Below, piece by piece: positions 1 to 64,000 of a stretch of DNA of 64,000 bases (positions are counted from its first letter, which is position 1; each line of letters begins with the position of its first letter). Under the pieces are notes generated by a model that did no database searches, was not told where the DNA came from, and saw only the letters and a list, made by a program, of their open reading frames with translations. Both the position numbers and the translations under genes were made by a program. Source of the DNA: Clytia hemisphaerica (Eukaryota; Cnidaria; Hydrozoa; Leptothecata; Clytiidae); NCBI GenBank assembly GCA_902728285.1, contig CACVBU010000702.1, positions 569,499 to 633,498 on the forward strand, in the 5' to 3' direction.

Positions 1-88
1 TGTATTGAACGGGAGTTACTTGATGTTCGTTTGGTCATATATCGCTTATAGATTGACAAAAATAAAACAAGACAAAACAATCTATCAG

Positions 89-204
89 TTTTGGGCTCAT
101 TGACAGGACTGATGGGGAACATAAATGACACAAAGTCATTGAGACAATCGTCTTTGGATGACATTGTTGCTGGAGAAAATTGCTCCATCGTAATGAACAT
201 TTAA
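89..204 (+). CDS. Terminal coding exon of a gene starting upstream of the window
   Basis: An acceptor (…atctatcag) at 88 is followed by a frame open for 37 codons to TAA at 202-204. Reading starts with two bases that finish a codon from the previous exon. The peptide runs LGSLTGLMGNIND, then a Ser/Asp-rich stretch SLRQSSLDDIVAG, and ends CSIVMNI. Codon use and composition look coding, unlike the AT-rich flanks. A second possible acceptor (…ttgacag) at 106 keeps the same frame. No domain can be named from so short a tail. The rest of the gene lies left of position 1. Sequence after 204, T-rich with no clear AATAAA nearby, is presumably 3' UTR. The coding call is moderately secure; the function is unknown. 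Confidence 0.55.
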
Positions 205-1254
205 TTGTCCGTGCTGTTTATGTTTCTATGTTTTAATTGGTATTCCCAGTAGAGTCGTTTAGTTTATATGTGTCTCTTGAGTCCTCTTTTGTTTAGTGTC
301 CCCTTTGTTTTGAGTGTCTCTTGTATTCCCAAATTGCGTTTTATTATGTCATTTGAAGTTCCTCTAGGGTAATTAGGATTAGACGATGTTATCGTCCGTT
401 ACAGTGATAGTATGTAGAGGCGGGAAAAAATGGCGGTATGGCGTTTTGGCGGTATACGGAAAAAAATCGGCGGGAGAGTTTCGAAGAAACGGACGATAAC
501 TCTTTGGCATAAAAAAGATTTTGCGGTTTTGCTTGGACTAACCAGTGAGACTGGTTAGTCGATCCGTGGTGAAAACCGCCTAAGTTTAAAGGCCGAGCTT
601 GGTTCAAATGATCAAAAACACGCTGGTCACTGGGAAGAGACACAAGGACAAGATGGATCTATGGTTTTCTCTGTGAAAATCCAGCTCATTATGGATTTTT
701 TCTTCTTGGTTCATTTGTTTTATTGAGACTACAAGATAACTTAGTTTAAGGGAGTACTTATTCCTCAAGTATGCTTCTGTAGAAGCTGTTTTAAAATGAT
801 TTTTCAACAAAAAGACACAGAGAAACTAAGTAGGTAAGTCAGTTTGTACATTTCTTATGAATCCTATGAATCACAGGCAGTGTTTCATTAGATATGTGAA
901 TACCCTCATATCTCCACTCTTAAAAGGTTATTTTCATCTTGTGTTAGCAGTTCTTTGACAACTTTGAAAAATGTCAAACAAAGAACTTATTGTCAATTGT
1001 CAGATTGTGGACTTTAAAACTGCTTTTAGACTGCTTTTAACATACTTCTTGTTTGAAAACTTTCACATTTTCTCATTTTGATTTGAATTGTCGAGAAGTT
1101 CAGTTACCTAGTCGTACCTGTAAAAATTATCAGATTATTATTCTAAATTTTCTAGGTAAGAATCAGAAATTCAGAAATTGGATGCATGGGAAAATATGGC
1201 AGTAATTTGCAGAGAGCACAATACAGAAATGAAATATTTGGCACAGCATCCTGG
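205..1254. other. Presumed 3' UTR, then non-coding sequence with a small inverted repeat
   Basis: After the stop at 204 the sequence is T-rich and probably transcribed for a few hundred bases. At 388-400 and 488-500 there is a perfect 13-bp inverted repeat (gttatcgtccgtt and its complement), about 113 bp end to end and probably a small MITE. No coding exon could be supported up to the tandem array that begins near 1255. Confidence 0.4.
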
Positions 1255-2175
1255 TTTAAGACTTGCAATATTTCACGACGTCCTGGTATAATTTGAGATT
1301 ATAAATTGCAATATTTCACTTCACGTCCTGGTTTAATTTGTGATTATAACTTGGAATATTTCACTTGACGTTCTGGTACAATTTGAGATTATGACTTGGA
1401 ATATTTCACTTGACGTCGGTACAATTTGAGATTATAACTTGGAATATTTCACTTCACGTCGTGGTTTAATTTGGGATTATAACTTGGATATTTCACTTGA
1501 CGTTCTGGTACAATTTGAGATTATTTCTTGGAATATTTCACTTCACGTCGCGGTTTAATTTGGGATTATAACTTGGAATATTTCACTTGACGCTCTGGTA
1601 CAATTTGAGATTATGACTTGGAATATTTCACTTGACGTCCTGGTACAATTTGAGATTATTCCTTGGAATATTTCACTTCACGTCGCGGTTTAATTTGTGA
1701 TTATAACTTGGAATATTTCACTTGACGTTCTGGTACAATTTGAGATTATGACTTGGAATATTTCACTTGACGTCGGTACAATTTGAGATTATAACTTGGA
1801 ATATTTCACTTCACGTCGTGGTTTAATTTGGGATTATAACTTGGATATTTCACTTGACGTTCTGGTACAATTTGAGATTATTTCTTGGAATATTTCACTT
1901 CACGTCGCGGTTTAATTTGGGATTATAACTTGGAACATTTCACTTGACGCTCTGGTACAATTTGAGATTATGACTTGGAATATTTCACTTGACGTCCTGG
2001 TACAATTTGAGATTATTTCTTGGAATATTTCACTTCACGTCGCGGTTTAATTTGGGATTATAACTTGGAATATTTCACTTGACGTCCTGGTACAATTTGA
2101 GATTATGACTTGGAATATTTCACCAATGTTTATTTCACTTGACGTCCTGATATAATTTGAGATTATGACTTGGAA
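1255..2175. repeat. Tandem array of ~45-bp units with a 357-bp higher-order period
   Basis: About 20 copies of a 45-bp unit built on acttggaatatttcacttga are present. Two main variants alternate: one with cacttgacgt and a 'tggtacaatttgag' half, the other with cacttcacgtcg and 'ggtttaatttg'. A block of eight units starting near 1341 is repeated almost exactly from near 1698, giving a 357-bp higher-order period. No open coding frame of interest runs through it. Confidence 0.9.
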
Positions 2176-2216
2176 AAATTTACATCAGCCTTCTGGAATT
2201 AGTCGAGACTGTAATA

Positions 2217-2505
2217 CACGTTGTTTTTTTATAAGGAACCTTAACTTTGCTCTGAGCCTGGAGTTCCTTATTTTTACAGAGAATTTCAGTCTCAAAGTTC
2301 CTTATCGAGTTCCTTACCACATAGGAAATTTTGAACTTTTTGCCCATTGAAAGATCAAAATTTGGTCAAATTAGTCCCAATAAGGTACATTATTTTCAAA
2401 TCCACTTATTCTCAGCCTGAGCAGTTCCTTAACAATTCCTTATTTTTTGAACCATTTTCAGCCTCCAGTTCCTTATAAACGTGTTCCTTATAAAAAAAAA
2501 ACGTG
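2217..2505. mobile_element. TA-flanked MITE, 'TTTTTTATAAG' family, GGAAC-type copy
   Basis: Terminal inverted repeats read CACGTTGTTTTTTTATAAGG inward on the left and CACGTTTTTTTTTTATAAGG on the right. The dinucleotide TA flanks both ends (2215-2216 and 2506-2507), as for Tc1/mariner-type insertions. The word next to the core (GGAAC, seen as AGTTCCTTA on the other strand) recurs about eight times inside this 289-bp element. No transposase is encoded. Confidence 0.8.
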
Positions 2506-3745
2506 TACAGTATTGTCGGAAGACAGTTTAGAATCATTTGTTTATCATGATTAAATTACCTATTTATCAGTTTTTGTAAATAAGAAATTTAATGTCATTT
2601 AAATCTGCCTCAAGGTTTTTACTAATTGGTACTTTTCTATTTTAAGCTAATTTCTGGGGATTTCTTAACTTTTCTCCTATTTTATCCTCATTTTTAACGT
2701 CTCTTTTTGGGTAGAAAGAAATTCAAGCTCAAATCAAAGCAAGATCAACATACTGCAAAGCTTTACAAGCTGGAGCTTTTTTACTTTTTCCCTGCAAATT
2801 TATCATAAGATTTTTCATCCACTACTGTAAATTTTTTTATCAAACAAAACAGGAAAGTCACAAATTCGAAATTGCAAAGTATTTATAAAACTGTCAATGA
2901 TTTGTATACATATCCTTTGTCTTTGGGCAAATGGTGGCGGGGAGAATATACTATAGCTTTTTATTTACATGGACTTTAAATATATAAAAGGGGTAAATAT
3001 AAGGATATAATCCTCAGGCAAAAAAACAACATACAAACAAACTTACATGATTTGATGTTTTTTAAGAAATTTATAAGGTGAAAGTTTAGATAGATATCCT
3101 TGTTGCAAAGAAATTACAAACTTATTAAATTACTGTTTATAAAAATTGTTTTCTAAGAAAAGAAAGTGTAGTTCCAAGAAAATATAAAGGGAATAAAAGG
3201 AAGAGGGTCTCCAAAGAGAACTATAATATTTCTTGGAATCCCTCTTTTTTTCTCTCCCGCCTCTTTTTTTTTGTTTTGATTTTTTCGAATACCGAACACA
3301 GTTGGCCTCGCATACGGAAACTCGAATTCGTACGATTTGGCCTGTTTTTGTATTTTGTACCAAAATCGTATAGTCTAAGACTAGCAACTCTACCGACTGT
3401 TAACTCTTTTCGGCAAAAAAACCCGTTTGCGAATTTTCTTCGGCTTTGGGCTTTTTTCTTAGATAGTGATTCGTCTTAGACTATAACATAGTCTAAATTA
3501 GGATATGTTTATTAACTGTAACTAGCCGTATGCGCAGCGTCTCACGCTGCGTGTCCCAATCCAGTGAATCGATACACATCTAAAAAAACTCTAACGGAAG
3601 AAAGATAGCCGCCGATTGATGATAAGATTGAACATTGCATTGCAATTTTTAACCACAATTAAGTAAATGGCTTAGCAAAATTACATTTTAGATCTTTTTA
3701 GCCATCGTGGTTGGACATTCGAGAGTGACTTTAAAAGACTTTGAA
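2506..3745. other. AT-rich sequence with no supported gene
   Basis: I see no splice-bounded frame with convincing composition on either strand. A short stretch after the AG at 2714 stays open, but it quickly becomes F/K-rich and has no donor, so it is not called. Confidence 0.3.
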
Positions 3746-3749
3746 AAGT

Positions 3750-4340
3750 TTTGAAAGTAATAAGGAGGCGATATTGTAAACAGAAAGTTTTAAAGAGCAT
3801 CTGAATAAGAATTCTTTAAAATAAAAAATAAAATTTGGGAAGAAGGTTGATTTTAAACCATCAAGTTCCAAACTTGCTGTATAAAATAGTATCTTGAGGT
3901 CTCAAAGTTAGTCTAGTGGTACTCGAGGTACCTAAGGCACTCCCGCATGGTCGGATGACGCTTGCACCTTAACGTAAATGTTGTTTAGGTTTTTTCGAAG
4001 CGTTTCGATATAGAAAATAAGATGGGGAATGGTCAAATGGTCCCAATTATTGAAGAATCGAAAAATTTCGAAAAACCTAATTTTTCAGCCAATTTTCATG
4101 ATTTTGATGACGTCACAGAAATAAAAATTTGAATAACTTCTATTAGAAGAAAGCTTTTGACTTCAAATTTTCACTAGAGGTGTAAATCATCAAAAGGAAG
4201 TGATCCACGAAAAAAAAATTGAAATTATTTGCTGACGTCAGCATATTTCAGCCAAAACGGTTTTTTTGCAAAATTCGCTGAAGTCAGCAAAGAAGTTTAA
4301 TTTAGTAGAGCTTTGTTAGATTTTTGAAAACCTTAGTTTA
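3750..4340. repeat. Dispersed repeat, copy 1, with a tRNA-like A box
   Basis: About 175 bp from 3750 (ttttgaaagtaataaggagg …) recurs at 4541-4715, ending in both copies with 'gttagtctagtggta'. That segment fits the RNA polymerase III A box of tRNA genes (TRGYNNARNGG). In this copy the following B box is degraded. A ~300-bp segment rich in 'gacgtca' words separates it from the right part (gctttgttagattttt, ~4310), which is also shared with copy 2. It looks like an old SINE-type or composite repeat. Confidence 0.5.
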
Positions 4341-4540
4341 CAAAACGTTGTAAAAACACACGTTTTGGCGTATTAAAATATACATTAGAGAGACAAAGTG
4401 AAAGTTTAAAATATATTCTCACCATAACCTTGAATGAAATAACTAATTTCACGCATGCCACAGTTGGCTTGCTAGTTAAAAAGAATGCACATTCTTCAAA
4501 AAGACCAGAGTTCAAACCGGGGCAAAGTATAATATAAAAC

Positions 4541-4835
4541 TGTTTTGAAAGTGATAGGGAGCCGCTATTGTAAATTTAAAGGTTTAAAGAACATCTGAAT
4601 AAGAAGTCTTCAAAATGAAAAATTATATTTGGGAAGAAGGTTGATTTTAACCTATCAAGCTCCAAACTTGTTGTATGGAAAATAGGGGTCTCAATGTTAG
4701 TCTAGTGGTAGGAAATCTGCATAAGAGGTGCAAAAATATGATGGTTCAACGCCATGAAGAGGAGGCTTTGTAGGGCTTTGTTAGATTTTCGAAAACTTTT
4801 TACAAAACGTTAGCGTATTAGTATATAGATTTTGT
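4541..4835 (+). repeat. Dispersed repeat, copy 2, with tRNA-like A and B boxes
   Basis: This is paralogous to 3750-3930. 'ttagtctagtggta' (~4698-4711) matches the pol III A box, and 'ggttcaacgcc' (~4743) matches the B-box consensus GGTTCGANNCC at about the spacing found in tRNAs. No cloverleaf closes, so it is not a tRNA gene. A tRNA-derived SINE promoter is the simplest reading. Confidence 0.5.
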
Positions 4836-7800
4836 ACATAGAAATCAGTTCAACACTGAGAGACGTGAGTGAGTGTCTTGTGTGTGAGAGGTGCGTTTTA
4901 CTAAAGTTTAATCTACTGTATGCGTTGTCTTATTTCGGTTCTTTATGGTTTTGTAGCATTTTAAGTTTGTTTAAGTTCAAGAATTGGTGTTTCCTTTTAC
5001 ATTTCTGTTCTCTGTTTTCTGTTTGGTTCCCTTAAGTCAGGTTCCTTTTTATCCATTAAAGCTGAGATATTTCGACCAGTCAAATTATTCAGAACATATT
5101 CGTTCTCCACTCACAGACATAAGACATGGACATAGACATGACATTCTCTTCTTCATTCTCCACATCAAAATGATCAAACGGTTCAAACTGTGAGCACGAA
5201 CATTCAATTGGAAAAGGGCAAAGAGGTTGATAGAAAAAAATACTACGGTCTACACTCGACACGGGAGCAACCAGAACACTTTACATTCCTACAAATACCG
5301 GGAAAAATACCGGGAATACCGAACAGATGGATTTGATTAAACATTGCTGAAAATTGATTGATGATAGAAATAAAATAAACACATCTGGTGAACTGCTGAA
5401 AGCTCAGATCAAAGCAATGCCTAATGTGAAGCATTTTTCTGTTTTTGAATTGAATGAACTAATTGATGAAACAATAATAAATATCTCAATTTGTGTTCGT
5501 GAAGGCAGTCTATTGCAAGTTTTAAGATTGTTTCCCACATTTTCCTAGTGATCGTTGGGATTTTGCCTAGTAGTAATAGGCCATTAAAGTTCAAGTAAAA
5601 TGCGTAGATCAGAAATTGAACATACTCCTATCCCAAAATAAAGCACTTTTAACAAAAATGATCAATCAGTTCCGCATTCACATTGCAGAGTCGCGCTCAA
5701 TCACGTTTATTTAAACATCTCGAACTTTAAAAGTACTAATTACCATTTATTTTCACTGAAAGACTATTGCTGCGAAGAAAGGCGCATTAAATCATTTCCA
5801 AATCATTTGACTTGATTTGAATAACCTGTGACAATTGGTAGCCCTTCCAATAAATACAAGGCTCAGCAGTATTATTTTTCACTTTTTAGCTCGTCCTGAT
5901 AGCCCAAAGTATTGCAAATTCCAGATTTGCAGATAGAACAAATAAAAGTCAAAACATGGTAAAAACATGGTCGATATAAACAAGGCCAATAAATCAGTAA
6001 TGAAATCGTAAAATACCTATCTCCAATGTAATTTTTTTTAAATTGAGTTCACCTCGCCACCAACACAACAACCATTCATGTTAAAATCCAAACAATATCT
6101 TGCAAGAAACTTCAATTTTGATATTACATTCCAAAAGTTCCAAGAAATCTCTGAGGATTAAAAAAGATATAGATTACATAGACAAGATATAAGATGTTGT
6201 ATTAAAGGTCGTTCCGCAAAACCAACTTTGTAACTCAACCACATGCATTAGCTAAAGTACAATTTACTTTTTTCATAAAATCAAATCCGAACAACTTTAT
6301 ACCCTTCTCATGTTTAAACAAAACAGTGCTGTAGAAAGCATTTTGATATGGCGGGGGATTCCGGTTTTGTCCGGGGGGGGGGGGTAAAAAAGGCCTCTAC
6401 ATTGCTGGAAATACAAGTAAATGAGTTCAAGCAAAGAATTTATGTTATCTTTAAATAGAGTTTTGAATAACTTCCCTTAATAAGAAACCATCTGTGAAAG
6501 AAAACTATTGGGGCCTCCGGTTGCTACGGCACTGCAAAGCAAAAATTGAAGACAATAATTCATTTACCTATATTAACTTGTGTATTGCTGTGCCATGACA
6601 ATCGCTTAATTATAAGGTTGCCATTAATTTATAACAAATGGAAATGCTTTTGTACAAAATTGATTTGATGCAAAGTCAATGGATACATTTTGAACAATCA
6701 GGAGAACAAAAATTTTGTAAAACTGGCGAGTTGTGAAACATCCACGCTAAAAATTGAAGAAAAATTGAAAAGAAAATGAAAATGTTTGATTTAGTTTGTA
6801 CAGTACTAGTTCTTACAGACTTTACAGAACTCGATATGGGCCATTCATTTTTATATTCATACAGGGGGTTGGACGGGCATTTCAAGGGGGGTAATTCGAA
6901 GAAAAGTTTTTCCATTTTCCAGGGTGTAAAAAATCTTCTTAAATTTTCAAGGGGGTAAACCACTGATTTTAGTTCGTCCACCGTTAAATTAAAGGTATGA
7001 AGAGAAATTTGTTTAAGGTCCTTTTTTGTAAATTTTGCCATTTTCTATAAGGTGTACACACGTTTTTGGAATGTTAAATGTTCGTTCATCCCCCTGAATG
7101 GAAATTTAATGGAATGAATGGCCCAATACTATGTTAACACAATCTAAAAGTATTTGGCAACAACACACAAAATTATGGAGAGAAGCCAGCCGAAGTTAGA
7201 ATTTGATGTCTTTGACATAGCGCCAGGTTTATGTCTGGCACGCAAATAGTGATTCAATCTTGAGAATTGAGATGCAAGAATTTTCGGTAACCTCCCAGGA
7301 TATGGACAGTATGAAAACTTTCTTCTAGTAAAAATAAGAGTAACTCAAATGTAAATTACATTGCAGTTCTAATGTAAAGATGAAATAATTTGCAAATTTG
7401 TGACCCCGCCTAAATTATATTAGCCCCCCCCCCCAAAAAAAAAAGTTGGCAACCACCCTCTCGTAATTTCAGGGCATTCTAGGGCATAAAATCCTTCCCA
7501 ATATTCAAGAGAACTGAGGCTATTATTGAGGGCATTGAATGTTTGAAATCAGGAAGATTCAAGAATATAAATACACAGCTTGTGAGGAATTCAATGATAT
7601 ATTATCAAATGGATTGAACAACCAGTAACACGACTTACATTCTATATTTCACAGCACTTCATCTGGCTGAACGGTATTATGATTGTTGTTGCGTATGTTC
7701 AAGTTGATTATTTCATGTAGAAAGTGTCCGTCAATTTTCAAATTGGATGAATTGTTATCTGGAATGACACAGTGATAATTATGATAATTACATTTATTTT

Positions 7801-8020
7801 TTACCCGGATTATCTCTTAACGAGCATTGAACTCCTTCACCATGTTTCCGACGTACTTACTCTATCGTCTTAAATCCACTAGTGACCCCCGTCCTTAATA
7901 TACTTTTGAAAATCTAAGTAGCCTGGTTTTAGTCTATAGTGACCTTAACTTAACTCAAACGGGGTTTAGGGGTGTCCAGAGAATTCCCCCTGTTGAATTA
8001 CCACCTATATACTTTTTTGT
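4836..8020. other. No supported gene; one coding-like relic and simple C/G runs
   Basis: Most of this stretch shows no coding signal. At 5354-5548 (plus) there is an uninterrupted 64-codon frame (…ELLKAQIKAMPNVKHF…) of protein-like composition. It has no splice partners and a stop just upstream, so it may be a fragment of an old retroelement. Poly-G and poly-C runs occur at ~6370 and ~7423. A possible 47-bp plus exon at 7648-7694 (acceptor ttcacag, donor gtatgt) is too short to support. Confidence 0.3.
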
Positions 8021-8022
8021 AA

Positions 8023-8978
8023 AGTAACACGAAGTACAGAAAATAACAAGGAGTAACGAGAAGTAACGAGAAGTAACGAGAAGTAACGAGGAGTAACGAG
8101 AAGTAACAAGAAGTAACGAGGAGTAACGAGAAGTAACGAGGAGTAACGAGAAGTAACGAGGAGTAACGAGAAGTAACGAGGAGTAACGAGAAGTAACGAG
8201 GAGTAACGAGGAGTAACGAGAAGTAACGAGGAGTAACGAGAAGTAACGAGGAGTAACGAGAAGTAACGAGGAGTAACGAGAAGTAACGAGGAGTAACGAG
8301 AAGTAACGAGGAGTAACGAGGAGTAACGAGAAGTAACGAGGAGTAACGAGAAGTAACGAGGAGTAACGAGAAGTAACGAGGAGTAACGAGAAGTAACGAG
8401 GAGTAACGAGAAGTAACGAGGAGTAACGAGAAGTAACGAGGAGTAACGAGAAGTAACGAGGAGTAACGAGAAGTGACGAGGAGTAACGAGAAGTAACGAG
8501 GAGTAACGAGAAGTAACGAGGAGTAACGAGAAGTAACGAGGAGTAACGAGAAGTAACGAGGAGTAACAAGAAGTAACGAGGAGTAACGAGAAGTAACGAG
8601 GAGTAACGAGAAGTAACGAAGAGTAACAAGAAGTAACGAGGAATAAGGAAGAGTAACGAGAAGTAACGAGGAGTAACAAGAAGTAACAAGAAGTAACGAG
8701 GAGTAACAAGAAGTAACGAGGAGTAACAAGAAGTAACGAGAAGTAACGAAAAGTAACAAGGAGTAACGAGGAGTAACGAGAAGTAACGAGGAGTAACAAG
8801 AAGTAACGAGGAATAAGGAAGAGTAACGAGAAGTAACGAGGAGTAACAAGAAGTAACGAGGAATAAGGAAGAGTAACGAGGAGTAACAAGAAGTAACGAG
8901 GAGTAACGAGAAGTAACGAGGAGTAACAAGAAGTACCGAGGAATAAGGAAGAGTAACGAGGAGTAACAAGAAGTAACT
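8023..8978. repeat. 10-bp minisatellite (aagtaacgag/gagtaacgag), ~0.95 kb
   Basis: This is an almost perfect array of ten-base units. The two forms aagtaacgag and gagtaacgag alternate over most of its length, making a 20-bp higher-order unit. The right-hand third also has aagtaacaag and the off-register variant 'gaataaggaa'. Because the units carry no stop in several minus frames, long repetitive open frames arise (S-R-Y-S-S-L-L-L-V-T type). I regard them as artefacts, not genes. Confidence 0.97.
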
Positions 8979-9014
8979 AAAGTGTATCGAGATATAATAA
9001 TTGACATTTTAATT

Positions 9015-9280
9015 GCCTAAAACTTGATAAAAAGGCCACCATACTAACTTTTCCACGTCTTTTTAACATCCAAAAGACGTCCATAGCTCAAAAAAATAGA
9101 AAAATTTAGAAATTTTCAAAAGAAAACAGCCGTAGAATTATCAATAAACGTCCCTTAAAGTCAAAAGAGTTCTACTCGAAGATGGGTAGGAGCTATGACC
9201 TTAAGCTTAAAACTGGATAAAAGGGCCACCATACTCACTTTTTCACGTCTTTTTCACGTCCAAAAGACGTCCATGAAACA
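9015..9280. repeat. Direct repeat pair around 'aaaagacgtccat'
   Basis: A ~75-bp segment at ~9018-9085 (…aaaaaggccaccatactaac…ccaaaagacgtccat) recurs at ~9200-9275 with a few changes. Both copies lie directly right of the minisatellite. No coding frame is present. Confidence 0.6.
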
Positions 9281-9762
9281 AGAATGCCTGTAACTGCTGA
9301 TAGTCAAATACAACTGTGCAAATTTGTTTTCTTGATTTCTTTTTTCTATTTGAATGTATTTTTGGTTGAAAAAATTCGCGATTTTTAGCGATCAAAAAAC
9401 TGAGCTTTTTGCTCCGGCCTAGGAGCCTTAAATTCTCTCTCGTCCGACGACGGTTAAGACATTTTTTGTTTGTTTATCTAATCCGATGATCTATTCCGAT
9501 TTAATAAAAACGGATTATCTGATTCCAATAACTGTGATTTGATCGGCCGAAAGTATTTAAGAAAAAGATGGCTGCCGAAAGTGGACTAGCTGACTGTGTA
9601 GCAAATACTGGCAAATCTCAGTGAAAAATTTATCATTTTCATCATGATTTATGAGAAGTTTGATGCATACTGGCTCTTTAACAATGTGGAAAGACTTTGG
9701 AGAAATTTTGGCCATGAATCGTCAGCTGATCGAGTGCTTAAATCTTGCATATGGCTAAACAA

Positions 9763-11218
9763 AACCATAAAACTCTGTAGGTAACTTGAACACACATCCA
9801 TTGGAATTTAAAAGAGAATACTAAAATTACAACATTACAGTGCAAATTTGAAAACGATTTGAGTAGTTTTTGTGGTGTTATGTTTATGGCTGAAAATGAT
9901 CCTGTTTTGTATTCATCATTGTTGACTGGCGACCGTTCCTTTTGATTCTTCAAACCCGACACAGATTTTTTACAAACATATCACTATGAGAATTCAGTCA
10001 GTAAAGGATACTAAAACACAATTCCTGTAAAAATTTGAACAATATTGGAGAAATTTTCACATTGTTATGGATGAAAATGCATGATTGTTTTTGGACTTTG
10101 TCGTAATTTCATTGCGGCTTGCGACCGTTCCTTTTGATTTTTCAAACCCGACACAGATTTTTTACAAACATATCACTATGAGAATTCAGTAAAGGATACT
10201 AAAACACAATTCCTGTGAAAATTTGAACAATATTGGAGAAATTTTCACAGTGTTATGGCTGAAAATGATTGTTTTTGGACTTTGTCGTAATTTCATCGCG
10301 ACTGGCGACCGTTTCTTTTGATTTTTCAAACCCGACACAGATTTTTTACAAACATATCACTATGAGAATTCAGTAAAGGATACTAAAACACAATTCCTGT
10401 GAAAATTTGAACAATATTGGAGAAATTTTCACAGTGTTATGGCTGAAAATGATTGTTTTTGGACTTTGTCGTAATTTCATCGCGGCTTGCGACCGTTCCT
10501 TTTGATTTTTCAAACCCGACACAGATTTTTTACAAACATATCACTATGAGAATTCAGTAAAGGATACTAAAACACAATTCCTGTGTAAATTTGAACAAGA
10601 TCGGAGAAATTTTCACAGTGTTATAACTGAAAATTATATATTTTTTTGGACTATCTCGTAATTTCATTGGCTGGGGCGACCATTCCTTTTGAAGATTTTT
10701 CAAACCCAAAACTGGTTTTTTCCAAATATACCACTATTTATTACATACACACTATTTTACCATTTTATTTGGTTTATCCTACTCTCCTCCAAGTATTATC
10801 CCAACAGAAAAATAATGCTTAGCTAAAAGCCATGGCCTCTAATTTAAGCTATTTTTCTCCCCAAATTTTTATTCGGACAATCAAATCAACGGCGCATCAT
10901 GGCTTCGCTATTGGCAAGTTTAGAAAAAAATAAATTTATAAGAACTTGGAAATATTCACTTCTGAGTGGGCGGGGGGTGGGGTTGGTTCTTTAGGCAAGA
11001 AAGTGCATGTGTAATCACTTAGAAGAGCTAAACTTTCAGCTGGTTTATTTATTTGTTAAGATTATTTCTCATACTCGCTCTGCAATAGAATTATTACTTT
11101 GCTTTCTGATCTGTTATGATTAGTAGTTCTAACACAACTAACTCAACAAGCTCATCTTTCACATCTTTTAATCTCTTCAGCCGGAGCTTCCAGCGCAGCT
11201 GGTTTATTTCTACTTATG
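9763..11218. repeat. Dispersed repeat R1, copy A, with internal ~185-bp tandem units
   Basis: It begins 'ccataaaactctgtag' and contains about five tandem units of 184-191 bp, each starting with a variant of 'ctggcgaccgttccttttga'. It then continues into a unique right part that ends 'ccagcgcagctggtttatt'. The same left start, unit and right end recur at 22.57-23.13 kb and 25.34-26.12 kb. No coding capacity is visible. The structure suggests a non-autonomous element that amplified an internal segment. Confidence 0.8.
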
Positions 11219-11874
11219 CTGCAACGTTCATTTTTACACCATGGGTAGGTCAGCCTTAGGTAAAGAAGGTTGTCAAATTTCAAGGCAAACAATAAAGTCC
11301 TTCAGAAGAGTGCTTACTTTCAAATTTGGCATGTGATACCTTGACAATAATGCCTTGAAATTAACCCAATTAGTTTTTGTCAATTTTAATTTTTTGTCAA
11401 TCGGTTAAGATATCGAATGCCTTTCTTTCTTAAGTTTTGATTTCCAAAGAGTGTTTCTCTCAGAAATTATTATCATTATCAATCATTTCGCTGCAATGCT
11501 CCACGAAAGGTTTAAGATGTGTCACTAATCGTGTACAATCATGGTCAAAATCTATTGAGAATTAAGCTTATTTCCTCGTTTTTCGAGATTTGGAGTACGG
11601 GCGAGAAAGTCGATTTTGGGCTATCTCTTAAATTTATTGGGATATTTCAGTTTGGCTCGGGTTTATAGACCTCCAGGCTATATTATGAGCCTTATTGGAC
11701 CATTTTTGAACTTGTGGATCCTCCTCGTAAGTCTCATGTTAAAACTCAGAGTTAAAACTCTACCCTTCCAACCTAATTTAGAGCACTTACAAATCGATTG
11801 TGGTTTCAAAACTTCCCGGTGGATTTCCCTTTTTTCTCAAATATTACGACCATGATTGTTGCTTGAATGTTCAG
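11219..11874. other. No supported gene
   Basis: A minus-strand frame at about 11630-11735 (…EEDPQVQKWSNKAHN…) and a plus-strand frame over the same bases (with a gtaagt at 11728) are both open. Neither has compatible partners, so neither is called. Confidence 0.25.
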
Positions 11875-13740
11875 TCATCATCATCATCCTTCGACCGTTA
11901 GGTCGGAAATACCGAGTATCTCTCTCTCCACAGCTCACGGTCTGACATAACTGTTTTCAGTTCTTCTAACTCGAGCCCAGTTTCCCGCCTCAAATTGTCG
12001 AGAAAAGTTCGCTTCCTTGAGTGTCTAGGACCAGTAGGGCACCACGATAAGATATCAGAAATGATTCCAGATTTTGCTCTAAAACAATGGCCGGAGAAAG
12101 TTAGCCTCCTGGAAAAAGAACAGAAGAGATTCTAGGGAGACCCTGGTAGATTTGGGCGAGGTTGGGGTGATCTCTCCAAACAAGATTTTGAACCCTTTTT
12201 AGGAGATTGGTATAACACCCATCAAGACTTTTCTCCATAGATTTTGTCATGGTCCAGGTTTCAGAGCCATAAAGGAGAATGGGCTCCACAAGACACTTGA
12301 AAATTTTCAGCTTGAGGTTATTGTCAAGATCAGATTGCCAGATTTTGTTGAGCTTATTACAAGCTTTCCACGCAAGTGCTTTCCTGGTTTTAAATTCGCT
12401 ATCAGAACTGTTGATAAGAGAGCCTAGGTAGTTGAAATCGATGACTTTTTTAATTTCAACACCTTTCAAAGAAAACAAAGGGAGAAAGTTTTCAGAGGAG
12501 CAAAGATATTCTGTTTTTTTCTCGTTACAGTAAAGACCGACCTGACTTGCTGCAGTTTCTAAAGAATGGAGTAGAATTTCGAGATTTTGAATACTTTCTG
12601 CAACAAGTGCGAGGTCATCAGCAAAATCTAGATCTGTCACAAACAAGCCAGGGTCACGTGTGCCCTGGGGCGTTTTAATTTGAATGCCCTTTTTGTTAAA
12701 AGTATCAACAGAAATTCTTAAAACATAATTCGTTGTATAAAAAGAAAAGGAGCAAGAGTGTCTCCTTGAAGAACTCCTGCTTGAATATTAAAAATATATG
12801 TATCCCCATCAGGTGATACAACCTTTGCTTTGGAGGAAGTATACAATGCTTGAATAGCATTTATAATTTTCTCAGGGATACCATAGAGACCTAGAATTTG
12901 AAACATTTTTTCTGGACTGATCGAGTGAAAGGCCTTTTTGAAATCAACCAAACATATAAAAGCATGTTTATTGAGTTTCCTCATTTCTTCCAGAATTCGT
13001 CTGATTGATAAAATTTGAGAGTGTGCTCCTGCCCTTCCGGAAACCATTTTGGTTTCTCCTAAGGAGGGGGTCAAGAATAGGAACAATGCGGTTAAATAAA
13101 AGTTTGTTATAAATTTTTGCGGCAATTGGCATCAAGGTGATACCTCTCTAGTTTGAGGCTAAGGTCAGATCACCTTAACCATGCAGAAGGTGGCACAAAA
13201 TCGTTAAATGTATGGGTACAAAACTCTAGAAGGAGGTCAAGAAAAAACTAGGGTCTTTTTATAAAACTGTGGGTATATTGTCTAGACCGGAAGATTTATT
13301 GATAGAATGTTCAGTAAAAAATCCGGTACCTTTCTAAAGAGGTCGTCGTCATCGCTAAGATCGATCACTTTGGAAGTCTTGATAGGCTCGATTTCTTCGT
13401 TTGACTAGGTATTACTTTCAAAGATAAGTTGCCTTCGTTTTTGCTTCGGTTCAGGTTCTTCAGACGAAGGTTCAGGCGTACAGGAGAGGCGGCAGGATTG
13501 TTGTGATGAGCAGATTTATCGTAATCGGTTCCTACTTAATTGGTACCAAAACCTCTAGAGTTCCTTCTTCCAAAGTTACAGGCATCGGTTGAGACAGAAA
13601 TTCGGGTTTTAAAAAGCCTGGTTGATACATCTCTGCTCCAGTAAAATCAATATCGCAAGTGTCAGTATACAAATTCACGTACCAAATCAAATGTTCTGTC
13701 AATAAAGTAGTAAAATCAATTAAGAATTTCTAGTGACCTG
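11875..13740 (-). pseudogene. Degenerate non-LTR retrotransposon (LINE) reverse transcriptase
   Basis: Read on the minus strand, the order is that of a LINE ORF2. An N-terminal RT motif NKSSGLDNIPT lies near 13.3 kb and FICLVDFKKAF (motif A) near 12.95 kb. AGVLQGDTLAPF (motif B) follows near 12.77 kb, then LDFADDLALV (the [YF]xDD catalytic box) near 12.63 kb, and YGSETWTMTKS. In a shifted frame comes a C-terminal tail ending in MSDRELWREI. The final stop lies in a GAT/ATG microsatellite at ~11875-11887, the usual 3' tail of such elements. At least three frameshifts and several stops break the frame, so the copy is dead. The 5' end is uncertain: an open stretch at 13.53-13.74 kb and an acidic VIDLSDDDD segment at ~13.36 kb may belong to it. 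No endonuclease domain was found. Confidence 0.85.
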
Positions 13741-13856
13741 AAATCAGATCGCTATTATTTTCTGTTATCCACCCTGAAGCTGTAATGGGGTGGGGTAGTC
13801 TGATGAAAAAATTTTCTCAATTTCACGAGGACACACACGCACTTCGTTATAAATCG

Positions 13857-13888
13857 CTATAAAAGTTCTACAAATTCAATTTGATAAA
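13857..13888 (-). CDS. Possible terminal exon of the unrecognised minus-strand gene
   Basis: An acceptor (…gtttcgtgccag on the minus strand) just above 13888 starts with the two bases needed to finish the codon left open by the exon at 14057-14212. It then reads YQIEFVELL and a TAG at 13857-13859. The phase is right and the acceptor is reasonable. A ten-codon exon can arise by chance, so the true 3' end could lie elsewhere, for example beyond the LINE. Confidence 0.35.
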
Positions 13889-14056
13889 CTGGCACGAAAC
13901 AAGATTCATCTTAAAAATTGATTATTTTTCTCAGATGGTTAAATTTCAAGCACCTTCAGAGGTTAACCATGCGTGGATGAAAAATAGGACCAACTGTTAT
14001 CAGGTTACAATTCAGCTATGTTACAAAAGTGATTTAAACATGATAATATTACTTAC

Positions 14057-14212
14057 CATTATAGAAACAGACGCAAGCTTTAAGCTCATCTTTTCCAAGG
14101 TCCATTTTGACCAGTCGAATACTGCTGTCACAATAACCACAGGTTAACATGAGATGACCGTCGGAACGTAAACGCAAAGAGCTACGAAAAAAATTCATGA
14201 ATACGTTAAAAC
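14057..14212 (-). CDS. Internal coding exon, unrecognised minus-strand gene
   Basis: The minus strand has a strong acceptor (tattttgtttcag) above 14212 and a consensus donor (ATG|gtaagt) below 14057. One frame is open for all 156 bases; it begins with two bases of a split codon and ends with one. The peptide contains FFRSSLRLRSDGHLMLTCGY, then CDSSIRLVKMDLGKDELK and ACVCFYN. The segment DGHLMLTCGYCDSSIRLVKM resembles a WD40 blade of the BEACH-protein type, while the CGYC…CVC pattern could instead bind zinc. I cannot decide between these. It joins in phase to the exon at 14302-14405 through an 89-bp intron. Confidence 0.7.
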
Positions 14213-14301
14213 CTGAAACAAAATATACGTAAGTAAATTTTGGAAATTTTGGATCTCAAAAGTTGACTCTCTAGTCATTGGAATCTCTAAACAGCACTCA
14301 C

Positions 14302-14405
14302 CTCTGACTTGCATATCCTCATAAAAAGAGGGCATTGTTATCTCGAAATGACCCAAAAAGCCTTGGATGAAGGATATTAATGTTTTACCTTCGTATGAAT
14401 AATGG
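14302..14405 (-). CDS. Internal coding exon, unrecognised minus-strand gene
   Basis: On the minus strand, acceptor 'aatgttttcag' precedes 14405 and donor AGAG|gtgagt follows 14302. The 104 bases are open in one frame: one base completing a codon, 34 codons, then one base. The peptide includes HYSYEGKTLISFIQGFLGHF and EITMPSFYEDMQVRG. The trailing G joins GT of the next exon (14212) to give glycine, and the leading C joins AG of the exon at 18823-18923 to give serine. The large upstream intron (14406-18822) holds at least two inserted elements. The family is not recognised. Confidence 0.7.
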
Positions 14406-14489
14406 CTGAAAACATTTAATGCTTACTCAGTATTTTTGCCATGTTGCTTGTATTTGAAGACTAAATCGATCCAAGAGTGAAGGTTCTAA

Positions 14490-14567
14490 AAATATTGAGA
14501 AAAAAATACCAAGCCAATCGCGAAAAATGCTCATTTTCCCTAAAAATAACAGAAAGAATCCCCAAAT
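14490..14567. repeat. Left half of a repeat split by the 14568-15686 element
   Basis: This segment (aataccaagccaatcgcg…ccccaaat) continues at 15687 (…aaataagaaagtctg…ttagagaacctta). An unbroken paralogue lies at ~16450-16605. Comparing the two shows exactly where the 1.1-kb element entered. Confidence 0.75.
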
Positions 14568-15686
14568 CAGGGGGGGGGGGGTCGGTACTAAGTTGTGGGG
14601 GCCAGTGCCGGGTGGTGGTCTGATAAGGTAAGTAAAAAACAACTTAGTACATGGTACTAAGGGGTGGTCCTAAATGAAAAAAACATTTTTGCAACTTTGT
14701 ATCAAGGGACTAAATGGTGGTCTCAATACCAAATATGAGGCATCAAGTTAGTATCTGGTACTCAAAATCCTGCAAAATCACAAAAAATGTTCTTTCACTT
14801 TTTCTTGATTTATCCAAATTTTTGAGAAAATGCAAGAAATTTATTAAACTTTTGTTTTTTGTTTTCCCCTGGGTCTTTATCATTACATGTTTTAAAATGA
14901 AAGCTAACTTTTTTTGTGTTGTCCTTTTTGCCCCTGATGAAATTTGAAACTTCCAGCAGGGCCAGAAGAGATTTTAATTTAATTAGTATACTTTATAAGT
15001 TCTTGGGATTTTCTTGGGATGGTTGTTCCATTTTTATTTTTGGATGTGCAGTTTTAAAACTATTTTTAGCTTTTCTCCTAGCTATTTTTATTTCTCATTT
15101 TTTGAGACTAGTTTATTGTATTTCTTTGACAAGCTTGTTATAAATTTGTTTATATTTGAAACTTTTTCTTTTCATAAAAAAAATAGGACCCGGAGCAAAA
15201 AGTACCGTCTTTTTCGTGCTCCGAAACACCGGAAGATTCTGGAGCACGATTTTCCGCGATTGGTCGACACCGGAATTCCGGTACTGTGTTAAGAATCACT
15301 TGCTCTGAAAGCACCGGAAGAGCTCCGGAACTTTCCAGAGAGAAAAATTCTCCGGAAAACTCTAGAAGTTTCCGGAGCGCCGGGAGGGTCCTAAAAAAAT
15401 TGGCTTTAAAATGATATTTGTCTTGACCTAACTTGATAGGAATTTTAAAGGGTGGTATACCTATTTTGAGGGAAAAATCAACTTAGTAAAGTGTACTCAA
15501 CGGTGGTGTGTCATTTCTCAATGGTGACATCAAGATTGTAACGGGTACTTACTACTAATTTTAAGGGGTAAATTCAACTTAGTACCAGGGTACTAAGTGG
15601 TGGTGGTCTTAGAAAAATTTCAAAAAACAAGAAAGTACAACTTTTCGGCACTGGTCCAGTACCACAACTTGGTACCCCCCCCCCTG
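14568..15686. mobile_element. 1,119-bp non-autonomous DNA transposon, hAT/P-like
   Basis: The element starts CAGGGGGGGG…TACTAAGTTGTGG and ends with the inverse (…CCACAACTTGGTACCCCC…CCCCTG), giving terminal inverted repeats of about 40 bp down to 'cagtgccg'. An exact 7-bp target duplication CCCAAAT lies at 14561-14567 and 15687-15693. CAGGGG termini with a 7-8-bp duplication are typical of hAT elements (8 bp); P-type elements are an alternative. The interior carries repeated 'ctaag(t/g)ggtggt' words and accgga-rich palindromes but no transposase frame. It sits in the large intron of the minus-strand gene. Confidence 0.85.
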
Positions 15687-15776
15687 CCCAAATAAGAAAG
15701 TCTGACTTTTACGGCCAAACCGAATTTACCGGAGGAAACAGATTCAGCAACTTTTTAGAGAACCTTATCCTATATA

Positions 15777-16281
15777 CCGGGTGACCCAGGAAAAAGTTCA
15801 GACGTTTCCCGACATCTTGAGGCCGAAAAAATCACTTTTCCGAAAGTGTAAAAAACACGTAAAAAAGAGGTATTAAATTTATGCAATCAATTAGAAAACC
15901 ACTTACAATTTGACTTATTTAACGAGTTTAATGACATTAATAATTAATAAAAACACCTTTAAAAGTAATTTTTGTTTAACACAAGACTTGTTTTTATAAA
16001 AATTGGCGCTTTTGTAGATTTTTCAGATTTTTTTCAAAAACTGATATCAAAAACGTCTAAAAATACCAAATTTTTTTACGTGTTTTTTACACTTTCCGAA
16101 AAGTGAATTTTGACTTTAAAAGCTCATAAGTAGAGAACAAATTGGTCAAATTTAAAAAGTGATAGCTCAAATTTTAAGTTAGGATATCTTCTTTCTAAAT
16201 ATCTAAACTCCAAGCACTTTGGGACATTTGTTCGGCCTCAAGACGTCGAGAAACGTCTGAACTTTTTCGTGGGTCACCCGG
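15777..16281. mobile_element. 505-bp MITE with GGGTGACCC inverted ends, TA target
   Basis: The left end reads CCGGGTGACCCAGGAAAAAG and continues to 'ttcagacgtttcccgac'. The right end is its inverse (…gtctgaactttttcgtgggtcacccgg). TA flanks both sides (15775-15776, 16282-16283). Inside is a second inverted pair, 'ttttacactttccgaaa(a)gtga' against its complement. No coding capacity is present. Confidence 0.75.
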
Positions 16282-16439
16282 TAATTTTGCCAAAAATCAG
16301 AAAAAACTAAATGTAGCAATTTCACACAAGGTACAAAAGCCTCATTTAAAGGCAATTTTGGCCCAAATTCGCCCAAAGAATGATTTTTTCGAAAATTGGG
16401 CTCCATCAGATTGTAAACATTATCATTTTACATCATTGT

Positions 16440-16610
16440 ATAAAAAATCAGTAAAAAATACCAAGCCAATCACGAGAAATGCTCAGTTTCCCTAAAAACG
16501 ACAAAAGGGAATTTCCCCGAATAAGAAAAACCGATTTTTGCGGCGAAAAATAATTTTCCGGAAAAACAGTTTCAGCCTCTTTTTAGAGAACCTTACAGCG
16601 CCTAACCCCG
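16440..16610. repeat. Intact paralogue of the repeat split at 14568
   Basis: It reads 'aataccaagccaatcacgag…ccccgaataagaaaaacc…tttttagagaaccttac'. It matches the two halves at 14490-14567 and 15687-15765 without the insertion, so it acts as an empty-site reference. Confidence 0.7.
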
Positions 16611-16834
16611 AGAATGTAGGTTTCTCATTTATTAGCATAATAGCCTTAAAGATAGTTTAAATGTAATTTTATAATCTGATAATCGCTTTTATTATTATAA
16701 TTGGTTAATCAGCGCAATAAAATAGTCAAAAAAGTGAGACAGGGGTATCTAATGAGTAAAAAAATTCTGATAAAAACTTGCAAAGTACGAGTGCGATAGC
16801 TACGCCTAAACAAAAGTGAATCTTGGATATGATA

Positions 16835-16916
16835 CGCGCTTTTTTTATATAAGAATACACTTCATAAGAATATCCATGATGAACTGGATTTACATCATTC
16901 TTATAAAAAAAGCGTG
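16835..16916. mobile_element. 82-bp MITE, 'TTTTTTATAAG' family, GAAT-type copy
   Basis: The ends are CGCGCTTTTTTTATATAAGA and, inverted, CACGCTTTTTTTATAAGAAT. TA flanks both sides (16833-16834, 16917-16918). The word ATAAGAAT occurs three times in 82 bp. The central sequence (ccatgatgaactggatttacat) is shared, inverted, with the element at 47998-48247. Confidence 0.8.
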
Positions 16917-16918
16917 TA

Positions 16919-18822
16919 ACTCAGATAAAGATGAAATGAAAAATGGTAATCGCAAAATTAAAGGAATATCAAACCTCTCCACGAATCAGATTTGGAACCA
17001 CTCGGATTCAAATTTTTGACCTACTTGGCAAAATTCCTAACTACGCGAATGACGTTCTTTTTTCATCATGCCTGAAAACTGCTTCAAAAGTTAGAGCCTT
17101 GTTTTCGTGAAAATTTTTTCAAATTACAGAGGTCTCCGTACGGGATTTTTTTTATCAAACAGACAATGCGCATAGAGTGTACTACGGAGCTACAAACGTG
17201 AGATACACTCTGGAGTAGCTGAAACGCCAAGGGGATAATCAGAGAGAGGCAGAATAGCCTAAGAATCTCCTGCAAAGACCGGAAAAATCGTTCGAGTTTA
17301 TGAAAAATCGACTTTAGTTTAAAGTAATAATGGAAAAGAGCGTGAAATAGAACCGACTGTTTCATAGTGATCTTCGGCTCTTCCAATGATTTCTGAGAAA
17401 TTCCAGATAATAGAATAATTAGTTCAATTGAAAATCAAAAACTGCGGCTCAACTTCACAGAAATTTGCTCAATATTCCAGCGCGCTAAAGTTTCAAAATT
17501 TCGGATGGTGCTGCGCTAAGATGCTGCGATAAAGTCAAGCTGGCAAGTCAAAACAAAACAAAGTTCTGACCCGAAAGAAAAAATTAATTATTACAGGGCT
17601 AGCCTTGCTTGTTCCTCAAAATATTCGGAGGTTTGCATTTTCCGGGGTATGTCAACTTCAACCTCAAATGGATAAATTTTTGTTGCGTGGATGTAATTTA
17701 ACGAATGACCAAAATACGATTTTTGATTTAATTTGGCGAATTGGAAATTGGAGAAGAAATATTCATGAAAAAATGCATGAAATCAACGCAAAAGCGATCA
17801 TTTTCATAAAATCTTCTTATTGCTAAATTTTGGCGAACGACCGACGATAAAAATTTCAGCAGGGATTTAATTTTCCGAAATTTGCCAAATTTAATTTCCG
17901 CCAAAATTATAATGTTTATGTTTGAAAAAAGAAAGATATATAAAACGAAAAATCCAATGAAAATAAGCAAAAGCGTCGATTTCCAGCATATTTCGGTCAT
18001 TTTGTTCTAAAATCGGGTTCCGTCACATTTTGGGCATTACTATTTTGCACTTTTGTGCTAAAATCAGAAAAACTAATGAGCTAATCTCGACAGACGAACG
18101 GACAAAGGTTAATTTATAGAACCTCCAGGTAGGTCCAAAAAACTTAACAATGTTCGTAAAAGTTTTAATGGGTTCTTCCGGAAAATATGAATATAACGTG
18201 AATGAACTTTCTGGGCAGTAAAATCATCATTTTTTTTACTTGTCGGGGGAGGGGAGTATTCCCTATTGCCGTGGCGTTAAATATCATAATGCTCTCATCG
18301 TGTACAATTTTGTTCGTAGATCTAGAACAGCTTAACGAAGGACGTAGATAAAAACATTCAGAGTAGGGTTATGAGAAAATCGGGATGGAACCAAACCTAT
18401 AGGATCTTTAAAATCTAGAAATATTGGGTAAGAGCCGGTAAAGATATGAGACGCGTTAAGAAACTTAATGCTATTGAACAAGGAAAACTGAATTTTCTAA
18501 ACCTTGTATTAAGAGAGTACCGTCGTTTTGCATAAGATTCCGCTTCCCGCACTAAGATTCCATTGCCACTTTTCTAGCAGAAAAAGACCAGAACTATGGG
18601 TAGTTACGAAAAGAGCTTCGAAAAGTAAGGCAGTTTCGTAAGTAAACGACAGATTTTCCGTATCTTTAGGAAAAAAACTATTTCCATTCTTATGCAGGTT
18701 ATCCCGGAAAAAAATAGCGGAAATATCCCGGAAAGGTCAATAGAATCTTAGTGTGGGAGGTGAAACGACGGTATAGTTTTGACAAGAATTTTTTTTGTAA
18801 AGAAATGGTTGCGATTTCCTAC
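16919..18822. other. Intronic, no supported exon; short fragment of the 'gtccgtctgtta' repeat
   Basis: If the exon chain of the minus-strand gene is right, this is its large intron. A fragment at ~18085-18140 (ctcgacagacgaacggac…cctccaggtaggtcc) is the inverse of repeats near 56.35 and 59.92 kb. A 49-bp plus-strand exon look-alike lies at 17600-17648 (acceptor ttattacag, donor gtatgt) without partners. Confidence 0.3.
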
Positions 18823-18923
18823 CTTGTTTCATCTTCACTACGTTGGAGAGCTAACCGAAGTTTCAGGATGTCTTGTTGTTGCGTGGTAACCAGATCGTCA
18901 TTCTTCTCACGAAGTGAATCCAT
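18823..18923 (-). CDS. Coiled-coil exon, unrecognised minus-strand gene
   Basis: On the minus strand an acceptor (tttctttcgacag) precedes ATG at 18923-18921 and a donor (ACAAG|gtagga) follows 18823. The 101 bases are open: MDSLREKNDDLVTTQQQDIL, then KLRLALQRSEDET, ending two bases into a codon. The peptide is charged with hydrophobic residues at heptad-like spacing, as in coiled coils. The open phase matches the one-base start of the exon at 14302-14405. The ATG could be the true start with a 5' UTR exon upstream, or an internal methionine. No earlier exon could be fixed: a candidate near 19150-19180 has good sites but the wrong phase. Confidence 0.65.
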
Positions 18924-20695
18924 CTGTCGAAAGAAAGAGTAAAAGATTTCAATTCATTTCCAGCGATCAATTTAGTTGCCAAGTGGGTCAGACAGATCAT
19001 GGTGTCTTTAAGGGTGTTCTCGAAAGAAAAAAACAGCTGACCCCTTTGCAACACCTCCCTCAAAAAAGAAAATCGAAAATCTGAATAAATTAAAATTTGC
19101 CAGCTAACTCGGTTTTAACGAGTCCCGTCCATGAAAACTTCGCCCAGGAGTTATCCTCCCCTGCACCTACCGCACAAGATTTACTTCATACAAATGGTGA
19201 TCTAAGAATTGAGAAAGTATCTTAATTGGGAAACATATTTTCAAAAATCAAAAATGGCAAAAATCAAGCTTTGTTTTGTCATGATCGAAATTCTAAACAG
19301 GACAGTTTCATCCTTACACGTTTTTTACAAGTTTAACGCTTATAAGCACAAGCCACAAATCTTGGAGAAACTTAAGGATTGCCTAAGCTTACAAAATTGC
19401 AAAAACATGCATAATATGTAAATAAATTGCACGCCATTGAAGCATGGACTAGGCTCAAATGAGGCTCACAAAAGCAGCACCAGGTTTTAATTGACATTCG
19501 ATTCAATTCGGATGTATCAATATTAAAACTTTAATGTAATATTGGAATCCTAATAAAGCTGAAATTTCAATTATTTAGGCCATTTTTCATTCCCAAAATT
19601 TTTAATCTTTGATTTTTACAAAGCCTTAATTATTGTTTAAAGAAATTCTGGGCCAAAAGGTTCGTATGTGCTATAGAGGTCGCATCAAATCCAGATCACT
19701 TTTTTCGCAAATTTTGTCAAAAAGTTTTCAAAAAAAAAATCCGCTGCGCTGCCAAAATATTCCATTTTAGAAGCCAAACGAAAAAATCCGGTTGGTAAAG
19801 CAAGGATAGTAAACCAATGATGGAGTAATATTGCCCGAAGAACTTTTTATGAACTTTTAACAGAAAAGTAAAGTAAATTGTAGAAAGAAAAAAAAACTTT
19901 TGGTTGTATGGCGTGTGAGTTGTTATTTTCAATATAATGTATTTTTTTTTATATTAATATTTAGCATAATTTATTTTTACATAGTATTATCTTATAGCAT
20001 GTACGTATGAATACGACGAATGTCAAAGACCTGGTAATGAGACCTGTAAAAAAAAAACTGTTAAATGAGCGTAATCTAGGCCTTTTGACGCATCTGCTAG
20101 GGCTTTGCCGCCTATTCTAGTAGCACCTGTTTGATGTTTTATTTTGGCAGATTCGAAAGTTTTGCGCGCATGTTTGACAAGATTGTCCTCGTGAAGAATT
20201 TTACTTTTCCATTTTTGTTTTTTCGGAAGATAAGAGAGACAGTTTGCTTTTATCAGATTTGATTATTTTGTTTCGACATCGTCGTTTGGTTTGGTTTGAA
20301 GAGAATATCAATCCTATTTTTGACCTCAATGGCATAGACTGATTGCAATTCTGAGTCCCCAAGAACCTGGGTCCCAGTGGCGTATTTAGGAATTTTGCCA
20401 AGTAGGTCAAACAAATTATGCCAGATTATGCAAGTTTTATGAGAAATTTTTTATTACTCGTTAGATATCCCTGTCTCACATTTTAACTACCTTTTTAATT
20501 TCGCTTAGTGAAAGTATTACGATAGCCTTTCTGCGGCGGCGGGGGAGAATTTTTTTGGGGCGAAGATTATGGCGTTGGCGTTTGACCCGGGCGTTCTCTG
20601 GTTAGTTGGTTCAGTATATTATGGAGATAATCATAAGTCGCGTTTTTTTTTGCTCGAATATTAATTCCACAAATTTAAGCATATAACTGATTGTT
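18924..20695. other. No supported gene
   Basis: The sequence is AT-rich. A 32-bp minus-strand exon look-alike lies near 19172-19203 (acceptor caattcttag, donor gtaggt) and could be a 5' untranslated exon of the gene at 18.9 kb. Nothing else stands out apart from short frames without splice partners. Confidence 0.25.
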
Positions 20696-20699
20696 TTTT

Positions 20700-22350
20700 T
20701 ATTTATTTTCTTATAAGCATATACTTTATAAGAATCAACTCAATAACTCTTGATAGACGGTGATATACCTTTCGGTAATTATATCTTACAAAGTAAACAA
20801 GGGACAGCAAACAATATGAGCATATTTGTTTTTCTTATAAGCATATACTTTATAAGAATCAACTCAATAACTCATGATAGACGGTGATATATCTTTCGGT
20901 AATTAGTTCTTACAAAGTAAACAAGGGATGGCGAACAATATGAGCATATTTATTTTTCTTATAAGCATATACTTTATAAGAATCAACTCAATAACTCTTG
21001 ATAGACGGTGATACACCTTTCGATAATTAGTTCTTACAAAGTAAACAAGGGACAGCAAACAATATGAGCATAATTATTTTTCTTATAAGCATATACTTTA
21101 TAAGAATCAACTCAATAACTCACGATAGACGGTGATATATCTTTCGGTAATTAGTTCTTACAAAGTAAACAAGGGATGGCGAACAATATGAGCATATTTA
21201 TTTTTCTTATAAGCATATACTTTATAAGAATCAACTCAATAACTCTTGATAGACGGTGATATATCTTTCGGTAATTAGTTCTTACAAAGTAAACAAGGGA
21301 CAGCAAACAATATGAGGATATTTATTTTTCTTATAAGCATATACTTTATAAGAATCAACTCAATAACTCACGATAGACGGTGATATATCTTTCGGTAATT
21401 AGTTCTTACAAAGTAAACAAGGGATGGCGAACAATATGAGCATATTTGTTTTTTCTTATAAGCATATACTTTATAAGAATCAACTCAATAACTCATGATA
21501 GACGGTGATATATCTTTCGGTAATAGTTCTTACAAAGTAAACAAGGGATGGCGAACAATATGAGCATATTTATTTTCTTATAAGCATATACTTTATAAGA
21601 ATCAACTCAATAACTCTTGATAGACGGTGATATACCTTTCGGTAATTAGTTCTTACAAAGTAAACAAGGGACAGCAAACAATATGAGCATATTTATTTTT
21701 CTTATAAGCATATACTTTATAAGAATCAACTCAATAACTCACGATAGACGGTGATATATCTTTCGGTAATTAGTTCTTACAAAGTAAACAAGGGATGGCG
21801 AACAATATGAGCATATTTATTTTTCTTATAAGCATATACTTTATAAGAATCAACTCAATAACTCATGATAGACGGTGATATATCTTTCGGTAATTAGTTC
21901 TTACAAAGTAAACAAGGGACAGCAAACAATATGAGCATATTTATTTTTCTTATAAGCATATACTTTATAAGAATCAACTCAATAACTCACGATAGACGGT
22001 GATATATCTTTCGGTAATTAGTTCTTACAAAGTAAACAAGGGATGGCGCGCAATATGAGCATATTTATTTTTCTTATAAGCATATACTTTATAGAATCAA
22101 CTCGCAATAACTCTTGATTGACGGTGATATACCTTTCGGTAATTAATTCTTACAAAGTAAACAAGGGATGGCGTAAAGTATGAGTATTTTTACTTTTCTT
22201 GTAAGCATATACTTTATAAGAATCAAATAAATAACTCTTGATAGACGGTGAGATACCTTTCGGTAATTAGTTCTTACAAAGTAAACAAGGAACGGCGCAC
22301 AATGTGAGCATATTTATTTCTTATAAGCATATACTTTGTAAGAGTTCTTA
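20700..22350. repeat. Satellite array of 13 x 124-bp units carrying 'TATAAG' palindromes
   Basis: Units start cttataagcatatacttta at 20710, 20834, 20958, 21082 and so on, a steady 124-bp period. Each holds the inverted repeat ttcttataa…tttataagaa and the words 'gatagacggtgatat', 'ctttcggtaatta' and 'caaagtaaacaaggga'. Two variants (…gggacagcaaac and …gggatggcgaac) alternate for much of the array, giving a ~248-bp dimer. The last two units are more diverged. The ATAAGCATA word links it to the MITE family described at 51249-51724. Confidence 0.95.
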
Positions 22351-22565
22351 AAAATTAAACAGCAATTGTTCTTAAATTGGTCTTATTTTTTTAGTGATTT
22401 TAAGTCTCCTTGTTCTTGTAAAATTGTTTCATCAAGGCTCGATGTAAAGTAGATTTCAGATTAGCTTTAATCTCTACTTCTTCTTTTTCCCATGCAGTTC
22501 AAATTCTAGGCGAAATTTTCGACTTCAAGTCGTCTTGTTTTCGTTTGAGGTACGAATTAGAAAAT
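22351..22565. other. Spacer with a minus-strand coding-like stretch
   Basis: On the minus strand, about 31 codons ending at TAA near 22399 (AWEKEEVEIKANLKSTLHRA…) are open and charged like a coiled coil. There is no acceptor in frame, and an upstream TGA closes it. It may be a relic cut by the neighbouring repeat. Confidence 0.2.
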
Positions 22566-23129
22566 AACCATAAAACTCTGTAACTTGAAAATGAAACTTT
22601 CAAACACACAGCCATTGGAATTCAAAAGAGAATACTAAAATTACAACATTACAGTGCAAATTTGAAAACGATCTGAGTAGTTTTTGTGGTGTTATGTCAT
22701 ATGGGTATGGCTGAAAATGATCCTGTTTTGTATTCATCACTGTTAACTGGCTGGCGACCGTTCCTTTTGATTTTTCAAACCCGACACAGATTTTTTACAA
22801 ACATATCACTATGAGAATTCAATAAAGGATACTAAAACACAATTCCTGTGTAAATTTGAACAAGATTGGAGAAATTTTCACAGTGTTATGGCTGAAAATG
22901 ATCGTTTTTGGACTTTGTCGTAATTTCATCGCGGCTGGCGACCATTCCTTTTGATTTTTCAAACGCGACAACAGATTTTTTTAAACATGACATATCAGAT
23001 GAGAATTCAGTAAAGGATACTAAAACACAATTCCTGGGTAAATTTGAACAAGATTGGAAAAATTTTCACAGTGTTATGGCGGAAAATGATCGTGTTTGGA
23101 CTTTGTCGTAATTTCATCGCGGCTGGCGA
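22566..23129. repeat. Dispersed repeat R1, copy B
   Basis: It starts 'ccataaaactctgtaa' like copy A and contains two and a half ~185-bp units (ctggcgaccgttccttttga …). It stops inside a unit at 'ggctggcgat', where an unrelated repeat begins. Confidence 0.75.
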
Positions 23130-23745
23130 TAGGCTGCTTGCATCCACTAACGGATTCGTGCTCCTTATAGAGGATGCTTAAGGCAATAGCGCTATTCTCA
23201 ACTTCAGTTGAGCTAGAATCTGAGAATGTCTGTGTGTGTGTCTGTGTGTGTGTGTGTGTGTGTCTGTCACCAAAACTTTGGGGCAGGCTGGAGACTTCAA
23301 AAATGGTCCGATTTGGCTGAAATTTTGCACACTTGATCCTTGGGTAAATCCCTGGGGGTGTTTTTTTCATTTTTTCAAAATTTTAATTTTTGGGGCCTGG
23401 GGACGAGTTTTTGGCCAAAACGAGGCTAAAACTTTGGGGCAGGCTGGAGACTTCAAAAATGGTCCGATTAGGCTGAAATTTTGCACACTTGATCCTTGGG
23501 CAAATCCCTGGGGGTGTTTTTTTGATTTTTTCAAAATTTTAATTTTTGGGGCCTGGGGATGAGTTTTTCGCTAAAACGAGGCTAAAACTTTGGGGCAGGC
23601 TGGAGACTTCAAAAATGGTCCGATTTTGCTGAAATTTGCACACTTGATCCTGGGCAAATCCCTGGGGTGTTTTTTTTCATTTTTTCAAAATTTTAATTTT
23701 TGGGGCCTGGGGATGAGTTTTTCGCCAAAACGAGGCTAAAACCCA
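23130..23745. repeat. TG microsatellite followed by three ~157-bp tandem units
   Basis: 'ctaacggattcgtgc…' (shared, inverted, near 28.95 kb) leads into a (TG)n tract at 23230-23268. Then come three units beginning 'aaaactttggggcaggctgg' at 23272, 23428 and 23584. Open frames across the units are repetitive and not called. Confidence 0.85.
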
Positions 23746-25336
23746 AAATGCTATAATTTTTCTTAAGCCATTAAGTTTACAATTGGGCCTACGAATGATT
23801 TCAAAGATACTGAAGTTGAGCCAGTGCGGTTAGCACGTTCGACAGTACTTATAGTAGGGGTCGGATTTGATGGTACTTCCATGGTATACTCTGAAATACA
23901 TGCTGATGTCAGCCCGAAAAGCTGATTGGCTTAACCGATAATTATACGCGGTTTAAGAGTATAGCTAAAACTTTGTTATGTTTTTCAACAGTAAACGAAA
24001 GTGAATGAAGACAAAATGTAAACAAAAAGATTGCAAAGAAGTTTTCGAATATATTCACAATAGAATGTCTTCATTTAAAAATAGAAACACTCGATTTCAT
24101 TCGAAAGAAAAATACATTCTTTTTTTCTTTCAGTTATATGTAAGTCTTTTTGTGTTGTTGTTGAACATTATAGTAAATTATATTCACTGTTTTGAATATA
24201 TTTTTTGGAATTAAGTCACTTTTGGTTTTTGTTATGATCCAGCACTCCTAGATACTCCTCCGTATGGGTGTTTGTGCCAATGCTAGATCAGCATTTAATA
24301 AATATACCATGCGTCGTTCCCTTTAATTTCTTTTGTCCAGAGATTTGCCGCCTTTAGCCGATATACGGCTAAAGACATTTTTAGCTGGCGGGTGTCTACA
24401 AATATAACATTACGTAATGTTTAAATTTTCTGTGAGGCACCAAATCATAGATTGGAAAATATATTTGGATTTTGAAAAAAAAGTAGGCGGAAGGAAGTTT
24501 GCTTGTTTTTCTTCCTCCTTTCTTGTTTAATGTGGAGATTTTGTAAAAGATGAGAAATTAGATTTATTGGATTTAAGTGCCCTGATGTATCTTATGTGTG
24601 CACCAACAAAATTTTGCTTCATAAAACTACATTTTGATGCTTTAATTTGGACTTGCATGAGTGTATAATTTTTTACCACACTGGATTTGTTGATCACTTT
24701 GGCTCCAGATAATTGTTTTGTCAGTTCTACAGATATGTTGCAGATTATTTCAAGGTATTCTAGTTATGTATATACAGTACATTTTAGGGGTCGTATTGAA
24801 TATTTCTGACATTGTGTTGTTGTTCCTTCAACAAGGGCCTTTAAATGTTAAAACAAACAAAGAACTTTTCTTCAGCGTTGGCATTTCACTTTTTAATACT
24901 GTGTGGCCTTTGTATCTTTTCAGGTACTTAGCTTCAATTCTTTGAAGAGATTGGAGTGTTTCTGGTTGTTTTCTTTCACTTTTGTGTTCATATTTGTATT
25001 TTTTGAGCTTCGACCGAAGAGCTGATGGAAAAGTTTTGATAAATTTACAGACCAGATATCTTATAAAAGCAAAAGTCAAAAATAAATCTACAGACTGTAC
25101 ATAATGCGCGCATCAGATCGTTTTTTATCTTTTTTCTGTTTTGTTTTTCTGGTCTGGGATTCGAATTTCAAATGTAAACATTCCATTGAAAACGTTCGAA
25201 ACAATCGTTTTTGCGCGCACATCAATGTCAATCAAATTACTCGCCAAGATTTCCTTTGCGAACCGGAAAGCGGTTGGTAGATCATTAAGCAGACCTATAC
25301 TACCTGTGGTTTTGTAGAGGTCTGCGATTCAGACTA
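23746..25336. other. No supported gene; two weak minus-strand candidates
   Basis: At 24828-25079 the minus strand has an 83-codon open frame with a basic, helix-prone middle (KLKKYKYEHKSERKQPETLQ) after a good acceptor (aaacttttccatcag). It has no consensus donor and also overlaps a plus-strand frame. At ~25299-25327 a ten-codon piece (SESQTSTKPQ) has a donor (CACAG|gtagta) and abuts repeat R1 copy C. Either could belong to the minus-strand gene at 13.9-18.9 kb, but phases could not be tied together. Confidence 0.2.
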
Positions 25337-25338
25337 GG

Positions 25339-26119
25339 CTGGCGACCATTCCTTTTGATTTATTTCAAACGCGACACAGATTTTTTACAAACATATCACT
25401 ATGAGAATTCAGTAAAGGATACTAAAACACAATTCCTGTGTAAATTTGAACAAGATCGGAGAAATTTTCACAGTGTTATAACTGAAAATTATATTTTTTG
25501 GACTTTGTCGTAATTTCATTGGCTGGGGCGACCGTTCCTTTTGAAGATTTTTCAAACCCAAAACAGGTTTTTTCCAAATATACCACTATTTCTTACATAC
25601 ACACTATTGTACCATTTTATTTGGTTTATCCAACTCTCCTCCAGGTATTATCCCAACAGAAACAATAATGCTTTATAGCCAAAAGCTGTGGCCTCTAATT
25701 TAGGCTATTTTTCTCCCGAAATTTTATCCGGACAATCAAATCAACGGCGCATCATGGCTTTGCTATTGGCAAGTTTAGAAAAAAATAAATTTATAAGAAC
25801 TTGGAAATATTGACTTCTGTTTATCTCCTTTAGCTCCAATTTTGAACTTTTTAGTCGAGGATGAGTGGGCGGGGGTGGGGTTGGTTCTTTAGGCAAGAAA
25901 GTGCATGTGTAATCACTTAGAATAGCTAAACTTCCAGCTGGTTTATTTATTCATTAAGATTATTTCTCATACTCGCTCTGCAATAGAATTATTACTTTGC
26001 TTTCTGATCTGTTCTGATTAGTAGTTTGTGGGCAACGTTCTAACACAACTAACTCAATAAACTCATCTTTCACATCTTTTGATCTCTTAAGCCGGAGCTT
26101 CCAGCGCAGCTGGTTTATT
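25339..26119. repeat. Dispersed repeat R1, copy C
   Basis: One unit of the 185-bp type is followed by the same unique right part as copy A, ending 'ccagcgcagctggtttatta'. Relative to copy A it keeps a ~60-bp segment (tttatctcctttagctcc…) and the piece 'tgtgggcaacgttc' that A lacks, so A carries deletions. Confidence 0.8.
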
Positions 26120-26383
26120 ATGTAACCAAAATAGCTGCTTGATCTAAAGAAGAAGAAGAACACTTGTTGAAATGAGTTTTTTTTATCAAAAAGAAATACA
26201 TTTAAAGTAGTGCTGCAGACTATTGCGATTTGAATGACGACGTTAAAAGTGTACTCATCTTAGCCATAGTAAAACTCTATTTCCAAATAATGTTTAGTGG
26301 AAGCGAAACTTTTGTAGAATTTGAATTAGATAGCAAGAAGATAAGACAGATAAGATGAAAAAAATCGATTTATACAAACCTTT

Positions 26384-28584
26384 TTACATGAAATTAACCA
26401 TCACAACCTCATTGACTTTATCCACAATTTTTTCAGATAGTTGATTCGTATCATTCCCAATATCGTTCATGTTGATTTCCATGAAGCCTTTGTCCTTGAT
26501 TTTTGACTTTTCAGTTGATTGATATGCCTGTCTCATTTCGTCTCTCTCCGTCTTTAACCAGTCCTCCCCGCCGGGTAAAATGGTAACGAAAAGAAAGTAT
26601 ATGTTTTTAAGTCGGCAGGTACAAAATGCATAAAACATAATACATATTGCATAATGCATAATAGTATTGTGTAATTTACAGAGCGATTTTATATTTTCTA
26701 AAACTCTCCTTTGTAGAGGCTAAAACCGTATAAAACCGTCTTTAGAAGAGTTTCTTAAGTAACCATTCCAATCAGAGGGATTTCCCCAGACATGATATTT
26801 ACTTTTCGAATCCGAACAAAAGAGAAAACATTCGAATCATAACAACAGAAAGGGTTTTCCCTCAGCATACTGTAAGTAATAAGAAAATGCAAACAGATCA
26901 GAAAGATTTCCCCCTTGTTTCTTTCTCAAAAAAGGTATAAATACACAAACATTCGAATGTAAAAAGATTGGAAGTCTATTTTCTTTGATCTAGTTTTCGC
27001 ATGAAGCTCTTTAACTTATACATATTTTGTATATTGGCTGGATATTGGCTTATCTAACAAAAAGCATTCACATGGTTAAACATGGTTAATGCTTTGTAAG
27101 AGGGAAAACCCGTCGAAATTTATTAGCAATATTGTTCGTTCGAAAAGATCTCTGAGAAAAAACCCAGAATAAAGATCTTGCTATAAAATTTACGTTTTCG
27201 AGTTAGAAAAGTAATATACGGAGGAGATATTTTCGTGTTTTTTCTACACTATACTACGTTCTGTAAAATACAACTATGAAAACCAAAATGGTGACAAGCA
27301 TTTTCAGTGGATCATGGATTTTCTTCATCATCCAAAATTCAAATTTACAGCTTTCTTCCCTTTATTTTCTGGTAGAAAATGGTATATTTGTTTTGTTAAA
27401 AGTATTATCTTTCAAATTCTCCTTAATATAGCCTCTAAAATTGGCATTTTTCAAATATTATGCATTATGCATTATGCAATATTAATAAAATATGCATTAT
27501 GTTTTATGCATTTTGAACCTGCCGGTTTTTAAGTGCGTATTTCTGCCCCGTTTGAAACATTGTACCAACATTTCCATGATCAGGATAGTCTCCAATTAAC
27601 ACCAGGAATTTCACAGTACCATCTTCACGCCAATCTTCTTTGGGACCTTCCCATTCACTCCATTTGAAACCAAGTCCTAATAATCCATCCTCCTTATCTT
27701 CAAAGCCCCTTCCAACACTGGCCCTTTGACTGTTAATGAAATTCTGCAAAGCTGCAAGATCTGAGGTAAATGGGATCTTGTCGAGATGTCCAACTTGTCC
27801 TCGAATCTTATAAGCGATAAAACCGATTTGAAGATCAGCATCTCTCTTGGACTCATCAAAGATTCGTTTTTTGATATTTTCAGTGATCATCTGAATTTTG
27901 TTCTTTGCCATCTCGATATAACCACCCATCGATCCTGTTGTGTCGAGCACAAAGCAAAGTCTTATCTTGAGTTTTGTCGCTGCTTGAACAACACTAAACA
28001 CTCTAAGCGTCAAATCCCTTTTCGATTTTTCGTACTCCTCAAGATAGATCTTATCCATCTCCAAGTCCCATGCTTCATCCATATTGGCAAGTTGTTTGTC
28101 TTTGTACAGCACTTTTTCTGTTACAACACGACCAGCTGCACTTGCTAGTCCCTCCAATTTTTGTTCACCGAGATAGAAGCTTTGCAAAGCACCTGGTAGA
28201 AGCTTCGGGTCATCAGCAAGGACGAAATAAGGAAAATATTCGAAGATTCCTTCAGTGAAATATCCAATTCCAATAGCAAGTGTTTGCACATTCATACTTT
28301 CAGCGTGGTAGAGACTTGTTTGAAGCTTTTTAGGAGCAGAAGGATAACCATCTGTCAGCACGATGATGGTTTTGCCGACTTGTGAGCTTGCTCCATCCGT
28401 AATGAACTGCGTAGCATAGAAAATGCTGTCCGATAGATTGGTTTCATCTTGATCGAAGGTGTTAGAGCGTCATACAGCTTGGCTTTGGTTTTGTTGTCCC
28501 ATTCATCATTGAAATCTTTGACCAGCTTCGTTACGGATCCGGAGGTGATTATGCTGAACAAGACGTTGATGTTTTGTAGAGCGG
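26384..28584 (-). pseudogene. Tandem von Willebrand A-domain gene, 3' part, broken
   Basis: On the minus strand an acceptor (tgtattcacag) at 28585 opens into an A-domain lacking its N-terminal half: INVLFSIITSGSVTKLV, then IIVLTDGYPSAPKK and TLAIGIGYFTEGIF. A linker leads to a second A-domain with a complete metal-site motif, CFVLDTTGSM, and later FLVLIGDYPDHG. The DxTGSM form is that of the vwkA-type A-domain family. A-domains bind protein partners through a divalent metal; the partner is unknown. Two lesions break the frame. A one-base loss (or two-base gain) lies at 28456-28470, after LYDAL and before FDQDETNLSDSIFYA. A 912-bp transposon also sits at 26613-27524 inside the last strand of domain 2. 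Removing the element and one duplicate leaves the frame continuous through IYFLFVTI to TAA at 26386-26384. The 5' exons, including the first metal motif, were not found up to 34 kb. A sequencing error could explain the frameshift, but not the insertion. Confidence 0.8.
26613..27524. mobile_element. 912-bp DNA transposon inserted in the A-domain exon
   Basis: The ends are CGGCAGGTACAAAATGCATA (left) and, inverted, CGGCAGGTTCAAAATGCATA (right). The match runs about 30 bp before ending in palindromic 'tgcataatgcat' words. A perfect 10-bp target duplication, gtttttaagt, lies at 26603-26612 and 27525-27534. A 9-10-bp duplication fits Mutator-like elements, but no transposase is present to confirm that. 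The exactness of the duplication argues for a young insertion. The right end also places CAG|GT in the host gene's sense strand. Confidence 0.9.
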
Positions 28585-29329
28585 CTGTGAATACATAAAT
28601 GAATATATTAAATTTAAATTAACTTAATGCATCAATAATTAATAACCGCTTATCAAAAACATCTTTTCAAAAACAACAGGGTAATTTGAAGAGGTTGTTA
28701 ATTTATTTTCGCGCACAGGCCCCAACAAAGCCAAAATTGTCTTGTTCAGTTGCTTTTTAAAGGCCCACTTGCGCTGCGCGGCTGGGCCAAATAGGTAGGT
28801 CCATAAAAGAATCACTTGTTTCTGATTTGTTTTTGCTTTATTATAGTTCAGTGTTGCCGAAATCCATGATACATGGTGGTGGTATTCTTATATCATATTC
28901 TTAAATCTTTGGTTAATTTCATCATAAATATCCTTTTAAGTAGAGGCACGAATCCGTTAGCATGCCAGCAGCCTAGGCTATCCATGGCATGACCACCATG
29001 CTGAGCGCTTACTGCCTGCTACCCATTCTGTTGTGTAGCAATACAGATAAATATTCGTGAAATGAGTACACAAAGTAATCGAAATATTCGAAATAGACCA
29101 GCATTGATGACATCGATGGGGGTACAAGTTGAAAGAGTGTGTGTGTGGTGGTGTGGTGGTGGTGGAAATGTGAAAGTGGGTGAACTTTTTTATTTTTGCT
29201 CAGTACAATTTTTTTGTTCTTTATTTTTTCGACTCAAAATGGTTTGCAAGATATAAATTTCTCACAGATAACTCAATATGGCAATAATCTCATTGGGCGG
29301 TTCCAGTTTATAGTTCGTTTACCCCCTGT
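28585..29329. other. No supported exon; repeat fragments
   Basis: This should be intron of the A-domain gene. It holds a fragment of the 'ggtaggtcca' repeat (~28795) and a GC-richer piece at ~28960 (cacgaatccgttagcatg), inverse-related to 23.13 kb. Confidence 0.3.
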
Positions 29330-29592
29330 CTGTGCCTGTGCCTGTGACTGCAGGACCCTGCCAACGCACCGGACTGTCCGGTGTATTTGTCCGGTGGCAA
29401 AAAGTATCCTTTCGCTACACCGGACGCAATAAGTCCGGTGTCAGTCCGGTGTTGCATACAGGGAATTTTGGACGTCGGACATTTATGAAACAAAAATTAA
29501 GAAACACCGGACCCACCGGACTGGCCATGTGTCCGGTGGGAAAAATATCCTTCTCCCACACTGGACATCCGACTTCCTTAAGTCCGGTGTAG
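29330..29592. repeat. CCGGAC/GTCCGG-rich element
   Basis: In about 250 bp the words ccggac, gtccggtg or caccggac occur around ten times in both orientations, with further 'gaca/ggac' variants. That allows many alternative hairpins. Related text occurs near 44.63 kb and 45.75 kb. Open frames through it differ on both strands and are not called. Confidence 0.6.
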
Positions 29593-29669
29593 AAATTGTA
29601 TATTGCAATAAAAAAATATGTTTTGTTATAAGAAGCAATTATTGTTATTTGGTTCAATTAGTTCAGTGT

Positions 29670-30471
29670 ATCAAATCTCTCAGTTTAGTTGATACTTTGA
29701 TGGTATTTTCGTTGCGTCACAGCGAAAGGTTTGTTTTTATTTTACAGTGTAGACCTAAAGCTCTAAAACAGCATCTAATAACATGAAAACCAGAATATGA
29801 TTCTTTAATGGGAATCAAAACTATAAAGTGCACTTACAAACATCAATTTGTCAGATCTAACAAAATTAATAACCACACTGTCATCATTGACAATAAAACA
29901 AACGATTTTCTGTCAAGAGCCTTGTAAACATTTCAACAACTTCCATCGAAATGATCTATCACAGCTCAGTCAACCATTTTAGCGCGGTCCGAGGATTGAG
30001 CCGAGAACCCTCGCATAGCGCCCGAGCTCCCGCGCGGCACGCGCCGCGGGGATGAAAAACTTCAATCTGTCAATCATTTTCTCAAGCGAAGTGTACGCGA
30101 AGTGATTCTAGCTTTACGATAGTGCCGCGGATCATCAATGGATAGTATTCAATTATCATTATCCCTTTGTTTTCATTCCTAGAACTTTTGCAAAAAAAAG
30201 GAAAAATAGAAAAGTTGTATTTTTTACTGCCCTATTCACATACTGAATTTGAAAGATCTTCTATGTGGCGTTTTTTTGCGTTTTTTCTGATTTTTGTCCT
30301 GCCTTTGCGGGATTTTGGCTCAAGTGCTTGAGGGCAGCATAGGGTTCAAAGTCCAAATATGCGTTTTCCGTAATTTTTGTATGAAGAGTTAGGTCTATAC
30401 TGTTTTAGTTTGTATCTTTGAAAGACCCAATCGGCTTTAGGCAGTGGTATCGGCTTTAGGACCTCTCACAG
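29670..30471. mobile_element. TA-target element, interrupted copy, 5' truncated
   Basis: The sequence 'tcaaatctctcagtttagtt…aggtttgtttttatttta' continues after 30402 as 'ttttagtttgtatctttgaaag…' and ends ctctcacag|TA. It matches the intact element at 31797-32144, except that a 658-bp element has inserted at TTTTA. Confidence 0.75.
29745..30402. mobile_element. 658-bp DNA transposon, CAGTGTAGACCTAA ends, copy 1
   Basis: Terminal inverted repeats are CAGTGTAGACCTAA and, inverted, CAGTATAGACCTAA. An exact 5-bp target duplication TTTTA lies at 29740-29744 and 30403-30407. The uninterrupted target (tttttattttagtttgtatc) is present at ~32070. The interior is non-coding and GC-rich in part (agcgcggtccgaggattg). 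Superfamily is unclear; 5-bp duplications occur in Transib, among others. Confidence 0.9.
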
Positions 30472-30609
30472 TATATAAGGGGCCGTCGACAATCAACAAT
30501 CCTTTCTTTAACGGCTTCACGCCATAAGGGGGGTGGGGGTCAACAATTATGCCGTCAAAAATAGGAAAAAAGAAGGGAATACTCACTTACAATAGAAGCT
30601 CCTGGCAGT

Positions 30610-31211
30610 CAGTGTAGACCTAAAGCTCTTCAATGGGAATCAAAACTATAAAGTGCACTTACAAACATCAATTTGTCAGATCTAACAAAATTAATAACTG
30701 CACTGTCATCATTGACAATAAACCAAACGATTTTCTGTCAAGAGCCTTGTAAACATTCCAACAACTTCCATCGAAATGATCTATCACAGCTCAGTCTACC
30801 ATTTTTAGCGCGGTCCGAGGATTGAGCCTAGAACGCTCTGCGAACTCCTGCGCGGGTGAACAACTTCAATCTGTCAATCATTTTCTCAAGCGAAGAGTAC
30901 GCGAAGCGATTCTAGCTTTACGATAGTGCCGCGGGTCATCAATGGATAGTATTCAATTATCATTATCCCTTTATTTTCATTCCTAGAACTTTTGCAAAAA
31001 AAGGAAAAATAGAAAAGTTGTATTTTTTACTGCTCTATTCACATACTGAATTTGAAAGATCTTCTATGTGGCGTTTTTTTGCAAACTTCAAAAAACTGAT
31101 TTTTGTCCCGCCTTTTCGGGACTTTGGCTTAAGTGCTTGAGTGCAGCATAGGGTACAAAGTCCAAACATGCGTTTCCCGTAATATTTGTGTGAAGAGTTA
31201 GGTCTACACTG
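30610..31211. mobile_element. 602-bp DNA transposon, CAGTGTAGACCTAA ends, copy 2
   Basis: This is a near-identical relative of copy 1 in the same orientation, with a ~34-bp deletion near the left end and a ~20-bp one in the GC-rich middle. The ends are CAGTGTAGACCTAA and GGTCTACACTG. An exact 5-bp duplication GCAGT flanks it (30605-30609, 31212-31216). Confidence 0.9.
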
Positions 31212-31262
31212 GCAGTGTCCCAAAGTCTTAAAAAATACTAAAAAACCATTTATACTGTGTAA

Positions 31263-31790
31263 ACAGAAGGGTGTCCACCAATAAATGAGTTACACTTTTC
31301 CTTTATCGCAGCACATATTTGTAATCAAAGATGATTCAAAACTAAATACAAAATGAAAATCAAAATCTAAACAAAAATAAATGACACGCCTACTTTTATA
31401 CAAAAAGTTGACAAAAGTTGAGAACTGACCTAAATCCTTTATAATGTCTACTTGAAAGTGAACAATATTTGAATACAAAAGTGAATAGAAAAGTCTTGAA
31501 AGTGAAAAACCTATGTATTTGATGTCATTTGTATATTAGATTTATTACATTTCAATTTCAAGACTTTTCTATTCACTTTTGTTTTGTATTCAAATATTGT
31601 TCAATTTCAAGTAGACATTAAAGGATTTAGGTCACCAACTTTTTGTATAAAAGTAGGCGTGTCATTTATTTTTGTTTAGATTTTGATTTTCATTTTGTAT
31701 TTACTTTTTAGTTTTGAATCATCTTTGATTACAAATATGTGCTGCGATAAAGGAAAAGTATGACTCATTTATTGGTGGACACCCTCCTGT
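31263..31790. mobile_element. Long foldback element, ~240-bp arms
   Basis: The left arm 31263-31506 (acagaagggtgtccacc…) and right arm 31550-31790 (…ggtggacaccctcctgt) are inverted copies with only a few mismatches and small gaps. They are separated by ~43 bp. Any transcript crossing it would fold into a long double-stranded hairpin. No coding frame is present. Confidence 0.9.
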
Positions 31791-31796
31791 TACATA

Positions 31797-32144
31797 CTGT
31801 GAGTGGTCCTAAATCCGACAGCCCTGCCTAAATCCGACCCCCCCAAATAACTGCTACAAAAAAAATTCTATGTTTACAAACAATTCCTCTCCAAGCTAAA
31901 CAATAAACTATTGCAAGAACTCTCTAAACAAAACATCTAACAAGATTACTTTAATGTCAAGATGTCAATTACAGTAATGTGATCAAAAAAGTGTGAGTTG
32001 TAGAAATAATCAAATCTCTCAGTTTAGTTGACACTTTGGTATCTTCGTTGCGTCACAGCGAAAGGCTTGTTTTTATTTTAGTTTGTATCTTTGAAAGACC
32101 CCATCGGATTTAGGCAGGGCTATCGGATTTAGGACCACTCACGG
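31797..32144. mobile_element. 348-bp MITE, TA target, intact copy
   Basis: The ends are CTGTGAGTGGTCCTAAATCC and, inverted, CCGTGAGTGGTCCTAAATCC, with TA on both sides (31795-31796, 32145-32146). Subterminally 'cctaaatccga' is repeated. It contains the empty target of the copy 1 CAGTGTAGACC insertion. Confidence 0.85.
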
Positions 32145-32146
32145 TA

Positions 32147-34161
32147 TCACCACTTTCTATCATACTTGTCAATCCAATTCAGCAATCCCCCCACCTCATG
32201 GTAATAACTGCTATTCCCATCCTGTCCTGACTCGCCTCAGGCGAAATCCTAAGATCACGGCTCGAAACCGCATGTTTTCCAGTGGAAATAAAGAAGCATT
32301 TCAATGTTGGGGAAGAAAAAGAACGTGAAAAAACATGAAAGGGAAAGGTAATTTTAGGCAAAATTTTTTTTTTCTGTTAGAGGAAGGGGGGAGGAGGTCT
32401 TAACAACCGGCTGTTAAAAAAAGGATTACTATTTTGGTGAATTCTTCATTGTTCGGCACCAAAAATCCCCATGAGTGCGCACCCTATTTCTATTTCTACA
32501 TAATTTGAACAAGTAATTAACAATTTAATCACACTCACGTTGCTCGCATCTCTTGATGTATTTTTTTTTGTTGTTTTTCTCCAGAGACTATTTTCCAGTG
32601 TGCGCTATTGTGTATTGATGTCAAAGTTATCGATTGTGGATAACTTACGCTTGCGTGAATGCGTGCAATTGCATTTACACGTTTCCCGTTTCAAAAATTT
32701 GTTCCTTTTTCAGTGTGAAAGCCTACCTGGTGAGAGTAGCATATTCACATTATTTGCTATCTATGATTCGCGGTTATGTTAATTAATGACTTTTGAGGTT
32801 CGGTGAAATGTAGGCGGAATGGCTGTCCCGTGTTTTGTCAGAAATTCCAGATCAGTTGACGATAAAAGGTGATGTCACAGGATGTCAGCATATTTCAGGC
32901 AAAACAGTTTTTTTGCAAATTTTGCTGATGCCAGTAAATTGTTTCTTTGTGAATCGCGTCTTTTCATCATTTGATACCTTTGGTGAAATCGAAGTCAAAC
33001 CTTTTTCCTACTTGAAGTTAAAGTTATTCAAGATTTTATGAAAAATACCTAAAATTCCTGAAATTCCTGAAATTGCTGTTTTTTCAAAACAGTAATTTCA
33101 GAGAAAGATTTAGCATTTACTTCATAAGTTACAGAACAATTTTATATTTTCCTCTTTTTTTTTGACTCTTTTGAAGATGTTTTTCGTAGCTAGATATTCA
33201 AATCAGATGGGTTTTTCACAGTTGTATTGAAGTTTTTACAAGATGCTCACATAATTGGTTATTCAAAACAATAGAGATGACGTGTTCTTTAGAAAAATAT
33301 AATAAAAGTTTTTGTTTGAATAGTTAACGACCAATCCAATGACAAAAATTCTTGTAAATGTTCAACTTGACCAGATTTTGGGCTCTTCATAAAAAAGGTC
33401 CAAGGCTTCATGTAGAAAGAATTGAAATTTCTGTGTTAATTGTTAGCATATGGTCCAATTTTTGGTCATAATGACCTGAATGAGGTATGGAAATATAGGT
33501 TCCAAATAAACGCCCCTCCTCCTCCCCCACTTGTTAATTTTTGAAAATCTTCCAACTTCCAGACTTTATTAGGACACCCCCCTTTTATTTTTTTGAAGAA
33601 TATTTTCAGCTGTCAAAGAGAAGGACCTTTATTTTGCTCTAAATAGCCTGATTCTGCCTGATTTTAGCGTATATTTACCTTACTTTTGGGTTTTCAGAGG
33701 TACAATTTCCAACCACAGTAATAAGGTCCCCCTGTTTATTAAAAGATCGCAAATTTACCAACCCCCCTCCCTTTATTTGGAATCTAAGAGTACTTTCATT
33801 ACACTCCTACCATTAGTTATGATACTAATCAATTGTATTTTTAAGGAATCACTAAGGACTATAGGCTAGGTCGTTGGGCTAAATTCAATTATTTTCAAGT
33901 TATTGTACCCTGAAAATGAGAACAAGCAGATATTGTATGACTTGTTATTATATTTTGCAATTTAACAACCGAAATAGATGATGCTAAGTTGGGTTGAATA
34001 TTACCAACACAGAGTTGATATATGCAATATGATGGTACCAGAGAAATGGAAAGAAAAACATTCCTCTAATGGTCCTTCGTGTTGTGTCATTTTGATAGTC
34101 TATTTTCATTTATATGTAATTTCTGTCCCATTATTTTGAGTTAGACAACTATTGAAAGTAC
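32147..34161. other. No supported gene; MITE-like repeats
   Basis: At ~32865-32940 a 'gtcagcatatttcag' segment recurs from ~4230. At ~33495-33790 lies a poly-C-rich repeat (…ttattaggacaccccc…tttattttgctc…aatagcctgattc) with a relative in SLC25A19 intron 5 at ~36780-37015. A minus-strand frame at 32179-32361 is open but lacks partners. No promoter motif is clear upstream of SLC25A19. Confidence 0.35.
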
Positions 34162-37100
34162 ATGGGAGAGAAAAAAGTGAAAGAACAGCTATCAATCTTA
34201 CAATACTCATTCGCTGGTGCATTGTCAGGAGTGGTTTCCAGATTTCTTGGTCAGCCTTTGGATGTTATAAAAATCAGACTTCAATTACAGAACAAAGAGG
34301 TAAAATTTTCAATTTATCTAATTTCTGCAATCTCATCGATTATTAGTTTATAGCTAGCTGTCCTATTGTAACGCTTATTCATGCATTTTGTTTTTTTCAC
34401 GTACCTGCTTTTAACACAAGGGGCCGTCCACATAGTACGTACGCACAAAGGGGGAGAGGGGGTCTTCTCAAAAGCGTATGCTGGCGTTCAGGGGGAGAGG
34501 AGGGGTCAAAGAAAAATGTACGTACGCCGAGAAAAACTTTTTCATTTTTGCTTGTTTTTTTGTCGACTTTTACGCTTCTCATCCGCGTCAAGGAAAAGAA
34601 AAAGAAAATTTTTTTTATAACCATTGAGTTTCATGTATGAAATAAAGGTCTGAACCAAGCAATTTGAATTCGAAATTTTCTTCAATCGAGGGGGTATAGG
34701 TATAGCCATTTGTGTACGCTTGTGTACAGGGGGAGGGGGTACTGGATTTTTGACATTTTAGTGCGTACGTAATATGTGGACGGCCCCCAATACTAAAAAT
34801 CTAACTAATGGAAATTCAATTTCTGATCAATCCGTCAGAGAGATTAAGATATATTTTCCATACCTTTAGGCAAAAACAGACATTGAGCAATTCCTGATAT
34901 TCCTCTTTGGAATTTAGTTTTGGAACTTTTTATTCAAGTCAATTGCAGCATTTTGTTGTCAATTTTATTTACAAAATTTGATAGATTAGAGTTAATTATG
35001 GAAAACCATTAAAGAGGAAAAAACATTCAAATGGCAAAGGCGTAAAAAGTGCTGGCAAAAACAGTGAACTTTTTTCCTTGTTGGCAGCAATTTGACAACC
35101 TTTTTCTTTTCAAATTCCTGCTGACAGAAGAGATACACAGTTGAAGTTTATTCACTTTAATTGTGCACTAAAGTTTGTTATTTTTACCAATTCTAAAGCG
35201 AATTGACTTTAAATACATTCTGAAACAATACGATCCCACTTTTTTTTAAACATTATTATTATTAATAACTGTTAATAAACATTAAAAATTGCTATAGTAA
35301 ATAGCTCTTTGTACTATCATAAAATCTCTGATTTTAGAATCTTTCAAAGTTTTATATTTTTTTGTTCATTCAGGCTGGACAGTTGAAATATACAGGAGTC
35401 CTCAATACTTGCAAGCTTATTTTCAAAGAAGAAGGGCTGTTTGGGTTTTGGTATGTTTGATTTTTCAAAATGATATTATCATACAATTATTAGATAATTC
35501 AGTGGTTTTTGTTAAAACTTGTACTCCAGACAAGATTTTGGTCACCACTTTACTTCAAAAGTTTTCTTTATTTCAGGAAAGGTCATGTCCCTGCCCAGGT
35601 CCTTTCCATTTTCTATGGAAGTGTGCAGGTAAAAATATAAATTTTATTTTGTTCTTAAAGTCTTTGATAAAGCTTTTTAAGGATTATTTTCACGCATTCA
35701 TGTGCCTCCTCTTATGAAACTACCTACCCAAAGCTGGAAGAGAACAACTCATTTTGCTGAAAATCACAAAATACCTGTTTATTCTTACAACCGGAAAGAG
35801 GGTGCACTATTTGCATTACACAACTTTTGTTCGGATTTTGGTTTTCATTTTTCATTTTTGTATTGACCCTTCAATTTTTAGCATCCCTCGAACCTTGAAA
35901 CATGCCGATCCAAAAGTTTTTAGTGTTCTCCAAAACTGAGTCTTCACACTGTAAATTGCTTTATTTCTCAACAGTTCGCATCCTTCGAAAGATCGAGGAG
36001 TTTCCTGAACCCATATCTTTGTCAAAGAAAAGAGTTGAATGGTATGTATCTTAAGGAAAGACTACTACGATATCCCACTCCTATTCCTGGCAATTTACTT
36101 AATTTTTTAGATGAAGGATACATCAAATATATTGATCACAAAGTATTCCAGATATTATAATAGATCATGTAAATAATCCCTTACACGACAGTCGACACAA
36201 GAAAAAAAAATGTTTTTTTTTTAATTTTGTAGATTTTTTGTCTGGTGGTAATGCCGGCATCGTATCATCATTATTTGTGCACCCGTTGGATTTACTGCGT
36301 ACCAGAGCTGTCAGTAACCAAGCCAAGCAGGTAAAAGCCTCTATATTTATGATATGCACCATTGCAATGTCTTCTGACATTACATCACGCACGGACCCAA
36401 TAGCTGATTGGTTGTAAGTGACGTAAAATCAGTCAATACGTCACTTTCAGCCAATCCTGTTGGGTCCGTGGAAGACATTGCAATGGTGCATATCATGAAT
36501 TGTTGTAATGGTAGCTAAGAGGTTCTCCGAAACACAGAAGCCTTGTGCTTGAATTTTTTATAACACAAAATCGAACTTTGTGAACAATACAATTATAGAA
36601 CAGTCTCCTCATCAGAAGCATGAAACTGCTAGATATAGGTCACGTGACTCGGCTAGCCCGTTCAAACCCACCTCCATATGAACAACTGCTAAGTTTGTTT
36701 AGAATTTTCAGACTAATGCGATAACTAGCTATTTTCAAGCACTCTCACGATTGTTAACTTTTCGATTTTTCCCATCCCCTCTGGGCATTTATTAGGACCC
36801 TCCGTTTAACAATTTTTGAAATAAATTTGAACTGTCAAAAAAGGGTCCCTTATTTTGCTCAAAATAGCCTCGTAATGGTCTATAATTACCTTATTTTGGG
36901 TTTATTTAAAGGTACAATATCATACCCCCCGGCAATTTGGTCCCCCGTTTATTAAAATTTACAGATTTACTAGCTCCCACCGTTTCAGACCCTGCTTCCG
37001 GTTTATTAGGCAACTGAGAGTATAGTTGAGAGTTTAGCTAATTCTAAGAAAACGGGACATATCCGCTTTTATATCCGGCTTTTACCCTTGAAAAATGCTG

Positions 37101-40100
37101 TAATGTCAACAGAGGAGATATTTGTTTATATTGTCACCAAAGCACTCGACTAAGCACTAAATGACATCTGGTATTGTTTTATTTTCTTGCAATAAAAGCT
37201 TTTACTATCAGAATAACTTACAGTTATAACGTGTTCAAAAGTTAGAAATAGTTGATTATCTCTTTCAAACACATTACTAGGTTAAAATCAGGATCCAGAA
37301 AACAAACGAATAATTTTTCAACTTTTTCAGTTTCACCTCCTTCCTTCTCTTTAGTCTTTATCGTTACACATTCTGATCAAAAGCACAGCTCAAGAAAGTG
37401 GTATTCGAACTTTTTACCAAGGTATTCGAATGTTTCTTATAAATCTTTTATTCTTTGATTTCTATTGCTTTGTCCATTCAAAAAATATATAAAAATAATT
37501 TTTGGAAACTGTCTTTGACTAGAAAATGTTTGTCCAACTGATTAGCAGTTTATTTATAGCTAAAAGTCGTCGAAATTTTCCTCATCCAATAGGTCGATCT
37601 TTATTGCCGTGTTGTGATTTGGCGTACCCGGCGGATTGAGGGGTGCTTGCCCCATACTTATCATCCACCTCAATGTACAATCTTTTGGAAATTTTGAAAC
37701 ACCTAATATCTGTGTCAAAAAATGCAGTGTTTTTACTTTTGGCCGTAACTTTCCAACCAGTTGTCTTATAATAAAAAGTTTGATATATCGTTGGAAAGAT
37801 ATCAAATGCGCTCATGTTTTCCACTAATTAGTATTTCAAAATTCGTCCAAATTAGTGAAGAAAAACGAAGAAGAAAATTTGCTAATTTTGATAGAAGATG
37901 CGCTCATGTTTTTGGCTTCGTCCAAAAAAGTGCAGGAAAACAAAGAAAAAAATTTGCTACTTTTGATAGAAAGGTGCTATGAAAAAGATTTTTACATCAA
38001 TCGAAAGTTGAATAATACGCGAGTTCAAAAATATATGGGTTCGGTCAAAGATTTTATTTTTTGTTTTGAGATTTAAAGGGAAATCTGGCTAAAAATTTCC
38101 TGAAAATTCCAAAAAAAGGAGGGAGGGCCTAACGTTTTCGAATATTCTGGGGGCGAAAGGGGTCTCAACTGATTTTGAGATAATCAAAAGCCAACTCTTT
38201 AAATCTAAGCATGGATTGTAAATATATTTTCTCAGAATTGTTTTTTTTTCAGTATTTAGATATTCACGAGTAGTTGTGTTTTTATATTTCACTAAGCCAT
38301 AGTATTTAGGTATTTAGATAATGATGTACGTATTTGAAAAAGGAGAAAGATTTTAGCATTCATTGAACCCATGTCTAGCTTTTGCCCGGTAAACCCGAGA
38401 ACATCTGGGGGCTAGCATGAATCAAATTTTCTGGGGGGGACTAAGTGAAAAGGGGGGACTGAACGTTTTTGAATTTTCTGGGGGGCTGCTGATACCCCTG
38501 AGGACACTAGAGTTGTTATATTTTCGGACTCGTGTATTATTCAGCTTTCGATTGATTTGAGACACATTTTCGATAGTACCTTTTTTTCTTCAATTTTCGT
38601 CACTTTCTTGCACAAATCTTGAAAAACTGAGTTGTAGAAAATATAAGCGTATTTAAATATCTTTCCGACAATATCCAAACTTTTTATTATACGACAACTG
38701 GTTGGAAAGTTATCGCCGAAAACAAAATTACTTTACACCTTTTTGACACAGACTTCAGTTATTCCAATGTCATGGTGAAAAACTGTCTTTTGACATAAAA
38801 AACTGCCATTCACATGTCATGGACATCGCTGGTCTTTGTTTAGTTTGTAAATTTCAATAAAGTACCTAAAGCAGGTTTATTTTTTTATTTTTTGTCCCTT
38901 TTTAAGGAATCATTCCCAACTTGGCGTACGTTTATCCGTATTGTGGATTGAACTTCTTGTTTTATGGCTTGCTAAACAGGACATGGAACTTACTACAGGT
39001 ATACCTTTGTATTATATGATGATATTTCTCACATAAATTTCTAAAGGATAGGATTACTATGATAAGATATCAGATAAAAACATTCAAAATTACTGGATCA
39101 GATCGAATTCAAAGTGCTAAATTTTCTTGCTTCATCCGGTGTATGAATGTTGTTTAAAATATATGTACTTACTATGATAATTACTTTTCCTTTCATCCCT
39201 TAGTTCAGAGAGTCCAGCGTCAAATCTCTGGCATGTGGTACTATAAGTGGAATCTTCGCAAAAGCTTTACTTCTACCAATTGATAACGTGAAGAAGAGAT
39301 TACAAGTGCAAGGTTCTAAAGACTTCCAATCGTCTTACAAGGGTATGGTTAACTGTCTTCAAAGTGTGATTCGTGAACAAGGAATACATGCCTTGTATCG
39401 TGGTATCGTTCCTTCCGTGCTAAAGGTATACAGTATGATTTTTTTGCTGAATAATTTGAGACTTCTTCAATCTGATTAGGATGACGGGCTTAAAAATAGC
39501 GAAATTTCCTGGGTTTAAAATTTAGTTTGAAAATTTGAAAAAGAAGTTGAATATTTTCGTGTGGATTTACTTTCACAAGTCAACATTTTTACGTGATATC
39601 GCGTGATTTTTCCCACAAAAAGGCAAAAGTTAAAGCAACAAAAACATGAAAAGTAGGACTTTCTTATATTGGGCATCACACTTACTAAAGTGATCGCTTC
39701 ATATGTGCTCGATTTCAAGTATTTTATGATTTACTCAATACAAGAGGCGGGGTTAGTGAGAAAATGTTTCGCCCACGTATACTGTAATTTAAAAGTTGAT
39801 CGACCGCAAGCTATGGCAGTTGTATTGTTTCCTTCGCAGCTTTCGTAGATTAAAGGTATTTTTTTACATAAGTGTTCCCGTTTCATATAAGACACATACT
39901 TAATATCAGGACAGTGTCTGCCTATTGTTATATTGTGCTGATATAAATAACAAAAAAATGTTTCTCTTTTCCTCTTTCTGACAAATCTTGCTCCACATTC
40001 GCGTCAATTCAATATCAAAAAGCCTTTAAATTAAAGTTGATGAGTAAGCAAACGATATCACTCTTATTTAAAAACAAAACCTTTAAAGAAATCGTCCTTC

Positions 40101-40517
40101 CACTTACCGTTAATACCACAATGCTGTGTTTCATAAAGTACACAAATGATATTTATCCTTTATTAACAGAAATATTCTTTAACCCTCCTAATGGACGTAA
40201 AAATATATCAAAAATAGGTTTCTTTTGCTAACCTTCAGATCATAGCTCAGAACCACTTCATTTTTACCCAAAGCTTTCTCGTTTTTTTGGAAAGCTTTCC
40301 AACGGTATCAAAGTTTTGTCTGAAACCCATTTTAAGGTCCGCAATCAATTTTTGAACTTTGAGAAGTCGGAAAAACCTGAGAAAGTAATGTGATCTTCAG
40401 ATAAACTGTATTTTAACTTTTATTACAATTGATGTCAATATTTGTACCTAGACTGGTCTGGCAACTGGTATTTCTTTTTTCGTCTACGAAGAAACCTGCA
40501 AACTGTTGTCAAAATAA
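34162..40517 (+). CDS. SLC25A19: Mitochondrial thiamine pyrophosphate carrier, complete, nine exons
   Basis: Exons: 34162-34299, 35374-35450, 35577-35628, 35975-36041, 36233-36330, 37355-37421, 38907-38998, 39204-39425 and 40452-40517. All have GT-AG borders and compatible phases, giving 292 residues (human about 320). The three mitochondrial-carrier repeats each show the signature Px[DE]xx[KR]: P32-L-D-V-I-K, P129-L-D-L-L-R and P222-I-D-N-V-K. FWKGHVPAQVLSIFYGSVQF (71-90) is the diagnostic first-repeat motif of the SLC25A19/TPC1 group. Family members exchange thiamine pyrophosphate into the mitochondrial matrix for use by pyruvate and oxoglutarate dehydrogenases. Six membrane helices in the inner membrane are expected. 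The start is the first ATG of the carrier frame, closely before the first helix. Exon 6, between VSNQAKQ and GIIPNLAY, is only 67 bp; it supplies the helix-4 loop and restores phase. An AATAAA overlaps the stop (40513-40518) and another lies at 40941. Introns 1, 5 and 6 hold MITEs or foldbacks. Confidence 0.96.
34420..34787. mobile_element. 368-bp MITE in SLC25A19 intron 1, GGGGCCGTCCAC ends
   Basis: The ends are GGGGCCGTCCACATAGTACG and, inverted, GGGGCCGTCCACATATTACG. A 3-bp duplication CAA flanks it (34417-34419, 34788-34790). GGGGC(C/T)GTCCA-type termini with 2-3-bp duplications are known in Harbinger/ISL2EU-type elements, so that affinity is likely but unproven. It is non-coding and has internal 'gtacgtacg' words. 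Confidence 0.85.
36350..36495. mobile_element. 146-bp foldback MITE in SLC25A19 intron 5
   Basis: Arms 36350-36374 (tgatatgcaccattgcaatg…) and 36471-36495 are perfect inverses. The pairing continues inward with mismatches (cggaccca…attgg / ccaat…tgggtccg) almost to the centre. It starts only 19 bp after the exon 5 donor. Confidence 0.85.
37705..38755. mobile_element. ~1.05-kb foldback element in SLC25A19 intron 6
   Basis: The left arm (37705-38050) and right arm (38510-38755) are imperfect inverses. Examples are 'aactttccaaccagttgtct' against 'acaactggttggaaagtta', and 'atcaatcgaaagttgaataa' against 'attcagctttcgattgat'. A ~460-bp G-run-bearing loop separates them. The right arm has lost parts of the left arm's sequence. 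Confidence 0.7.
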
Positions 40518-43500
40518 AGGATACAATTTATTTGGCAATGAATTACGCGAAATCTTTGTTTTGATCAAATAATTCCATAACCCAAATTACATGCTACGAA
40601 TGCTAAGGTTTTATGGATCGTCACGAACAGAGTTAGCAGGTATTCATTTGTCAGAGAAAGCTTGAATATGCTTACTCTAAGTAAAGGACACTCAAGTAAA
40701 AGGAAAATGGATGGCTCCTTTAGCAAATATGGTTTATTTGTCATTCGTCGCAGATAATTCATTGAAAACTTTTGCAAAGAATACTTAAGATTCTTTCTTA
40801 AGGACTCTGTTTAAAAATGTTTTTGACGCGCAGGAAGACGACTCCAAGAAATCAAGTACTGCTCAAAGGTCAATTAGAGCAATTCAAATTGATGGACTGA
40901 TTTGTTTTCTGAAATTATTGTTATAATAGAATATTTTTTTAATAAACGCGTCCCTTTATTTTTTATCATTCATACCGGAAAATAATTCAACTTATATGCT
41001 TCCGCGATGAGGAAAATCGATTGGTGTTAACAAGGCGGTTCCCGTCGTCGCAATCGCCAGTTTCAACTTTTGCTTGCACATCCAAAGCCCTTAAAGTCTA
41101 TGTAAACATGCATAACTTAAACCGAACGCAATATCTTTATATTAATAGCCGCAAATGCAAAATGACCCCCCCCTACAATTAAGCACGCAATGTTTTTGTT
41201 CTCGATAAGTAAGTTTGTTTTGATTGATAGAGCTTTTCTCGAGATTGGCTCATTCGATTTTTCTGATTTTTAGCCCAAAGATGCATAGCTATATTAACCC
41301 TGACGAGGCCCAAGGTAAATTTCAGCCAAAAAACGCCTAAAAAAAGGGTTTTTTTGGACTTTCTGAAATATTTGATCTACCTTTTTTCTAATTTTTTTTA
41401 TGAAAGTAGGGTACCATCATAGGTAAAAGATGACTCAAACAGATTTTCACATGAAAAAAGTTTCGGCTCAAAAAACGCATGTTTATCTATAAAAATCACT
41501 ATTTTATAAGCTTACATCAATGTTCTTACCCAAATTACTTTATAACTTTTTGATGAGATTGGTGTTTTCTTTGCTCATGAAGGCTTAATGTGAAGAAAAT
41601 TTGTGTTTAGACATGACATTTTGGTCACTATTATATGTGTTTTTATAGAAAAGTGGGTCAAATTCGATATTTTTTTATAAGCACATTACCAATTATAGTT
41701 ACCCAGCAAATAAACCCTCGAATGTGACGGAGCCCGATTTTCGGACTTTGTGAAGTATTGAATCATTAATTTTTTCTGATTTTTGTATCTAAGTAGGGTA
41801 CCATCATTGCTGAAAGATACCTGAAGCAGATTTTCACAAAAAAAAATTTCACCTCAAAAATGAAATCTTTATCCATAAGAATCACTATTTGTAAGCTTAG
41901 ATCAATGTTCCTAACCAAATTACTCAGAATTTAAATGATATAGATAGTCTCTTTCTTCCAACACCCCCCCCCCTTAATACCACCCAATAGGCGAAGAATT
42001 TCAATAAATAATATTAGTGTTCTAATGATCTTTGTTTAAACGTTTTCCAAATATGGTTGAAATATACTTCACCCGAAATTTGAAGAGATTTCTGCTTCCC
42101 TTTAATTTCATCGTGCTTTTAAGCCACCTTCAACATCCAAAGGACTTGAAGTTCGTTCAGCAACAGCTTAACTAGCTTAATGGCTAGTTTCTTTTTAATT
42201 ATGGAGGGAATTGTTATGTGGTTGTTTAAAAAAAAGTTTATTGCTTGGATACTCAGGCTACAGTAAACAAAATAGTGAATGCAAATCATAATTAGTAAAC
42301 ATTAAGTTATTGTGTATTATTTTTTACCATAATAATTCTTCTATAACCAGGAGGGGGTACTAAATTCTCAGACATTTATGTGAACTCAAAGGGTTTTTGA
42401 GAATATTTTGCATACCACTACTCCATTTTAGTGGTATCAAAGTACCCATGTATACTAAATTTTTGGGAACATTATGTCACAGAGGCCATCCTCGGAATAC
42501 CATATTACCCAAAAGCAGCACTTTTTGCAGCATAGAAATAATTGAACATATAATTGATTTTTTTTATTGCAAATTGTTTTGTGGAATTACGATAGATTCT
42601 GAAAATAATAAAAATTGCACAAAAATACATTTCTCAAATTTTTGTCTGGATACCACATTTCTAACAAGAGAGGGGAAAATTCGTGTCTCATACCATCGCC
42701 CTACCCGAGCGCTCCATCTGATCATTCCACCCTAGCGGCCCATTCTATCGTCAAACCCTAGCATATCACCTCATCATCACCCATAGAGTCCCATCCCGCC
42801 CATGGTCTCACCCAAGTGTCCCACTTCTTCAGTTTAGTATGCCTCATGAGATTCGGAAAGTTTTCAAGGTAGCTTTCTTTTCTACGATTTCCTTTCATAA
42901 GTCAATTTAATTCATATTAGGAAACGATATCTGCTTCATCAGCTTTAATCGCAACAATTAGCTTTCGTTTTTGACAAAGGTATTTACGAAGATTTAAATT
43001 ATTAGAATATTCACAACTTTAGCTCTAAGAGCTCTAAACTAGATTTCTCGATAGTAGTTTCTGCCTAGCTATTTTTGAGAGAATATTGCCAATAGACCAT
43101 TAGATGCCCATCTAAATTAATCAGATCGTCTGTTTGAGAATAAGTGCTCAGAGATAACAAATGGAATACTAACAGATTAAGATAAATATCTCCAGGCTAA
43201 AAATTTCCTCCTAATTTATATTAAAAACTCTAATTAGTTTGGTGTGTCATTTTCGAATGGATGTACATAATGCTTGATTTCTGTGGTTTTTATTACATTG
43301 CTATGGTTACATCGATGTAATAGTGGTTTCAACTTTTTATTAGATTATGTAGTCTAAATCTTAACATATACAGAGTTAAAATCTACAAAAAAAAGACGTA
43401 CCCTCTATCTGAAAATTCAGGCGGAATTTGAGGTTGAAACTTTTTGTGTTGGAAGTACGCTGTCTATGGTTTTCTCCCTAGTAGTGATGTTTTGTAGAAA

Positions 43501-44842
43501 ACAGTTTTCAGTTTTCACGAGGAAGTGAAAAATGCCCCTTTTAGCTATTTACCCCTTGTAAATGGTTTTTCTCAGAATAACTTTTTTTTTCTCATCCAAT
43601 AACAACTGCACGCTTTTTTATAAGAATGTGTTTTTTATTTGTATTTTTCAGGATCTCACACCCATAAAATGCAATTCCGCCTGTTTTTGTTAAAATACGG
43701 CTTTGAAGGGTCAAAACTCTATTGACTTAATTTTTGACGTATGGTGCTAATGTTTCTTAATCTCCATCAAATTTGTGGTATCTTAGTATGTAATATGACC
43801 ATGTTTTGAGAAGGTCAATTTTCAGATTTTATTGGCCACTACCCATTGTTACCATGTTAAGTGAGCTTGAAAATAGATATTTGAGAGCCTTACGATTCCT
43901 TTCGAGTCTATAACCACAAAGAAAAAAAATAATTTTATATACCTACAGCCTACAGGTATGTAATAGATTTTATGACCTGAAATTCAATTGTGTAATCTCT
44001 AGGTCCGAAAAACTTGATTTTTTAAAGGGATTTTTTATGAAACTTTGAATAACTTTGGTGAGCCCAAAGTGCGACTTTGCTCGTAATTTGATTGGCTTAA
44101 TAATAACCTTGAAAAAGCAATTGCTTACCCTTAGAAATAGTGTTTTTCAGCCAGAAACAGCTATTTTGTCCACTTTTTGAAGCTCATTATCTCGAGTTAG
44201 GAACAGAAATCTCTATATCTATCTCTAATCTTCATTTTTTTAGAGCTTTCCAAAAGTATACAACAGGTCTCTTTTTTCTCGAGCTAAAAATTTCATTAAA
44301 TTTTGACCCTATGAATTTTGCCTGGGACCGTCATATTTGTCCGAAAAGCACACCAAAGTGTCAGAGAAAAATTAGCACCTATGGTATTTTGATTCCCCTA
44401 TACCTCAGTCTTAACTTTCCAAAAATGTATAACAAGTGCTTTGACTAAAATTATCGAACGATCTTACAAATTTCCCCCTACTATTAGACCAAAAATGACG
44501 ATTTCTACATCAAACTGTGTAATGTCCAATATACTCTGCATTGACACCTAAAGGGTTAAGGAAAAACTGAAAACCTTTCTAATGGATAAAACATTGGGTA
44601 TTTTGCAAAAAATCTCGCTTTTAGGACACCGGACCCACCGGGAACCCATCCCACTGAAAAAATTGGCAAAAATATCTTCCCCAGTGGAAAATTATATTCT
44701 AATTTTTGTCCCGCTGAAAATAACCAGATAAGCTGCAAAATATTGTGCTGTTTTGTCCACCCCCACTGAATTTTCTGGCAAGAAAATAATGGAATCCAAG
44801 TCCCCAGCCATAAGAAATATGGGAATATCAATCCCCATCGAG
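40518..44842. other. Downstream region: poly(A) signal, diverged repeats, no supported gene
   Basis: An AATAAA at 40941 may end SLC25A19 transcripts. A ~375-bp direct duplication (~41395-41535 and ~41775-41930, both starting 'aagtagggtaccatcat') belongs to the repeat whose head, 'cttttctcgagattggctca', also occurs near 56.37 and 59.98 kb. Two tiny plus-strand exon look-alikes at ~42832-42866 and ~42921-42976 are in phase (…HEIRKVFK / ETISASSALIATISFRF, stop). Their 54-bp spacing and lack of partners leave them uncalled. Confidence 0.3.
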
Positions 44843-44844
44843 TA

Positions 44845-45118
44845 CTCTCGGGTACCTAATAGCCGTCCCCCCCCCGCTAATTAATTTTTTGAAAATTTTC
44901 CACCCAGGACATTCTTATTCCAACCCCCCGCTTATTAATTTTTGGGGAAATATATTTGAAAGTTCCCCTATTTTGTCCTAATTATGCTGTATTAGCCTCC
45001 TTTTCAAAGAATTTCCACCCAGGACATTTTTATTCCAACCCCCCCGCTTATTAAGTTTTGAGATTTTTTCCAATCCCCCCGCTTATTCCAACCCCCCCGG
45101 CTATTAGGTACCCGAGAG
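44845..45118. mobile_element. 274-bp MITE, CTCTCGGGTACCTAATAGCC ends, TA target
   Basis: Perfect terminal inverted repeats of 21 bp (CTCTCGGGTACCTAATAGCC…) are flanked by TA (44843-44844, 45119-45120). The interior has repeated 'ccgcttatta/ttccaaccccc' words. Poly-C segments near 33.5-33.8 and 36.8-37.0 kb look like older relatives. Confidence 0.85.
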
Positions 45119-47827
45119 TAGTCGTTTGTTATTCTTACCGGGGTCTTACCCCCACTGGCTGATAAAATCCCACCGGGGTCTGGGAGAAGGGGGTGTTTTG
45201 AGACTAAAAGTTTGAAATTAGCAACCCTGGAAATATTACCGAACGCAAGATAAATAAGACGACTTAAAGTCGAAAATTTCGCATAATACTTGAACATCAA
45301 CGACGAAGACGAGTGAAACGTGACTCCTGCAGCATTATGCATTTTGAATGAAGCGTTACACAAAATATAGAGAATGTATTGTACACTCAGGTCATAGATG
45401 CCCTGTTTTTATTATGAAAAATCTCAATCCATTAAAAAAAAGATTCCTTAAATAATTCTTTGATGCCAGAAACCTCATTTTGTGCTTTGAAGGAACTTGT
45501 GATAAAGACTTCTTTCACTTGCGCAAAGTTTATATAAACTTCTTTCTATAAACAGTAGAATTTATCTAAAATTGAGAAAAATGGCTAGTCAGAAAAATCT
45601 GTTGTATACTATCTTCGCTTTCTGATATGAATGATGGCCCACCACCATCAAAATCATTGGACTTTTCCAGAAAAAATTGAATATGGGGGGGGGGGGTGAC
45701 GGATATAACATTTTTTGGAAATTTACCCCACCCCCCTCGGACATTGTGACTTTTGATCCCCCGGACAGCAGGTCTAACCCCCTGCCCCGGACAAGCATCA
45801 GTTGACCCCATCGAGAGCAAGTTTACCCCCCCCAGGACAAGGCAAATTTTGTAGATTGTGGGAGATTGTTCACTACCCCCCCCCCTCCGGACACTATATC
45901 CTCCACCCTCATGTACGGACATTTTCTGGAAGAGCCCATTAAAGGCAAAAAGCAGTTGAGTAGTTGAGCTCCAGCTTCTGGACTAGAAAATGACAGGGTA
46001 AAAACTAGCCAAAAGAAATAATACTCTTTGAGATTAAACTTTGACTCCTTTATAACTGCCTTAAGCTGCATCTCATTAAACAAACCCTCCCCAATCTCTT
46101 GCCGTTTATCCCGTGAAAAATATATAGGGGAAAGATTCCAGAAAAGTAACAAGAATCTTAGTGCGGAAATGGGAATCTTATACAAACAATGGTACCATGA
46201 TTCAAAATGAAATTCCTAATTAGCAAAAGGTGTATCAAGATCGGTGAAGTTTGATTGAAGCTCGATTAGTTTGATTTATTACCTTGTTGTCCATTCTTTT
46301 TACATTCCAACGGCTTACTAGCAGACGCCCACGCTAAAGCTTAAAGAGCGAGCCAATATCTAGGAGGAAAAGCTGGAACTTTTACTAACCAACCTCCTCG
46401 AACACCAATCAAACTTCATCGGATAGAAAACTGTCATCATTAACGAGGGACCGCTGTACATTGTGCTGTGGTGTACGGTGGGGCTGGATCTAAATGTCCT
46501 TTGTACGGCGGTGGAAATAGGTTAATTTTAAATCTGCTGTACACCCACTGTACCCACCGTACAATAATGTACGGCAGTGTCTAGGCAGGGTCGTTTCGAT
46601 TATACAAAAATGATTGCTGAATTTCAATTGACATGATCTCTAAGAAATACTTGCCAGGGGCCGCGGCAGCGGGGGGGGGCCACCCGGGCATTGGCCCGAC
46701 CACATTTTTCAAAGCAAAAAGAAAATTTATTGACTCAGCTAAATTCTGCGTAAAAACCTTGAAAAAGACCTGTTTTAGGCAGTCTAGAAGGGCTAATTTT
46801 CAAAAATTTCTCCCGTCGGCGCCAAAAAAGGAAAAAAAGATCATACCTGTGCTGTTTGCAGTTTTGTTTGGTGAAGAAGAGGAGAAAGGGGAGGGTATAA
46901 TGATGTTGTTGATGTGTGGAAAATTAACTCTTTTTGTACTACTTACTGAGCATGATCAATTTATTGGTGCATTCACTAACTACACAAACATAAAATACTT
47001 AGTAGTAAACACTCTACAAAAGACCATTCAAAAGTATGTGCAACTGTGCAATCAAGCAGCCATTAAAAAGTTCTCACGATGAATGTTTACAAATACTTGG
47101 TTACACTCGTTCGTATATTAAAAGTCTGACTAAAACCTATTTAATAATTTTTGAATTTGTGGTATTGATTAGACATGCTGAGACACAAATAGTAGAAAAA
47201 GGAGGCGGTTTACAAAAAGTATATTTCAAAAGAAAAACAGACCGGGAAACACGTTCTAAAGACGTCCATAAAAAGTTGCATTGAAGCGTAATAAGACACT
47301 CAAGAACTTTCACTTTAGCCTGAAAATGATTAGAATGCTATTTTGTACTGTGAACAAAGGAAATTAACGACATTTATTATTTTATTTCAGTGTAAACTTT
47401 CACTTTCCTTTTTTAGCCAATAGCAGCTAAGAGATTTGTTTTGAAATGATTTCTATTGGTCAAAATGAAATGAGGTTTTATCTCGAGGTCAGACAGAATA
47501 TTTTTCACCTCCCATTTTTTTGCAAAACGTTGATCGTGTGGATGTGCATTTGTGAAGTGAAGTGTTTGTGAAGTAAAGTGAAAGTAGTACTTGCATCAAA
47601 AGGTAGGGATTTCGAGGATTTTATTCAATAAAAGCATGATATATCTCTAAGCGAATAGATTCAACATAGTCTTTTCCTAAAGCTTTCAAAGAAGAAGGCT
47701 CTAAATCAAATGGGGGTGTAGGGGATCTTAACCTCAACTTATGTAAGAATTTGTAAGAAAATCTGTCTCGTTATCTTTAAGGTCTCTTTTCTTTTTAAAA
47801 GATGATTATATTTATCTCAGTTTTTAG
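45119..47827. other. C/G-run repeats; no supported gene
   Basis: At 45665-45925 there are many poly-C/G runs with 'ccggaca' words. At ~46440-46580 'gtacgg' and its inverse recur about eight times. At 46633-47082 a 149-codon plus frame begins inside a G-rich repeat and looks accidental. At 47417-47421 and 47454-47458 two CCAAT boxes in opposite orientation precede a possible untranslated exon ending at AAAAG|gtaggg (47603). Confidence 0.3.
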
Positions 47828-47922
47828 GAACTATTGCTTGATTGGACTCCCATCGTTAAAGAAAGAGAACCCGATAGAAGAATTTGGTGGAACATTCTCA
47901 ACGTTTCCTGCCTTAGGAGCAG
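47828..47922 (+). CDS. Candidate internal exon, unrecognised
   Basis: An acceptor (…tctcagtttttag) and a strong donor (GCAG|gtaggt) bound 95 bases. The best frame reads NYCLIGLPSLKKENPIEEFG, then GTFSTFPALGA and one base of a glycine codon. That phase continues correctly into the candidate at 50837-50882. GC content is above that of the flanks. A minus-strand frame over the same bases is also open, and no first exon was found. The call is therefore tentative. Confidence 0.3.
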
Positions 47923-47997
47923 GTAGGTTTTTTAACTCGGGGGTGGGGGCACTTGATTTATAAACGACCGTACGTGTGGCCCAAAATCCCAAAATTA

Positions 47998-48247
47998 CAC
48001 GCTTGTTTTTTATAAGAATGGTGTAAATCCATTTCATCATGGACATTCTTAACTTTTTTGGGAAAATCATCCTAAAATATTCTTACAGCATTCTTAGGTT
48101 AATATCCTAATTCAGACTAGATTTAACATTTTAGTACATACGTTTCAAAATCCCATGATGGTGATATTCTTAGCATATTCTTAATTTTTTGCCCATTTTC
48201 ATCATGAACATTCTTATAAAGTGAATTCTTATTTAAAAAAAAGCGTG
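47998..48247. mobile_element. 250-bp MITE, 'TTTTTTATAAG' family, GAAT-type copy
   Basis: The ends are CACGCTTGTTTTTTATAAGA and, inverted, CACGCTTTTTTTTAAATAAG. TA flanks the left end; the right flank has become TG. The word ATTCTTA/TAAGAAT occurs eight times in 250 bp. It shares 'gtaaatccatttcatcatgg' with 16835-16916. Confidence 0.8.
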
Positions 48248-50836
48248 TGGGGAAGGCCTTTGAAATTGAACCCTTACAGTGCAGAGAAAATTTGGGCGAA
48301 AATTAACCTTTACAGTGGATTTTCTTGATAACTTTTGACCATTTTAAGGCTTCTTTGCTCATTTCGACCCTTACAGTGCACTTTGGGAAGTTAAAAAAAG
48401 ACCCTTAAGGATCGCAAGTACGGTAGGTCGTTTACCTTGATTGCCCCCCCCCCCTCCTCCGGGAAGTTTTATAATTTCATAATCTCATCAAAAAATAAAT
48501 CTTACATGTTTTTTATAAGCATATCTAGGCTCAGATATGACAAAAATTTAAGCATATGTTAAGCATTACCTTGAGCCTACATTTTGGCTGTATTTTGCTG
48601 GAATCTTAGGTTGAAAGTAGCTCATGTTGTAAGAGTTCCAAACAAAAAATCATTCAAAAGCTGTAAAACTATAATTCTGACCCAAATGCCTAGATTTTCA
48701 CCAAATTTTGGTAAATTATGTCTATATTTTATTTTTGTAGACCCTAATAAGTGATCAACGTCTCAAAAATCAGCAGAAATACTTTAAATGATCTTAATTG
48801 CCTTAAAAAATTGAAACTATCTAATGGATATTATTAACACAATCTTCTAGCTAAATAAGAGCAATGATACTCTATTTTTGAGAGCGAAAGGTTAGGTTAC
48901 CCATATCAAAATTGCTTCCTTGAAGAAATTGAGGCCACTCCTTCAATAAATTTTCATTTGGGGGTTTAAAAACTCCATGATTCCATTTACCCCACTCCGA
49001 ATGTTACAACCCATTCTCAAAGACCCGGTAGGATTTTTACAGCCAGTGGGGGGTAAAAATAGCGGACCAAAACTCGATTTGATATTGCTATGTTTTTATG
49101 GCTGGGGAGTTGAATTCCTTTGGTTTCGAGCAAATATTCTGCAGCGAGGATTTGCTTATCTGATTATTATCAGTGAAGACAAAAAGCCCCGCCTTGATAC
49201 ACGTTTCATCTACCATGGCATACTGGATTACTTGGAGGAGACAAATGAAGTATAATGAACGAATTTAACAGCTCAAAGAAGTAACTCTTTGCTTCTACAG
49301 TATGGTCCCATTTACCTCGGCTTAGAGTCCTACCAACCCTAACCCTAAATTACTCGAAATTTTCTCGAAGGATACAGTTTATTTGGTTCATTTTCAGGCA
49401 GGGGCGACCTGACAGGGGGTGCAGAAAGATCTGAGAGGGGCGTCAATAAAGCTTTTCATGGGGGAGCCAAAATTTGTTGATGTTTAATTGGGCGATGTGG
49501 CGCCCTTCGACACGTTTATAGCGCGCCTTCTATATAAAATGCAATGTTATTTTTTTTACCTGTGGCCCTTTCTTTTATTTTACGCTCTTGCATCTTTTCT
49601 CTGTAATTTTTTCATAAAACTACTATGAACATTGAATCGCGAAAAGTCAAAGGGTCAAAGTAAGAGAAATGTTGTGTATCCACCAGGGGTTAAAGAGGAT
49701 GCTCACCCAAAATGAGAGATTGCCAAAAAGATCGAAACTTGATGATGCTTGCTGTGGTTTTTGTGGTCTTATGATGAATAATTTTCTCCTTTTTAGAAGA
49801 TCGTTTAAGCTGTTTGACCTTTCTTACACCCAAATTACAAAAAACCCTTATTCCTGCCAATTTTGGGGCCTCTTTCAGCCATTGATCTTTTAAGGAGAGT
49901 AAAAAATATAAGACCAACGGCGCAAAAGTTTAAAGATTATCAGGTCATTTTTCTGATGAATTTTTAGAAAACAAAAATATAGACCAAATCGACTTGCTAG
50001 GTATAAAATTTTCATTCCAAGTATCAACAGCTCATGTTTTTTATTAGAGGAGCTTTATTTGTTGCTAAATCGGTATAAATTGGGGCATCTTTAGACATTT
50101 TAAAAGTTGAAAATTAAAAACTTTTCCTTGTTCCGAAAACTATGACATTTCAAATTATAACATCATTGCTTGTTTTCCTTACTGGAGTGAGATTCGTTCT
50201 TTCTTTTGTTTAAGAATTTTTTTGTAAGCAAACGGTGTGAAAGATCCTTTAAGCTTGAATTGTAAAAATCATACTTAAGGAATTTTATAATTATTTTATT
50301 TTTTATTCAATTTAAGCTGTGAAGTAGTTTGCCATAGTTAAGAATATAAACATAAAAGGCCTTAGTACTGATATCAAATGAGTCACCAATAATGTCATAT
50401 GATTAGGTTTTTTTTTAGTTGAATTAAAAATTGAAAAGAAAGAGATCTAATTAGATCTATTCCAACAGAATTACTGATGCTGGTCTTTTATTTACAAGCA
50501 TTCGTTCTTATCTGTTTTTTAATCAGGGTCAACTTTCAACCATCAACCTTTTTTAGGCATAGATTTTTGTTTGTTGTAAGCTTTTTCAAAACATTTTTAT
50601 GATCATGAACAGCTTGGTGCGTGAACTTAAATAGAGGGTTTTTAATGTTATTTCAACTTTCAGCAATGTTTTTCCAGATTTTACTTCATTCTAGTCCCGG
50701 GGGAGGAACTCAGGTGAAATTGGGACAGGGTAGGATTTTTGCTTATTTTGGACAATTTCAGGTTGGAAATTGCATTTCACGCACGTCTACATTTTGTCAT
50801 TTTGTTCCAAATTTACCAAACATTAATATCTGACAG
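48248..50836. other. Repeat fragments and low-support frames
   Basis: At 48505 a left end CATGTTTTTTATAAGCATAT preceded by TA marks a truncated 'TTTTTTATAAG' MITE. At ~48977-49255 a plus frame ends EDKKPRLDTRFIYHGILDYL…NEV, stop, after an AG (~49171); it looks protein-like but does not fit the phase of the neighbouring candidates. Two adjacent 'ccctaa' units at ~49338 are too few to be telomeric. Confidence 0.3.
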
Positions 50837-50882
50837 GATCTACTTCTCAAGCTCCAGCGGGACGTCCACGTCAGCTGTCAAG
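50837..50882 (+). CDS. Candidate internal exon, unrecognised
   Basis: An acceptor (atctgacag) is followed by 46 GC-rich bases and a donor (TCAAG|gtcggt). Read in the phase left by 47828-47922 it gives G-STSQAPAGRPRQLS and two bases. The Ser/Pro/Arg composition suits a disordered linker. Joined to the AG at 52970 it would continue VISSK and stop. It is short and isolated, so it could be chance. Confidence 0.25.
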
Positions 50883-51248
50883 GTCGGTGCCCCCCACCGG
50901 GGTTCTGGTGCTCCTTTTTGATGGTCCTATGGTTCATGCAATATATGAATTTTCTCATGTAAACGATTGTAAATTTGGAGATAAATATCTAACTTTTAAG
51001 ACATCAGAGGCAAGAGCAGTTTCTCAATCAACATTTACAAAAAATTTAATTAAAAAAGTTTTAATTCTCAGAAAAATAAGTCTGTCATTCAGAATTTCTT
51101 CTAGGAAAAGAAATTTTGTAAACTTGCCAACACAAATTATTAAGGTTATCGTTATTTTTTTTCCAAGAAAAGTTCTAAGAACAAAGAAACAAAAACACTA
51201 AAAAACTGTAAACCAAATACCAAATCTCATGCAAGCTGTCTGTTCCTA

Positions 51249-51724
51249 CATGTTTTTTTTATAAGCATAACAGCTTATAAGCATATGAAGGCTTAGCCTG
51301 TTAGACAACAACCGCTTTTTTATCGCGATAAAACAAAGAAAAAATTTGGTTTGTGGGAAGGCACTGGCTAATGAAAATGAAGGCTCAGATTTGCAGATTT
51401 CCTAAGCATATCCTGAGCATATACGCCAGCCTGAAATATTATTCACGTGGTCAATCTTTTTCTCTTCAAAAGGTTTTGAAAGTGGTCAAGTAAAAAAAGA
51501 CACTCCACGACTAGCCACATTCCACTGTTCCAAAAATCTGAACGCCTTTTGAATCGAATGTTAACAAAATTTCAGAAATTGTATATAAAAATTGGGTTGG
51601 GTGAATCAAAGCATAATAATTCATAAGCATATAATAAGCATATGCTATGCCTGGATGTGTTGAAAGCTTAGGCATACTCGAGCCTGACCAAGGGGCATAC
51701 ACTTGCTTATAAAACACAAACATG
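51249..51724. mobile_element. 476-bp MITE, 'TTTTTTATAAG' family, GCATA-type copy
   Basis: The ends are CATGTTTTTTTTATAAGCAT and, inverted, CATGTTTGTGTTTTATAAGC. TA flanks both sides (51247-51248, 51725-51726). AAGCATA or its complement occurs about six times inside, clustered towards both ends. Confidence 0.8.
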
Positions 51725-51726
51725 TA

Positions 51727-53727
51727 TTGACATAAATTTCATCTAAAAGTAAAAACAAACACAAAACTTGTGCACAAGTTCAAATGGGAAATACTTAAAG
51801 ACTTGGAGTTAAGCAAGGTGTTACTAATCATCCTTTACATACACTTTCTACCATTTCTGAGAAATATAGCTGATCATGACTGAAAATGGCGTCCCGCGAA
51901 TTGAATCTATATGTTTCTATGATGTATTTGTTTGTAAAGTCGAGGAAATTTTTGCAGTCATTTTGTGCGTTAGGGTTTGAGCACAACGTGAAAAGGCTCT
52001 CTCGAACGATAAAATGTGGTATATCTTATATTAGTAGGCCCGTGAAAAATTAAATAGGGTTCAAGCATATGGCCATAGACTGTTTCATTCCTGATTTTTT
52101 AGGTATTCACGAGCCTCGTTCGTTGTCAAAATCTAACTAAAGCTTTAAAATCATTTCTAAACAAATTAGAATGTAAAACTTGAAACTTTTGCCAATAGGT
52201 GCGAACCATGGACTTAAATCATTATAGTTTTGTCCTTTTGTCATTTTCACCAATCACAACAGTTCCGAAAGAGAAAATTCTAGTCCATTTTTAATTTTAA
52301 AAATCAAAGTGGCGTGAACTGGAAAGAAATTTCATGATCGCGAGTGTATTTAAGGGCATCAAGTGTATTTTTCATTCCAATTCACTCAATCTGGAACAGG
52401 CTAAAGCTAACCGATTGGAGTTCACTGAATATAAAAAAGGTTCTTTATCCTATATCTAAATAAACAAGAAATCCATAGTGGAAAACACCTTCTGATTTAC
52501 TATCCCGGGGGGGGGACTACCCTTGCCGACCGACGGGGGTGTTCCGCTGAGGTTCAAAAAATGGACCCTACGTGGGACTCGTTTTTCCAAAAATTTTGCC
52601 GAAATTTGCGAAAAAGTGACCCTGAATGGGACTGAAATTCCAAATTTTCTACTATTTGCCCAGATTTTCCAAAAAAGGCACCCTACGATGGACTGATTTT
52701 GTTGTTTTTGCGACACTACCTGGGACTCGTGGAGGTTAAAAAAGGTACCTTGACCAGCGGCGCATCCCGGTAACCCATTTTGCCCTAGTAAACCCCCGGG
52801 TAACTAGGATACAAATCCTGGCCTAATTAGGCGAACATCCTAGTTTAGCCATCATAGCCTAATAGCAATAGTTCCTGACTGTTCAATGCACAACAATTTA
52901 TCAAAAGAATGTTTTTATCTTTTTAATGACCATTCGATTCTTTTTTCGAATTTTTGTATGTTGATTTCAGGGTGATTTCATCAAAATAGAGGAGAGAGAA
53001 AAAAAACAGGAAAAGAAAAAAACTTTGGACAAGACACAAATAAAGAGAAAAGTTTGTTGATATTTTTCATGTTGAAGATAAAACCAATCATCAGGGCAAT
53101 TTTTACTCTTACAATATGATATATTTTTCTCGTTCAGAATTTTCGATATTTCCCTCGTCTAAGCTCTAACTTTTGGGCTTAAAAAGTCAGCAGAGCGCGA
53201 ATGAATATAACATATTTCTTTTTCTTATCTTGTGAAAAAAAGGTTGAAATTTCATATCTTTGTCTTAATGCCGGAAAGATCCTTAAAAAGGACTTATTTC
53301 AAGAAAGAATTGAATAACTTCTTGTACTTTTCTTTTGGATAAGCGAGATAAAGTAAATAAACAGCGCTGTCCTCTTGTGGTTTCAAAAATGTATAACAAC
53401 ATAGGGGTAGGACGAAGCGCTCACCTGGCTAAAACCCATTTTTTGTTGTTAGGTCGTCTGCACACTGCCATTCTGAATTTTAGAAAATTGCTCATAATTT
53501 CATGAAAATTGAAGTTATGGCCACCAAACTTTTACTGCATGGACATTCATTTTATAATAAGATTACTTTTAAAACTTATCCCATGGTTTAAGGAGGCCTA
53601 GATCCTGAGATCACATTTTTTGCTGATTCCACACGATTTACCCCCGTCTTTCGCCAGTATAAACCAAAGGTTTGGAAAATATGACGAAAAATCTGAACTC
53701 TGAAATATATCAGTACCGTGCGATATA
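51727..53727. other. No firm gene; G-rich repeat and a weak terminal exon
   Basis: A repeat at ~52504-52800 begins cccgggggggggactaccct, ends cccccggg and has internal 'accctacg(t)gggactcg' words. It resembles elements I associate with cnidarian genomes. At 52971-53060 an acceptor (atgttgatttcag) leads to 29 open codons (GDFIKIEEREKKQEKKKTLD…KRKVC, stop). The A-rich composition makes chance openness likely. Confidence 0.3.
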
Positions 53728-54601
53728 AGGTATGTGTACACCTTTTTTCCGATTTTTTGTCAAAAAAAATTTTTTCAGTCAAAGTGGAAGAAAAGTTACT
53801 GGATTTCATTTTGGTAAAATCGCGATCTTAAAATCTTTTTTAGATCCAGAGTTATAACCAGTTAAATTTCAAAACAAAGTTCGTCTTATGGTGGATTATT
53901 TACTTAAATAATTGTCTCTTTCGGAAACAACAAAGACAAAAGAGAGAATTCAGCTGATGTTTATTCTCACCTCTATTGAATAGTAATATTTTTGACACAT
54001 TTCACTGATTACTCAAATTAACAGCAATCATCTCGTTAAAAATTTCAAATTGATGTAGAAAAAAACGAAATTTTACCACACCATACTAGTTTTAACGAGG
54101 TTAAAGTCACCCATAGCATTTAGCTATGAACTTAATTTTTTTTTATATTTCCGGCAAAGAATTGAACTAAAAAAGTGTCTTAGGATTTTTTTTCTAATCG
54201 AGTTAAAGCTTCACAATTTCAGGTTAAGTGGAAAAAACTCGAAAAATGAATGATTTTTTCCAAATTTTAACAATTTTTAAGTTTTCTCGAGTTAAAGTCG
54301 ATCCAAAAAAAAATCCTAAGACATTTTTTTGGTTCAATCTATTGGGAATATAGTATCGAAATTATTTTTCAAATTTCAAAAGCTATGGGTGACTTTAACT
54401 TCTTTGAAGTAAGTAAGGTTAAAATTCTTAAGATTTTAATTATATCCTGCCCAGTTTTTTTAAATTCAGCTGAAACTTTTACCATTAGAAAGAGAATATT
54501 ATTGGCTTTCAGAAAATATATACTTTTGATGTATAAAAATTTGTTGTTCTAAAGATATGATCAATTAAAGAGAATGTGTCAAGGAAGGTGAACACATACC
54601 T
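53728..54601. mobile_element. 874-bp MITE with nested palindrome, TA target
   Basis: The ends are AGGTATGTGTACACCTT and, inverted, AGGTATGTGTTCACCTT, flanked by TA (53726-53727, 54602-54603). Inside, 54100-54119 (gttaaagtcacccatagc) pairs with 54382-54399 and the pairing continues inward (cttaggattttttt…). That gives a second palindrome within the first. Confidence 0.8.
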
Positions 54602-54946
54602 TAGACGTAGGGTAATAATTCACTGTTGCTTTTTATATAAACTTAATGGGTCGATTTTTTCATGTTTTTCAGCAATCTCAGAAATTGAACTTTAACTTTA
54701 TTCAGGCACATCTGGTAGCCTCAGTAGGGTTTCCATGACCAGCAAAATCTGAAATCGAAATATTTCAAGATCTAGACTCAAAGTATTTTTCCTTTCACTT
54801 TCAAACAATTTTTTGACACTCGAGAAGGCAAAGTTTGGCAATTTACACCCAATCAGTTCTAATGTCTGTGATTTTTTTTCAATGGGCCCTTTTTGAAGAT
54901 TAAGATCTAATGAAGATAAAATTTCTATTTATTAGGAGACTGAAGG

Positions 54947-55043
54947 ATGGCATCCACCAGTGGCGGATCTGCAAAAAAATCGTCTTCTAAACGAAAAAGA
55001 GCAACTGCAGAAGAAAACAAGCGTTCCCACAAAGACTATGAAG
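54947..55043 (+). CDS. First coding exon of a large unrecognised gene
   Basis: The exon is preceded by an acceptor (tttctatttattag) at 54935, so a 5' untranslated exon lies upstream. An in-frame TGA at 54941-54943 shows that the ATG at 54947 is the start. Thirty-two codons read MASTSGGSAKKSSSKRKRAT and AEENKRSHKDYE, then one base before a consensus donor (AAG|gtgagt). KKSSSKRKR is a plausible nuclear-localisation signal. The open phase fits only a two-base continuation, which the exon at 61356 supplies (GAT, aspartate). Confidence 0.85.
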
Positions 55044-55598
55044 GTGAGTATTATTAGATGCTTTTCTATCTTTATCAATTGGGCAAAATCTATTGGAGGA
55101 ATGGAGGATTCCTCTGTAGAATTTAAAAGAGTATTTATGATGCAGAAGGTATTCAAAGATTTTATTTTCTGAAAAAAAAAACGTAAAGACAGCTTTTTAG
55201 AAAAGTTACACAATCAAAAGGAGGAAAATGAGTACAGTAAACCCACTCCCCCCACGGGGAGAAAAATGAGCATGTACTGCTTAAACTAAGCACCTACACT
55301 TTAATAAATTAATTTGTTACTAACCAACTAAATGAAGAGGTGTCTAATCGACGAAATTCCAAAAAAGACCCCATTTTTACTTTAACTACTTTTCATGATC
55401 TTTCAGATGAAATGGCCGAAGTTTGATTTTGAAAACTTAAAAAAAAGTTTGCTTGCAGGAGAGTTGTACTGAACATTGACGTCATCATAAATTGCTTCAA
55501 AAAGGTTCAAACCTTTCAATTCAATTGTGGTTTTTTTTTCCAGAACCTCTGAGCCAAATTTCAACTACATATTATTCTTTCTAGGGTTTTAATGAGCT

Positions 55599-55786
55599 AC
55601 CTTATCGGGGAAAACTTCGTCGGGGAAAAGTGACGAAATTTTGGCCAAGTGACGAATATTTTTTCCCGACGAAAATTTTCCCCGGCCTTAATGCATTTAC
55701 CAAAACCAGCAAGTGACGGATATTTTTCCCCGACGAAAATTTTCCCCGACGAAAATTTTCCCCGACGAAGTTTTCTCCGATAAGGT
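55599..55786. mobile_element. 188-bp palindromic element in intron 1 of the large gene
   Basis: The ends are ACCTTATCGGGGAAAACTTC and, inverted, ACCTTATCGGAGAAAACTTC. The interior repeats 'ccccgacgaaaattttcccc' and its inverse about five times, so nearly the whole element can fold. Confidence 0.85.
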
Positions 55787-57706
55787 AAGTCTACCATAGA
55801 CTTAAAGAGTAATTTTCTTTTGAAAACGAAATCTAACCTTTCAGCAAAAAATTCTGTAACTTTTGATATAATTTGAAAATAATAGTGGTTTTGTGTTTGT
55901 TGAAAAGACATTTATGAATGGAATGATACCAAATACAAAAAAATCCCAAAAATTTGAAAATGAAGATAAAGGAGAAACATATCAATTTGCTGAAGAGCTG
56001 TGTTGTTATAACCATTTTCACACAAGATTTAAGAATATCGTCATGTGAAATTTTTTTCTCCAAAACGTTAATTTAGTCAAAAGATATAGCCCAAAATTTA
56101 TCGTTAACTTTAAAATTCACCAAAAAATAACAGAAAGGGACTCAACTGGTCAACCAGACAGAAGTTATAAGCTGTATTTTTGACTGAATAAATACTTTTT
56201 GAATTTTTTTTTTCATAGTCTGCGATAACCCTCTAAGATTAAAAAGTTCCTAATATGAAATGAAGATTATAGGACAATTCTACAAGAAGTTGAATTTTTT
56301 TTTTTGGACCATCAACCTCGGAGGTCCTTCAATTTAATTTAACGTTTGTTCGTTCGTTCGTCTGTTACCAGCTTTTCTCGGGATTGGCTCATTAGTTTTT
56401 TCTGATTTTTTGCATAGTGATGCAAAATGACAGTACCCAAAAAGTGACGATGCCTGATTTTCGAGAAAAAAAAATTTTGTGTTAAATGCTTTATTAATTT
56501 TTTCTGATTTTTTGCTTAAAGACAGAGAGCAAGTTCCTCCAAGAAGTGGCTGAAGCTATTTTTTTGCGGAAAATTCGTAAAAATCGGATTTTCTTATTTT
56601 TAGCTGTTAGGTACAGTGAGTAAGACTTTAAGATCTATCATAGCGTCAGCCCCCTTCTAGTTGGCCAAACAAAGGTGGGGCTAAAGGCTAAACATGCTTC
56701 AAATTTAATAGATACTTTCATAAGTACTTAATGGTTGGTTTCAATTCCTCAAATTAAAGCTCATGAAGCTGAAAAACTTTCCCCTGCGGCGCAATATTTT
56801 TATATAAAATGAGCAATATAATTTATCTTAACCTTGGAACTGCAACACACGTTGAATAACCCTTTTTTGTGGAACAACATTTTAAAAGTATTGAGGGTCG
56901 AAAGCCCTCGGGGATACCAAAAACTTCATGAATCTTTGAGGGGACTTAAAACTCAGGGGGGCCTAAACCCAGGCTGACGCTATGTTTATCTTTACAGGAA
57001 AGAAAGAGTTGTTTTTGTTTATTCCCAGAATCGGGCATCGTTTAATTTCAATTTTATATGAGGCTCCGCTCTAAAACATTGGAAAGCCAGCGTGAAACAA
57101 GTTCCCTACTACCTATAGATGCTAATCAAAAACAAGATTCGCACAAATGCGACTAAATATTTCCCCTTACACTTGCAGATGGACTGCCTGATCGAAAAAA
57201 AAACGTTTCAACTTGAGGCCGTCCAGGCTTGCGCACCGCACTGGCCTCGACTTCAGTAACTTTCAAATTATTTATTATTTAAAGATCTGATTGTAGCAGT
57301 TTAAGATTTTGAAAAAAATGAAAACTCGACCCCAGGCCCAAAAATCGAAATTTTCAAAAAAGAAATATGGTTTGTCTCTTAACCAATCAGATTGCTTATA
57401 TTTTTCAAGTTCAGGAAAGGAAAACAAAATTCGAGTTATTGAGCCAAAAAAGGGGAACATTCGATATATGGATGTTTTTTATAAGAGTTTATTAGGAAAT
57501 TTTCATGCTGCCAACGAATTTGTTCGAGTTAAGGAGACGTTCGAATAATAGAGGTTCGAGTTATGGAGACTCTACTGTATTTAAAAAAGTAAGCTCATCT
57601 CCAGGATAAGATGATAAAAACTTCGGGCATTACGATACGCTTATAAAAAAGTGTAGGATAAAAAAAATAGAAAAAAGGGCTCGGTACTGAAAGGGTTAAC
57701 AGCATA
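55787..57706. other. Intron sequence; dispersed repeat fragment
   Basis: At ~56340-56480 lies a plus-oriented copy of the 'ttcgtctgttaccagctttt…attggctcattag' repeat, found also at ~59955 (plus), ~41225 (plus, diverged) and ~18085 (minus). No exon is supported. Confidence 0.4.
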
Positions 57707-57832
57707 CACTCTTTTTTTATAAGAACAATCAGGCTTAGACTGAAACAATAGGTCTATTATTCTAGACAATAGAAAATTTAAGAACAAGCCTAGGCTTAAC
57801 TCAAATTTCATGGTTCTTATAAAAAAAGAGCG
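57707..57832. mobile_element. 126-bp MITE, 'TTTTTTATAAG' family, GAAC-type copy
   Basis: The ends are CACTCTTTTTTTATAAGAAC and, inverted, CGCTCTTTTTTTATAAGAAC, flanked by TA (57705-57706, 57833-57834). AAGAAC occurs three times, and 'aggcttag(a)ct' twice in inverted form. Confidence 0.8.
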
Positions 57833-57986
57833 TAATGAGGGTTCATAACAAGAAAATGTCAAAGTGAGGAACGTTGCATATTGTAGTCATGTGTTTTAAA
57901 AATTACACTGAATGTAAACCTCAGCCAAAAAGCGAACGAAAACGAACAGGAATCTCTTGACACCAATCTAATCCACAAAAGAGGAG

Positions 57987-58340
57987 ATGCTTTATTCTAT
58001 CGACCTCTTTGTCAAGAATATATGTCAACCTGAAATATCGGACAATAGTTTTTCTATCGACTTCTTTGTCGAGAATGTAAATCAATCTGCTCAAGCAGAC
58101 AAGGTTTATATTTTTGACGTGTACGAAATATCGGACAATAGTTTTTCTATCGACTTCTTTGTCGAGAGTGTAAATAATCAATCTGCTCAACAAGCAGACA
58201 AGGTTTGTTTTATCGACCTCTTCGTCGAGAATGTAAATCAATCTGCTCAAGCAGACAAGGTTTGTTTTATCGACCTCTTTTTCGAGAATGTAAATCAATC
58301 TGCTCAAGCAGACAAGGTTTATATTTTTGCCGTGTACCTC
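57987..58340. repeat. Tandem ~60-bp units with two hairpins each
   Basis: About five units carry 'tatcgac(c/t)tctttgtcga' (stem TCGAC/GTCGA), 'gaatgtaaatcaa' and 'tctgctcaagcaga' (6-bp stem, 2-base loop). Some units carry 'ggacaatagtttttc' instead. Open frames run through on both strands because of the repeat and are not called. The array is intronic in the large gene. Confidence 0.85.
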
Positions 58341-58400
58341 TTTAGTGATCAAGCACTGTTGTTTACTCACACTGTTGGTGATCAATGCTTCCTTAATCAC

Positions 58401-58738
58401 CCGGGGGGGGGGCAGCTGGGCAAAATGACCGACGGGTATGTGCGGGCCCTAAGGGTACCTTTTCCAAGATGTTTAAAATGCACTGTAAGGGTCGGAAAAA
58501 GTAAAGATGCACTGTAAGGGTAGAAATTTCAGAAAGTTCATGAAAAATCTAGATTTTTTGCCCAAAAATGCTATTTTGACCATTTTTTTGCACGGAAAGG
58601 ATTGAAAATGTTGGGGGAAAATGCACTCTAAGGGTATGATTTTCACCGATTTTTACTGCACTGTAAGGGTGCAATTTTAAAAGCAATTTTTTGGCCCGCA
58701 CATACCGTCAGTCTGCAAACCCAGTGCCCCCCCCCGGG
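58401..58738. mobile_element. 338-bp MITE with poly-G ends and 9-bp duplication
   Basis: The ends are CCGGGGGGGGGGCAGCTGGG and, inverted, CCCGGGGGGGGGCACTGGG; both lead to 'gtatgtgcgggcc'. An exact 9-bp duplication CTTAATCAC flanks it (58392-58400, 58739-58747). The interior repeats 'gcactgtaagggt' about four times. A 9-bp duplication suggests a Mutator-like mechanism. Confidence 0.85.
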
Positions 58739-58747
58739 CTTAATCAC

Positions 58748-61355
58748 CAGCACACTGTATGGCACTTTTAGGAGAAAAAAAATAAAAAAAATAAAGAATA
58801 TTGCATCCAAAAACTTCAAAAATCCTTAGGAAAAAGATCCCTGAAAGTCACTTTTAAAGCTGTCTGACCGTCTGAAAAATAACCAGAGAGAAAGTTTCCA
58901 ATTCAGTCGAGTTGACAACCAAAACAGTCCAGAACATGCACCACATGGTGAGTTAAATTTCTTCAATAAAAATCGCACATTGATTAATCCTGACTAAAGG
59001 TTTTACACTATAGACAAGAGTTCCGCCTCGCTGCACAAATGCCTCGCTGCACAAATCGATCGGGAGAGGTGTGGGCGTTATTAAGGGCGCAAAAAGGGCG
59101 TAAGTAGCCAAGGATCGGAGAAATGCCTTTTTAACTAATATTTCCCCTTATAGCGGGGAAATATTCAATAAACCCCTGTTTTGTGACACTTTTGATGTCA
59201 TCCACTATTTTGCTCATATAATGAGGGCATCATGTGGCTTACATGTCAAAATACATCCACAGTTAAGCTGGATAATTTTTATGCCTGTTGCAAAAAGAAC
59301 GAAATTTTGTGGCTTACTCAACAGGCAGACCACAAAAAATTTAACAACCCGAAAGTATGTATAATTGGAAAATTCAGCCTTTCTTCTCTTCAAGTCTACG
59401 AGGTCCCATTCAGAGATCACTTTTCAATATCATGTATACACTTACAAAAAAAAATTGAACTCCACCTTGCTTCAGCCACAATCTTGACTCAAATAACAAA
59501 TTTTTTTTTTCAATCATATCTCCACGTTGAGGTCTATTGCCCTATGAAATTTCTATGGCTGAGTCAAAAAATATGAAGATTTATTCCAAAAGGTTGTTTT
59601 TCAGCATTTTTTACATTATCACACTATTTTTGATTAGCATTGCTTATTCATTTTTTATTTGCTTTGAATATTTTCTATTTTACAATGCCCCACTTCTTAT
59701 TATCAAACAAAAGCAGAAGCTCCATTTCATTCAAATTATATCAAAAGTTACCTTTTTGTCTCCGCTGTAAATCATTTATAGACTAGCCTGGAGATCCATG
59801 CTATAATTTCTTATTTTATATACTGATGGAGAAATGAATAGCATGGTTTGGGTTGATCGTTTATTACCCAGATCCTAATGACGGTTGAAAACACAGTCAT
59901 TCAATTTTTGGACCTACCTCCGGGTACCCCGGTGGAGGTTCTATAAATTAACCCATGTCCGTCCTTTCGTCCGTCTGTTACCAGCTTTTCTCAGGATTGG
60001 CTCATTAGTTTTTTTTGATTTTTGGCACAATGATGCAAAATGGCAATGCCTAAAATGTGACGGAGCCCGATTTTTGAAAAAAAAAACATATTTGGGCAAA
60101 TTTGGGCCAAAAACTGCCTAAAAATAGGGTTTTTTGGACTTTGTGTAAAATCCTGTCATTACTTTTTTCTGATTTTTTGCACAAAGATGGAGGGCAAGAT
60201 TATCTAAAGAATGGCTGAAGTGGTTTTTCCTGGAAAATTCTTATTCGCCTTAAAAGACGGATTTTCGTATTTTGGGGAAATTCCCTTTAACCAAATAAGA
60301 AAATATAGCTTTTCTCAATGTTGACTCATAATTTTTTTTCTGATTTTTTGCACAATGATGCATAAAATGACAATGCCCAAAATGTGATGGAGCCAGATTT
60401 TTAAGGAAAATTTTTGCGGGCAAATTTGGGCCAAAAACAGCTTAAAAGGTTCTGAATGGTTTAAGTGATTTTCGTATTTGGGGAAATTCCTTTTTACCAT
60501 TGTACATTATTCAACACACAAGCTTTATTTTTCCATTCTGAATTTTTGTACAATTATTGTCACTTTTTTCTTATTTTCATCTGATGTTAATCATTAGGTA
60601 GGTCCATTCAGCATGTTGCTTGTTTTTTCTTCTTATTTATATCTTCTTATTATTATTATTTTTATTTAGTAAGTGAGGACAGCCTAAACTCCCACTGTAA
60701 ATTTTTTGAGGCACAAATCTGCCTTACAGCTCGAACCCGTCCTGTATATATCAGATTATGAAAATACAACGGGTCTCCTGTCTATATAGAGACAGACTTA
60801 TCACCCTTTGTTACCAAAGAGGCAAGTACAAATCTTCTTAGCTTCAAAGCTTTTTAGAGAAGATTTTGCATTGGTCACCTTATTTTGAGAAATTATCTTT
60901 GGTGAAAATGAAAAAATTCAAGAAAGTTTATACGCCTAAATTACTATTTGAGCTTCCCTCTGCCAAAAAGAATTTAGAATTCGACCGAACCATAAACTAA
61001 CTTTTGAACGGGTTTTGGACTTGTCTGATAGATATCCATTTTGCTTTTTTTTTGCATTTTCAATGCGTCTCTTCATATTTTGCACAATAATAATTCAAGT
61101 TTGTACCCTTGACTTTTAAAATACCCGCTTTTCGACTAGGCTTTTTCGACAGGTAGAGATTAATATCATAGCTAAACCATTCCAATCGAATGGGATTGAC
61201 AATTCAATTAATCGTTTCAATTCGAACTCAATCGATTAATAGACTATAGAAATCGAATGATGAAGCTTAAAAATCAAATCGATTGCGTTTGATTGAGATT
61301 GTTTTGAAGTTATATGACTAGATCTAAATTGTTGTTTTTCCAATATTTCATCTAG
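58748..61355. other. Rest of intron 1; dispersed repeat copy
   Basis: At ~59905-60480 is the longest copy of the 'gtccgtctgttaccagc' family, with internal duplication of 'gcacaatgatgcaaaatg'. At 59232-59576 a 114-codon plus frame is open but overlaps an open minus frame, so it is not called. The intron ends with a good acceptor, tttttccaatatttcatctag. Confidence 0.35.
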
Positions 61356-64000
61356 ATTTAAGTGCTGATGAAGTCGTCACGTGGTTGCTAAAAGAATTGA
61401 AAGCATTCAAAGATTCGAAGAAAGAAGAGGAAAAGAAGAGGTTGAAGAAGATCAACAATATCAATGTGGTACTTTTATCCAGATTTGACGAGTTTTCAAT
61501 GACATACACTGCAGAAAAAGACTCAGATATCAACAGTATCAAAACTTTTCTAAGTAAAGTTTTTACTCATTTCACTGACACATTCTTCTTGGAATTTCCA
61601 ATAGAACTTTTGTGGAAATTGATCTCCATTTTGCTGAATTTGCTGAGGGATAAAACCTTGCTAACTGAACAAGAAAGAGATGGTGTTTACTTTCGGCTAG
61701 CATATGCTTCATCTGAGTTGAAATCAAAGGTCCGTTTTCCAATCCAACCAGATATCAAAGAAAAAATGATGGCAGTGAATACTGATGGATTATGGCTTCT
61801 CAAGAAATTGTCTTCCGATCGTAAATCGTTCAGCAAAAAGAAGAATAATGCATTCTACAATCTTTTAGAAGAATTTAAAAGATTGCAACTAATCAACATT
61901 AAGCTAGATCACTTGAAATGGTTGATACAAGATCTTTGGCCCCAAAGAATTCAAGATATCAATACAACTTTGAAGATGCACTCGGATGTAATAGGTAACA
62001 GTACGTTGAGTTACTTAGTATTCGAACGAGCAATCGAATCAAAGCTGACATCTTTGTCTATCAAGTGGAGCAGTGGAGAACAAGACAAGTATGACCAAAA
62101 TGACATTCGCAAGTTTGCAGACTCCAGGAACCCAATCAAAGCAAGACCAGATCATGTTTGGGTGTTGGTCGAGTTATTGAAGGAAGTTTACGATGACAAG
62201 AAAATGAAAGAAGCAGCTGCTGTGAATGGTGCCAAGCATAACAAAGCTGATGATGACGAAAGTTTTGGTCAGATTGACGACAATGGGGATGCTGAAAAAG
62301 CTGTTGATTCTACTGAAGTGGAAACAGTGGAGATGAGAAAGCTACTCGATGTTATTGCCAGTCATCACATGGTTAACGGATCCCTCAACAATTTCTTCGC
62401 TCTAGATATAGCATATCTTCTTCAAATATGCTATCTTGAGGACAAAGACTTCGCAAAATTCATCTACGAAGCATTTTGCTCACGAAAAATGAGTGGTGGA
62501 ATCAAAGGGGAATTAATGTCAAAAAACTCTGTTACTTACATGTCAGACTGGCCAGCCAAGGAAATCTTATCCGAGGAAACATTTATTCGGCAATTGGGAG
62601 TGGAAAACCAACATCAAACCTTGGAAATAATGATCAGGCTTATACCAAAAACCATCCAAGAAGATAGTACAGAATTGTATTGGGATATTCTATGTGCAGC
62701 ACATGAGAAGGTTTGTAGTGAATTAGACCTTGATGTTTGGTATGCGTCAATCCAGTATATGACACCTGTTATAAAGAAGCTTGTGACGAAAAAATCGGAT
62801 CAATCAACACCTAAAGAATGGTTGACGATAATCTTTGATATTCTGAAGCATAGCCAGTGCTCTGAAAATAGAACAAAATTTGTAGAGTGGCTTTTAGAAG
62901 TCGTGTTGGATGTCAGTGGTTCGTTGATGTATATCCTTAAAGCTGGTCTGATCGAGAAATTTGAAAAAATGTCGATAAAGATCTCCAAAGAAAAGCTACT
63001 CAAGTTGTTCCGGGCATTTCTTAATGAAGTCATTGAGGATAGTCACACTGAGGCATTCAATTCCCTGATGATGTATGTCCACGATTTGTTAGTGAGGACA
63101 GATATTGTGTCAGACTTGAATAATCGCGATCTTCAATCTCTTAAAGAAATATTGGAAAGACTTCTCAAGGCCTTCAGATACAGCTCGACATTTGAAACAA
63201 AATACCGAATCACTGAATGTATAGTAACTATCGTCAAAAACACTGATCCAGAATGCATCGTCAAGTGTTTTTCGAGTGAAAAAGATGTTAAAAGTTTCCT
63301 CATATATCTTCTATCCGAAAGATTTGACAAGAGAGATTTCAAGCCTGTCATTGCAGTATTAGGAAAATACTGTAAAGGAATACATCTTCGTGCTGTCATG
63401 GACCTCGTCATAAATACATTGTTCAAAGATACGAACAACAGTGGATTACCTCAATCACCGATTGAATCTTCATCAATTATGGTTTTCAAGTTACTCTGTG
63501 ACATTTACTTGCAGCAAAATCACACACAGTTGAAGCAGCTGTTTGAAGATAATCTCCATATTCTCCTCCGTGGTTTTAAGCACAGAGATCAAGGTATAAA
63601 ACAAAGTTGCATTCTTGTCATCTCAACCATCATGGGTCTTGACAAAGGACAGCAAAAAGGCTTAGTCGATATCTACCTCAACGAAACCAACCATTTTGGA
63701 TCAAAGACAGCTAGAAGTGGGTATGATAGTTTCATAGATGTTTTGAATCGATATGTCAGCAACAAGTCTCGTCACCTTCCTATGTCAACATTCAAATTAC
63801 AAGATTGTCAAAACGAGATCAACAGACTCTCCAGAGATAGCCCTTCCAAGCAGCCACCAACTACATTGGACAACACTGTTATAGAAATTCCAGAAAAGCT
63901 AAAACAGTATGTGATTAAACCGAAGCCGTTGGTTGAGACAGAAACAATGAAGAAGAATCTGGATTTGATCATGAGTGTGGTGGAGAATCCATTGAATTTG
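61356..64000 (+). CDS. Giant exon of a large unrecognised helical protein, open at the window end
   Basis: After the acceptor at 61355 the frame stays open for 881 full codons to 64000 with no stop. Joined to 54947-55043 it gives at least 914 residues. The sequence is almost wholly alpha-helical in character: Leu-rich, charged, no Gly/Pro loops for long stretches, as in HEAT/ARM-like scaffolds. Examples are LSADEVVTWLLKELKAFKDS at the start and LLWKLISILLNLLRDK. An acidic loop (DDDESFGQIDDNGDAE, about residues 328-360) and a polar linker near 865-880 (RDSPSKQPPTTLDNT) break it. There is no signal peptide or membrane segment. I recognise no family. The last residues, ETETMKKNLDLIMSVVENPL, read like the approach to a P-loop in midasin-type AAA+ proteins. 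That is a guess to be tested with the sequence beyond 64000. Confidence 0.9.

What the first reader, a model, noticed from the sequence alone, without database searches (positions are those of the whole stretch)
2217..57832. A TA-target MITE family in which each copy repeats its own private word
Elements at 2217-2505, 16835-16916, 47998-48247, 51249-51724 and 57707-57832 (plus a truncated one at 48505) share TA flanks and the terminal core C(A/G)(C/T)G-T-rich-ATAAG. The 4-5 bases just inside the core differ: GGAAC, GAATR, GAATG, GCATA and GAACA. In each copy that same private word, with its TAAG context, recurs through the interior in both orientations (about 8 times in the first, 8 in the third, 6 in the fourth, 3 in the shortest). 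Terminus and interior therefore change together. Possible causes are gene conversion within a copy, or several transposase-binding specificities each paired with arrays of their own site. I know of subterminal repeats in other elements, but not of this copy-specific switching of one word on a shared core.
Basis: seen in the sequence. Interest (0 to 1): 0.8.

Follow-up and report, generated by a model that had tools for sequence, protein, structure and literature searches.

The report
DNA hitchhikers with private address words
Thousands of short, gene-less jumping-DNA copies in this genome share one layout of binding-site slots, but each lineage fills its slots with its own short word, most likely because the protein that moves each lineage reads a different word; close precedents exist in plant transposons, so this is a striking variant of something known.

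Summary
The window lies in a 417-Mb eukaryotic genome. Its MITEs belong to a clan with thousands of exact ends (three class patterns 1,221, 1,731 and 3,610; reversed controls 0) with AACA, GAAC, AATR or CATA after TAAG. The words are subfamily-specific, not copy-specific. Classes share one layout: right arm TAAG-word at 0, +15, +46-48, +57-59; left arm 0, +31-32 inverted, +65, +76-77 (left arm clear in A and B, thinner in C and D). Genome-wide, GAAC-GAAC and CATA-CATA at the first two right-arm sites occur 630 and 1,198 times, often with the same spacer; the two mixed orders occur 0 times. A second subfamily-specific word also covaries. Best reading: site arrays for transposon-encoded DNA-binding proteins, each class keyed to a helper with its own specificity. 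Anatomy resembles CACTA (En/Spm) subterminal repeats, and the genome holds 106 CACTA-type transposase matches, but no autonomous element with these ends was found, so the superfamily is open. CACTA motif divergence and VANDAL/VANC motifs are close precedents. Gene conversion within copies is disfavoured. Lockstep word replacement at homologous slots was not found in my eight paper searches.

The parts
2217..2505 (.). E1, class B (word GGAAC) MITE, TA on both sides; TAAGGAAC at 2232(+), 2263, 2297, 2309, 2424, 2468, 2483(-)
   Evidence: same layout as genomic class-B copies L111, L117, L118
16835..16916 (.). E2, class C (GAATR) minimal element: right arm W1-W2 plus companion CATGATG joined to a left end
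47998..48247 (.). E3, class C (GAATR) MITE with 8 TAAGAAT sites and companion CATCATG/CATGATG at 48035, 48154, 48200; left flank TA, right flank TG
48505..48570 (+). truncated class-D2 right arm with the W1-W2 interval deleted
   Evidence: compare L129, L130. The right boundary 48570 is approximate
51249..51724 (.). E4, class D1 (GCATA) long MITE; TAAGCATA at 51262, 51278, 51403, 51624, 51635; companion AGGCT/AGCCT at 51289, 51295, 51381, 51428, 51681
   Evidence: relatives L134, L135
57707..57832 (.). E5, short MITE of class A (sub-type A3, GAACA at one end and GAACC at the other)
   Evidence: relative L027:5775-6047
43609..43632 (+). lone class-C-like end (CACGCTTTTTTATAAGAATG) without a visible partner
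57634..57655 (-). lone end TACACTTTTTTATAAGCGTATC

Best explanation
These are non-autonomous, TA-targeting cut-and-paste elements (MITEs). Each arm is an ordered array of TAAG+word sites at fixed spacings, plus a second companion word. Shown: the layout is homologous among classes, the word is nearly uniform within a class, and the sites differ together between classes. [quoted passage not shown] TAAG would be read by a conserved part of that protein and the following 4-5 bases by a part that diverged. When a helper lineage changed specificity, only elements whose sites followed stayed mobile, so the slots in a lineage carry that lineage's word. Site spacings near one and three helical turns suggest a multimer lying on one face of the DNA. 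The most likely helper type is a CACTA/CMC-like transposon, at about 0.45 probability; pogo/Tc1-mariner is the main alternative.
For: Ends: 1,976 exact TACRYGTTTTTTATAAG in 417 Mb against 1 for the reversed pattern. Class ends B 1,221, D 1,731, C 3,610, controls 0. Same-word W1-W2 pairs 630 (BB) and 1,198 (DD), mixed 0 and 0. The spacer ACGTTTA is the commonest in both (83 of 100 listed B rows; 26 of the 55 listed D rows whose letters are shown; hand counts). Eight hand-picked right arms align with words at 0/14-15/46-48/57-59; within-copy word identity 3.58 of 4 against 1.97 between classes; 0 of 20,000 site-wise shuffles reach it, though arms of one class are related. Six hand-picked left arms also align, those of D loosely. 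Companion word covaries: 0.0004 of 40,320 permutations at 7 bases with a consensus as class-A row, 0.0028 at 8 bases, 0.0045 with the real copy L048. One 79% identical empty site aligns across the junction with one TA removed. The genome holds 106 Transposase_21 (PF02992) matches, many with long open frames. Soybean CACTA subterminal motifs differ between subfamilies while the terminus is conserved (PMC2613891, passages).
Against: No autonomous element with these ends was found. Five long end pairs (2-6 kb) were neighbouring MITEs or MITEs with nested inserts, and no transposase family was hit by nine frames from four of them, only one reverse transcriptase. 0 of 8 PF02992 places on contigs whose B and D ends were listed in full lie within 10 kb of an exact B or D end. 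Termini read mostly CACG or CATG, not CACTA/CACTG. Protein binding is not tested. The lockstep is strong but not perfect: sub-type A2 has AATA at its second and AAGA at its fourth site, and 18 of 276 interior sites disagree.
Confidence: 0.72

Rival explanations
1. The words are sites for a regulatory or anti-silencing protein encoded by the helper (as VANC proteins in Arabidopsis VANDAL elements), not for the transposition machinery itself.
For: VANC21 and VANC6 read different short motifs that are repeated in the non-coding DNA of related VANDAL families, and protein-target coevolution is proposed there (PMC5735166, passages).
Against: Here the first site sits directly against the terminal T-run inside the inverted repeat, and site positions are fixed rather than expanded as tandem repeats, which fits a role in end synapsis better.
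Confidence: 0.15
2. The helpers are pogo-like or other Tc1/mariner transposons, which duplicate TA, and not CACTA-like elements. The word-array mechanism is the same.
For: TA target with one empty site; 77 DDE_1 (PF03184) matches, ten of them with the same score and nine of those ten in open frames of 509-511 aa.
Against: 0 of 6 DDE_1 places on contigs whose B and D ends were listed in full lie within 10 kb of such an end; PF01359 gave 0 matches, though its control did not ring either. Long two-orientation site arrays are, from general knowledge, not typical of this superfamily.
Confidence: 0.3
3. Gene conversion or slippage within each copy spreads its end word through its interior.
For: Words are uniform within a copy.
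Against: Hundreds to thousands of copies share each word, site-specific deviations are stable between copies, flanks of sites are not homogenised, and positions are shared between classes.
Confidence: 0.03
4. The classes are unrelated families that converged on a TAAG core by base-composition bias or chance.
For: All are AT-rich and share a T-run.
Against: Conserved spacers between words (ACGTTTA in both B and D; ATGGCCAAAA-like in A, B, C, C2), near-equal site spacings and a shared order.
Confidence: 0.05

Closest known systems
CACTA (En/Spm, Tam1, Tgm) subterminal repeats bound by TnpA-like proteins
   Same: Short inverted terminus starting CAC, many copies of a short motif in both orientations near the ends, conserved terminus with a motif that differs between subfamilies in one species; the part shared by the En-1 and soybean motifs is TCTTA, the complement of TAAGA (PMC2613891 passages)
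   Different: Termini CACG/CATG, 2-bp TA target (3 bp, ATA, in the soybean element), elements mostly 200-500 bp, site positions fixed to a few bases across classes, two covarying words; no linked tnpA/tnpD found
VANDAL21/VANDAL6 motif arrays read by VANC anti-silencing proteins
   Same: Family-specific short words repeated in non-coding DNA of related elements, differing by a few bases, with proposed protein-target coevolution (PMC5735166 passages)
   Different: VANC targets form tandem repeats; here slots are positionally conserved and include the element terminus. Whether any VANC-like gene exists in this genome was not searched
Tc1/mariner and pogo elements
   Same: TA target duplication
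   Different: Different terminal sequence (recalled) and no comparable arrays known to me
ISL2EU (PHIS superfamily)
   Same: 2-bp AT-rich target
   Different: Target AT and termini usually GG (PMC4482050 passages)

Membership tests
CACTA / CMC superfamily | termini CACTA or CACTG | tested here: not met
   ends are mostly CACG, fewer CATG, some CACT, CACA or CGCG, before the T-run
CACTA / CMC superfamily | 2-4 bp target duplication (CMC range as cited in PMC4482050) | tested here: met
   TA flanks (the end pattern asks for TA) and one 79% identical empty site; one site only
CACTA / CMC superfamily | subterminal short repeats in both orientations | tested here: met
CACTA / CMC superfamily | CACTA-type transposase inside an element with these ends | tested here: inconclusive
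   106 PF02992 matches in the genome; 0 of 8 checkable places near exact B/D ends; the other 98 were not checked, and A and C ends were listed for few contigs
Tc1/mariner including pogo | TA target duplication | tested here: met
   (same limits)
Tc1/mariner including pogo | mariner-, Tc1- or pogo-type transposase inside an element with these ends | tested here: inconclusive
   77 PF03184 matches, 0 of 6 checkable places near B/D ends; PF01359 0 matches but control silent; PF13358 did not complete
ISL2EU | AT target duplication and GG termini | tested here: not met
   TA flanks and CAC termini; definition
VANDAL (Mutator-like) | VANC gene and Mutator-type transposase | not tested
   no search made; used only as a functional comparison
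MITE | short, non-coding, high copy, inverted termini, target duplication | tested here: met
   64 complete elements by pattern in held DNA, 84-586 bp; end counts

The most novel reading that the evidence does not exclude
One genome carries several parallel, mutually exclusive DNA address systems on a common chassis. Each address is a pair of short words placed in the same eight to ten slots and read by its own helper protein, so that related helpers mobilise only their own MITEs. New addresses arise by rewriting the slots together.
Probability: 0.35. Interest if true: 0.72.

Novelty: new variant of a known kind. Interest (0 to 1): 0.52.

Why it matters
How a transposon's DNA-binding protein and its many scattered sites change together is an open question, raised for CACTA elements (PMC2613891) and VANDAL elements (PMC5735166). 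Here four word classes sit on one homologous layout in one genome, with thousands of copies, shared spacers and no B/D mixtures in the exact test. That gives natural matched pairs (class B against D3 differ mainly in the words over the first half of the arm) for testing which bases set specificity, and a way to assign orphan MITEs to helpers by word.

Tried and rejected
Autonomous-element hunt by size: five +/- pairs 2-6 kb apart (C94, C33 for class B; C1, C49, C63 for class D) were fetched and rejected. L105 and L120 hold a complete MITE at each side; L121 holds a complete MITE at its left, and its right end belongs to other DNA with another inward end 1.3 kb away; L106 and L119 look like one MITE with a nested insert. 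Nine frames from L105, L106, L120 and L121 and one from L017 gave one Pfam hit, a reverse transcriptase in L106; L119 frames were not scanned. L017:728 looked gene-like at first and was dropped: the stretch is a MITE end beside other repeats. L037-type ends (40 scored copies of 1,124 candidates, 97-100% over about 138 bp) proved to be a class-A2 arm captured inside another repeat, with shared flanks, so they are one insertion. ISL2EU was rejected on target and termini. Gene conversion was rejected (see rivals). A virus origin was checked: one match in viral contigs, read and judged chance because no second word follows; an exact class-B arm gave 0. A paper search for class 13-mers found none. 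The first companion-word test used L048, which has a deletion after W4; it was repeated with the class-A consensus and both results are given. Pfam on five window frames gave only VWA and reverse transcriptase domains.

Not done: PF13358, PF13359 and PF13843 were asked but did not complete; class-C copies were listed but not fetched beyond those already held; the organism was not identified.
Full report
What was checked. The five elements and the truncated one were read directly and their ends listed. They have the stated terminus: C-R-Y-N, up to a few other bases, a T-run (interrupted in places), and (A)TAAG. Own-word counts in the interiors far exceed dinucleotide shuffles in E1, E3 and E4; in E2, E5 and the truncated copy there is one exact interior word each. 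No interior holds an exact copy of another class's word. E2 and E3 are the same subfamily.

Genome scale. The window is G000:C487:569499-633498 of a 417-Mb eukaryotic genome. One strict end pattern occurs 1,976 times, its reversed control once. Class-specific patterns give B (GGAAC) 627+594, D (GCAT) 869+862, C (GAAT) 1,824+1,786, controls 0. In viral contigs the strict pattern occurs once and without a second word. From the 100 places that one search listed (the first contigs, so not a random sample) 80 were sampled; 79 ends were read, the 80th being cut by the fetch (L065). Of the 79, 52 have AACA after TAAG and the rest are spread over 16 other 4-base words.

Word concordance. Among 263 ends found by a loose pattern in the DNA then held, 172 have a class word (A 102, B 37, C 20, D 13). 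Of 293 interior TAAG sites with a class word, 266 agree with the end word; label shuffles average 117, at most 149 in 5,000 (a rerun with another seed reached 154). Loci L001-L008 were dropped because they lie inside L009-L016. Ten of the 172 are copies of one captured A2 arm; collapsed to one, 258 of 276 sites agree, shuffles average 109, at most 156. The disagreements are A to C 10, C to A 5, and one each A to B, A to D, B to C. Copies within a class are related by descent, so the shuffle is not a probability; the independent units are the subfamilies, about eight here. An exact test over the whole genome avoids the sampling: W1-W2 with GGAAC at both sites 630, GCATA at both 1,198, GGAAC then GCATA 0, GCATA then GGAAC 0. 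Other mixed pairs were not counted genome-wide. By hand count of the printed rows, the spacer between the two words is ACGTTTA in 83 of 100 B rows, and ACGTTTA in 26, ACGCTTA in 20 and other in 9 of the 55 D rows whose letters are shown. The words differ while the bases between them are often the same.

Shared layout. Right arms: TAAG-word at 0, +14/15, +46 to +48, +57 to +59, all in the same orientation. Left arms: 0, then inverted at +31/32, about +65 and +76/77. The left layout is clear in A and B, seen in fewer C arms, and thin in D. One search found 76 right arms by an anchored pattern; 21 rows are the captured A2 arm. Eight right arms, one copy each of A, A2, B, C, C2, D1, D2, D3 and chosen by hand, align with few gaps. 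Words within one copy agree at 3.58 of 4 bases on average, words of different classes at the same slot at 1.97; no site-wise shuffle of 20,000 reaches this. In D1, D2 and D3 the fourth core is TGAG or CAAG, not TAAG. D3 against B is the clearest case: the 7-nt spacer is identical and the bases before the third site nearly so, but GGAAC is GCATA at the first two sites, and GCATA replaces GGAAT/GGAAC at the third and fourth. Six left arms, also hand-picked, show similar slots.

Second word. After W2 and again after W4 most subfamilies carry another short word: TAAGGCTT in A, GAGGCTGA/CAGGCTGAG in B, TCATGATG/CCATCATGG in C, CAGGGTGAA/TAGGGTGAA in C2, TAGGCTCA/TGAGCCTA in D2. The slot after W2 matches its own slot after W4 better than those of other subfamilies: 0.0045 of permutations with the real copy L048, which is deleted there, 0.0004 at 7 bases and 0.0028 at 8 bases with the class-A consensus. 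D1 and D3 match poorly, and A2, B and D share AGGCT.

Target. The 43 ends tallied are preceded by TA because the pattern asks for it. For one element, of 18 with flanks, a paralogous stretch at L013:7004-7097 (minus strand) spans the insertion point without a gap at the junction when one TA is taken out; it is 79% identical and reads TG at that place. This supports a 2-bp duplication but is a single site. E3's right flank is TG.

Mechanism. Fixed slots with spacings near 11 and 31-33 bases, a first site abutting the terminal T-run, a constant TAAG and a variable word, and lockstep differences among lineages point to a protein that occupies the slots, most simply a helper-encoded DNA-binding protein. 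That proteins bind here is inference. Gene conversion would predict different uniform words among copies of one subfamily, and would not keep site-specific deviations such as GAAT at B's third site in 10 of 13 B arms (one GAAA; two read out of register by the script). The VANC comparison (PMC5735166, passages read) shows that a non-transposase reader is possible.

Helper. No element with a gene was found: the 64 complete copies recognised by pattern are 84-586 bp, too short for a transposase, and the five long pairs were not single elements with a transposase as far as checked. The genome has 106 matches to Transposase_21 (CACTA tnp2), many in frames of 350-827 aa, and 77 to DDE_1; PF01359 gave none but its control did not ring. 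The B listing covers contigs C1-C99 and the D listing C1-C76; on those, 0 of 8 Transposase_21 places and 0 of 6 DDE_1 places are within 10 kb of an exact B or D end. The C listing covers C1-C29 and holds 0 of 4 such Transposase_21 places near a C end. I prefer the CACTA/CMC reading for its anatomy: CAC start, short terminus, two-orientation arrays, and a TCTTA part shared by the otherwise different En-1 and soybean motifs (PMC2613891, passages read). But CACTA/CACTG termini were tested and not met, so I do not file it as a member.

Novelty. CACTA subterminal motifs that differ between two soybean subfamilies while the terminus is conserved, with coevolution suggested (PMC2613891), and VANC motif divergence (PMC5735166) are close precedents. 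Eight searches of the paper library did not list a report that I recognised as lockstep word replacement at homologous slots; only listings were seen, except three papers read in passages (PMC4482050, PMC5735166, PMC2613891). The library lacks most subscription journals and, as far as I know, Repbase reports.

Noticed in passing
window 20700-22343; L012:2867-3486: A 124-bp satellite whose unit holds TTTTCTTATAAGCATATACTTTATAAGAATC, like a MITE arm with two different words; the same tandem unit lies on another contig at 87-93% identity. It may be a satellite born from a MITE arm.
   Followed up: partly
L037:22-160, L049-L064: A class-A2 MITE arm frozen inside another repeat and amplified with it; 40 scored copies at 97-100%. 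By eye, without a search, L037 continues into a reverse-transcriptase-like frame.
   Followed up: partly
G000, 106 places: A large set of CACTA-type transposase genes, several with open frames of 750-827 aa and some with identical scores.
   Followed up: no
G000:C652, C669, C882, C34, C112, C195, C197, C202, C256, C460: Ten pogo-like transposase matches with the same score, nine in open frames of 509-511 aa and one of 470, suggesting recent activity.
   Followed up: no
window 7955-9016: A long 20-bp tandem array open in three frames on the minus strand.
   Followed up: no
window 27504-28469 (-): An open frame with VWA domains.
   Followed up: no
window 9924-10737, 22749-23129, 25339-25662: A 184-188-bp repeat family present at three places of the window.
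   Followed up: no
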